NCBI GenBank assembly: GCA_963575645.1
Contig: OY754469.1
Location: 21,222,001-21,286,000 of the forward strand
Origin: Xanthostigma xanthostigma
Lineage: Eukaryota > Arthropoda > Insecta > Raphidioptera > Raphidiidae
DNA length: 64,000 nucleotides
Reading direction: 5' to 3'
Below the pieces are notes generated by a model, which did not search any database, was not told the origin of the DNA, and worked only from the letters and a program-made list of their open reading frames with translations. How positions within the stretch are numbered: position 1 is the first letter of the stretch; each line of letters opens with the position of its first letter. This document shows positions 1 to 64,000 of this stretch, one piece after another. A program made the position numbers and the translations under genes.

Positions 1-52
1 TCATTAATAATAATATACGTATCTATTAGACATTTTCAATACTTACAATATA

Positions 53-607
53 CACTTTGTCCCTGGATAGGTGAAATGACTATTGTATACCTAAGGTAAA
101 AAATTTTTGATTTAATTTTTCATTTTTTGAGGTTCAGCCCTGCTTGGTTTAAGACTAATTTCTAACATAAATTCAGCTTTTAAAAATCAATTAGGTATAT
201 CTTGGAAATTTTCAAAGAACCTGCTGCCTGTTATGCTGCAAATATGACAAAAAGTTTTTAAGAAATGTTGCTTAGAATCAACATCTAGACCTCCATATGA
301 AATTTCAAAATCGTCGGACAACTATGATTTTGCATTAATTTTTTCCAAGATAGTAATTTTTTTTTTGCCAAAACTTTATTTAGAAAAACTTTTTTAAATA
401 AATTTTTGACGTAGGTATATATTCCCAAAAAGTTGCTATCTTAAAAAAAACAAATGAAGAATCATAGTTAGCCAAAAATTTTGATTTCTCAAAACTGAAA
501 TTATCTTAGAAATTAGTCTTTAACAAAGCAAAGCTGAAATCCAAAAAATGAAAATCGAAACATGTTTACCTTTTACAAGAGTCGTTTCACCTATTCGGGG
601 ACAACTG
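53..607. mobile_element. TA-flanked MITE with long terminal inverted repeats
   Basis: The left arm starts cactttgtccctggataggt at 53. The right end is the reverse complement of cagttgtccccgaatagg and ends at 607. Inverted similarity covers roughly 130-140 bases each side, including the shared block aagactaatttcta. TA dinucleotides flank both ends (51-52 and 608-609), as expected for Tc1/mariner-type insertion. There is no coding capacity. Confidence 0.75.
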
Positions 608-1448
608 TATACTTATTTCAGTATATCGTAAAGCTGTGATAATTCGATATTTTTAATTTCAATTAAGCAAAATCTCCGAAAACTAAATGCCTAGGAATAT
701 AATTTGTTTTATTCTCCATAACATCCAAATGTTGAATACATATTATGACCATTGAATGTAGTAAAATGTGTATGATATATCGTTTAAAACACAATCTTTA
801 AAAAAGCGAAGAATATAAGCCATTATCCATCGAACAATGTTACTGCAAAAATTATAGATTAAGAAAAGAAATACCTAAATCGCGAGGCTTAATGATCATA
901 TTTCCATTCTAATCCCAAACTTAAAAAGTACGATTTGAAAGTGGAATATGAGTTTAGAAATAAAGAAGTTACACCTCTTCAGACATTTACTTAGCACGTT
1001 TTAAATGCATAGTTAAAAACTTAATAAAATTGGAAATTTTTTGAGTAAACAAACTGGTAGAAAAGAACTCGGCTTATTTATGTTTTTGGAAGTTTTGGTA
1101 TTAATAGTACATAAATGATAAATTAGACACATTTTCTTGAGCTGCAAGGTTTTTGTACTAAGAACCGTCAAGGCAAAAAAATTTCTCGGAAATAATGGTG
1201 TCTATACAATACAAAATATTAAATCAACTGAGAGCCAAACGAATTTAACAATTTTATTTTTGACAAATGAACCAGTTTAACGAAAATTTGTTATGATTCT
1301 AAAATCGATAATTCTAAAATAATAATATACTGCTCACGTGTTGAGTACTGTGTCATGTTAAGCCCTGCTTAGACTATCACATTAAGAAACCCAATATACC
1401 ATGTAATGTTAAAACTGATTTATAAACATTCAACTCTCTCTACATGTA
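608..1448. other. AT-rich stretch, nothing recognised
   Basis: I see no coding frame, RNA gene or clear repeat boundary here. Composition is like the rest of the non-coding half. Confidence 0.5.
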
Positions 1449-2070
1449 ATACTAGCCGTTACCCGCGATTGACAACGAAATACGGATGCATCCCCATTAT
1501 TTGGCATAGTTATTCCTTTCTCGACGTAGACCCCCCTAATAAATTTCAAAATTGATGACGTTCACGAGATCAACGTCCTAAAAAACCTTGAAAACGACAC
1601 CCATGTTAATTTTTAGACTATTTACCTCTTTTCACCGTCTGAAAGGGTTGTTTTTGAAATAACATGTGTTTATTTATTTGTTAACAGGAGTAATCCTGCG
1701 CATTTTCGAATTGATACATCTATCTTATATGATTTTTCTATGCAACTGTTGAATTCCCGTTACACCTAAAACTAAACTAAATTTTTCTGTTCTTAGCGGG
1801 TGCCTACGTCATAATAACTCTCTGTGTGCCAAATTTCAGCCCAATTCGTCCTGCAATTTGAGCTGTGCGTTGATTCTTCATGCAAATTTTGAACCCATGT
1901 TACTCCCTTTTAGGGGTTGTATTTCCAAAAATCTGTTCTCAGCAGATGCCTACGTCATAATAATTAATAACTATCTGTGTGCCAAATTTCAGCCCAATCC
2001 GTCCAGTGGTTTGAGCTGTGCGTTGATAGATCAGTCAGTCAGTCACGGTTTCTTTTTATATATTTAAGAT
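1449..2070 (+). mobile_element. Degraded non-LTR retroelement tail with an internal duplication
   Basis: The head tactagccgttacccgcgat is a mutated form of the common insect motif ctagctgttgcccgcgac. Downstream, gcctacgtcataataa ... tgtgtgccaaatttcagccc ... tttgagctgtgcgttgat occurs twice (from about 1,801 and about 1,948). The second copy ends in atcagtcagtcagtcac and an AT-rich tail. This phrase style is typical of 3' ends of RTE-like LINEs and their SINEs. No reverse transcriptase frame remains; the short frame here is a by-product. Confidence 0.6.
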
Positions 2071-2924
2071 GAAAAGGAATATGTTTGTACATACCGAGTC
2101 TGTACGTTGCCTAAAAACTTGAGAACTACTTAACCGATTCTATAATCATTTTAGTGATCAGTGTCAGGAGTAACAGAGGCCCTTTGACGAAGTTGAACAG
2201 GGCTACCAGGGATATGACAGATTTAATTGGTAGCTTTTATGTCAAAAAAGTTGACAATATAACTGAAGTACGCTGTATCCCGACATTTAGAGTACATTCT
2301 AGAAAATTTGTATTTGATTAAACATGCCTAAATTTACTTCAAAGTTTCATATAGAAATCAATTTTTTCCCGCGTATTTCATCTATGTCAATTTGGTTGCT
2401 TTATTGTCGATTTTGACGAAAATCAACTCTTCGACCGAGTTTAGACAAGCAATAAGTACCATACTTCGAGTTTTAGCACCAATAAATAATTATATAGTTT
2501 ATCGAAACTGATAAAAACCAGTCCAAGCGATTTTTAGTGATGTTGGGAGAAACAAAATTCCGTAAATATGTTCTACCATCATAATAAATATTCAAAAACT
2601 TCGAAAAACCCACAAGGAGACAAAATTACAAACAGAGATTGCGATTTGCAGCCCTATAATAATATTGTATTTTGTAGCATTTGTATATAACAAAGTAACT
2701 CAAAAACTAGTTAACAGCTTTTGGGTTGAACTTTTACTGATTGTAATTAAAAGTTCCTAATACAAGTTATGTTAAAAACGAGCCCAGCGGGTTTTAAGTC
2801 ATACGAGTCATAATGTCATTACTCACGAGCTATACAATTTTGAAACAAACTTCACTTTTGTTAAGTTGTTTTGAGGATTACTATTCGCACAAGTTGTTGT
2901 TTTACATATACTTCTAATGACAGC
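2071..2924. other. AT-rich non-coding stretch
   Basis: There is no gene. The first 150 bases (aaaaacttgagaactactt...) resemble degraded retroelement sequence, but no boundaries can be set. Confidence 0.4.
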
Positions 2925-3813
2925 TGATAGGTAGTTTATGGAAATTATTATTGAATTGGTTAGATCGCGTACTTTTTTTTTCATTACAGCACTAGTGCAG
3001 AATGGACCACGTTACAAGTTTTTTTTATAGAGGGTAGTGCAAAAATATTAAGTGCAAAGATATTTTTATTGAAATTAATTTGAATTAAACTAATTATGGA
3101 CAAGCTACTTAGACAATAGTAAGAATTTTATTGTATGAGAATAATCCCACATTTTTTTACTTGAATCTAAAACTGATTATAAAACAAGAACCTTTCTGCG
3201 TTTAGTCTAAGCAGAGTTTTAATGACACGTCCTTGGCTATGACGTTGAAAACTTGAAAGTGAAACCTAACAAATGCACTTTACATGGGTGAGAAATGTGA
3301 CATTAATACCGTAACTGCATGGACTAAAGTAGCCGCTGTTCTGAACAGGTATACAGGAAATATTAATGCAATTAGATTGAATTAGCAAAATGATAATAAA
3401 TATCTGTTTATTATATTAGGTACTACCTCAAATAATAACATTTCACTCTGTGTGACTCTGCCTATTTTACCACATTTTTTTTTTTTTTTTTTTTACTTGA
3501 GAAACGTGCTCAGCAGACCACATTTTTATTAAGTCGCTTTCTTGTATGTCGTCTTGTATGTTTGCCCGGGTGGAATTTTGTAATTGATTTTAAACTAATA
3601 TCCTGATGACGTAGAAACTTGAAATTTGGAACACAACTCAGAACTAGATGACAATACAAGAAAATAATAAAAAAAAATAATAAAAGAAATAAAAAAAATT
3701 CTTAATGTACCACTTTTTTTTAAAAAGAACTAAATAGTACAATATAATTTAATCCATACATACATATAATTAATTTTTACTTGTTTACCACTGTAGGGCA
3801 CCGAGGAGCAACC

Positions 3814-3887
3814 GGCCCATTAGCTCAGTTGGTTAGAGCGTCGTGCTAATAACGCGAAGGTCGCGGGTTCGATCCCCCCATGGGCCA
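3814..3887 (+). tRNA. tRNA-Ile (anticodon AAU)
   Basis: A complete cloverleaf can be drawn. The acceptor stem GGCCCAT pairs with ATGGGCC and the discriminator is A at 3,887. The D arm is GCTC/GAGC. The anticodon stem TCGTG/CGCGA, with one G-T pair, encloses the loop CTAATAA, giving anticodon AAT, which reads AUU as isoleucine. The A box (TAGCTCAGTTGG) and B box (GGTTCGATCC) of the internal Pol III promoter are intact. No intron is present and CCA is not encoded, as expected for a eukaryote. One oddity is a C-C mismatch as the second pair of the T stem (GCGGG against CCCCC), so it could be slightly decayed. The gene lies on the plus strand inside an inverted-repeat region (2,925-4,440). Confidence 0.93.
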
Positions 3888-3894
3888 TATAATG

Positions 3895-3906
3895 TTTTTA
3901 TTTTTT
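3895..3906 (+). terminator. Pol III T-run terminator after tRNA-Ile
   Basis: Runs of five T (3,895-3,899) and six T (3,901-3,906) start eight bases after the discriminator base. This is the usual RNA polymerase III termination signal and supports the tRNA gene being transcribed. Confidence 0.75.
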
Positions 3907-4030
3907 ACGATGTATTTTACCACGTAATTAGATGACAATACAATAAAATACTAAAAAGGAGAAAATAATAAAAAAAATTTTTAAAAATATTAATAGATCA
4001 CGTTTATAAAACGACCCAATAACTATAAAA

Positions 4031-4181
4031 GACAGATTTTTAACATGTAGGATTTGAAAAGAAAAACGTGTGGCTTATGCGACATTTATAGTAGCTGCCA
4101 ATGAAAAAATTTATTTATGAGATAAAACGAATAATGCGCCCCACGTTTTTCGTTATAAATCTCACAAGTTAAAAATCTGTC
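4031..4181. repeat. Foldback element of about 150 bp
   Basis: gacagatttttaac at 4,031 pairs with gttaaaaatctgtc ending at 4,181, and the arms continue inward through gaaaaacgtg and ccacgtttttc. The loop is short. This is a typical small MITE, nested in the 2,925-4,440 element just downstream of the tRNA. Confidence 0.65.
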
Positions 4182-4440
4182 TGTAAATAAATTATTTTAT
4201 ACTTTTTAGTTGGTTTTAAAAATGTGTCATATTAATTTTTTTATTTATTACTTTTAATCCAATTCAAATTCTTACATACTTCTAGCTTAAATTCAAAGTT
4301 GGATGAACTTTATTTTTTTGCATTATCCTCTATAAAATATCTACAGGCATATAAAATGCCCATTTCGCACTAGTGCTCTATTGAAAACAAAAGTACGCGA
4401 TCTTACCAATTCAACTGTAATATTCATAAGCTACCTATCA

Positions 4441-6317
4441 TAGACCAGTATAAATATATTCAAAACCACAACACACGCTAATAGTAAAAATATATTGAAC
4501 ATAAATTGAAAAGCAGTCTATTATAGGAGGTATGTGCAAAAAATGCCATATATATCTCATGCATAGTGATATTACAGCTCGTGTGACTGTTAAAACTCGC
4601 AGGTACTCATTTTTAACATAATGTAACGTAATAATTACGCAACTAGATAATATATACAATCTACTGTATCAACTGAATAATAAGAAAACCCAACTGAAAT
4701 ATTATTACTTATTCTACACTCAGTCTTCAATCGTATTTATATTTTTTGATTATATTGTAAAGCTCAGTATTTTAAAAACTGGCAATTAAATTATAAAAAT
4801 CACTAAAAATACTATTAAAATTATTTTGTTATTTAGAACTCCATTTCACAAATTAAATGTGTCATAATATTATATTATCATGTGTGTCAACATAATATTA
4901 TAAATTAAAAACCCAATGTGGATTGTCCAACTCAAAAACCATAAAGTATTTATTTTTTGCTAAGAAATACTGTTTAGCAGTACCTAATTAATGCATTGTT
5001 ATATTCAAGTCATGATAGCAGTACTACGCCGTTACTAATCTTAGAATTTCACATAGATACCTTAATATAAAAAAAGAAATATACCAGTGTTAAAATCCTG
5101 GTAAAATTCTTTGAATGCTTTATGAGTTCATAGCAGATACATCAGTGTTCAAATCCTGGTAGAAATATTTTTCACTATTTCAAAAATGTTTATGTGAATA
5201 AAAACGCAATTACTTAATTCTGTCATTTTTAAGATTAAAGAGGGACTTTTATAATCCGCGTTTTGTAAAAATGTCAAAATTATTCATAAGTCGACGTTCA
5301 AGTTCTGGCAGAAACAACAATTATCAACAGAAAATTTTTACAAAAATGCTGCTATTTCCATTTCAACTACAATTTTTTTTAACCTATATAGTGGCTTTCG
5401 TAATTAAAATATTAAAAGCAGCGACGTAAATATAAATTTGTGACCCCTGGCATGTTGACCTTAGTTTGAACCTTCGACAAAAGAGAACGTTTCCCAAAAT
5501 CCCTCCCCCTTTGTAACTAATGGAAGTAAAAATTTGCAAGTGTCGAGAAACGTAACTTCGATTAAAATAACTTGTTTGTAACAATCCAAAGCACCATATG
5601 ACTTCTACGCATAAAATGACAAAATGAGCAATATTTTAAATATATGTATAGAAGTTATTCATAATTAGCTGCAAAGATAACACCATTTCTTTTTTAACCA
5701 AACAAATTAAATTTTGAATATATATATGTAGGAATTTTTCTCCATAAATTTTTGGGATATTTTTCGTCATAAATATAATAATAAATGAGAACTTGGAACC
5801 TAACAGAATGAAAAAAAAATTGTTCTATTTAGTTTGAAACTGTGCATTTGAAGCAGCATGAAGGGTGTTCGTGGTGAATAGCGGTCACTAGACAGTGGAC
5901 ACACAATGTAGGTTCATGGAATTGTCTCATACGGCTTCACATAATGCTATTATTTTACATGTATACATAATATAATACCCACACTATTCTACCGCATGCC
6001 TGACGACCCCACAGGGATTGACTAGACAAAAAAGAAACAAATTTCAAGAGAAATATAAAATGTTTAAAAAAATCAGTCAAATCTCGAACAGTTTTCCTGA
6101 AAATATTGTCAAACTAGTCTGAAGGCTTAGTTTATTGTTGAGGACTGTAGATATTTTTAGTATACTTGTCTCGAAACTATCAGCGAAAAATTGACAAAAG
6201 TCTTGACATCTTAATGGCACGAGATGCCAAGCCTCTGTTTTATTTTTCACACTGATAATTTTGGATTCGTACAACAAATGAATATAAACTAGGTACTAGA
6301 TGTATACCTAATAGTGG
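4441..6317. other. AT-rich non-coding stretch with a short direct repeat
   Basis: There is no gene. The phrase accagtgttaaaatcctggta (5,083) recurs as atcagtgttcaaatcctggta near 5,142, with a third weaker form near 5,290 (acgttcaagttctggcag). The shared ttcaaatcc core looks like a worn Pol III B box, but no tRNA fold can be drawn. Confidence 0.4.
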
Positions 6318-6520
6318 AATCAGCGACGGTAAAAAAATTGTTCCGATTTTATAGAGAACTAGCTGTTGCCCGCGACTTCGCCCGCATGTGTTTTAATTTT
6401 TTTGCGCGAAACCCTAATTCTTTTTCTTAAATAAAAGTAGCCAAAGCCACTCGTTATAACATCAGCTATTTGCCAGTGAAAGTCCCGTCAAAATCTGCAG
6501 ACAGACAAAAATTTTTAAAA
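6318..6520 (+). mobile_element. Retroelement fragment with 'ctagctgttgcccgcgac' signature
   Basis: The motif ctagctgttgcccgcgactt at 6,359 is the intact form of the insect LINE/SINE signature. It is followed by the family phrases ataacatcagctatt and cagtgaaagtcccgtcaaaa. The preceding bases (cgacggtaaaaaaattgttccg) are an inverted relative of a stretch near 7,602. No coding frame is left. Confidence 0.6.
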
Positions 6521-6668
6521 TTGTTTTTGTTTGTTATAAGTACCAACCGTATATAATTTCATATGCATTTAGTAAAAAGCTGTTATTTTGACATTACAGA
6601 CACTTCAATTTTATTTGTTTGTATAGAAGAAACTCCAGAAGAGATAGTATTTAATGCAGTGACTTCAA

Positions 6669-7029
6669 TCACTTGCCTAGGCAACCCTGCGGGAGCCTAA
6701 TCCGACAGTGGGGAAACATCACTTCTAGTGTTCATTTTGGTGTAGAATTACTAGTTCCATAGAGTTAGAGTATTTTATTTTTATAAATTTGTTGAACAGT
6801 TTTAGGAATGTATTTAATTCCATCTTAAATAATGATCAAACATAATGGCAACTCAGTTTTTTTTTTCATGATATTACATGAAAAAAAAAATAAGTTGCTA
6901 TTACTATTGACCAACATATTCATAAAAATTAAAAGCTCTAATTTTATGGACTACTAACTATATCAAAATGAATAGCGGAAGTTATGTTTCCCCGCTGTCG
7001 ATTTAGGTTCTCGCAGTGTTAGGCAAGTA
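6669..7029. repeat. Inverted repeat (foldback) of an interspersed family
   Basis: The left arm at 6,669-6,800 (tcacttgcctagg... gacagtggggaaacatcact) is mirrored at 6,915-7,029 (gttatgtttccccgctgtcg... aggcaagtaa). Near the centre is a hairpin, catgatattacatg between T10 and A10 runs (6,857-6,890). A third, unpaired copy of the arm lies at about 19,161-19,254. The shared core is a purine-rich ggaagt-n-atgtttcccc block. Confidence 0.65.
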
Positions 7030-7039
7030 ATATTATATG

Positions 7040-7557
7040 TATAACGTGGCCATTTATTTTTTTACTCAAAACGGGACATCTGTTTATTTACGTCAATTAG
7101 CAGGTTCTCAAAAAAAAATTTTTTTTAATGTTTTTTATTCAGAAAAACTCGGATATTATTACAAATTAAAAATATGCAACATAAAATATCTAGTTATATT
7201 TATATTTATCAGAGGATCATTTTTATATCATTTGCTTATGAGAAAAGAGAAAGATATATGCAATTATATATTCTATGATAAACAACTATAGAAATATCAA
7301 TTGGTTGGAATACAATTGTCAAAAATATGATATGGGTATAGTTTTTTAAATATTTACATCTTTTTAATTAACGTAAATTTACTTTTTTTACCTGAAGTAG
7401 AAACCCGCACCGCTCGCGTCCGGCGAGCTCTATAATTTTCGCGCGGTTTCGGGAAACGGGACAATTGTGTGTCCCGGAGCTTTCTTTGGGGAAAACGGGA
7501 CAGATATCCCAAAAAAGAGATGGTCCCGTTCAAAACGGGACGTATGGTCACGTTATA
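7040..7557. mobile_element. Inverted-repeat element with 'cccgttttgaacgggac' ends
   Basis: The ends are tataacgtggccat (7,040) and the inverted atggtcacgttata (to 7,557), and both sides carry aaaacgggac. The right half is GC-richer, with repeated acgggac/gtcccg blocks. It resembles non-autonomous DNA transposons common in insects. The minus-strand frame through its right half is fortuitous. It lies directly beside the 6,669-7,029 foldback, making a composite cluster. Confidence 0.6.
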
Positions 7558-9271
7558 TATGTACTGTCTTTTCTGAAAATTTCATCCATTTCAAGCTCGG
7601 AACCATTTTTACGTTCGTCGGAATAACCAAATAATTTAGTATAGCATTCCTCATAAAAGCAATAAACTAACGTCATTAAGTTGAATTCAAATAAAAAATA
7701 TCATTTTAATTATCAACACTGTGGCGTCTAACAGCGAAGCTGTGCTGTTTTGACTCTGATGATAAAAAACAGTACAATTTTGGTCACATTCAACGTTAGA
7801 TATAATGTTTTATCACTTTCTAACTTCGAACAAATCAAAAACTGCATAGATTGAAGTAAGACAGAAATTTAACGACGCTGTACAAATCTAGCAGATGTTG
7901 CAGAATTGCGATCGTAAAATTATATAGCGATTTTCAAAATTAAATACCCTTTTTTCAACTAATACTATGGTTTTTGTGTTGTCCTAATCAGACATACTAT
8001 AAACAACCGGGGATCCGATATCAGCGAAGAATATTCGGTAATAAAACAGCTTTTATTGAAATCCGTGCAGAAAAATACTTCACTATAAAAACAAATAATT
8101 ATCTTAATTCAGCTCTGCACAAACTGTCATCGAATATCCATCTAAACGCTTGAGAGGAATACTACTAAATGCCTTTGCGCAACGACTTATTTCTTTTTTA
8201 GTTATTCATTTGCAGTGACATTGTTCGAAACGCAATTTGTAATTGCAACCTTTGTGAAAAATAACGCCGCGTTTTGGTTTTGCATTTTAACATCCTTTCC
8301 GTGAATTGTTTTCGATTTTCAACTGTTCCGATATTCAACTATTTAAATACATCGTACTTTTTACCTATTTTTTTTTTAATATATAGGTATAGCTTACTAA
8401 TAATATAATTTTATATTAAATTTTAAAACGTAGTTTTTATGACAGACTTTTTCTATAAATATTTCTAATCACATTTTTTTAAAGTAACTTTTGTGTATTA
8501 ATGAAATTGTTCGTGTATTAATTTTAAACTTTGAGACATATTTCTTAAAGAGATATTTTAGTGTTTTTTGTTCGTGAATCCATCGTACTGCCCTATTACA
8601 ACAACCGTGACATTATTTGCAAGTATATTATATTGACCAGGTAAGAATTTATTTTATTTATTTTTGTTTTAAATTTTTACTCCGTGGAATCGTATATGCG
8701 CTTTATGAATTTACAAGATTACCCCATTTCTTGTTTCAAACTAGCAAAGTTATTTATTTATTATAAGTAAAAAAAATAATTAACTTTGTTTTTAGTTGTA
8801 TTTATGTTTATATGAAAATTAACGATATGTCATACAAAAAATCGTATTCCGTTCAGAAATAAAATTAAATTATTTTGTTAAATTTTTTTACTCTTTGACA
8901 CTCAAGTGAGTCAACCATGGAGTAGACGTGTGTGAGGGATAATAACTCTATTTGTAAAGGGTTAGAAATAAATGTTAAATTGTAATAACTCACAAATGAT
9001 GATAAATTTAATATTAAAAAAAAATAGAATTGAAAAAATAATCAGTAACATTTTTTTCTATTCAAGCCGTCACGTCGCACAATGTGATACTGCTATATAC
9101 ACACATGAAAGCAGATATTTTTTGTATAGTTTATAGGGGATCGTGCAAAAAAAGTTTGAAAAGTTTGTCGACTGCTGACTAAATCAGTTTTATCAAAATG
9201 AATTCTGACTGTTTTTTTTTTCATAAATTATATTCACTAATATTATTTTATTAATTCGGTGCATATAGCCT
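7558..9271. other. Non-coding stretch, possible unassigned exon end at 8,640
   Basis: There is no open frame with coding character. A retroelement phrase (ggaaccatttttacgttcgtcgg) at about 7,600 matches one at about 19,280. At 8,638-8,646 CAG|GTAAGA is a good donor sequence preceded by slightly less AT-rich DNA, which could be the end of an untranslated first exon. No promoter can be assigned. Confidence 0.35.
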
Positions 9272-9298
9272 GTGTTGCTGAGCACTTACTATAATATA

Positions 9299-9301
<3 letters not shown>

Positions 9302-9349
<48 letters not shown>
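9302..9349. repeat. (TA)n microsatellite
   Basis: More than 20 TA units lie directly against the left end of the 9,352-10,174 element. The element inserted at a TA, so insertion into this simple repeat is natural. Confidence 0.95.
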
Positions 9350-9351
<2 letters not shown>

Positions 9352-10174
9352 CAGGGTGTCCCTAAAAGGTCTTTACAAAAGCCTACCACATATTCTTCAG
9401 GCCAAAACAACTCGATACAAGCAAACTTACCTCAGTACAAAGTTGCTTAGTTCGGGCGCTAGACGGCTCTTAAGTTACAATTTTCAAATCGTTTTTGCTT
9501 TATAACTTTGAAACGGCTCATGAGCATAATTAAATATTAAAACGAATAACAGATATTTCATAAAAATTGTTCAAAATGTTCACCATTTTCACGTATACAA
9601 AAATGTATACGACGCAAAAAATTGAAATGTACTTTTTGCATAATTTCTTCATCGCCTGTAAGATTATTTGTTGCTTGTTGGATACGTTGCCATAGTTGTT
9701 CTACAGTATTCACAGGGGTCTTGTGTGTATTTAATTATGCTCTAAATTACTAAAATTAAAATTTTGTCGAAACTATGGGAGTAATCGAATTTTATCAAGA
9801 GTACCTTTTTTGTAGTAAATGAGTCGCGTGATCCATATTTCATACTCAAACTGATTTTTTTTCCATTGGCGTATAGAAGTTTTAGATGTTTAATTATCGA
9901 AAAAATCAAGTTCTACGCCCATGGAATGATATTCATCATTATTATGATATGGGTTTTATTGCCCAATAAATCTATGCCAACGTACCAAATTTGAGTAAAA
10001 TCTCATGAGCCGTTTCAAAGTTATAAAGCAAAAACGATTTGAAAATTGTTACTTAAGAGCCGTCTAGCGCCCAAACTAAGCAACTTTGTACTGAGGTAAG
10101 TTTGCTTGTATCGAGTTGTTTTGGCCTGAAGAATATGTGGTAGGCTTTTGTAAAGACGTTTCAGGGACACCCTG
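9352..10174. mobile_element. Tc1/mariner-superfamily derivative with 173-bp terminal inverted repeats
   Basis: The element starts cagggtgtccc (9,352) and ends gggacaccctg (10,174). Its two arms (9,352-9,524 and 10,002-10,174) are each 173 bases with about four mismatches. TA dinucleotides flank both ends (9,350-9,351 and 10,175-10,176). Inside is a minus-strand relic of a transposase C-terminus. It is therefore an internally deleted autonomous element rather than an unrelated MITE. High arm identity suggests a fairly recent insertion. Confidence 0.88.
9558..9719 (-). pseudogene. Transposase C-terminal remnant
   Basis: Read on the minus strand, this gives a 53-residue tail ending at a TGA (9,560-9,558). 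Visible pieces are TVEQLWQRIQQATNN, then VHFNFLRRIHFCIRENG and the final EHFEQFL. The pattern LWxRI...FLRRIxxCIxxNGxHFE is the familiar C-terminus of many insect IS630/Tc1/mariner-superfamily transposases. No start codon, HTH or DDE/D catalytic region remains within the element, so it is a deletion relic. It lies between the two 173-bp arms. Confidence 0.7.
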
Positions 10175-10176
10175 TA

Positions 10177-12111
10177 TATTCACTAATTAATTAACCCTGT
10201 ACCAGACGTTCCGACCGCTTACTTATACTGACTGCAGTACATTTATTTACATTCAAAAGACTAGCTAATCTCAAAATATTAACCTTTGCAAAAGTCATGC
10301 AATTTTTAAACACAAGCTCTTGGACTATTAAAGTAGACTCATAGGCTATGCAACATGAACATTTTTCGGAATCTATGCGGCGTGCATATATCAATTTATT
10401 TATTTCTGCAGGATTACCATTTAAGCCCCGCTAAAAATTTCACACCGTGCGTTGTGCCAGATCTTGGTAATTAATATTAGTATGTACGCCAAAAAACGTT
10501 CTTTGACAGTACAATACTCATTCTAGATTATTGTTAATTAAACTCAGATCGAAATTATGCCATGGAAATAATAATTGTAATGCCAAACAAATGTTATACT
10601 ATTTTTTCAACTAGAAAATAATTTTGAATGTTATAATAATGGTTGACAAGCTAGTTTTAAAAATGAGTTATCTAATTTTTTGGTACAAATATGAAAAAGA
10701 ACGGAATGTGATTTTAAATTTGGGTTTGCATTGCGACACATTTTATACCAGTAGTATTTTTAATTAGTCACATTTTTCTACTTTTTATTTATTTTTTTTT
10801 TTTATTTTAATAGATTTTTTATGAAATGTGTAATAATGACTATTATAATAATAAATAACGAATTAACTAGTAAAAAATCCTGCACAAATTTTTTAAAACA
10901 AATATTATTATGTCAATAAATATAGAATAACCCGCCAGGGTTTTAAATAAGTTGTTCAAAATTTCAGCAATTTTGTTACGAAATTGTTTAGAAATTATCC
11001 TTAAATCCTCTATCCCTAAAAAAAATTGTTTCTTACCTTATTGAATGATCATTTTACTTCTTTGTTGTATATTGTTGTATATTTTAAAACACATCTGAAA
11101 AAAATCAAAAAAATAAAAGGTGTGTGCCTCACCTACTAAGCGCACGCTTGAAGTGAAACTTCTTTTACCTTCGTCAACCATACGAATTTAATTAAATAAA
11201 CTAATAATTCTCAGTGTTTCATGTTCGAATTCTCAGAGTTCTGTTTTTAAATCTCAAAGTTCTATGTTTGAATCCAGGTCGAGCTCATTAAAGAAGTTTC
11301 ACTTAAAAAAACACTTAAACATTTAAGGTTTGAACGCAGTCGATACTGATTTTAGGACTATATAGGTATAGAGAATATCATATATTTATGATTTTACTAC
11401 TTTTTTGAGACAAAAAAAAATTAAATATGTAAAAACGTCAATTAACGTACCTATCCTGTAAATTTCTGTAGGAAAAAATAAATCTATACTAAGACGTATT
11501 CGTATGTAAAATTTTCCGGAGAATCCGAATATAAAATAAAAAAGTATGGTTCCCATTTAAAATTTCAAAGTTGTGTCCTAGGAGACCCTTTTAGGGTTCT
11601 CAGGCCTAAAATCTAATTTTGCCATTCGATAGACAGGAAAAAGTTATTAAAAAAACATTTTAAGTACGGCTTACCCGATAAGAAATATTAAGCCGTTCCG
11701 GGACTCTTAAAACACTCTGTATAACACATTACAGTGTTACAATCGGATATATTCAGTTGTGGCTTACCCTCAAAAAAAATCGAGCCAATTAGCGTTCATT
11801 AAAGACAGTTTGTGGTTATGAAATAACAGAGAATTCTCTCTGTTATTGGCAAAAACTATGAACACAAATGACACTGCACAAGAAAATTTTCATCTATAAA
11901 AACAATTCACGAACAATATATTTTTCACTGTTAATATTAAATCGTATTTACTTATTCACAAAATTGTACCAAACTAATTATTGATAACTATTAAATTATA
12001 ATAGAATGACTGACGAAGTCTCGCGTCGCAGACCTTCACATAACCTTTACGCGTTTATACAGGTCACGCAATTATAGGTACCGTAAACCGTATAGACTCT
12101 ATAGTATAGAC
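10177..12111. other. AT-rich non-coding stretch
   Basis: There is no gene. A phrase gcgcacgcttgaagtgaaac at about 11,140 has related forms at about 11,292 (aaagaagtttcactt) and, inverted, at about 13,427 (caagcgtgcgtaaagaag). This suggests scattered fragments of one repeat family. Confidence 0.4.
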
Positions 12112-12178
12112 CAATGTTTCCTAAACTGTGGGTCGTGACCCACTGGTGGGTCGCGAGTCGATTTTTGCTGGGTCGCGA
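12112..12178 (+). mobile_element. hAT-like transposon end
   Basis: The phrase caatgtttcctaaactgtgg, followed by gtcgtgacccactggtgggtcgcg, is a slightly mutated version of the ctcaaactgtgggtcgcgaccc end sequence seen in many animal hAT-type elements. The matching opposite end was not found nearby, so it is a fragment. Confidence 0.45.
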
Positions 12179-15100
12179 CAATATCTTGAATGTATATTTT
12201 TAGAAAACTACATAAATGATATACATTTTTTATTTCGAAATTTTTTAAATCTTATCTTTGTTAACAAAATAACAGTTATGATATTTTTCACGTATTTAAT
12301 AATGATTACAGACGTAAAATAAAATTTAATTACCCTTGACGACGTACTGCTGCAGTCCATTTTCTCCCTCTCTAATTCATAAGAAAATCCAGGAAAACGG
12401 TGGGATTGTAACTCTGGATTTTTAGTTGATGTATCTTTACAATCAACAACACATCACTTCCGATTTGATGTATTTATACCCATTTTATTCAACAATTATA
12501 AAATGCACGTATAACATATTATGACCATATGAATATGACACTAAGATTTTGGCTTAACCAGAATTTAAAAAAAAAACATGAAAAGGCGCAAATGTCACAA
12601 ATATTTCTTTTAAAAAAATTGTTTTATTATCTAAAATTTTTATTTTATCCCAATTAATTAAGGTTAATGTATTAAATTTATATATTTATTGTCTGAAAAA
12701 TTGGTCGATAATTTTTATTTATTGATGAACAAAAAACAATTTTAACTTTTTTCGTATCTAGTAGGATACACCAATTTTATTCACTGTTACTATCGTCAGT
12801 GGACACACAGTATATCAATATAGATATCAATCGGAATTAATTTTAACATTCAACCGAAAGTATAAAAAAAGAGTGTGCTTTAGATCACACGATTAAAGTA
12901 AAACTTCTTCCTGCCATAATTTGTTATTATTCACCCGAAAATTCACAAAATATAAACATTAAAATGAATTTACAATTTTATTCACTTTAAACGTAGAATA
13001 TTTAATGTATTGAACAAAATATTAATTTATAAAATTGATCAAGAACGAAATGAACAGTATAATGTAAGAATAAAGAAATATAAACATAACGATAATGAAA
13101 ACAAAAGTAAAACATTGCAATTACCTAGCTCTCGTCGGATTTTAAGCGGAAATCTTTATGAAATATTATTTAGCTCTGCAAGTTAAGTATAGGTTTACAA
13201 AACTTTTTCTGTCACCAGATAGAGCCACTGGCAAGTAAAGTATGTGTCATTCTATTGTTAGTACTGCTTATATTTTCGGCCAACTAATGGCGCCACTAGC
13301 CAGTGAAGTATTTGTCATCCTATTTCTATCTTCACTAACTTATATCTCCCTCTCAACTTCCGTTCACCTCGCCCGATCACACTTCCGTAAATCTCTCGTC
13401 ACGCATTCACCAGCTTACTCCCCAAGTCAAGCGTGCGTAAAGAAGTTTTACTTTAAAAACTTATTTGCAATTGAAGTTTATGATCTTTGTTGTATTGTCA
13501 ATATTATCGTAATCTTTCAATTTACGGTTGCATCTATAAGAAATGCCTGCGATTTCGTTCACGGTTCAATCGCGTTAATATCAGTCTCGTCTGGTATTAT
13601 ATTTTACCTAAAAAGTAGCCTGGCAAAAAGTTCCCTGTACTTTAATTTTCGGTATCAACTGAAAATGTAGGTACATACTTTCATAAAAACTGATCTGGTC
13701 GTTTTAACACTACATACAAGGGCGTATACAGGAGAGGCGATAGGAAAGATCCCTACAGATTCGAAAAATTTAAAAATGTTTTCTGGATTCGTTCAAAATT
13801 TGTTATATAATATATACAGTCGGAAAAACCCCTGAAAAAGTTTTTCCGACTCACACAATCCACTAAAATAGGAAACGGGATGAATTGAGAATCAAACAGC
13901 GGTTCACGATGACATCAAATCCAAAAATGTTTGGTACAAGAGTTGATCTCTTTGACCCAAAGAACAATAATCCTATAGATAAAAAATATAGGGTCTTATT
14001 TAAGAAAGTGTAGGTGACCTTGATATTTTGGAGACACCTTCACCAAACGAAAAAAAAACTACATCACTGTTCTTCCCCCTTGATTCCCTGTAACTTTTAT
14101 ACGAAACTTTTTTTTCGAAAACCTTTCCTCTAAGAAATAAAAGGGTGTTCGGTTTTTAAAAATCCATCCTTATAGGTACAATTTACATCTATGTTGGTGT
14201 CACTTGAGATCTCTAACTAACTTCCATCTCTAGGAGTTCAATTCTATAAATTAAAGAAAATTAAAACTAAATTATTGAAACACAGTACATTGTGTAGATC
14301 TTTGAACTCCGATTTCTAATATTCCTTATTAAAATCAAAAAAAATTACTACTAACTCTTGAAAACAGTTAATGTGCATACAACGACAAACACTGAAACAC
14401 TTCACGATAGCTCAGCTTGGTCATGGTTTGGTCGAAGGGAAAGCCACAAAATTATAGAAGGGTACTTCATTAAATTAATGGTACAGTTTAAAAAGACTCT
14501 CTCACTGATGATCAAATATATCCTTTAGAGTTTAGAGAAACACTACACACAAAATGTCAATTATCAAATGACTCTAATAGAACATTACGGAGTTCAAATG
14601 CAGCCGACAAGACAAAAAAAAATATTACTGTGTATCGTTTGTAACACAAACAAGTTATAATTACGCTTTACCTCCCATGACTTTATTTTCGAGCTTAGAG
14701 AGTACGGTTTGATCTCAAATTAAAGATAAGGAATGCGCTACAACGCAGATTTTTAAAATATTGAAAAGATTTTTTTTCAGTAAATATGAATTCAATAAAA
14801 TCATATAATATTAAAGTTAGCTTTGTGTGACCTGAATTGAAATTTTTTTATAATTTCACCTGTAGTAATAACTTTCATACAAAAAAAAATATCCTTGGAT
14901 CAAAATTATGATCGGGAGTGTGTAATAAAGTTTTTAGAAGAGATGTCGAGATCTAGGTCCATCCTAAGGAAAAAAATTACAAAACTTTGAACAAGTATTA
15001 ATTCTATTTGAATATAATTTATGATTCTTAGCGCACAATTCTTTCGACTAGACTGTCATGACTTCGAAACTCGTCTCGTTTACACCCATGTTACAATAAA

Positions 15101-15271
15101 ATTACTGAGTTACAAACAAACTAGAAGAAATATGCTCTCTTGTATAAAAATGATACCGAACGAAACAACGTACAGGTCACTTCCAAAAGTGTTTTGCTCA
15201 AAAAATTATTAAGTTTAATTCAAATCGTATGAATAGTTTTTGCGCCAATACTAAACTGACAAATAAAACTA
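12179..15271. other. Non-coding stretch with repeat-derived 142-codon frame
   Basis: There is no supported gene. The frame at 13,242-13,670 runs through repeat-like DNA (ctggcaagtaaagtatgtgtcat / ccagtgaagtatttgtcat occur as a pair) and encodes no recognisable domain. It ends in the aagaagttttactttaa phrase of the repeat family noted at 11,140. Confidence 0.4.
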
Positions 15272-15665
15272 CAGTCGAACCTGGATAAGCGAGAGTTCAA
15301 GGGACCACGATCTCTTTTTCGCTTGTGAAGGTTTTTCACTAACCCGAGTTTCTAGCTTATAGAGGTACAGGAGTGGCCTTTCTCACTTAGGTCTCCAAAA
15401 ATCCAACAAATATAATGTATATAATATGTATTATTCGACATGATCTATCAACTGTAGTAAGTTCGACAAATAAGTCAGTACACACGCACATTTGGCCATA
15501 CAAAAACAATGTTAGTTAGTTCAGCTATTTATAACTCATTCTTAAATTTTGTGGAACTATTGATACTTTCGACTATTGCTTATAAAGTTACAGGCAAGTC
15601 GTAGTCTCAGTTACAGAGGTCCATGAGTGAGTCTTTCTCTTATAGAGGTTTCTGTTTCTCATTTA
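15272..15665. mobile_element. Tigger/pogo-like element fragment
   Basis: It starts cagtcgaacctggataagcg after a TA. Internal phrases such as tctcgctta-type and cttatagaggt recur three times, as in many insect TA-inserting non-autonomous elements of this kind. The mirrored right end is not clear, so the end position is approximate. Confidence 0.5.
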
Positions 15666-15795
15666 TTACTTATATTATTTATTATTAAAATCTTTGATTA
15701 ACGTCTGATTAGAAGTCTTCAATAAATAAAATTATCGACCAATTTTTCAGACAATATATTAACAAAAAAATATATAATTAATACATAAACGTTTC

Positions 15796-16160
15796 GGTCC
15801 GTATCTCCGGTACGCGCGAATTCACTCGCGCGTTTACACTCGGGCGTACCCGAGATACTAGAGCTATATATATCCCGTCCAGATGCCTACGCGCGTTTCC
15901 TAACTCGCGCGTAAAAGCGCCGCGCGAGTCGAGATACTCGGGTGCCAATTGCTGCGTCCAGTACTACGCGCGAGTCCGTTGCGATGTTTCCATCGACGGT
16001 ATGCAAGCCACAACACAACCGCTGTTCCCGAGTCCATGTTTGTAACTGGCGCCACACCGAGCCCAGCGTAGAAACGCGCGTAAAACGCGGTATCTGGACA
16101 CAATAGAAATTGAAACGCGCGAGTGAACTCGCGCGTAAAATGCCTCATCTGGGCACGGCC
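15796..16160. mobile_element. CpG-rich inverted-repeat element
   Basis: The left end is ggtccgtatctccggtacg with gcgaattcactcgcgcg. The right end in reverse is ggccgtgcccagatgaggc with gcgagttcactcgcgcg. The phrase actcgcgcg or its complement occurs many times within 365 bases. GC and CpG content stand out sharply from the AT-rich surroundings, so it is a recent or unmethylated insertion. The minus-strand frame through it has no recognisable product. Confidence 0.65.
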
Positions 16161-17006
16161 TAATAGTTGTAAAGCGATTTTATTATTCTTAATAGAGCAT
16201 ACCTTCAGGGTGGTCCCACATAAATTTCACATAAACCGGTTCAGTAGTTTAGAAAACAAATATAAAAAAGTCGGTTAATATTTAAATAACGTGCAAACTA
16301 CGTATTGCAAATCCACTGAAACGTAAAAAATAAAAAAAATTCTAAAATTGAACTTTCTTCTAAAAGATACTAAAACGAATAAAATAATAAAATTTTGAGG
16401 TCGGCGCCAATTTAATTAAAGTAGTACTCCTTCTTTAAGTGACTTTTTTGAATGAGGTTCAATTTTAAATTTTTTTTTTTATTATATTTGTATAGATTAG
16501 TGATGATCTTTGATTCACAATTATGTCAAAGAAATATATAACAAATATACAACAATATTCTAAAAGAAGTAAAACGCACTTAACTGAATCAAATATATTA
16601 CAAAAACAGATTCATAAGAAACACATGTAAAATAAACTGCTTTTATATAATTAACATGCTGCTTTTATATTATTAATTGCTTGATTATTGAGTATGAAAA
16701 GTGATATTGTAATATAAGATAAAACCAATAAACGATCTTTCTTATTCACCGTTAAAATTAGTAGTCTGCAAGTGCTTATTTATTATAACGCCAGATTTTC
16801 TTATTATAAACAATCTTTAACGGTTAGTGTACGTCATCCTATTTAGAGACCCAATCAATCGTCACGGCAACAAGTTCGATTTGTCGCGCTAGTATGAAGC
16901 TCTGTCATACAAAAGACGTGCCAAGTCGATAGAAAACGCTCAGTCTTTGTTTCTTGTTATAGGTATTTCCTGGCAAGTTTTGAACTGCTAAAGCATATGT
17001 TGCTGA
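16161..17006. other. AT-rich non-coding stretch
   Basis: Nothing recognised. A few lower-AT bases at about 16,850-16,930 show no frame or fold. Confidence 0.4.
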
Positions 17007-17008
17007 TA

Positions 17009-17164
17009 CAGAACTTTTCAAATACAACTGTGTGATTCCCGAACTTGTCAGAACTGGTAGTTCTAAACTTTTTAGTAGTTCTAGGAACCTATAACTTCTA
17101 AAACCAAGTTCAAATAGTCAGAACAATCCGACATTTTAAACACAGTTGTAGTCGAAAAGTTCTG
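17009..17164. mobile_element. 156-bp TA-flanked MITE
   Basis: The ends are cagaacttttcaaatacaac (17,009) and the inverted gttgtagtcgaaaagttctg (to 17,164), with tgtgt/acaca just inside. TA flanks both ends (17,007-17,008 and 17,165-17,166). Short internal subrepeats of agttcta are present. It has no coding capacity. Confidence 0.8.
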
Positions 17165-17901
17165 TATTGCCAGTACTATTAAAAATGGAAATGCATTCTT
17201 TACGCACGGTTATTGTCATGTAGTTTTCAATGAAATGATCCGAAAAATAACATTTTACGTGTTTTAATGATAAAAAAGCAAATTTGCACCTCCTGCTCTA
17301 CGGAACGTTCTTTATTTTTACGGTGATTCAATAATAATGCAAGTGAAAATTAAAGGGAATGGATTAAATGAAAATAGTCCATAGAAACGTGAGTGAAAAA
17401 GCCGCGTTATTGAAATCTCACAACGTACAAAAATAGTAATAAAATTGTATTTATTTAAAGCTCTCAGCTGGAAATTATAAATCTGACGATATCTAAAATT
17501 TAGATGAAAGATAGTTTTTATTTCAAACATTTGACTTACCGTAAAGTTGAAACGACTGTTATCTCATTATTCACTATATAAAATTATCTACAAATATTTA
17601 ACATACATTCTTGTACAATTTCCCCTTAAAAATTGATTATAAAGTTTATAATGACTGTGATTACTTAAAAACAGTGTTTAGGACACAAATAGTAGACATT
17701 GTTAATTGAAATATACTTGCATGGCAGCTTTTCATACTCAATATTAATTATTATACTAAATATAATACCTGAAAGCTTTTTACGCCAGAAAACACAAATA
17801 ATTTCGCCGCCTCTTAGAAGTAATGCAGCAGCATTCTTATATAATATTACCTATTATTTATATTTTTTACACTGTATAATACTATGGCACCGCTCTACAA
17901 G

Positions 17902-18366
17902 CAGTGTTGCCAGATGCTTAAAAAATTTCCTGCCAGCCCTGTAAATATAAATTTAGTAAAATTTGGAGTCAGCGTGATTTAAATTTGTGTTTTTACCAAT
18001 ATAATCTACAACACGTTGTCTCTGAACAACCTTTTATTTTCATAATTAGTGGAGAGAATGAGTGGTTGATAAAACTTTAATTAAAAAAAAAATTTTGATA
18101 CGTACTTTATATATCTGTTGTATAGTGTGTCAATGATTTTTTTTATAAATATAAAAAACTGACCATTCGCTTAACTTATTATGAAATAATATTTTCATCA
18201 ATTAAAAATTATGTGCACAGTATTTTTACGTTTTGTCAAAAATGAATATTATGTAATTAAAAATCAAAAATGTTGAAATATCTTTGCAATATGTTATCAT
18301 TACTACTTTCTTAAATAAGCAATTAAATCCTTGGATCTTGGTATTTTGTCCCATCTGGCAACACTG
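17902..18366. mobile_element. hAT-type MITE with perfect 8-bp target duplication
   Basis: The terminal inverted repeat is cagtgttgccagatg (17,902-17,916 and, inverted, 18,352-18,366). The 8-base sequence tctacaag lies directly outside both ends (17,894-17,901 and 18,367-18,374). An 8-bp target duplication and a CAGNG-type end are hallmarks of the hAT superfamily. The 465-bp interior is AT-rich and non-coding. Confidence 0.92.
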
Positions 18367-18374
18367 TCTACAAG

Positions 18375-19160
18375 CATAAAAATTGTGGATTACGACACAT
18401 TAATATAATAATAATAACAATAAAATATGCAGTATGATTTCTTTTTAATTCTATTTTATGGAGTTTAAGTGCCGCGAAGAAAAACTACGAAAAATAGTAT
18501 AGAAATCAGAATATAACCGTACTAAAAGCATGCATTATATAGATATTCAATAATGAATTTTACGATTTCTGTCTATTAGTAAACTGCATAATCTTTTGAA
18601 GTTTTCAATAATTAAAAAAAATATCGTAGTTTTCTAAATTAAAAAATCAAAACCATTGAGTTAACCGAAACATCTTTAAATATAAAGATTCAAAAAATCA
18701 CAATTGTTTTCCGTAACGATTTAAAAATACTGTATATTTTATTAAAATTATAAATATTAGTAAACACATATCTTTAAATACAGTGAACTGTTTTAAATTT
18801 ACTATCCAAAATGGAAATCTATTTTATTATAAAATATAAAATCATTTTAATTACCTAATTCAAAACAAAAAACGAGTAAGAAAAATTATAAAAGCAAAAA
18901 CACATAATACAAATCGATTTAATAAAAAAATCGCGAATGAGACTCTAAATCAGATCAGATAACGCCTACAATATTATTGCAACGCGCTGCCTTTCTAAAA
19001 TATAGACGTAACTTGGTTTGACTATGTATCTAAAATTATCTAAAAATATTTATTACATGTGTATACATACTGAGTTGCCATTATATTTGATCATTTTTTA
19101 AGACGACAACCATACATACTCCTAAATGCCCTTACTGAGCAACAAACGCAAAAAAAATAA
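18375..19160. other. AT-rich non-coding stretch
   Basis: Nothing recognised. Confidence 0.4.
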
Positions 19161-19315
19161 AAGCTCTGGCACTAGTAATTACATCAAAATTAATACTCGG
19201 AAGTGGTGTCTTTCCGCCGTGGGATCAGGTTCTCGCGGGGTTGTCTAGCCAATTTACTTAAAGTTTCATCCTCTATAAATCGGAACCATTTTTTACGTCC
19301 GCCGGTTGGATTAAC
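19161..19315 (+). mobile_element. Third copy of the 6,669-7,029 family plus tail
   Basis: aaaagctctggcactagtaa, then aagtggtgtctttccgcc and ggttctcgcggggttg, match the arm at 6,930-7,025. The following cggaaccattttttacgtcc matches the stretch at about 7,602. The two pieces belong together here, which suggests the 6,669-7,630 cluster is a rearranged and interrupted copy of one element. Confidence 0.55.
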
Positions 19316-20308
19316 AATAATAAAATATTTTAACTCACTTTTTGAAATTGATATGGTAAATCAACATAAATAAGTTCGCTGTTTGTTTTTAATTTTATAT
19401 AATTTTAAAATTTTCGATCAGCACTGCCCCTTAAAATTATTTTTTTATGCATATTTTAGTTATCATATTTACAATGTTTACCATAATATTCAAACAGTTT
19501 TCAAATAAAAAGGAACTTTTTTTAAATGTTTTAAGAAATTACATATTTTTGTGAGAAGATTTAAATTTATTTTTATTTTGAGATTCTGTATTGCATCACG
19601 TATCTCCACAATATTATAAAATATTTATTTATTTAAAAGAAATGAGAAATATGTCGGATATAAATGGTTTAGAATTCCAATACAATTCCTTCAAAAAAAA
19701 TTAAAACAATTATCACGAATAATTAATGCCTAAAAATTAATAATGCCGTCAGCGATCATGAAAATTATATTAAAACAATAATAAAAAATATTATATTTTT
19801 GAATCTTAATATTTTTGGATAAATATATATAAAAATAAAATAAAATACCAATTAACGTAGTACACATACTCAACGGCTACATATAAACCTACATATTAAT
19901 TTGAAACTATATGACCACATAAAAAACTTGGACTTTTCGATTTTGGAGATTTTTTCTCTGTACTTATCTATTTATCATTTCAATTAAATTTTTGGACGTA
20001 AAATTTACTCACAAACAAATCTATAGTATCGCTGCAATAACTTTCAAAATCAATACAAGAATTTTCCTTTATCTGAGGCTTCGATACCGCGGGTTTTACA
20101 GTTTAATATTATAGCGTATTCTATTTTCTAATGTACAACATAATTGTTTGATCAAAATTGGTTAAGTAGTTTTAAATACAAATCGATAAAAAATCTGAAA
20201 ATGGATAATTCGGTCGAGGTACCGCCAAACTTTACATCTAAGTCGATATTTCGTTAAAAACTTATAATTAAAAAGTTACAATTTTATTTTTGTGATTATA
20301 ATATACAA
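19316..20308. other. AT-rich non-coding stretch
   Basis: No gene or clear repeat is visible. Confidence 0.4.
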
Positions 20309-20342
20309 CTGTGCAGGCTTTCACGGTCGGTGTTGTTCCAAA

Positions 20343-20598
20343 TCTTCTTGGTTTCGGGCTTGTAGGTCGTGGCCCATTGGTATTTTTACCTGACGTTTCG
20401 TCTACAACTGCGGTATCAAAGGCGATGTGGTAGCGAGCGAAGTATTCTTCTAGGCAGCCGACAAGTATGTGAGAGTCGCCTAGAGGGACACTTCGTCCGC
20501 TACCACATCACTTTTGGTAATGTCTACCGCACTTGTAGACGAAACGTCAGGTAGAAATACCAATAGGCCACGACCTACAAGCCCGGAAACCAAGAAGA
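20343..20598. mobile_element. Near-perfect foldback with 'gacgaaacgtcagg' motif, possibly Penelope-type
   Basis: The left arm from tcttcttggtttcgggcttg (20,343) is mirrored by the right arm ending ccaagaaga (20,598). Pairing continues inward through ggtcgtggcc, acctgacgtttcgtctaca and gatgtggtagcg to a small loop near 20,470. Each arm carries gtagacgaaacgtcagg. On the plus strand, gtctac (20,522) and gtagac (20,535) form a stem followed by gaaa. Penelope-like elements commonly carry hammerhead ribozymes with a 'gaaacgtc' core, and the upstream phrase gcaggctttcacggtcgg fits such elements. The CTGATGA half of the core is degenerate. The foldback is clear; the family is tentative. Confidence 0.6.
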
Positions 20599-23500
20599 CT
20601 TGTTTATAATATATACTGTCTGAATATATAAAAGGTTTAAAATCATGTCTGGAAATACAAATACCGAATCGTTTTTTTCCTGAAGCTGGTTTTAACATAA
20701 TATATAGATATTATATATATAAAAAAAAAAACTAAAAACAAACTCTAATAAGAAAGGGTTTCAAAAATTAAAAAAAAAAAAACAAAAATAAAATAATCTG
20801 TAATTATACATTGTGAAATTTATAACATCTAAAACCAAACTTATTTTTAAAAAGTCATAATTTTCAGTTGTAGCTGTGTGTGTTGTGGTTGTATACGTGG
20901 AAAACTTCCAAAGTCATTGTTGCAAATATCATAATAATGTAAAAAAGTTAATCTATTAAATACCTTTGATATAATATAAATTCTGTAAGAATGGTTTTGG
21001 AATTGCTGTGTGTTATAAAATGAAACACATTATTTTGTCATTGTTTTATTTGTTTCTCATTTGTCATCACTCATTACATAATACTGACTCATTCACAAAC
21101 AAAATCAATCAAACATTCAACATATTATTATCTAAAATGAAATTATCCTTTTCGATGCGTTGAAAGCCATTAGAAATATAAGCATTAACTGTGGAATTTG
21201 GTTTCTTCCGAAATACAATGTTTTGGAACGATTAGAACGTCCTTATGCAAGTTAAAACTCTTCTCATCACATTATCTGTTGAATTTTTAGGAACTGACTT
21301 ACGATTTTTCTCCCAAAAAATTGAATTTCGTTCTCATAAAAGCACTTAAAATTGAATAGTACATCCTCTAGAAACAAAGCTCAATATTGAATTTATGTTT
21401 CATATAGGTATGTACGTTTTGATGCAATGAACTTTGAACAAATAAAAAAAGGGCAGAATAGTTTCTTTTTCATGATAAATTCTAGGTAAAAATAATAATT
21501 TGAAAAAATTTTATCAAACCGGAAAAAAATTTAATTGGTTTAAATTGATAAATATTTTTATACAAAGTATCCTAGATATAACAGAGGAGTTTAAAGTCAT
21601 GTTTTTTTTCAAAATTTCAATTTAAAAAACACTTTACCATTTGTCTTTCAACTGTAACTACTAAAGACCTTGTGTAAATTTTACATTATATCCAAATTGT
21701 TGTAGTTCAGTTTTTAAAAAAGGTGTAGGTACATTTTTCGTAAATTATTCCAAATTAATATCTTCTTATTTAAAAAAAAAATAAATAAACTCCTTCTCGT
21801 TCTCTTTTACCCTGTTTTTGAGCACAGTTTTGTCGTGTTTCAACAAAACGTGTTCAAATTAATGTTGTCGTTTACCGAGTTAGATCGAACGACAAAATTG
21901 CATCCGATTTCAGCCTAAAATGAGGGAGAAGAAAAAGTGTTTTCTAGGATAAACATAATATATTTATTTTTAACAATGAATTAGAGTGATTATTAATAAT
22001 TAATATAATTCATTTTTAAAAACAATAATATCGTCAATAAATTTCTCATTTGGAAGTATTGTAGCACACATAGGATATTTTCTTTTAATTTTTAATAATT
22101 GGTTATTATTTGGTAGTTACACTTTGGATGTACCAACGGTAAAGGCTTTTTGATTCTGGATTTTTACAAGAAATATATTCTGAAAATCTTCTGCGGTACT
22201 TTAAAGAGCTGAACATCGATCATTATTCGGATTAGTATTACCTATTCTAGATTTGTAAATCGGAGAATATTTTTGTAGATGTAGAAAAATAAAACCTTTC
22301 GAAATCAAATTACACAGTATATAGGGATTCTTTTATAAAATGGCTTCCAATGTATATAAAAATCCTTCGGTAAACCGTTTCCTGTCCCCATGTGAACTAA
22401 CTGTTGCTTCTAAATTTATGTTTATTTTTATGACTTCAAGCAGCTTTGAATATAATTCAAGTCGTAATGCAAACCAATGTTTTTATATGCGTAATTTCAT
22501 CACTGTGAAAATTATGTAAAATATATAATTTTATTTTTATGTATTTTTCATGTAAATATATATAATGTTATCAAATTTGCATGCATCTCTAAATAGCTCT
22601 TCCCACAGGGATTGATCACAAATTTTGGAAAGGAACATATTTTAAGAAAAAATATTTCAGTTATTAAAATGAAAGGATTAATAATTTACCATTAAGAAAA
22701 GTTTTCGAAATTTGGGCAAGTCCTTTGTGGGTTGGGTTATTAATTTCAGTGGGTCTTACGGGTTCCCTGGGCTTCAAATAGCAAAGGCTATTTTCAGGTT
22801 AGTGGTTAGTAATTAATGGCATGATCGAAACGCCGTGTGTAAGTGCAAAAAAAAGATGCTCCACATATTTTAGAAAACTATCAAATATTTGACTTATCAG
22901 AGAGTTCAGAAATAATTTCTTATTATTTTTTTTAATTCTGGGTTCAATTCCCACAAAAAGACAAAATATTTTTAAAAAATGTCTTTAGTGCTACTATTTC
23001 AAAATTTATATTGCATTTTAATACATACAATATTACTATGATCAGTAGGTATATCTGATACGATTAAGCAATATTACAATTATAAGGAACTAGTTAATAT
23101 AATTTTAACTGTAAATAACTTGTAAATAACTCGTATATTACGTACGAAATATATTTTATTGTATATAAATTACAGTATATGTACATTTCATTATTTATGT
23201 GAGTAAATCGTGTAGAGCTATTTCAATATTTCTTTGCAAATACACATCGCTACCTACTGAATATCGCTTACTTTTAAACTCGGGCAATTTGCCTGAGACA
23301 ACAACATTAGAGAACTTTCCCAAAACCTTTAGTCTGAACGAACGCGAATTCTTAGCGCAAACAGCACTATTAATATTATTTTTGCGATGGATTTACACAA
23401 TTTTCACACGGAAAATGGAAAACTGTAAAAATCAAGCTGTATATCAAGCAACAAAAGCTGGCTGCAAATTGTAGTTACGTACTGCTTATTTGCAAAAAGA

Positions 23501-24140
23501 AAAAAGAAAATATTAAAATAATCTATTGTACACATAATGTTTATTCTGGAATGACTGAATAACTAGTTGGCTTCTTTTAATCGGCTGCGAATTATCAGTT
23601 ACCAACACCAAAAATGTCCTGAAAAACCATCCATCGATGGACAAAACCTTCCTTCCATCAACCACAAAACCACTTCAAAACTATCTGCCATCGTTGGAAT
23701 ATTTTATATCAAAGAAAATTGAACTATAAAAAAATCATATATTTTGTCAATTATCTTTTAATTTCATCGTTGGATTATTTTTCTACACCATTCTCCAAGC
23801 GCTATCCTACATATTTTGTATTTATTTTTCACCATTTAATTTGAGTGAAAGTATTGATTAGTGAGAGGTGATGGTACAATATATAGTTATTTTTCCAAAT
23901 TGTAATTTAGACTAATATTCTTATTGAAATATTTTACACGCTGCGCGTGGAATCCTACATTGAACATCTACGCCTAAAATGGAATATACATCATTGAAAA
24001 TTATGGAATCTAAATTATCAACTCGATTATTTACAACAAAATAAACGTTTGAAAAACGAATGACCATTAATTTACAATGACACACACCATTTTTATCACG
24101 AAATATTTTTCAACTTCCATTTTATTATGGAAACAAACAA
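20599..24140. other. AT-rich, presumed intron upstream of the giant exon
   Basis: No coding exon can be supported. A 91-codon frame at 23,199-23,474 is the least AT-rich stretch but has no recognisable domain and no flanking splice consensus. Short inverted pieces around 21,800-21,950 (gttttgtcg / cgacaaaat) hint at another worn element. Confidence 0.4.
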
Positions 24141-24160
24141 TTAATACTTGACAGCAACAG
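24141..24160 (+). promoter_or_regulatory. Splice acceptor of the giant exon (tandem CAG)
   Basis: The open frame starts after the TAA at 24,142-24,144. Two CAG acceptors lie six bases apart, ending at 24,154 and 24,160 (ttgacagcaacag). A pyrimidine-rich stretch sits upstream at about 24,106-24,126. Either site leaves two bases that complete a codon, so the upstream intron is phase 1, and the two choices differ by exactly two residues. I took the first AG after the pyrimidine tract as the exon start. The tract is not strong, so the choice is uncertain. Confidence 0.6.
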
Positions 24161-27100
24161 CGTCTCCTCAAGATGATGATGATTCTTTAGATACTGATGG
24201 TTTCCGTGAAGAACAATACCTACTCGAAACTCCTACATCTGGGGATGATGATATTCCGACAGTTAAATCTACATATCTGGACGATTATCAACAACACCCG
24301 CGGCAGTTAGAAGAGATTGGTCCTAACGATATTAACACATATGACAATATTCAACAATATTACAAAGATCAGGCAAAACTATTTGCCGAAGAAAGGACTT
24401 ACTTAGCATCTAGTGAAGATTTAGATCCTGATGCATTAGTGACGCCTGACAAAAAAACACCTGAAAAAAAGAGGGTTACTATAGATGAAAATGTCAAAGG
24501 GACACATGAAATTGAAGCACTGACGGGTATTATCCGAACTGGGACTGACAGTTACAAATCCATTGAAACTGATCCTGTACGCCCAGGTGAGTTAAAAATA
24601 CGAAGCATTACATCACCTGAAGAAAAAGGAGCAAAGGATTCTAAAAAGCCAGAAGATTACGATCGTAAATTTGAACGTCTTGTAGAACGTCTTCATGGAG
24701 GTGGAAAAGATAAACCACCCGAAAAAAATCACGAAGAAGACATTTATATAAAAACTAAAGACGGCACCGAAAGAAAAGAAAAATTGAAAATATCATTCAA
24801 GGATGGAGAAACTGGGAAGGTTCAGGACGAAACTTTTAAGTTTCATGATGAAAATACGACAACAGGAAGCACACGAGGCTTATCCAAAGGTGTTATTGAA
24901 ATAACAAGACAGGTTACAGGGTTCGTTGATGAACAAGGTAAATCATCAACCGTATTTAAAACAGAAACGCATAAAGTAACAGGTATTGTAACAAAAAATG
25001 AGCAAGATATTAGCGAAAGGCCTTGCGACGGTATTGACGATGACAAATATAGCAAGAACTCTAAAATTATTGAACAAGATGAAACAATTAAAACTACATT
25101 AACTGATGACGGCAAACACGTAACTCGGGGTACGTCTCCCTTAGATAAAAAAGCAATTACTGAATCTCCTGATCCTGTAACTCCAAGCCCAGTTACGACA
25201 AGTGGCAAACAATTGCCACCTACATTAGAATTGGTAATAGGACGCAAAGAAGTTCGCACTAGAGAAGCGTCAGCTACAGCTGAAAGTCGATTAACACTGT
25301 ATGGTACACGAGATGTTGAAATTTCAATACGTTCACAAAGTCATATTTCTGTCACAACTACAAGACGAGACACTTCGGGAAAAGAAACTTCTGAAAGAGT
25401 TGATGTCGGATTGACTGCATCAGCTGGAACTGGAGGATCGCGATCTCCAGATGAAATTATATCTACTCCAACTGAAAAGAAAGATATATATATAATTCCA
25501 CCACCCCCTACAAGTGATGAAAGTATTACAGAAGTCACGAAAGGTGAGCGAAAAAGAGAAGAACAAGTAAATTTTAGTGGGAAGAAAAGTGTATATCGTT
25601 ATGAAAGCGCTGACGCAACAAGTGACCTAAATTTTGAATCCCCTACAACTGAAGAAAGTGTATCACATCATATTACAGACACTGGCATATCATTAACGCG
25701 TGGAACCACTACAGACACAACATTGACCAGTCCTGCACATCGACCTCCAGGTGATATGATGCCGACTACAGGATTTGTATCGGACGCGGTACTTGATGCA
25801 GATGCTGAAGAAATGGAACTCACTGATGCCGGATTAAGTCCTATACAAGCAGACGAAGTTGAACTACCCCAAACAGAATTGGCATTTATGGAAGAAGAAA
25901 TCGTCTTAACACATTACACTGACACTGGGACAAGTCCTATTGAATTCGTAGAAAGTACATCTGCAGCTATTTCACAGATTGACACGTCAGAAGCAGGTAC
26001 TTTAACAGACCAAATTGATACCAAAGATGCCTCAGTTAGTCCTATAAGACCTGAAGAAAGTCCGCCTTTAATTGCATTGTCAGCAGATGATAAAGATGTA
26101 TTAGACAAAAGAAGGGGGTCTGGAGATGTTCGAGCTATGGTACGAATGCTAGAAGAAAATGTGCAACAACAAAAATCGCCACTTCATACAGAAAAGTTAA
26201 GAAAGAAAAGAGAAATAATTGTTGATTCTGAAGACGAATTGTCAAGTTTAAAAGAAGAAGAAGTTCCTATACGTGGCTCAACAGAAACATTAGGCCCCTC
26301 GGATGATGAAGGAAAACTAATACTTAAAATAGAAGAAGACAAAATTTGCAAAGTACTTCCATATACTGAAGAAAAAACCAGTAAAGTATTTCCATATATT
26401 GAAGAAAAAATCAGTAAAACAAGTCCACATATCGAAGACAAAGCCATTATAGAAGAAATTGAACGAAAAGATCTAGATATTATAGAACAAAAATTAACAG
26501 CTAAAGAAACTGTCAGACAATTCGAAGAGAAAGTGACAGTACAAACTGAAACAACAAAAACAGAAGTTCATGTCACCCCCACACACGTAAAAGTAGGTCC
26601 GAAGATAGCGCAACTTCAAAAAATATTTTCACAACCATCTTCAGAAACAGAAGATGAAGGCGACGATTACATCATAAGCAAAAAACTAGTTACTAAAGAA
26701 TTTGTAATGAAAACAGTGCCTAAACCTAGTGACAAAGTATATATTACGTCAAAACCTGAAGAAATAATTAAGACTGAAGAAAAACTAATAATAATCGACG
26801 ACGACGATAAATTAAATACGATAGAAAAACCACCATTCAAAAATCTACCAATTACTCCACCGGAAATATATCCACCTATATCGCAAGTTATTAAAACAAT
26901 TGAAAAACGCATTGCGACCGAAAAAACAAAACCGAGAACACCAAATCGTGATTTAAAAAAAAGTGATATTAAAGATATTAAGGCTAGTGATTTAGAGGAA
27001 GATGAAGTTTTGACAATAATAACTAATGAAGCAAAATCTCAAAAAGATAGTAAAGAATTAACTAAAATTATTACCAAACCAAAAGAATTCATATACGAAA

Positions 27101-30100
27101 AATTAGAAGAGTTAGTAAATATTACTCATTCTGTACTTCAATCAATAGAAAAAAGTGAAATGTTGCCTAAAGAAATCATCAAGTTAAAAGAAAAACAATA
27201 TGTATATCAAACAATAGAACAAACAACATACGATAAATTAAGGGAATTAATATGTTTAAGTCAAGATGTATTGCATGCAATGAACCAGCTGACTGCGTCA
27301 GATGAAGCGCACACAAAAGAAATAGAAATAGTTACTTCTAAATACATTCTTAGAGACAAAATTGAAGAACTATATAACGTTCTCGAAACCGTATCAACGT
27401 CAACACAGTTTCCAAGTGCAATTAATATAATATCTAAAATAGACGAAGACGAAAAAACAATTTTACCTAAAGAACATATAATTAATTGTAAACTAAAAGA
27501 ATTAGATTCAATATTCAAAACAGTATTAGGTTCTATAGACTATTCAATTGAAAAATTAAAAATTGATCAAACTACGAGTATTAGCCCAGTAAATCAATTG
27601 GAAAAAGACGAAAACATTCAAGATAAACTTTTAGAATTAGTAAAAACTAGTCAAGATGTCATAAAATCAATGGAACGTCCAACACAAATTTATACAACTG
27701 TTATTCCAGAAAAAACTGTTAAAACTAAAGGAGAGTTACAAAAGACTGAAAAAATATATAAAGAAACTCAAAACGAGCCAAAGAAAGATGAAATGAAAAT
27801 CAAAGACGATAATTTAAAAGAAAGTGTTTGCGAACCTTCCGAAATGCTTTATAGAGAAGTAGAAAACAAAGAAGAAGTAGATATAACTGAAGATGAGAAA
27901 TTATCTGATTTAATAATACTAAAAGAAAATAGAACTCAACCAACGGATACAAAAACGGATTCTGCATATACAAAGGAAAAAGAAATGATAAAAGAAATTG
28001 AAAAATGTATAGAAAAAGAAGTAATCGTATCTCAAAAACAAAGAACTGTAAAACAATTTTCGGATTCTATTGAAGAAGCTGAAATATTAAAAGAAATAGA
28101 ACATGAGCCTGCATGTGAAAAAATTGTATTGCAGAAAAAGGTATCCGAGAAAAAAGTCACCCTTGATGAAAAAACAAAATTATCAAAAGAAACGAAAACT
28201 ACAGAAAAACTTATATCGATTAAAAAATCTTCTGTTCAAGAAATTTCTCAAGCAGCAAAAAGTAAAGAGCAACAAAAAGGAAATATTTATAAAGATACTG
28301 TAGACAAAATAGAAGATATATACGTGGAAAATATTAAAAAACTTGTAGTAGATACAAAAGAATCTGCTAAAACAGAAATATTTCAATTGCGTGTACAAGA
28401 AAAACCGGTCACAGTCACAGAATTAATTTTAAATAAAACTACAATGGAAAATGTTTCAAAAACATCTGAGAAAGAAATTCTTACTGCAAATGAAATAGAA
28501 AAGGAGGTTATTGACGATGAAAAAGAGTCTACCGATAAAGATAAGCCGGAATCTAAAATTTCAAAATCACCTACAATAGGGACTACTGTTAAAGCAGAAC
28601 CAGTATCAAAATATAGTGAAGAAAAAATGTCACCAAGAGATGAAAAGGAATCTCCTGTTGAAAAAGAACCAGTATCAGAAACCATTAAAGGAAAAAAACC
28701 ACCGATTGATAAAAAATCGGCGGGCTCAGAAATTAGTAAATCACCTGAAAAAGGATCTCCTGTCACAGCAGAACCAGTATTAGATATTATTGACGAAAAA
28801 ATTTCACCCACTGAAAAAAAACTAGCGTTAACGAAAATATCTAAATCTCCTAAAAAAGAATCTCCGGTTAAAGAAGAACCATTATCAGAAAGTATTAAAG
28901 GTGAAATAACACCGATTGATAAAATATCACCGGTAACGGAAATGTCTAAATCACCTGAAAAAGATACTCCTCTTAAAGCAGAATTAGTATCAGAAATTAT
29001 TGATAAAAAAATTTCACCCTCTGATGAAAAGCTACCGCTAACTGAAATTCCTAAATCGCCTACAAAGGAATCTCCCGTTGAAAAAGAACTAGTATCAGAA
29101 ACTACTGAAGGAAAAGTAACACCGATTGATAAAAAATCGCCGGTATCGGAAATTTCTAAATCGCCTGGAAAAGAATCCTCCGTTGAAGAAGTCTCAGTAT
29201 CAGAAACTCTTAAAGAAGAAAAAACACCGATTGATAAAATATCACCGGCAACGGACGTTTCTAAGACACCTGAAAAAGAATCTCCTGTTAAAGCAGAATC
29301 AGTTACAGAATTTATTGTCGAAAAAATTTCACCCACTGAAGAAAAACTACCGTCAACTAAAATTCCTAAATCGCCTACAAAGGAATCTCCCGTTGAAAAA
29401 GAACAAGTATCAGAAACTACTGAAGGAAAAGTAACACCGATTGATAAAAAATCGCCGGTATCGGAAATTTCTAAATCACCTGGAAAAGAATCACCCGTTG
29501 GAGAAGTCTCAGTATCAGAAACTCTTCAAGAAGAAAAAGAAACGATTCATAAAATATCACCGGTAACGGACGGTTCTAAGTTACCTAAAAGAGAATCTCC
29601 TGTTAAAGCCGAGTCAATTTCAGAACTTATTGACGAAAAAATTTCATCCACTGATGAAAAACTACCGCTAACTGAAATTCCCAAATCGCCTTTAAAGGAA
29701 TCTCACGTTGAAAAAGAACTAGTATCAGAATCTACTGAAGGAAAAGTAACGCCGATTGATAAAAAATCGCCGGTATCGGAAATTTCTAAATCACCTGAAA
29801 AAGAATCTCCCGTTGAAGAAGTCTCTGTATCAGAAACTCTTAAAGAAGAAAAAACACCGATTGATAAAATATCACCGGCAACGGACGTTTCTAAGACACC
29901 TGAAAAAGAATCTCCTGTTAAAGCAGAATCAGTTACAGAATTTATTGTCGAAAAAATTTCACCCACTGAAGAAAAACTACCGCCAACTAAAATTCCTAAA
30001 TCGCCTACAAAGGAATCTCCCGTTGAAAAAGAACTAGTATCAGAAACTACTGAAGGAAAAGTAACACCGATTGATAAAAAATCGCCGGTATCGGAAATTT

Positions 30101-33100
30101 CTAAATCACCTGGAAAAGAATCACCCGTTGGAAAAGTCTCAGTATCAGAAACTCTTCAAGAAGAAAAAGAAACGATTCATAAAATATCACCGGTAACGGA
30201 CGTTTCTAAGTTACCTAAAAGAGAATCTCCTGTTAAAGCCGAGTCAATTTCAGAACTTATTGACGAAAAAATTTCATCCACTGATGAAAAACTACCGCTA
30301 ACTGAAATTCCCAAATCGCCTTTAAAGGAATCTCCCGTTGAAAAAGAACTAGTATCAGAATCTACTGAAGGAAAAGTAACACCGATTGATAAAAAATTGC
30401 CGGTATCAGAAATTTCTAAATCACCTGAAAAAGAATCCCCCGTTGAAGAAGTCTCAGTATCAGAAACTCTTAAAGAAGAAAAAACACCGATTGATAAAAT
30501 ATCACCGGTAACGGACGTTTCCAAGTTACCTGAAAGAGAATCTCCTGTTAAAGCCGAGTCAATTTCAGAACTTATTGACGACGAAATTTCATCCACTGAT
30601 AAAAAAATTCCGCTAACTGAAATTCCCAAATCGCCTTTAAAGGAATCTCCCGTTGAAAAAGAACTAGTATCAGAATCTACTGAAGGAAAAGTAACACCGA
30701 TTGATAAAAAATCGCCGGTATCGGAAATTTCTAAATCGCCTGGAAAAGAATCCCCCGTTGAAGAAGTCTCAGTATCAGAAACTCTTAAAGAAGAAAAAAC
30801 ACCGATTGATAAAATATCACCGGCAACGGACGTTTCTAAGACACCTGAAAAAGAATCTCCTGTTAAAGCAGAATCAGTTACAGAATTTATTGTCGAAAAA
30901 ATTTTACCCTCTGATGAAAAACTACCGCTAACTGAAATTCCTAAATCGCCTACAAAGGAATCTCCCGTTGAAAAAGAACTAGTATCAGAAACTACTGAAG
31001 GAAAAGTAACACCGATTGATAAAAAATCGCCGGTATCGGAAATTTCTAAATCGCCTGGAAAAGAATCCCCCGTTGAAGAAGTCTCAGTATCAGAAACTCT
31101 TAAAGAAGAAAAAACACCGATTGATAAAATATCACCGGCAACGGACGTTTCTAAGACACCTGAAAAAGAATCTCCTGTTAAAGCAGAATCAGTTACAGAA
31201 TTTATTGTCGAAAAAATTTTACCCTCTGATGAAAAACTACCGCTAACTGAAATTCCTAAATCGCCTACAAAGGAATCTCCCGTTGAAAAAGAACTAGTAT
31301 CAGAAACTACTGAAGGAAAAGTAACACCGATTGATAAAAAATCGCCGGTATCGGAAATTTCTAAATCGCCTGGAAAAGAATCCCCCGTTGAAGAAGTCTC
31401 AGTATCAGAAACTCTTAAAGAAGAAAAAACACCGATTGATAAAATATCACCGGCAACGGACGTTTCTAAGACACCTGAAAAAGAATCTCCTGTTAAAGCA
31501 GAATCAGTTACAGAATTTATTGTCGAAAAAATTTTACCCTCTGATGAAAAACTACCGCTAACTGAAATTCCTAAATCGCCTACAAAGGAATCTCCCGTTG
31601 GAAAAGAACTAGTATCAGAAACTACTGAAGGAAAAGTAACACCGATTGATAAAAAATCGCCGGTATCGGAAATTTCTAAATCATCTGGAAAAGAATCCCC
31701 CGTTGAAGAAGTCTCAGTATCAGAAACTCTTAAAGAAGAAAAAACACCGATTGATAAAATATCACCGGCAACGGACGTTTCTAAGACACCTGAAAAAGAA
31801 TCTCCTGTCAAAGCAGAATCCGTTACAGAATTTATTGTCGAAAAAATTTTACCCTCTGATGAAAAACTACCGCTAACTGAAATTCCTAAATCGCCTACAA
31901 AGGAATCTCCCGTTGAAAAAGAACTAGTATCAGAAACTACTGAAGGAAAAGTAACACCTATTGATAAAAAATCGCCGGTATCGAAAATTTCTAAATCGCC
32001 TGGAAAAGAATCCCCCGTTGAAGAAGTCTCAGTATCAGAAACTCTTAAAGAAGAAAAAACACCGATTGATAAAATATCACCGGCAACGGACGTTTCTAAG
32101 ACACCTGAAAAAGAATCTCCTGTTAAAGCAGAATCAGTTACAGAATTTATTGTCGAAAAAATTTTACCCTCTGATGAAAAACTACCGCTAACTGAAATTC
32201 CTAAATCGCCTACAAAGGAATCTCCTGTTGAAAAAAAACTAGTATCAGAAACTACTGAAGGAAAAGTAACACCGATTGATAAAAAATCGCCGGTATCGGA
32301 AATTTCTAAATCGGCTGGAAAAGAATCCCCCGTTGAAGAAGTCTCAGTATCAGAAACTCTTAAAGAAGAAAAAACACCGATTGACAAAATATCACCGGCA
32401 ACGGACGTTTCTAAGACACCTGAAAAAGAATCTCCTGTCAAAGCAGAATCCGTTACAGAATTTATTGTCGAAAAAATTTTACCCTCTGATGAAAAACTAC
32501 CGCTAACTGAAATTCCTAAATCGCCTACAAAGGAATCTCCCGTTGAAAAAGAACTAGTATCAGAAACTACTGAAGGAAAAGTAACACCGATTGATAAAAA
32601 ATCGCCAGTATCGGATATTTCTAAATCGCCTGGAAAAGAATCCCCCGTTTTAGAAGTTTCAGTATCAGAAACTCTTAAAGAAGAAAAAACACCGATTTAT
32701 AAAATATCACCGGCAACGGACGTTTCTAAGACACCTGAAAAAGAATCTCCTGTTAAAGCAGAATCAGTTACAGAATTTATTGTCGAAAAAATTTTACCCT
32801 CTGATGAAAAACTACCGCTAACTGAAATTCCTAAATCGCCTACAAAGGAATCTCCCGTTGAAAAAGAACTAGTATCAGAAACTACTGAAGGAAAAGTAAC
32901 ACCGATTGATAAAAAATCGCCGGTATCGGAAATTTCTAAATCGCCTGGAAAAGAATCTCCCGTTGAAGAAGTCTCAGTATCAGAAACTCTTAAAGAAGAA
33001 AAAACACCGATTGATAAAATATCACCAGCAACGGACGTTTCTAAGACACCTGAGAAAGAATCTCCTGTTAAAGCAGAATCAGTTACAGAATTTATTGTCG

Positions 33101-36100
33101 ACAAAATTTTACCCTCTGATGAAAAACTACCGCTAACTGAAATTCCTAAATCGCCTACAAAGGAATCTCCCGTTAAAAAAGAACTAGTATCAGAAACTAC
33201 TGAAGGAAAAGTAACACCGATTGATAAAAAATCGCCGGTATCGGAAATTTCTAAATCGCCTGGAAAAGAATCCCACGTTGAAGAAGTCTCAGTATCAGAA
33301 ACTCTTAAAGAAGAAAAAACACCGATTGATAAAATATCACCGGCAACGGACGTTTCTAAGACACCTGAAAAAGAATCTCCTGTTAAAGCAGAATCAGTTA
33401 CAGAATTTATTGTCGAAAAAATTTTACCCTCTGATGTAAAACTACCGCTAACTGAAATTCCTAAATCGCCTACAAAGGAATCTCCCGTTGAAAAAGAACT
33501 AGTATCAGAAACTACTGAAGGAAAAGTAACACCGATTGATAAAGAATCGCCAGTATCGGAAATTTCTAAATCGCCTGGAAAAGAATCCCCCGTTGAAGAA
33601 GTCTCAGTATCAGAAACTCTTAAAGAAGAAAAAACACCGATTGATAAAATATCACCGGCAACGGACGTTTCTAAGACACCTGAAAAAGAATCTCCTGTTA
33701 AAGCAGAATCAGTTACAAAATTTATTGTCGAAAAAATTTTACCATCTGATAAAAAACTACCGCTAACTGGAATTCCTAAATCGCCTACAAAGGAATCTCC
33801 CGTTGAAAAAGAACTGGTATCAGAAACTACTGAAGGAAAAGTAACACCGATTGATAAAAAATCGCCAGTATCGGAAATTTCTAAATCGCCTGGAAAAGAA
33901 TCCCCCGTTGAAGAAGTCTCAGTATCAGAATCTCTTAAAGAAGAAAAAACACCGATTGATAAAATTTCACCGGCAACGGACGTTTCTAAGACACCTGAAA
34001 AAGAATCTCCTGTTAAAGCAGAATCAGCTACAGAATTTATTGTCGAAAAAATTTTACCCTCTGATGAAAAACTACCGCTAACTGAAATTCCTAAATCGCC
34101 TACAAAGGAATCTCCCGTTGAAAAAGAACTAGTATCAGAAACTACTGAAGGAAAAGTAACACGGATTGATAAAAAATCGCCGGTATCGGAAATTTCTAAA
34201 TCGCCTGGAAAAGAATCCCCCGTTGAAGAAGTCTCAGTATCAGAAACTCTTAAAGAAGAAAAAACACCGATTGATAAAATATCACCGGCAACGGACGTTT
34301 CTAAGACACCTGAAAAAGAATCTCCTGTTAAAGCAGAATCAGTTACAGAATTTATTGTCGATAAAATTTTACCCTCTGATGAAAAACTACCGCTAACTGA
34401 AATTCCTAAATCGCCTACAAAGGAATCTCCCGTTAAAAAAGAACTAGTATCAGAAACTACTGAAGGAAAAGTAACACCGATTGATAAAAAATCGCCGGTA
34501 TCGGAAATTTCTAAATCGCCTGGAAAAGAATCCCCCGTTGAAGAAGTCTCAGTATCAGAAACTCTTAAAGAAGAAAAAACACCGATTGATAAAATATCAC
34601 CGCCAACGGACGTTTCTAAGACACCTGAAAAAGAATCTCCTGTAAAAGCAGAATCAGTTACAGAATTTATTGTCGAAAAAATTTTACCCTCTGTTGAAAA
34701 ACTACCGCTAACTGAAATTCCTAAATCGCCTACAAAGGAATCTCCCGTTGAAAAAGAACTAGTATCAGAAACTACTGAAGGAAAAGTAACACCGATTGAT
34801 AAAAAATCGCCCGTATCGGAAATTTCTAAATCGCCTGGAAAAGTATCCCCCGTTGAAGAAGTCTCAGCATCAGAAACTCTTAAAGAAGAAAAAACACCGA
34901 TTGATAAAATATCACCGGCAACGGACGTTTCTAAGACACCTGAAACAGAATCTCCTGTTAAAGCAGAATCAGTTACAGAATTTATTGTCGAAAAAATTTT
35001 ACCCTCTGATGAAAAACTACCGCTAACTGAAATTCCTAAATCGCCTACAAAGGAATCTCCCGTTCAAAAAGAACTAGTATCAGAAACTACTGAAGGAAAA
35101 GTAAAACCGATTGATAAAAAATCGCCAGTATCGGAAATTTCTAAATCGCCTGGAAAAGAATCCCCCGTTGAAGAAGTCTCAGTATCAGAAACTATTAAAG
35201 AAGAAAAAACACCGATTGATAAAATTTCACCGGCAGCGGACGTTTCTAAGACACCTGAAAAAGAATCTCCTGTTAAAGCAGAATCAGTTACAGAATTTAT
35301 TGTCGAAAAAATTTTACCCTCTGATGAAAAACTACCGCTAACTGAAATTCCTCAATCGCCTACAAAGGAATCTCCCGTTGAAAAAGAACTAGTATCAGAA
35401 ACTACTGAAGGAAAAGTAACACCGATTGATAAAAAATCGCCGGTATCGGAAATTTCTAAATCGCCTGGAAAAGAATCCCCCGTTGAAAAAGTCTCAGTAT
35501 CAGAAACTCTTAAAGAAGAAAAAACACCGATTGATAAAATATCACCGGCAACGGACGTTTTTAAGACACCTGAAAAAGAATCTCCTGTTAAAGCAGAATC
35601 AGTTACAGAATTTATTGTCGAAAAAATTTTACCCTCTGATGAAAAACTACCGCTAACTGAAATTCCTAAATCGCCTACAAAGGAATCTCCCGTTGAAAAA
35701 GAACTAGTATCAGAAACTACTGAAGGAAAAGTAACACCGATTGATAAAGAATCGCCAGTATCGGAAATTTCTAAATCGCCTGGAAAAGAATCCCCCGTTA
35801 AAGAAGTCTCAGTATCAGAAACTCTTAAAGAAGAAAAAACACCGATTGATAAAATATCACCGGCAACGGACGTTTCTAAGACACCTGAAAAAGAATCTCC
35901 TGTTAAAGCAGAATCAGTTACAAAAATTATTGTCGAAAAAATTTTACCATCTGATGAAAAACTACCGCTAACTGAAATTCCTAAATCGCCTACAAAGGAA
36001 TCTCCCGTTGAAAAAGAACTAGTATCAGAAACTACTGAAGGAAAAGTAACACCGATTGATAAAAAATCGCCAGTATCAGAAATTTCTAAATCGCCTGGAA

Positions 36101-39100
36101 AAGAATTCCCCGTTGAAGAAGTCTCAGTATCAGAAACTCTTAAAGAAGAAAAAACACCGATTGATAAAATTTCACCGGCAACGGACGTTTCTAAGACACC
36201 TGAAAAAGAATCTCCTGTTAAAGCAGAATCAGTTACAGAATTTATTGTCGAAAAAATTTTACCCTCTGATGAAAAACTACCGCTAACTGAAATTCCTAAA
36301 TCGCCTACAAAGGAATCTCCCGTTGAAAAAGAACTAGTATCAGAAACTACTGAAGGAAAAGTAACACCGATTGATAAAAAATCGCCGGTATCGGAAATTT
36401 CTAAATCGCCTGGAAAAGAATCCCCCGTTGAAGAAGTCTCAGTATCAGAAACTCTTAAAGAAGAAAAAACACCGATTGATAAAATATCACCGGCAACGGA
36501 CGTTTCTAAGACACCTGAAAAAGAATCTCCTGTTAAAGCAGAATCAGTTACAGAATTTATTGTCGATCAAATTTTACCCTCTGATGAAAAACTACCGCTA
36601 ACTGAAATTCCTAAATCGCCTACAAAGGAATCTCCCGTTGAAAAAGAACTAGTATCAGAAACTACTGAAGGAAAAGTAACACCGATTGATAAAAAATCGC
36701 CAGTATCGGAAATTTCTAAATCGCCTGGAAAAGAATCCCCCGTTGAAGAAGTTTCAGTATCAGAAACTCTTAAAGAAGAAAAAACACCGATTGACAAAAT
36801 ATCACCGGCAACGGACGTTTCTAAGACACCTGAAAAAGAATCTCCTGTCAAAGCAGAATCCGTTACAGAATTTATTGTCGAAAAAATTTTACCCTCTGAT
36901 GAAAAACTACCGCTAACTGAAATTCCTAAATCGCCTACAAAGGAATCTCCCGTTGAAAAAGAACTAGTATCAGAAACTACTGAAGGAAAAGTAACACCGA
37001 TTGATAAAAAATCGCCAGTATCGGATATTTCTAAATCGCCTGGAAAAGAATCCCCCGTTTTAGAAGTTTCAGTATCAGAAACTCTTAAAGAAGAAAAAAC
37101 ACCGATTGATAAAATATCACCGGCAACGGACGTTTCTAAGACACCTGAAAAAGAATCTCCTGTTAAAGCAGAATCAGTTACAGAATTTATTGTCGAAAAA
37201 ATTTTACCCTCTGATGTAAAACTACCGCTAACTGAAATTCCTAAATCGCCTACAAAGGAATCTCCCGTTGAAAAAGAACTAGTATCAGAAACTACTGAAG
37301 GAAAAGTAACACCGATTGATAAAGAATCGCCAGTATCGGAAATTTCTAAATCGCCTGGAAAAGAATCCCCCGTTGAAGAAGTCTCAGTATCAGAAACTCT
37401 TAAAGAAGAAAAAACACCGATTGATAAAATATCACCGGCAACGGACGTTTCTAAGACACCTGAAAAAGAATCTCCTGTTAAAGCAGAATCAGTTACAAAA
37501 TTTATTGTCGAAAAAATTTTACCATCTGATAAAAAACTACCGCTAACTGGAATTCCTAAATCGCCTACAAAGGAATCTCCCGTTGAAAAAGAACTGGTAT
37601 CAGAAACTACTGAAGGAAAAGTAACACCGATTGATAAAAAATCGCCAGTATCGGAAATTTCTAAATCGCCTGGAAAAGAATCCCCCGTTGAAGAAGTCTC
37701 AGTATCAGAATCTCTTAAAGAAGAAAAAACACCGATTGATAAAATATCACCGGCAACGGACGTTTCTAAGACACCTGAAACAGAATCTCCTGTTAAAGCA
37801 GAATCAGTTACAGAATTTATTGTTGAAAAAATTTTACCCTCTGATGAAAAACTACCGCTAACTGAAATTCCTAAATCGCCTACAAAGGAATCTCCCGTTA
37901 AAAAAGAACTAGTATCAGAAACTACTGAAGGAAAAGTAACACCGATTGATAAAAAATCGCCGGTATCGGAAATTTCTAAATCGCCTGGAAAAGAATCCCC
38001 CGTTGAAGAAGTCTCAGTATCAGAAACTCTTAAAGAAGAAAAAACACCGATTGATAAAATATCACCGCCAACGGACGTTTCTAAGACACCTGAAAAAGAA
38101 TCTCCTGTTAAAGCAGAATCAGTTACAGAATTTATTGTCGAAAAAATTTTACCCTCTGTTGAAAAACTACCGCTAACTGAAATTCCTAAATCGCCTACAA
38201 AGGAATCTCCCGTTGAAAAAGAACTAGTATCAGAAACTACTGAAGGAAAAGTAACACCGATTGATAAAAAATCGCCCGTATCGGAAATTTCTAAATCGCC
38301 TGGAAAAGAATCCCCCGTTGAAGAAGTCTCAGCATCAGAAACTCTTAAAGAAGAAAAAACACCGATTGATAAAATATCACCGGCAACGGACGTTTCTAAG
38401 ACACCTGAAACAGAATCTCCTGTTAAAGCAGAATCAGTTACAGAATTTATTGTTGAAAAAATTTTACCCTCTGATGAAAAACAACCGCTAACTGAAATTC
38501 CTAAATCGCCTACAAAGGAATCTCCCGTTCAAAAAGAACTAGTATCAGAAACTACTGAAGGAAAAGTAAAACCGATTGATAAAAAATCGCCAGTATCGGA
38601 AATTTCTAAATCGCCTGGAAAAGAATCCCCCGTTGAAGAAGTCTCAGTATCAGAAACTATTAAAGAAGAAAAAACACCGATTGATAAAATTTCACCGGCA
38701 GCGGACGTTTCTAAGACACCTGAAAAAGAATCTCCTGTTAAAGCAGAATCAGTTACAGAATTTATTGTCGAAAAAATTTTACCCTCTGATGAAAAACTAC
38801 CGCTAACTGAAATTCCTCAACCGCCTACAAAGGAATCTCCCGTTGAAAAAGAACTAGTATCAGAAACTACTGAAGGAAAAGTAACACCGATTGATAAAAA
38901 ATCGCCGGTATCGGAAATTTCTAAATCGCCTGGAAAAGAATCCCCCGTTAAAAAAGTCTCAGTATCAGAAACTCTTAAAGAAGAAAAAACACCGATTGAT
39001 AAAATATCACCGGCAACGGACGTTTTTAAGACACCTGAAAAAGAATCTCCTGTTAAAGCAGAATCAGTTACAGAATTTATTGTCGAAAAAATTTTACCCT

Positions 39101-42100
39101 CTGATGAAAAACTACCGCTAACTGAAATTCCTAAATCGCCTACAAAGGAATCTCCCGTTGAAAAAGAACTAGTATCAGAAACTACTGAAGGAAAAGTAAC
39201 ACCGATTGATAAAGAATCGCCAGTATCGGAAATTTCTAAATCGCCTGGAAAAGAATCCCCCGTTAAAGAAGTCTCAGTATCAGAAACTCTTAAAGAAGAA
39301 AAAACACCGATTGATAAAATATCACCGGCAACGGACGTTTCTAAGACACCTGAAAAAGAATCTCCTGTTAAAGCAGAATCAGTTACAAAAATTATTGTCG
39401 AAAAAATTTTACCATCTGATGAAAAACTACCGCTAACTGAAATTCCTAAATCGCCTACAAAGGAATCTCCCGTTGAAAAAGAACTAGTATCAGAAACTAC
39501 TGAAGGAAAAGTAACACCGATTGATAAAAAATCGCCAGTATCGGAAATTTCTAAATCGCCTGGAAAAGAATTCCCCGTTGAAGAAGTCTCAGTATCAGAA
39601 ACTCTTAAAGAAGAAAAAACACCGATTGATAAAATTTCACCGGCAACGGACGTTTCTAAGACACCTGAAAAAGAATCTCCTGTTAAAGCAGAATCAGTTA
39701 CAGAATTTATTGTCGAAAAAATTTTACCCTCTGATGAAAAACTACCGCTAACTGAAATTCCTAAATCGCCTACAAAGGAATCTCCCGTTGAAAAAGAACT
39801 AGTATCAGAAACTACTGAAGGAAAAGTAACACCGATTGATAAAAAATCGCCGGTATCGGAAATTTCTAAATCGCCTGGAAAAGAATCCCCCGTTGAAGAA
39901 GTCTCAGTATCAGAAACTCTTAAAGAAGAAAAAACACCGATTGATAAAATATCACCGGCAACGGACGTTTCTAAGACACCTGAAAAAGAATCTCCTGTTA
40001 AAGCAGAATCAGTTACAGAATTTATTGTCGATCAAATTTTACCCTCTGATGAAAAACTACCGCTAACTGAAATTCCTAAATCGCCTACAAAGGAATCTCC
40101 CGTTGAAAAAGAACTAGTATCAGAAACTACTGAAGGAAAAGTAACACCGATTGATAAAAAATCGCCGGTATCGGAAATTTCTAAATCGCCTGGAAAAGAA
40201 TCCCCCGTTGAAGAAGTCTCAGTATCAGAAACTCTTAAAGAAGAAAAAACACCGATTGATAAAATATCACCGGCAACGGACGTTTCTAAGACACCTGAAA
40301 AAGAATCTCCTGTTAAAGCAGAATCAGTTACAGAATTTATTGTCGAAAAAACTACTGAAGGAAAAGTAACACCGATTGATAAAAAATCGCCAGTATCAGA
40401 AATTTCTAAATCGCCTGGAAAAGAATCCCCCGTTGAAGAAGTTTCAGTATCAGAAACTCTTAAAGAAGAAAAAACACCGATTGATAAAATATCACCGGCA
40501 ACGGACGTTTCTAAGACACCTGAAAAAGAATCTCCTGTTAAAGCAGAATCAGTTACAGAATTTATTGTCGAAAAAATTTTACCCTCTGTTGAAAAACTAC
40601 CGCTAACTGAAATTCCTAAATCGCCTACAAAGGAATCTCCCGTTGAAAAAGAACTAGTATCAGAAACTACTGAAGGAAAAGTAACACCGATTGATAAAAA
40701 ATCGCCCGTATCGGAAATTTCTAAATCGCCTGGAAAAGAATCCCCCGTTGAAGAAGTCTCAGCATCAGAAACTCTTAAAGAAGAAAAAACACCGATTGAT
40801 AAAATATCACCGGCAACGGACGTTTCTAAGACACCTGAAAAAGAATCTCCTGTTAAAGCAGAATCAGTTACAGAATTTATTGTCGAAAAAATTTTACCCT
40901 CTGATGAAAAACTACCGCTAACTGAAATTCCTCAATCGCCTACAAAGGAATCTCCCGTTGAAAAAGAACTAGTATCAGAAACTACTGAAGGAAAAGTAAC
41001 ACCGATTGATAAAAAATCGCCAGTATCGGAAATTTCTAAATCGCCTGGAAAAGAATCCCCCGTTGAAAAAGTCTCAGTATCAGAAACTCTTAAAGAAGAA
41101 AAAACACCGATTGATAAAATATCACCGGCAACGGACGTTTTTAAGACACCTGAAAAAGAATCTCCTGTTAAAGCAGAATCAGTTACAGAATTTATTGTCG
41201 AAAAAATTTTACCCTCTGATGAAAAACTACCGCTAACTGAAATTCCTAAATCGCCTACAAAGGAATCTCCCGTTGAAAAAGAACTAGTATCAGAAACTAC
41301 TGAAGGAAAAGTAACACCGATTGATAAAGAATCGCCAGTATCGGAAATTTCTAAATCGCCTGGAAAAGAATCCCCCGTTAAAGAAGTCTCAGTATCAGAA
41401 ACTCTTAAAGAAGAAAAAACACCGATTGATAAAATATCACCGGCAACGGACGTTTCTAAGACACCTGAAAAAGAATCTCCTGTTAAAGCAGAATCAGTTA
41501 CAAAAATTATTGTCGAAAAAATTTTACCATCTGATGAAAAACTACCGCTAACTGAAATTCCTAAATCGCCTACAAAGGAATCTCCCGTTGAAAAAGAACT
41601 AGTATCAGAAACTACTGAAGGAAAAGTAACACCGATTGATAAAAAATCGCCAGTATCGGAAATTTCTAAATCGCCTGGAAAAGAATTCCCCGTTGAAGAA
41701 GTCTCAGTATCAGAAACTCTTAAAGAAGAAAAAACACCGATTGATAAAATTTCACCGGCAACGGACGTTTCTAAGACACCTGAAAAAGAATCTCCTGTTA
41801 AAGCAGAATCAGTTACAGAATTTATTGTCGAAAAAATTTTACCCTCTGATGAAAAACTACCGCTAACTGAAATTCCTAAATCGCCTACAAAGGAATCTCC
41901 CGTTGAAAAAGAACTAGTATCAGAAACTACTGAAGGAAAAGTAACACCGATTGATAAAAAATCGCCGGTATCGGAAATTTCTAAATCGCCTGGAAAAGAA
42001 TCCCCCGTTGAAGAAGTCTCAGTATCAGAAACTCTTAAAGAAGAAAAAACACCGATTGATAAAATATCACCGGCAACGGACGTTTCTAAGACACCTGAAA

Positions 42101-45100
42101 AAGAATCTCCTGTTAAAGCAGAATCAGTTACAGAATTTATTGTCGATCAAATTTTACCCTCTGATGAAAAACTACCGCTAACTGAAATTCCTAAATCGCC
42201 TACAAAGGAATCTCCCGTTGAAAAAGAACTAGTATCAGAAACTACTGAAGGAAAAGTAACACCGATTGATAAAAAATCGCCAGTATCGGAAATTTCTAAA
42301 TCGCCTGGAAAAGAATCCCCCGTTGAAGAAGTTACAGTATCAGAAACTCTTAAAGAAGAAAAAACACCGATTAATAAAATATCACCGGCAACGGACGTTT
42401 CTAAGACACCTGAAAAAGAATCTCCTGTTAAAGCAGAATCAGTTACAGAATTTATTGTCGAAAAAATTTTACCCTCTGATGAAAAACTACCGCTAACTGA
42501 AATTCCTAAATCGCCTACAAAGGAATCTCCCGTTGAAAAAGAACTAGTATCAGAAACTACTGAAGGAAAAGTAACACCGATTGATAAAAAATCGCCAGTA
42601 TCGGAAATTTCTAAATCGCCTGGAAAAGAATCCCCCGTTGAAGATGTTTCAGTATCAGAAACTCTTAAAGATGAAAAAACACCGATTGATAAAATATCAC
42701 CGGCAACGGACGTTTCTAAGACACCTGAAAAAGAATCTCCTGTTAAAGCAGAATCAGTTACAGAATTTATTGTCGAAAAAATTTTACCCTCTGTTGAAAA
42801 ACTACCGCTAACTGAAATTCCTAAATCGCCTACAAAGGAATCTCCCGTTGAAAAAGAACTAGTATCAGAAACTACTGAAGGAAAAGTAACACCGATTGAT
42901 AAAAAATCGCTGGTATCGGAAATTTCTAAATCGCCTGGAAAAGAATCCCCCGTTGAAGAAGTCTCAGCATCAAAAACTTTTAAAGAAGAAAAAACACCGA
43001 TTGATAAAATATCACCGGCAACGGACGTTTCTAAGACACCTGAAAAAGAATCTCCTGTTAAATCAGAATCAGTTACAGAATTTATTGTCGAAAATATTTT
43101 ACCATCTGATGAAAAACTACCGCTAACTGAATTTCCTAAATCGCCTACAAAGGAATCTCCCGTTGAAAAAGAACTAGTATCAGAAACTACTGAAGGAAAA
43201 GTAACACCGATTGATAAAAAATCGCCAGTATCGGAAATTTCTAAATCGCCTGGAAAAGAATCCCCCGTTAAAGAAGTCTCAGTATCAGAAACTCTTAAAG
43301 AAGAAAAAACACCGATTGATAAAATTTCACCGGCAACGGACGTTTCTAAGACACCTGAAAAAGAATCTCCTGTTAAAGCAGAATCAGTTACAGAATTTAT
43401 TGTCGATAAAATTTTACCCTCTGATGAAAAACTACCGCTAACTGAAATTCCTAAATCGCCTACAAAGGAATCTCCCGTTGAAAAAGAACTAGTATCAGAA
43501 ACTACTGAAGGAAAAGTAACACCGATTGATAAAAAATCGCCCGTATCGAAAATTTCTAAATCGCCTGGAAAAGAAACCCCCGTTGAAGAAGTCTTAGCAT
43601 CAGAAACTCTTAAAGAAGAAAAAACACCGATTGATAAAATATCACCGGCAACGGACGTTTCTAAGACACCTGAAAAAGAATCTCCTGTTAAAGCAGAATC
43701 AGTTACAGAATTTATTGTCGAAAAAACTACTGAAGGAAAAGTAACACCGATTGATAAAAAATCGCCAGTATCAGAAATTTCTAAATCGCCTGGAAAAGAA
43801 TCCCCCGTTGAAGAAGTTTCAGTATCAGAAACTCTTAAAGAAGAAAAAACACCGATTGATAAAATATCACCGGCAACGGACGTTTCTAAGACACCTGAAA
43901 AAGAATCTCCTGTTAAAGCAGAATCAGTTACAGAATTTATTGTCGAAAAAATTTTACCCTCTGTTGAAAAACTACCGCTAACTGAAATTCCTAAATCGCC
44001 TACAAAGGAATCTCCCGTTGAAAAAGAACTAGTATCAGAAACTACTGAAGGAAAAGTAACACCGATTGATAAAAAATCGCCCGTATCGGAAATTTCTAAA
44101 TCGCCTGGAAAAGAATCCCCCGTTGAAGAAGTCTCAGCATCAGAAACTCTTAAAGAAGAAAAAACACCGATTGATAAAATATCACCGGCAACGGACGTTT
44201 CTAAGACACCTGAAAAAGAATCTCCTGTTAAAGCAGAATCAGTTACAGAATTTATTGTCGAAAAAATTTTACCCTCTGATGAAAAACTACCGCTAACTGA
44301 AATTCCTCAATCGCCTACAAAGGAATCTCCCGTTGAAAAAGAACTAGTATCAGAAACTACTGAAGGAAAAGTAACACCGATTGATAAAAAATCGCCAGTA
44401 TCGGAAATTTCTAAATCGCCTGGAAAAGAATCCCCCGTTGAAAAAGTCTCAGTATCAGAAACTCTTAAAGAAGAAAAAACACCGATTGATAAAATATCAC
44501 CGGCAACGGACGTTTTTAAGACACCTGAAAAAGAATCTCCTGTTAAAGCAGAATCAGTTACAGAATTTATTGTCGAAAAAATTTTACCCTCTGATGAAAA
44601 ACTACCGCTAACTGAAATTTCTAAATCGCCTACAAAGGAATCTCCCGTTGAAAAAGAACTAGTATCAGAAACTACTGAAGGAACAGTAACACCGATTGAT
44701 AAAAAATCGCCAGTATCGGAAATTTCTAAATCGCCTGGAAAAGAATCCCCCGTTGAAGAAGTTTCAGTATCAGAAACTCTTAAAGAAGAAAAAACACCGA
44801 TTGATAAAATATCACCGGCAACGGACGTTTCTAAGACACCTGAAAAAGAATCTCCTTTTAAAGCAGAATCAGTTACAGAATTTATTGTCGAAAAAATTTT
44901 ACCCTCTGATGAAAAACTACCGCTAACTGAAATTCCTAAATCGCCTACAAAGGAATCTCCCGTTGAAAAAGAACTAGTATCAGAAACTACTGAAGGAAAA
45001 GTAACACCGATTGATAAAAAATCGCCGGTATCGGAAATTTCTAAATCGCCTGGAAAAGAATCCCCCGTTGAAGAAGTCTCAGTATCAGAAACTCTTAAAG

Positions 45101-48100
45101 AAGAAAAAACACCGATTGATAAAATTTCACCGGCAACGGACGTTTCTAAGACACCTGAAAAAAAATCTCCTGTTAAAGCAGAATCAGTTACAAAATTTAT
45201 TGTCGAAAAAATTTTACCCTCTGATGAAAAACTACCGCTAACTGAAATTCCTAAATCGCCTACAAAGGAATCTCCCGTTGAAAAAGAACTAGTATCAGAA
45301 ACTACTGAAGGAAAAGTAACACCGATTGATAAAAAATCGCCGGTATCGGAAATTTCTAAATCGCCTGGAAAAGAATCCCCCGTTGAAGAAGTCTCAGTAT
45401 CAGAAACTCTTAAAGAAGAAAAAACACCGATTGATAAAATATCACCGGCAACGGACGTTTCTAAGACACCTGAGAAAGAATCTCCTGTTAAAGCAGAATC
45501 AGTTACAGAATTTATTGTCGAAAAAATTTTACCCTCTGATGAAAAACTACCGCTAACTGAAATTCCTAAATCGCCTACAAAGGAATCTCCCGTTGAAAAA
45601 GAACTAGTATCAGAAACTACTGAAGGAAAAGTAACACCGATTGATAAAAAATCGCCGGTATCGGAAATTTCTAAATCGCCTGGAAAAGAATCCCCCGTTG
45701 AAGAAGTCTCAGTATCAGAAACTCTTAAAGAAGAAAAAACACCGATTGATAAAATATCACCGGCAACGGACGTTTCTAAGACACCTGAGAAAGAATCTCC
45801 TGTTAAAGCAGAATCAGTTACAGAATTTATTGTCGAAAAAATTTTACCCTCTGATGAAAAACTACCGCTAACTGAAATTCCTAAATCGCCTACAAAGGAA
45901 TCTCCCGTTGAAAAAGAACTAGTATCAGAAACTACTGAAGGAAAAGTAACACCGATTGATAAAAAATCGCCAGTATCGGAAATTTCTAAATCGCCTGGAA
46001 AAGAATCCCCCGTTAAAGAAGTCTCAGTATCAGAAACTCTTAAAGAAGAAAAAACACCGATTGATAAAATTTCACCGGCAACGGACGTTTCTAAGACACC
46101 TGAAAAAGAATCTCCTGTTAAAGCAGAATCAGTTACAGAATTTATTGTCGAAAAAATTTTACCCTCTGATGAAAAACTACCGCTAACTGAAATTCCTAAA
46201 TCGCCTACAAAGGAATCTCCCGTTGAAAAAGAACTAGTATCAGAAACTACTGAAGGAAAAGTAACACCGATTGATAAAAAATCGCCAGTATCGGAAATTT
46301 CTAAATCGCCTGGAAAAGAATCCCCCGTTAAAGAAGTCTCAGTATCAGAAACTCTTAAAGAAGAAAAAACACCGATTGATAAAATTTCACCGGCAACGGA
46401 CGTTTCTAAGACACCTGAAAAAGAATCTCCTGTTAAAGCAGAATCAGTTACAGAATTTATTGTCGAAAAAATTTTACCCTCTGATGAAAAACTACCGCTA
46501 ACTGAAATTCCTAAATCGCCTACAAAGGAATCTCCCGTTGAAAAAGAACTAGTATCAGAAACTACTGAAGGAAAAGTAACACCGATTGATAAAAAATCGC
46601 CGGTATCGGAAATTTCTAAATCGCCTGGAAAAGAATCCCCTGTTGAAGAAGTCTCAGTATCAGAAACTCTTAAAGAAGAAAAAACACCGATTGGTAAAAT
46701 ATCACCGGCAACGGACGTTTCTAAGACACCTGAAAAAGAATCTCCTGTTAAAGCAGAATCAGTTACAGAATTTATTGTCGAAAAAACTACTGAAGGAAAA
46801 GTAACACCGATTGATAAAAAATCGCCAGTATCGGAAATTTCTAAATCGCCTGGAAAAGAATCCCCCGTTGAAGAAGTTTCAGTATCAGAAACTCTTAATA
46901 AAGAAAAAACACCGATTGATAAAATATCACCGGCAACGGACGTTTCTAAGACACCTGAAAAAGAATCTCCTGTTAAAGCAGAATCAGTTACAGAATTTAT
47001 TGTCGAAAAAATTTTACCCTCTGATGAAAAACTACCGCTAACTGAAATTCCTAAATCGCCTACAAAGGAATCTCCCGTTGAAAAAGAACTAGTAACAGAA
47101 ACTACTGAAGGAAAAGTAACACCGATTGATAAAAAATCGCCCGTATCGGAAATTTCTAAATCGCCTGGAAAAGAAACCCCCGTTGAAGAAGTCTCAGCAT
47201 CAGAAACTCTTAAAGAAGAAAAAACACCGATTGATAAAATATCACCGGCAACGGACGTTTCTAAGACACCTGAAAAAGAATCTCCTGTTAAAGCAGAATC
47301 AGTTACAGAATTTATTGTCGAAAAAACTACTGAAGGAAAAGTAACACCGATTGATAAAAAATCGCCAGTATCGGAAATTTCTAAATCGCCTGGAAAAGAA
47401 TCCCCCGTTGAAGAAGTTTCAGTATCAGAAACTCTTAATAAAGAAAAAACACCGATTGATAAAATATCACCGGCAACGGACGTTTCTAAGACACCTGAAA
47501 AAGAATCTCCTGTTAAAGCAGAATCAGTTACAGAATTTATTGTCGAAAAAATTTTACCCTCTGTTGAAAAACTACCGCTAACTGAAATTTCTAAATCGCC
47601 TACAAAGGAATCTCCCGTTGAAAAAGAACTAGTATCAGAAACTACTGAAGGAACAGTAACACCGATTAATAAAAAATCGCCAGTATCGGAAATTTCTAAA
47701 TCGCCTGGAAAAGAATCCCCCGTTGAAAAAGTCTCAGTATCAGAAACTCTTAAAGAAGAAAAAACACCGATTGGTAAAATATCACCGGCAACGGACGTTT
47801 TTAAGACACCTGAAAAAGAATCTCCTGTTAAAGCAGAATCAGTTACAGAATTTATTGTCGAAAAAATTTTACCCTCTGATGAAAAACTACCGCTAACTGA
47901 AATTTCTAAATCGCCTACAAAGGAATCTCCCGTTGAAAAAGAACTAGTATCAGAAACTACTGAAGGAACAGTAACACCGATTGATAAAAAATCGCCAGTA
48001 TCGGAAATTTCTAAATCGCCTGGAAAAGAATCCCCCGTTGAAGAAGTTTCAGTATCAGAAACTCTTAAAGAAGAAAAAACACCGATTGATAAAATATCAC

Positions 48101-51100
48101 CGGCAACGGACGTTTCTAAGACACCTGAAAAAGAATCTCCTTTTAAAGCAGAATCAGTTACAGAATTTATTGTCGAAAAAATTTTACCCTCTGATGAAAA
48201 ACTACCGCTAACTGAAATTCCTAAATCGCCTACAAAGGAATCTCCCGTTGAAAAAGAACTAGTATCAGAAACTACTGAAGGAAAAGTAACACCGATTGAT
48301 AAAAAATCGCCGGTATCGGAAATTTCTAAATCGCCTGGAAAAGAATCCCCCGTTGAAGAAGTCTCAGTATCAGAAACTCTTAAAGAAGAAAAAACACCGA
48401 TTGATAAAATTTCACCGGCAACGGACGTTTCTAAGACACCTGAAAAAAAATCTCCTGTTAAAGCAGAATCAATTACAAAATTTATTGTCGAAAAAATTTT
48501 ACCCTCTGATGAAAAACTACCGCTAACTGAAATTCCTAAATCGCCTACAAAGGAATCTCCCGTTGAAAAAGAACTAGTATCAGAAACTACTGAAGGAAAA
48601 GTAACACCGATTGATAAAAAATCGCCGGTATCGGAAATTTCTAAATCGCCTGGAAAAGAATCCCCCGTTGAAGAAGTCTCAGTATCAGAAACTCTTAAAG
48701 AAGAAAAAACACCGATTGATAAAATATCACCGGCAACGGACGTTTCTAAGACACCTGAGAAAGAATCTCCTGTTAAAGCAGAATCAGTTACAGAATTTAT
48801 TGTCGAAAAAATTTTACCCTCTGATGAAAAACTACCGCTAACTGAAATTCCTAAATCGCCTACAAAGGAATCTCCCGTTGAAAAAGAACTAGTATCAGAA
48901 ACTACTGAAGGAAAAGTAACACCGATTGATAAAAAATCGCCGGTATCGGAAATTTCTAAATCGCCTGGAAAAGAATCCCCCGTTGAAGAAGTCTCAGTAT
49001 CAGAAACTCTTAAAGAAGAAAAAACACCGATTGATAAAATATCACCGGCAACGGACGTTTCTAAGACACCTGAGAAAGAATCTCCTGTTAAAGCAGAATC
49101 AGTTACAGAATTTATTGTCGAAAAAATTTTACCCTCTGATGAAAAACTACCGCTAACTGAAATTCCTAAATCGCCTACAAAGGAATCTCCCGTTGAAAAA
49201 GAACTAGTATCAGAAACTACTGAAGGAAAAGTAACACCGATTGATAAAAAATCGCCAGTATCGGAAATTTCTAAATCGCCTGGAAAAGAATCCCCCGTTA
49301 AAGAAGTCTCAGTATCAGAAACTCTTAAAGAAGAAAAAACACCGATTGATAAAATTTCACCGGCAACGGACGTTTCTAAGACACCTGAAAAAGAATCTCC
49401 TGTTAAAGCAGAATCAGTTACAGAATTTATTGTCGAAAAAATTTTACCCTCTGATGAAAAACTACCGCTAACTGAAATTCCTAAATCGCCTACAAAGGAA
49501 TCTCCCGTTGAAAAAGAACTAGTATCAGAAACTACTGAAGGAAAAGTAACACCGATTGATAAAAAATCGCCAGTATCGGAAATTTCTAAATCGCCTGGAA
49601 AAGAATCCCCCGTTAAAGAAGTCTCAGTATCAGAAACTCTTAAAGAAGAAAAAACACCGATTGATAAAATTTCACCGGCAACGGACGTTTCTAAGACACC
49701 TGAAAAAGAATCTCCTGTTAAAGCAGAATCAGTTACAGAATTTATTGTCGAAAAAATTTTACCCTCTGATGAAAAACTACCGCTAACTGAAATTCCTAAA
49801 TCGCCTACAAAGGAATCTCCCGTTGAAAAAGAACTAGTATCAGAAACTACTGAAGGAAAAGTAACACCGATTGATAAAAAATCGCCGGTATCGGAAATTT
49901 CTAAATCGCCTGGAAAAGAATCCCCTGTTGAAGAAGTCTCAGTATCAGAAACTCTTAAAGAAGAAAAAACACCGATTGGTAAAATATCACCGGCAACGGA
50001 CGTTTCTAAGACACCTGAAAAAGAATCTCCTGTTAAAGCAGAATCTGTTACAGAATTTATTGTCGAAAAAACTACTGAAGGAAAAGTAACACCGATTGAT
50101 AAAAAATCGCCAGTATCGGAAATTTCTAAATCGCCTGGAAAAGAATCCCCCGTTGAAGAAGTTTCAGTATCAGAAACTCTTAATAAAGAAAAAACACCGA
50201 TTGATAAAATATCACCGGCAACGGACGTTTCTAAGACACCTGAAAAAGAATCTCCTGTTAAAGCAGAATCAGTTACAGAATTTATTGTCGAAAAAATTTT
50301 ACCCTCTGATGAAAAACTACCGCTAACTGAAATTCCTAAATCGCCTACAAAGGAATCTCCCGTTGAAAAAGAACTAGTAACAGAAACTACTGAAGGAAAA
50401 GTAACACCGATTGATAAAAAATCGCCCGTATCGGAAATTTCTAAATCGCCTGGAAAAGAAACCCCCGTTGAAGAAGTCTCAGCATCAGAAACTCTTAAAG
50501 AAGAAAAAACACCGATTGATAAAATATCACCGGCAACGGACGTTTCTAAGACACCTGAAAAAGAATCTCCTGTTAAAGCAGAATCAGTTACAGAATTTAT
50601 TGTCGAAAAAACTACTGAAGGAAAAGTAACACCGATTGATAAAAAATCGCCAGTATCGGAAATTTCTAAATCGCCTGGAAAAGAATCCCCCGTTGAAGAA
50701 GTTTCAGTATCAGAAACTCTTAATAAAGAAAAAACACCGATTGATAAAATATCACCGGCAACGGACGTTTCTAAGACACCTGAAAAAGAATCTCCTGTTA
50801 AAGCAGAATCAGTTACAGAATTTATTGTCGAAAAAATTTTACCCTCTGTTGAAAAACTACCGCTAACTGAAATTCCTAAATCGCCTACAAAGGAATCTCC
50901 CGTTGAAAAAGAACTAGTATCAGAAACTACTGAAGGAAAAGTAACACCGATTGATAAAAAATCGCCCGTATCGGAAATTTCTAAATCGCCTGGAAAAGAA
51001 TCCCCCGTTGAAGAAGTCTCAGCATCAGAAACTCTTAAAGAAGAAAAAACACCGATTGATAAAATATCACCGGCAACGGACGTTTCTAAGACACCTGAAA

Positions 51101-54100
51101 AAGAATCTCCTGTTAAAGCAGAATCAGTTACAGAATTTATTGTCGAAAAAATTTTACCCTCTGATGAAAAACTACCGCTAACTGAAATTCCTCAATCGCC
51201 TACAAAGGAATCTCCCGTTGAAAAAGAACTAGTATCAGAAACTACTGAAGGAAAAGTAACACCGATTGATAAAAAATCGCCAGTATCGGAAATTTCTAAA
51301 TCGCCTGGAAAAGAATCCCCCGTTGAAAAAGTCTCAGTATCAGAAACTCTTAAAGAAGAAAAAACACCGATTGATAAAATATCACCGGCAACGGACGTTT
51401 TTAAGACACCTGAAAAAGAATCTCCTGTTAAAGCAGAATCAGTTACAGAATTTATTGTCGAAAAAATTTTACCCTCTGATGAAAAACTACCGCTAACTGA
51501 AATTCCTAAATCGCCTACAAAGGAATCTCCCGTTGAAAAAGAACTAGTATCAGAAACTACTGAAGGAAAAGTAACACCGATTGATAAAAAATCGCCAGTA
51601 TCGGAAATTTCTAAATCGCCTGGAAAAGAATCCCCCGTTGAAGAAGTTTCAGTATCAGAAACTCTTAAAGAAGAAAAAACACCGATTGATAAAATATCAC
51701 CGGCAACGGACGTTTCTAAGACACCTGAAAAAGAATCTCCTTTTAAAGCAGAATCAGTTACAGAATTTATTGTCGAAAAAATTTTACCCTCTGATGAAAA
51801 ACTACCGCTAACTGAAATTCCTAAATCGCCTACAAAGGAATCTCCCGTTGAAAAAGAACTAGTATCAGAAACTACTGAAGGAAAAGTAACACCGATTGAT
51901 AAAAAATCGCCGGTATCGGAAATTTCTAAATCGCCTGGAAAAGAATCCCCTGTTGAAGAAGTCTCAGTATCAGAAACTCTTAGAGAAGAAAAAACACCGA
52001 TTGATAAAATATCACCGGCAACGGACGTTTCTAAGACACCTGAGAAAGAATCTCCTGTTAAAGCAGAATCAGTTACAGAATTTATTGTCGACAAAATTTT
52101 ACCCTCTGATGAAAAACTACCGCTAACTGAAATTCCTAAATCGCCTACAAAGGAATCTCCCGTTGAAAAAGAACTAGTATCAGAAACTACTGAAGGAAAA
52201 GTAACACCGATTGATAAAAAATCGCCAGTATCGGAAATTTCTAAATCGCCTGGAAAAGAATCCCCCGTTGAAGAAGTCTCAGTATCAGAAACTCTTAAAG
52301 AAGAAAAAACACCGATTGATAAAATATCACCGGCAATGGACGTTTCTAAGACACCTGAAAAAGAATCTCCTGTTAAAGCAGAATCAGTTACAGAATTTAT
52401 TGTCGAAAAAATTTTACCCTCTGATGAAAAACTACCGCTAACTGAAATTCCTAAATCGCCTACAAAGGAATCTCCCGTTGAAAAAGAACTAGTATCAGAA
52501 ACTACTGAAGGAAAAGTAACACCGATTGATAAAGAATCGCCAGTATCGGAAATTTCTAAATCGCCTGGAAAAGAATCCCCCGTTGAAGAAGTCTCAGTAT
52601 CAGAAACTCTTAAAGAAGAAAAAACACCGATTGATAAAATATCACCGGCAACGGACGTTTCTAAGACACCTGAAAAAGAATCTCCTGTTAAAGCAGAATC
52701 AGTTACAAAATTTATTGTCGAAAAAATTTTACCATCTGATGAAAAACTACCGCTAACTGAAATTCCTAAATCGCCTACAAAGGAATCTCCCGTTGAAAAA
52801 GAACTAGTATCAGAAACTACTGAAGAAAAAGTAACACCGATTGATAAAAAATCGCCAGTATCGGAAATTTCTAAATCGCCTGGAAAAGAATCCCCCGTTG
52901 AAGAAGTCTCAGTATCAGAAACTCTTAAAGAAGAAAAAACACCGATTGATAAAATTTCACCGGCAACGGACGTTTCTAAGACACCTGAAAAAGAATCTCC
53001 TGTTAAAGCAGAATCAGTTACAGAATTTATTGTCGAAAAAATTTTACCCTCTGATGAAAAACTACCGCTAACTGAAATTCCTAAATCGCCTACAAAGGAA
53101 TCTCCCGTTGAAAAAGAACTAGTATCAGAAACTACTGAAGGAAAAGTAACACCGATTGATAAAGAATCGCCAGTATCGGAAATTTCTAAATCGCCTGGAA
53201 AAGAATCCCCCGTTAAAGAAGTCTCAGTATCAAAAACTCTTAAAGAAGAAAAAACACCGATTGATAAAATATCACCGGCAACGGACGTTTCTAAGACACC
53301 TGAAAAAGAATCTCCTGTTAAAGCAGAATCAGTTACAGAATTTATTGTCGAAAAAATTTTACCATCTGATGAAAAACTACCGCTAACTGAATTTCCTAAA
53401 TCGCCTACAAAGGAATCTCCCGTTGAAAAAGAACTAGTATCAGAAATTACTGAAGGAAAAGTAACACCGATTGATAAAAAATCGCCAGTATCGGAAATTT
53501 CTAAATCGCCTGGAAAAGAATCCCCTGTTGAAGAAGTCTCAGTATCAGAAACTCTTAAAGAAGAAAAAACACCGATTGGTAAAATATCACCGGCAACGGA
53601 CGTTTCTAAGACACCTGAAAAAGAATCTCCTGTTAAAGCAGAATCAGTTACAGAATTTATTGTCGATAAAATTTTACCCTCTAATGAAAAACTACCGCTA
53701 ACTGAAATTCCTAAATCGCCTACAAAAGAATATCCCGTTGAAAAAGAACTAGTATCAGAAACTACTGAAGGAAAAGTAACACCGATTGATAAAAAATCGC
53801 CCGTATCGGAAATTTCTAAATCGCCTGGAAAAGAAACCCCCGTTGAAGAAGTTTCAGTATCAGAAACTCTTAAAGAAGAAAAAACACCGATTGATAAAAT
53901 ATCACCGGCAACGGACGTTTCTAAAACACCTGAAAAAGAATCTCCTGTTAAAGCAGAATCAGTTACAGAATTTATTGTCGAAAAAATGTTACCCTCTGAT
54001 GAAAAACTACCGCTAACTGAAATTCCTAAATCGCCTACAAAGGAATCTCCCGTTGAAAAAGAACTAGTATCAGAAACTACTGAAGGAAAAGTAACACTGA

Positions 54101-57100
54101 TTGATAAAAAATCGCCGGTATCGGAAATTTCTAAATCGCCTGGAAAAGAATCCCCCGTTGAAGAAGTCTCAGTATCAGAAACTCTTAAAGAAGAAAAAAC
54201 ACCGATTGATAAAATATCACCGGCAACGGACGTTTCTAAGACACCTGAGAAAGAATCTCCTGTTAAAGCAGAATCAGTTACAGAATTTATTGTCGACAAA
54301 ATTTTACCCTCTGATGAAAAACTACCGCTAACTGAAATTCCTAAATCGCCTACAAAGGAATCTCCCGTTGAAAAAGAACTAGTATCAGAAACTACTGAAG
54401 GAAAAGTAACACCGATTGATAAAAAATCGCCAGTATCGGAAATTTCTAAATCGCCTGGAAAAGAATCCCCCGTTAAAGAAGTCTCAGTATCAGAAACTCT
54501 TAAAGAAGAAAAAACACCGATTGATAAAATATCACCGGCAACGGACGTTTCTAAGACACCTGAAAAAGAATCTCCTGTTAAAGCAGAATCAGTGACAGAA
54601 TTTATTGTCGAAAAAATTTTACCCTCTGATGAAAAACTACCGCTAACTGAAATTCCTAAATCGCCTACAAAGGAATCTCCCGTTGAAAAAGAACTAGTAT
54701 CAGAAACTACTGAAGGAAAAGTAACACCGATTGATAAAAAATCGCCAGTATCGGAAATTTCTAAATCGCCTGGAAAAGAATCCCCCGTTGAAGAAGTCTC
54801 AGTATCAGAAACTCTTAAAGAAGAAAAAACATTGATTGATAAAATATCACCGGCAACGGACGTTTCTAAAACACCTGAAAAAGAATCTCCTGTTAAAGCA
54901 GAATCAGTTACAGAATTTATTGTCGAAAAAATTTTACCCTCTGATGAAAAACTACCGCTAACTGAAATTCCTAAATCGCCTACGAAAGAATATCCCGTTG
55001 AAAAAGAACTAGTATCAGAAACTACTGAAGGAAAAGTAACACCGATTGATAAAAAATCGCCCGTATCGGAAATTTCTAAATCGCCTGGAAAAGAAACCCC
55101 CGTTGAAGAAGTTTCAGTATCAGAAACTCTTAAAGAAGAAAAAACACCGATTGATAAAATATCTCCGGCAACGGACGTTTCTAAAACACCTGAAAAAGAA
55201 TCTCCTGTTAAAGCAGAATCAGTTACAGAATTTATTGTCGAAAAAATTTTACCCTCTGATGAAAAACTACCGCTAACTGAAATTCCTAAATCGCCTACAA
55301 AGGAATCTCCCGTTGAAAAAGAACTAGTATCAGAAACTACTGAAGGAAAAGTAACACCGATTGATAAAAAATCGCCCGTATCGGAAATTTCTAAATCGCC
55401 TGGAAAAGAAACCCCCGTTGAAGAAGTTTCAGTATCAGAAACTCTTAAAGAAGAAAAAACACCGATTGATAAAATATCTCCGGCAACGGACGTTTCTAAG
55501 ACACCTGAAAAAGAATCTCCTGTTAAAGCAGAATCAGTTACAGAATTTATTGTCGAAAAAATTTTACCCTCTGATGAAAAACTACCGCTAACTGAAATTC
55601 CTAAATCGCCTACAAAGGAATCTCCCGTTGAAAAAGAACTAGTATCAGAAACTACTGAAGGAAAAGTAACACCGATTGATAAAGAATCGCCAGTATCGGA
55701 AATTTCTAAATCGCCTGGAAAAGAATCCCCCGTTAAAGAAGTCTCAGTATCAAAAACTCTTAAAGAAGAAAAAACACCGATTGATAAAATATCACCGGCA
55801 ACGGACGTTTCTAAGACACCTGAAAAAGAATCTCCTGTTAAAGCAGAATCAGTTACAGAATTTATTGTCGAAAAAATTTTACCATCTGATGAAAAACTAC
55901 CGCTAACTGAATTTCCTAAATCGCCTACAAAGGAATCTCCCGTTGAAAAAGAACTAGTATCAGAAATTACTGAAGGAAAAGTAACACCGATTGATAAAAA
56001 ATCGCCAGTATCGGAAATTTCTAAATCGCCTGGAAAAGAATCCCCTGTTGAAGAAGTCTCAGTATCAGAAACTCTTAAAGAAGAAAAAACACCGATTGGT
56101 AAAATATCACCGGCAACGGACGTTTCTAAGACACCTGAAAAAGAATCTCCTGTTAAAGCAGAATCAGTTACAGAATTTATTGTCGATAAAATTTTACCCT
56201 CTAATGAAAAACTACCGCTAACTGAAATTCCTAAATCGCCTACAAAAGAATATCCCGTTGAAAAAGAACTAGTATCAGAAACTACTGAAGGAAAAGTAAC
56301 ACCGATTGATAAAAAATCGCCCGTATCGGAAATTTCTAAATCGCCTGGAAAAGAAACCCCCGTTGAAGAAGTTTCAGTATCAGAAACTCTTAAAGAAGAA
56401 AAAACACCGATTGATAAAATATCTCCGGCAACGGACGTTTCTAAAACACCTGAAAAAGAATCTCCTGTTAAAGCAGAATCAGTTACAGAATTTATTGTCG
56501 AAAAAATTTTACCCTCTGATGAAAAACTACCGCTAACTGAAATTCCTAAATCGCCTACAAAGGAATCTCCCGTTGAAAAAGAACTAGTATCAGAAACTAC
56601 TGAAGGAAAAGTAACACTGATTGATAAAAAATCGCCGGTATCGGAAATTTCTAAATCGCCTGGAAAAGAATCCCCCGTTGAAGAAGTCTCAGTATCAGAA
56701 ACTCTTAAAGAAGAAAAAACACCGATTGATAAAATATCACCGGCAACGGACGTTTCTAAGACACCTGAGAAAGAATCTCCTGTTAAAGCAGAATCAGTTA
56801 CAGAATTTATTGTCGACAAAATTTTACCCTCTGATGAAAAACTACCGCTAACTGAAATTCCTAAATCGCCTACAAAGGAATCTCCCGTTGAAAAAGAACT
56901 AGTATCAGAAACTACTGAAGGAAAAGTAACACCGATTGATAAAAAATCGCCAGTATCGGAAATTTCTAAATCGCCTGGAAAAGAATCCCCCGTTGAAGAA
57001 GTCTCAGTATCAGAAACTCTTAAAGAAGAAAAAACACCGATTGATAAAATATCACCGGCAACGGACGTTTCTAAGACACCTGAAAAAGAATCTCCTGTTA

Positions 57101-60100
57101 AAGCAGAATCAGTGACAGAATTTATTGTCGAAAAAATTTTACCCTCTGATGAAAAACTACCGCTAACTGAAATTCCTAAATCGCCTACAAAGGAATCTCC
57201 CGTTGAAAAAGAACTAGTATCAGAAACTACTGAAGGAAAAGTAACACCGATTGATAAAAAATCGCCAGTATCGGAAATTTCTAAATCGCCTGGAAAAGAA
57301 TCCCCCGTTGAAGAAGTCTCAGTATCAGAAACTCTTAAAGAAGAAAAAACATTGATTGATAAAATATCACCGGCAACGGACGTTTCTAAAACACCTGAAA
57401 AAGAATCTCCTGTTAAAGCAGAATCAGTTACAGAATTTATTGTCGAAAAAATTTTACCCTCTGATGAAAAACTACCGCTAACTGAAATTCCTAAATCGCC
57501 TACAAAGGAATCTCCCGTTGAAAAAGAACACGTATCAGAAACTACTAAAGGAAAAGTAATACCGATTGATAAAAAATTGCCGGTATCGGAAATTTCTAAA
57601 TCACCTGAAAAAGAATCCCCCGTTGAAGAAGTCTCAGTATCAGAAACTCTTAAAGAAGAAAAAACACCGATTGATAAAATATTACCGGCAACGGACGTTT
57701 CTAAGACACCTGAAAAAGAATCTCCTGTTAAAGCAGAATCAGTTACAGAATTTATTGTCGAAAAAATTTTACCCTCTGATGAAAAACTACCGCTAACTGA
57801 AATTCCTAAATCGCCTACAAAGGAATCTCCCGTTGAAAAAGAACTAGTATCAGAAACTACTGAAGGAAAAGTAACACCGATTGATAAAAAATCGCCAGTA
57901 TCGGAAATTTCTAAATCGCCTGGAAAAGAATCCCCCGTTGAAGAAGTCTCAGTATCAGAAACTCTTAAAGAAGAAAAAACACCGATTGATAAAATATCAC
58001 CGGCAACGGACGTTTCTAAGACACCTGAAAAAGAATCTCCTGTTAAAGCAGAATCAGTTACAGAATTTATTGTCGAAAAAATTTTACCCTCTGATGAAAA
58101 ACTACCGCCAACTGAAATTCCTAAATCGCCTACAAAGGAATCTCCCGTTGAAAAAGAACTAGTATCAGAAACAACTGAAGGAAAAGTAACACCGATTGAT
58201 AAAAAATCGCCGGTATCGGAAATTTCTAAATCGCCTGGAAAAGAATCCCCCGTTGAAGAAGTCTCAGTATCAGAAACTCTTAAAGAAGAAAAAACACCGA
58301 TTGATAAAATATCACCGGCAACAGACGTTTCTAAGACACCTGAGAAAGAATCTCCTGTTAAAGCAGAATCAGTTACAGAATTTATTGTCGACAAAATTTT
58401 ACCCTCTGATGAAAAACTATCGCTAACTGAAATTCCTAAATCGCCTACAAAGGAATCTCCCGTTGAAAAAGAACTAGTATCAGAAGCTACTGAAGGAAAA
58501 GTAACACCGATTGATAAAAAATCGCCGGTATCGGAAATTTCTAAATCACCTGAAAAAGAATCCCCCGTTGAAGAAGTCTCAGTATCAGAAACTCTTAAAG
58601 AAGAAAAAACACCGATTGATAAAATATCACCGGCAACGGACGTTTCTAAGTTACCTGAAAGAGAATCTCCTGTTAAAGCCGAGTCAATTTCAGAACTTAT
58701 TGACGAAAAAATTTCATCCACTGATGAAAAACTACCGCTAACTGAAATTCCCAAATCGCCTTTAAGGGAATCTCCCGTTAAAAAAGAACCAGTATCAGAA
58801 TCTACTGAAGGAAAAGTAACACCGATTGATAAAAAATCGCCGGTATCGGAAATTTCTAAATCGCCTGGAAAAGAATCCCCCGTTGAAGAAGTCTCAGTAT
58901 CAGAAACTCTTAAAGAAGAAAAAACACCGATTGATAAAATATCACCGGCTACGGACGTTTCTAAGACACCTGAAAAAGAATCTCCTGTTAAAGCAGAATC
59001 AGTTACAGAATTTATTGTCGAAAAAATTTTACCCTCTGATGAAAAACTACCGCTAACTGAAATTCCTAAATCGCCTACAAAGGAGTCTCCCGTTGAAAAA
59101 GAACTAGTATCAGAAACTACTGAAGGAAAAGTAACACCGATTGATAAAAAATCGCCACTATCGGATATTTCTAAATCGCCTGGAAAAGAATCCCCCGTTG
59201 AAGAAGTCTCAGTATCAGAAACTCCTAAAGAAGAAAAAACACCGATTGATAAAATATCACCGGCAACGGACGTTTCTAAGACACCTGAGAAAGAATCTCC
59301 TGTTAAAGCAAAATCAGTTACAGAATTTATTGTCGAAAAAATTGTACCCTCTGATGAAAAACTAGAGTTAACTGAAATTCCTAAATCGCCTACAAAGGAA
59401 TCTCTCGTTGAAAAAGAACTAGTATTAGAAACTACTGAAGGAAAAGTAACACCGATTGATAAAAAATCGCCGGTATCGGAAATTTCTAAATCGCCTGGAA
59501 AAGAATCCCCCGTTGAAGAAGTCTCAGTATCAGAAACTCTTAAAGAAGAAAAAACACCGATTGATAAAATATCACCGGCAACGGACGTTTCTAAGACACC
59601 TGAAAAAGAGTCTCCTGTTAAAGCAGAATCAGTTATAGAATTTATTGTCGAAAAAATTTTACCCTCTGATGAAAAACTACCGCTAACTGAAATTCCTAAA
59701 TCGCCTACAAAGGAATTTCCCGTTGAAAAAGAACTAGTATCAGAAACTACTGAAGGAAAAGTAACACCGATTGATAAAAAATCGCCGGTATCGGAAATTT
59801 CTAAATCGCCTGGAAAAGAATCCCCCGTTGAAGAAGTCTCAGTATCAGAAACTCTTAAAGAAGAAAAAACACCGATTGATAAAATATCACCGGCAACGGA
59901 CGTTTCTAAGACACCTGAAAAAGAATCTCCTGTTAAAGCAGAATCAGTTACAGAATTTATTGTCGAAAAAATTTTACCCTCTGATGAAAAACTACAGTTA
60001 ACTGAAATTCCTAAATCGCCTACAAAGGAATCTCCCGTTGAAAAAGAACTAGTATCAGAAACTACTGAAGGAAAAGTAACACCGATTGATAAAAAATCGC

Positions 60101-63100
60101 CGGTATCGGAAATTTCTAAATCGCCTGGAAAAGAATCCCCCGTTAAAGAAGTCTCAGTATCAGAAACTCTTAAAGAAGAAAAAACACCGATTGATAAAAT
60201 ATCACCGGCAACGGACGTTTCTAAGACACCTGAAAAAGAATCTCCTGTTAAAGCAGAATCAGTTACAGAATTTATTGTCGAAAAAATTTTACCCTCTGAT
60301 AAAAAACTACCGCTAACTGAAATTCCTAAATCGCCTACAAAGGAGTCTCCCGTTGAAAAAGAACTAGTATCAGAAACTACTGAAGGAAAAGTAACACCGA
60401 TTGATAAAAAATCGCCACTATCGGATATTTCTAAATCGCCTGGAAAAGAATCCCCCGTTGAAGAAGTCTCAGTATCAGAAACTCCTAAAGAAGAAAAAAC
60501 ACCGATTGATAAAATATCACCGGCAACGGACGTTTCTAAGACACCTGAAAAAGAATCTCCTGTTAAAGCAGAATCAGTTACAGAATTTATTGTCGAAAAA
60601 ATTGTACCCTCTGATGAAAAACTAGAGTTAACTGAAATTCCTAAATCGCCTACAAAGGAATCTCTCGTTGAAAAAGAACTAGTATTAGAAACTACTGAAG
60701 GAAAAGTAACACCGATTGATAAAAAATCGCCGGTATCGGAAATTTCTAAATCGCCTGGAAAAGAATCCCCCGTTGAAGAAGTCTCAGTATCAGAAACTCT
60801 TAAAGAAGAAAAAACACCGATTGATAAAATATCACCGGCAACGGACGTTTCTAAGACACCTGAAAAAGAGTCTCCTGTTAAAGCAGAATCAGTTATAGAA
60901 TTTATTGTCGAAAAAATTTTACCCTCTGATGAAAAACTACCGCTAACTGAAATTCCTAAATCGCCTACAAAGGAATTTCCCGTTGAAAAAGAACTAGTAT
61001 CAGAAACTACTGAAGGAAAAGTAACACCGATTGATAAAAAATCGCCGGTATCGGAAATTTCTAAATCGCCTGGAAAAGAATCCCCCGTTGAAGAAGTCTC
61101 AGTATCAGAAACTCTTAAAGAAGAAAAAACACCGATTGATAAAATATCACCGGCAACGGACGTTTCTAAGACACCTGAAAAAGAATCTCCTGTTAAAGCA
61201 GAATCAGTTACAGAATTTATTGTCGAAAAAATTTTACCCTCTGATGAAAAACTACAGTTAACTGAAATTCCTAAATCGCCTACAAAGGAATCTCCCGTTG
61301 AAAAAGAACTAGTATCAGAAACTACTGAAGGAAAAGTAACACCGATTGATAAAAAATCGCCGGTATCGGAAATTTCTAAATCGCCTGGAAAAGAATCCCC
61401 CGTTAAAGAAGTCTCAGTATCAGAAACTCTTAAAGAAGAAAAAACACCGATTGATAAAATATCACCGGCAACGGACGTTTCTAAGACACCTGAAAAAGAA
61501 TCTCCTGTTAAAGCAAAATCAGTTACAGAATTTATTGTCGAAAAAATTTTACCCTCTGATGAAAAACTACCGCTAACTGAAATTCCTAAATCGCCTACAA
61601 AGGAATCTCCCGTTGAAAAAGAACTAGTACCAGAAACTACTGAAGGAAAAGTAACACCGATTGATAAAAAATTGCCGGTATCGGAAATTTCTAAATCACC
61701 TAAAAAAGAATCTTCCGTTGAACAAGAATCAGTATCAGAAACTACTGAAGGAAAAGTAACACCGATTGATAAAAAATCGCCGGTATCGGAAATTTCTAAA
61801 TCACCTGAAAAAGAATCCCCCGTTGAAGAAGTCTCAGTATCAGAAACTTTTAAAGAAGAAAAAACACCGATTGATAAAATATCACCGGCAACGGACGTTT
61901 CTAAGACACCTGAAAAAGAATCTCCTGGTAAAGCAGAATCAGGTACAGAATTTATTGTCGAAAAAATTTTACCCTCTGATGAAAAACTACCGCTAACTGA
62001 AATTCCTAAATCGCCTACAAAGGAATCTCCCGTTGAAAAAGAACACGTATCAGAAACTACTGATGGAAAAGTAACACCGATTGATAAAAAATTGCCGGTA
62101 TCGGAAATTTCTAAATCACCTGAAAAAGAATCTCCCGTTGAACAAGAATCAGTATCAGAAACTACTGAAGGAAAAGTAACACCGATTGATAAAAAATCGC
62201 CGGTATCGGAAATTCCTAAATCACCTGAAAAAGAATCCCCCGTTGAAGAAGTCTCAGTATCAGAAACTCTAAAAAAAGAAAAAACACCGATTGATAAAAT
62301 ATCACCGGTAACGGACGTTTCTAAGTTACCTGAAAGACAATTTCCTGTTAAAGCCGAGTCAATTTCAGAACTTATTGACGAAAAAATTTCATCCACTGAT
62401 GAAAAACTACCGCTAACTGAAATTCCTAAATCGCCTACAAAGGAATCTCCCGTTGAAAAAGAACCAGTATCAGAAACTACTGAAGGAAAAGTAACACCGA
62501 TTGATAAAAAATTGTCGGTATCGGAAATTTCTAAATCACCTGAAAAAGAATCTCCCGTTGAACAAGAAACAGTATCAGAAACTTTTAAAGAAGAAAAAAC
62601 ACCGATTGATAAAATATCACCGGCAACGGACGTTTCTAAGACACCTGAAAAAGAATCTCCTGTTAAAGCAGAATTAGTTACAGAATTTATTGTCGAAAAA
62701 ATTTTACCCTCTGATGAAAAACTACCGCTAACTGAAATTCCTAAATCGCCTACAAAGGAATCTCCCGTTGAAAAAGAACTAGTATCAGAAACTACTGAAG
62801 GAAAAGTAACACCGATTGATAAAAAATCGCCAGTATCGGAAATTTCTAAATCGCCTGGAAAAGAATCCCCCGTTGAAGAAGTCTCAGTATCAGAAACTCT
62901 TAAAGAAGAAAAAACACCGATTGATAAAATATCACCGGCAACGGACGTTTCTAAGACACCTGAAAAAGAATCTCCTGTTAAAGCAGAATCAGTTACAGAA
63001 TTTATTGTCGAAAAAATTTTACCCTCTGATGAAAAACTACCGCTAACTGGAATTCCTAAATCGCCTACAAAGGAATCTCCCGTTGAAAAAGAACTAGTAT

Positions 63101-64000
63101 CAGAAACTACTGAAGGAAAAGTAACACCGATTGATAAAAAATCGCCAGTATCGGAAATTTCTAAATCGCCTGGAAAAGAATCCCCCGTTGAAGAAGTCTC
63201 AGTATCAGAAACTCTTAAAGAAGAAAAAACACCGATTGATAAAATATCACCAGCAACGGACGTTTCTAAGACACCTGAAAAAGAATCTCCTGTTAAAGCA
63301 GAATCAGTTACAGAAGTTATTGTCGAAAAAATTTCACCCACTGATGAAAAACTACCGCTAACTGAAATTCCTAAATCGCCTACAAAGGAATCTCCCGTTG
63401 AAAAAGAACTAGTATCAGAAACTACTGAAGGAAAAGTAACACCGATTGATAAAAAATCGCCGGTATCGGAAATTTCTAAATCGCCTGGAAAAGAATCCCC
63501 CGTTAAAGAAGTCTCAGTATCAGAAACTCTTAAAGAAGAAAAAACACCGATTGATAAAATATCACCGGCAACGGACGTTTCTAAGACACCTGAAAAAGAA
63601 TCTCCTGTTAAAGCAAAATCAGTTACAGAATTTATTGTCGAAAAAATTTTACCCTCTGATGAAAAACTACCGCTAACTGAAATTCCTAAATCGCCTACAA
63701 AGGAATCTCCCGTTGAAAAAGAACTAGTATCAGAAACTACTGAAGGAAAAGTAACACCGATTGATAAAAAATTGCCGGTATCGGAAATTTCTAAATCACC
63801 TAAAAAAGAATCTTCCGTTGAACAAGAATCAGTATCAGAAACTACTGAAGGAAAAGTAACACCGATTGATAAAAAATCGCCGGTATCGGAAATTTCTAAA
63901 TCACCTGAAAAAGAATCCCCCGTTGAAGAAGTCTCAGTATCAGAAACTTTTAAAGAAGAAAAAACACCGATTGATAAAATATCACCGGCAACGAACGTTT
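24155..64000 (+). CDS. Giant internal exon of a KSP-repeat cytoskeletal-type protein, 3' end outside window
   Basis: One plus-strand frame (codons begin at positions equal to 1 modulo 3) is open from just after a TAA at 24,142 to the window edge, about 13,280 codons with no stop. There is no in-frame ATG until the MM at 25,756, although the sequence before it reads as coding, so the exon must be entered by splicing. The protein is disordered-looking and rich in K, E, S, T and P. Residues 1 to about 1,470 (to 28,560) are unique, with acidic and basic patches such as VTPDKKTPEKKRVTID near 24,439. From 28,561 onward it is a tandem array of 35-residue KSP monomers. I see no enzymatic, ankyrin, Ig, spectrin or death domain in the window. 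What is known: insect and nematode ankyrins (Ank2, unc-44) have giant exons encoding long disordered tails, and futsch/MAP1B and neurofilaments carry KSP-type repeats. An ankyrin-type giant exon is my preferred guess; futsch-like, titin/PEVK-like or nesprin-like proteins remain possible. That it is coding is near certain; its identity is not. Confidence 0.9.
24584..24592 (+). promoter_or_regulatory. Perfect-consensus 5' splice site inside the exon
   Basis: The bases CAG|GTGAGT, with the cut after 24,586, match the metazoan donor consensus completely. The cut falls after the first base of a Gly codon (phase 1), the same phase as the acceptor at 24,154/24,160. An exon from the acceptor to here would be about 430 bases and symmetric. 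It could therefore be used on its own in a short isoform that skips the giant part. This is inference; no transcript evidence is available. Confidence 0.4.
25541..25549 (+). promoter_or_regulatory. Second donor-like site inside the exon
   Basis: AAG|GTGAGC, with the cut after 25,543, is a good donor match and again cuts in phase 1 within a Gly codon, as at 24,586. It would give an exon of about 1.39 kb. Two same-phase donors in front of the repeat array are compatible with graded isoform lengths. Chance occurrence is also possible in about 1.5 kb of sequence. Confidence 0.25.
27094..27675 (+). repeat. Five degenerate repeats of about 43 residues inside the giant exon
   Basis: Five related blocks occur in the coding frame, with cores YEKLEELVN (27,094), YDKLRELIC (27,229), RDKIEELYN (27,352), CKLKELDSIF (27,487) and DKLLELVKTSQDV (27,622). 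Spacing is 41 to 45 residues. Each core is followed by a hydrophobic, helix-like stretch of the type SQDVLxxME or HSVLQSIE, and LPKE lies before copies two and four. The pattern L-x-x-L with alternating charge suggests amphipathic helices. The copies are diverged in both DNA and protein, so this repeat is much older than the downstream array. Confidence 0.7.
28561..29052 (+). repeat. Degenerate edge copies of the 35-residue KSP monomer
   Basis: This segment contains diverged monomers of the same pattern as the main array: KSPTIGTTVKAEPVSK, ESPVEKEPVSE, KSPEKGSPVTAEPV, KSPKKESPVKEEPLSE and KSPEKDTPLKAELVSE, each followed by an I/TP-ID or ISP-type half. The first copies are irregular in length and sequence, and the last merges smoothly into the regular array at 29,053. 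Such worn copies at an array edge are expected where unequal exchange homogenises only the interior. Confidence 0.8.
40151..40375 (+). repeat. Shortened 225-bp unit of the array (first of six)
   Basis: Here the C monomer runs to FIVEK and then joins directly to TTEGKVTP of the next A monomer. Ninety bases (30 codons) are missing and the frame is kept. The same junction (gtcgaaaaaactactgaagg) recurs in units starting near 43,526, 46,586, 47,126, 49,871 and 50,411. An identical junction in all six implies one deletion event spread by duplication. Confidence 0.9.
44381..47580 (+). repeat. First copy of a 3.2-kb segmental duplication within the array
   Basis: This block of regular and shortened units is repeated at 47,666-50,865 with a constant offset of 3,285 bases. 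Diagnostic variants recur in order: ttttaaagcagaatc, gagaaagaatctcc, the cgttaaagaag pair, both 225-bp units and the actcttaataaagaa variants. The duplication is tandem and in frame (1,095 codons). Confidence 0.9.
47666..50865 (+). repeat. Second copy of the 3.2-kb segmental duplication
   Basis: This block matches 44,381-47,580 at an offset of 3,285 bases with only scattered single-base differences, for example attaat and ttggtaaaa near 47,666-47,775 and gaatctgtt near 50,041. Such low divergence inside a coding array implies a recent unequal exchange. Confidence 0.9.

Follow-up and report, generated by a model that had tools for sequence, protein, structure and literature searches.

A stop-free frame of about 57.5 kb downstream of an ankyrin core as a probable giant exon of an Ank2-type gene

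Can a reading frame that stays open for tens of kilobases and then runs off the edge of the sequence under study be a single real coding exon, and if so, of which gene? This question is raised by a window of 64 kb (C6:21222001-21286000) within a 623-Mb assembly of 28 contigs. An ORF scan of the window confirmed the original prediction of a stop-free frame of at least 39.8 kb that leaves it at the right edge: on the forward strand, the frame is open from 24145 to 63999, i.e. for 13,285 codons with no stop. A rightward extension in search of the stop had been proposed as well, and with 80 kb of flanking sequence added on each side the frame proved to span 24145..81696, or 19,184 codons and 57.55 kb without a stop, terminated by a TAG at 81697 (positions outside 1-64000 are in window numbering, i.e. 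the C6 position minus 21222000). An open frame of the same 19,184 aa was also returned independently by a genome search with the repeat triplet described below. The predicted giant coding exon thus occupies 24155..64000 of the window on the plus strand and its frame reaches 81696 (C6:21303696), so that its length, about 57.5 kb once the flank is included, had been understated. To its left, the longest ORF in 24 kb has 143 codons (ORFs of at least 90 codons considered).

The surroundings of this frame point to its identity. Exons for ankyrin repeats, ZU5, UPA and a death domain are found on the same strand, 73 to 5 kb to the left of the window, and past the death domain the first long ORF encountered is the giant frame, which starts at C6:21246145, some 30 kb further on. 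With Pfam profiles, all four upstream ORFs tested within C6:21148754-21160372 matched Ank families, a ZU5 domain was detected at C6:21172582 (2.2e-21), and the ORF at -8146 to -7676 matched UPA_2 (6.6e-54). The first death-domain exon (C6:21216090-21216260) yields 9.9e-10 alone and is completed by an ORF near -4.8 kb; with the two exons joined, the Death domain match improves to 2.5e-17. The top four of 15 PDB matches to the UPA and death domain are Ankyrin-2, -1, -3 and again -2, the best of them reaching 5.5e-59. We consider it very likely that the frame represents the first giant exon in an ankyrin gene of the Ank2 type, an exon that would make giant neuronal isoforms, work as a tether and carry an array shaped by unequal exchange. 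The ankyrin domains upstream on the same strand and Ankyrin-2 as the best PDB match argue for this reading, while a fragment taken for a second ZU5 domain, which had no Pfam match, counts against it.

In the passages available from a survey of the family, giant ankyrins are recognized by a long exon of >3 kb downstream of UPA and, in protostomes, after the death domain (PMC5135030). In the gene described here, ankyrin repeats, which number 24 in the family, and a death domain are present, one ZU5 and the UPA of the ZU5-ZU5-UPA cassette were recovered, the core is matched best by ankyrins, and a 57.55-kb ORF lies past UPA and death domain. The genome has four ZU5 loci, of which two resemble, by eye, unc-5 and ZO-1 genes. 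Besides the present gene, the remaining one is a second ankyrin gene on C6 near 19.75 Mb (minus strand; UPA and death-domain parts recognized by eye), and in the 80 kb that follow its ZU5 match the gene strand carries no ORF of >406 codons. That this second gene is without a long exon likewise favors the giant-ankyrin reading.

Splice phases suggest how the ankyrin core and the giant exon are connected. The ankyrin exon at -4419 ends as GAAG|GTGAG at -3648 with one codon base left over (donor at -3647, C6:21218353). On the plus strand, we read two candidate acceptors from the sequence, AG 24153-24154 (ACAG|CA, exon from 24155) and, six bases later, AG 24159-24160 (AACAG|CG, exon from 24161), both of which need exactly one base. 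This agreement of donor and acceptor phases supports the ankyrin reading, and from it we infer the junction between the upstream exon and the giant exon. The acceptors score weakly (1.0 and 0.5), which counts against the reading; since our splice matrix, approximated from consensus frequencies, is uninformative for acceptors, their choice rests on phase. The predicted intron would measure 27.8 kb (-3647 to 24154, plus strand), and among the plus-strand ORFs of its right part (1..24154) no coding exon was recognized by eye. Donor-like sites scoring above 7 occur in the giant frame only at 24587, 25544 and 80672, all in phase 1, and none falls inside the array. As the first two, CCAG|GTGAGT at 24587..24588 (plus strand, score 9.3) and AAAG|GTGAGC at 25544..25545 (plus strand, score 7.4), are strong and would skip the array if used as alternative donors, array-free isoforms are possible, which counts against the giant-ankyrin reading.

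The array itself begins at 28641, fills the window to 64000 on the plus strand and continues to about 76400, thus covering about 47.7 kb and 15,920 residues. It is built of 35-aa (105-nt) units organized in 105-aa triplets, and its length divided by 105 gives roughly 455 units. Adjacent units are about 50% alike, whereas adjacent triplets sampled from the core mostly exceed 90%, with lower values toward both ends, chiefly the 3′ end. For triplet statistics, we used 124 exact VSEISKSP anchors and retained, from the 123 intervals between them, the 104 of exactly 105 aa; the other 19 intervals and the anchor-free parts of the array were left out, and the anchor is invariant by construction. These 104 full triplets share a mean identity of 98.0% (nucleotide) and 96.0% (residue) with their consensus, and 82 of them are distinct.

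In composition, too, the exon resembles known giant ankyrins, whose long-exon polypeptides consist of about 25% S+E and >55% S, E, T, D, K and P in the passages available (PMC5135030). The corresponding values are 30.2% and 69.6% for the whole exon polypeptide, and 20.6% and 56.3% as well as 23.9% and 56.8% for its two non-repeated parts. This bias, together with the position past the death domain, is as published and adds to the case for a giant ankyrin. The ORF product has a mass of about 2,098 kDa and a pI of 4.86, and its acidic, low-complexity spacer is probably disordered. The array holds 1,422 SP/TP sites, 423 KSP sites and no tryptophan. KSP sites are a known feature of Futsch/MAP1B- and neurofilament-like proteins, and their number here could be taken to indicate a separate single-exon gene of such a kind downstream of the ankyrin gene. 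We regard this as highly improbable, given that the frame lies on the same strand as the ankyrin exon and fits it in phase, that its position and composition match those of published giant ankyrins, and that a Pfam search of its first 1,494 aa returned no family at E ≤ 1. A separate Futsch-like gene was rejected on the phase fit and the upstream ankyrin domain profiles.

Since a single open unit opens a whole tandem array, a stricter test of stop avoidance was needed. We took the observed base changes relative to the consensus of the 104 full triplets and re-placed them at random. In the sense frame, no stop is seen where 20.3 are expected (15.9 if only single-change codons are counted), whereas the one antisense frame whose consensus is likewise free of stops has 20, with 18.5 expected. 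The triplet copies are kin by duplication, so that these counts are not independent events, and the matched antisense frame serves as the control. Over the whole array, 36 stops fall in this antisense frame, against none in the sense frame. Given the difference between the two frames, selection, beyond repetition alone, keeps the sense frame open, and an array open by chance is rejected. The antisense strand also carries an ORF of 4,268 aa at the right window edge, extended to 4,812 aa once the flank is added, which is a by-product of the repeat.

At the level of amino acids, the array is far less restricted. Among distinct variants, 133 are nonsynonymous and 40 synonymous (124.4 and 42.2 expected); among variant occurrences, 396 and 200 (431.6 and 148.5 expected), a mild silent excess. 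Amino-acid change is therefore close to neutral and the letters are little constrained, which counts against the giant-ankyrin reading, although it fits a spacer in which length, charge and openness outweigh the exact letters. It would also suit a satellite-like array within an ankyrin intron, open as a unit without stops and preceded by a short exon that ends at 24587 or 25544, as would the strong phase-1 donors at these two positions and the openness of one antisense frame of the unit. Against such a satellite stands the avoidance of stops in the sense frame, as observed here with the antisense control, and the frame is open not only in the array but also through about 3,250 non-repeated codons flanking it. 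Furthermore, the triplet had 165 candidate matches in the genome, and every one of the 150 that were scored falls in the one giant frame, so that there is no sign of a dispersed satellite. We thus deem an intronic satellite very improbable; stop avoidance and the confinement of the repeat to one frame instead support the giant ankyrin exon. The claim of a single coding exon is borne out by the ankyrin gene context, the splice phase match, the stop avoidance with its antisense control and the composition, which together support one real coding exon of about 57.5 kb that is predicted to be included in the mRNA.

A further question is whether this exon, real as it may be, has been assembled at its true length, or whether copies were collapsed or multiplied. 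Over 2 kb, segments spaced by 3,285, 2,520 and 3,465 nt share 99.95%, 99.85% and 99.7% of their bases, respectively, and exact matches within the array extend up to 1,573 nt; blocks of this kind can mislead assemblers. In addition, the coding-like signal switches near the 3′ end: it shifts from frame 0 to frame 2 near 81650, is back in frame 0 by about 81790 and fades near 81950, with low scores in this stretch. This change, which also counts against the giant-ankyrin reading, may stem from a mistake in the assembly, from decay or from an exon that ends elsewhere. It would alter the exon length by <0.3 kb, and an exon end at 80672 would make it 1 kb shorter. Overall, we find a wrong assembled length unlikely, as so many of the triplets are distinct from each other, the longest exact match of 1.6 kb is short for modern long reads, and the 224 kb of joined sequence contain no N.

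The near-identical multi-kilobase blocks also speak for the giant-ankyrin reading. As divergence is higher at the array edges than in the core, the blocks and edges together bear what appears to be the usual mark of unequal exchange. By this process, the array would expand and contract in repeat-sized steps, while selection would act on the open frame and the general composition more than on the exact sequence. Accordingly, differences in array length between individuals are to be expected.

The array is flanked by an acidic, non-repeated lead of about 1,493 aa (24155..28640, plus strand) and a non-repeated tail of about 1,765 residues (76401-81696, plus strand), with which the frame ends. For the lead, a single PDB match at E 0.066 was taken as chance. 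In a scan of IMG/VR, nine stretches fitted a pattern, but tblastn confirmed none of them, so that this collection yielded no relative. The tail includes a basic segment of 342 residues (79186-80212, net charge +47) with the sequence RTPSKIPRHQ, an SxIP-type motif. Motifs of this type bind EB microtubule-end proteins. The basic segment and its motif lend support to the giant-ankyrin reading; three other SxIP motifs fall in the acidic array, so that only one has a basic setting, which counts against it.

In ankyrins, the ankyrin repeats bind membrane proteins and the ZU5/UPA domains bind spectrin. The protein predicted here would present these in the order ankyrin repeats, ZU5/UPA and death domain, followed by the giant-exon part of about 19,180 residues (2.1 MDa), which would add the acidic lead, the spacer and the tail with its basic segment. 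The spacer may act as a long, phosphorylation-tunable tether that joins the membrane/spectrin complex to axonal microtubules, with the basic tail as the putative contact. Both the neuronal function and this tether mechanism are proposed by analogy with relatives. Neurofilament-type proteins, with their dense repeats of KSP phosphorylation sites and their axonal context, would be similar in site density and context, a comparison that concerns the way of working only. Should the distance or density of membrane-microtubule links depend on the spacer, array length or inclusion would be expected to track axon structure.

How does this exon compare with known ones? In the passages available, ankyrin long exons occur throughout Bilateria and, in protostomes, lie past the death domain; their mean length is 8,103 ± 4,850 bp (n = 30), and a subset contains arrays with repeats of 36-228 bp in 5 to >160 copies (Jegla et al. 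2016, PMC5135030). Our exon shares with these the post-death-domain position, the S/E-rich composition and an array, but it is about seven times their mean length and has roughly 455 units. In Drosophila, Ank2 XL has 93 repeats of 76 aa (PMC5135030), and Ank2-L (450 kDa) and Ank2-XL (1,200 kDa) have roles in synapse stability and microtubule organization (Weber et al. 2019, PMC6703079). An ankyrin gene, at least two long ORFs past the death domain, a biased composition and a repeat array are common to both systems. As a candidate counterpart of the L or XL exon, the frame is assigned by its position and by the lack of a long exon in the second ankyrin gene; unlike in Drosophila, the exon here measures about 57.5 kb, accounts for 2.1 MDa alone and has a 35-aa unit in 105-aa triplets. 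Very long predicted exons are likewise given as the longest annotated ones in passages of the genome papers of Istocheta aldrichi (32,355 bp), Trichogramma kaykai (14,940 bp), Drosophila nebulosa (13,185 bp) and Forficula auricularia (10,240 bp), but all four are shorter and the passages name no genes. In the passages seen of the open-access literature on long exons and giant insect ankyrins, we found none longer.

The giant exon is thus of the Drosophila Ank2 L/XL kind and longer than every comparator found; judged from its sequence, it is a real, extreme case of a known kind, the ankyrin giant exon. More tentatively, and with no claim to a record, we suggest that it might be the longest single animal coding exon yet described, that the giant ankyrin exceeds 2.2 MDa and that its spacer varies between individuals by whole blocks. 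The exon lies several-fold above the size range published for ankyrin giant exons, which illustrates to what extent a single exon, and a single cytoskeletal tether, can be lengthened with the frame still open. It also calls for caution in annotation, where such exons may escape notice, be broken up or be set aside as repeats.

Further ORFs follow on the plus strand, with 1,456 codons (82328-86695), 826 codons (100401-102878), 4,911 codons (103315-118047; 32.5 copies of a 219-nt, 73-aa unit), 297 codons (118666-119556) and 3,096 codons (125844-135131). Weak phase-1 donors (scores 1.2 to 3.5) are found at their ends, and the next gene recognized by eye, a pyruvate-dehydrogenase-like ORF at 154883, lies beyond them. 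Their strand, open frames, weak donors and position before this gene make them candidate ankyrin exons. Together with the giant exon, the ORFs up to 135131 amount to 29,766 codons, and if they join it, the product would be a titin-sized protein. As its 73-aa unit is near the 76-aa XL unit, the 4,911-codon ORF may be the more XL-like by unit size, and the exon in the window may be the L counterpart.

The open frame that runs antisense to the tandem array on the minus strand (window positions 51195-63998; 4,268 codons, extending to 4,812 codons once the flanking contig sequence is added) is a product of the 35-residue repeat unit, and stops accumulate in it at the rate expected under no selection.

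Near the 3' end of the array-bearing giant exon, the coding-like signal shifts frame downstream of an A run within positions 81650-81950 (window numbering), then regains the first frame and fades. The 3' end predicted for the exon here is a candidate. To the right of the window, a second long ORF of 4,911 codons follows on the plus strand at positions 103315-118047 (C6:21325315-21340047, C6 being contig OY754469.1). It contains 32.5 copies of a 219-nt tandem unit (109290-116398), whose translation yields FFSKKGEQ-type repeats, and which is similar in unit size to the 76-aa repeat of Drosophila Ank2 XL (PMC5135030).

A second ankyrin gene is located on the minus strand of the same contig, near 19.745-19.755 Mb and about 1.5 Mb from the giant-exon gene; no long exon belonging to it was found across the 80 kb inspected. 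The predicted ankyrin intron to the left of the giant exon harbors a plus-strand tRNA-Ile (AAT) gene (window positions 3814-3887), identified by both ARAGORN and Rfam, and two inverted repeats, one of 179 nt (9346-9524 with 10002-10180; 98% complementary) and one of 64 nt (20352-20415 with 20525-20588; 94% complementary), which are possibly foldback transposable elements.
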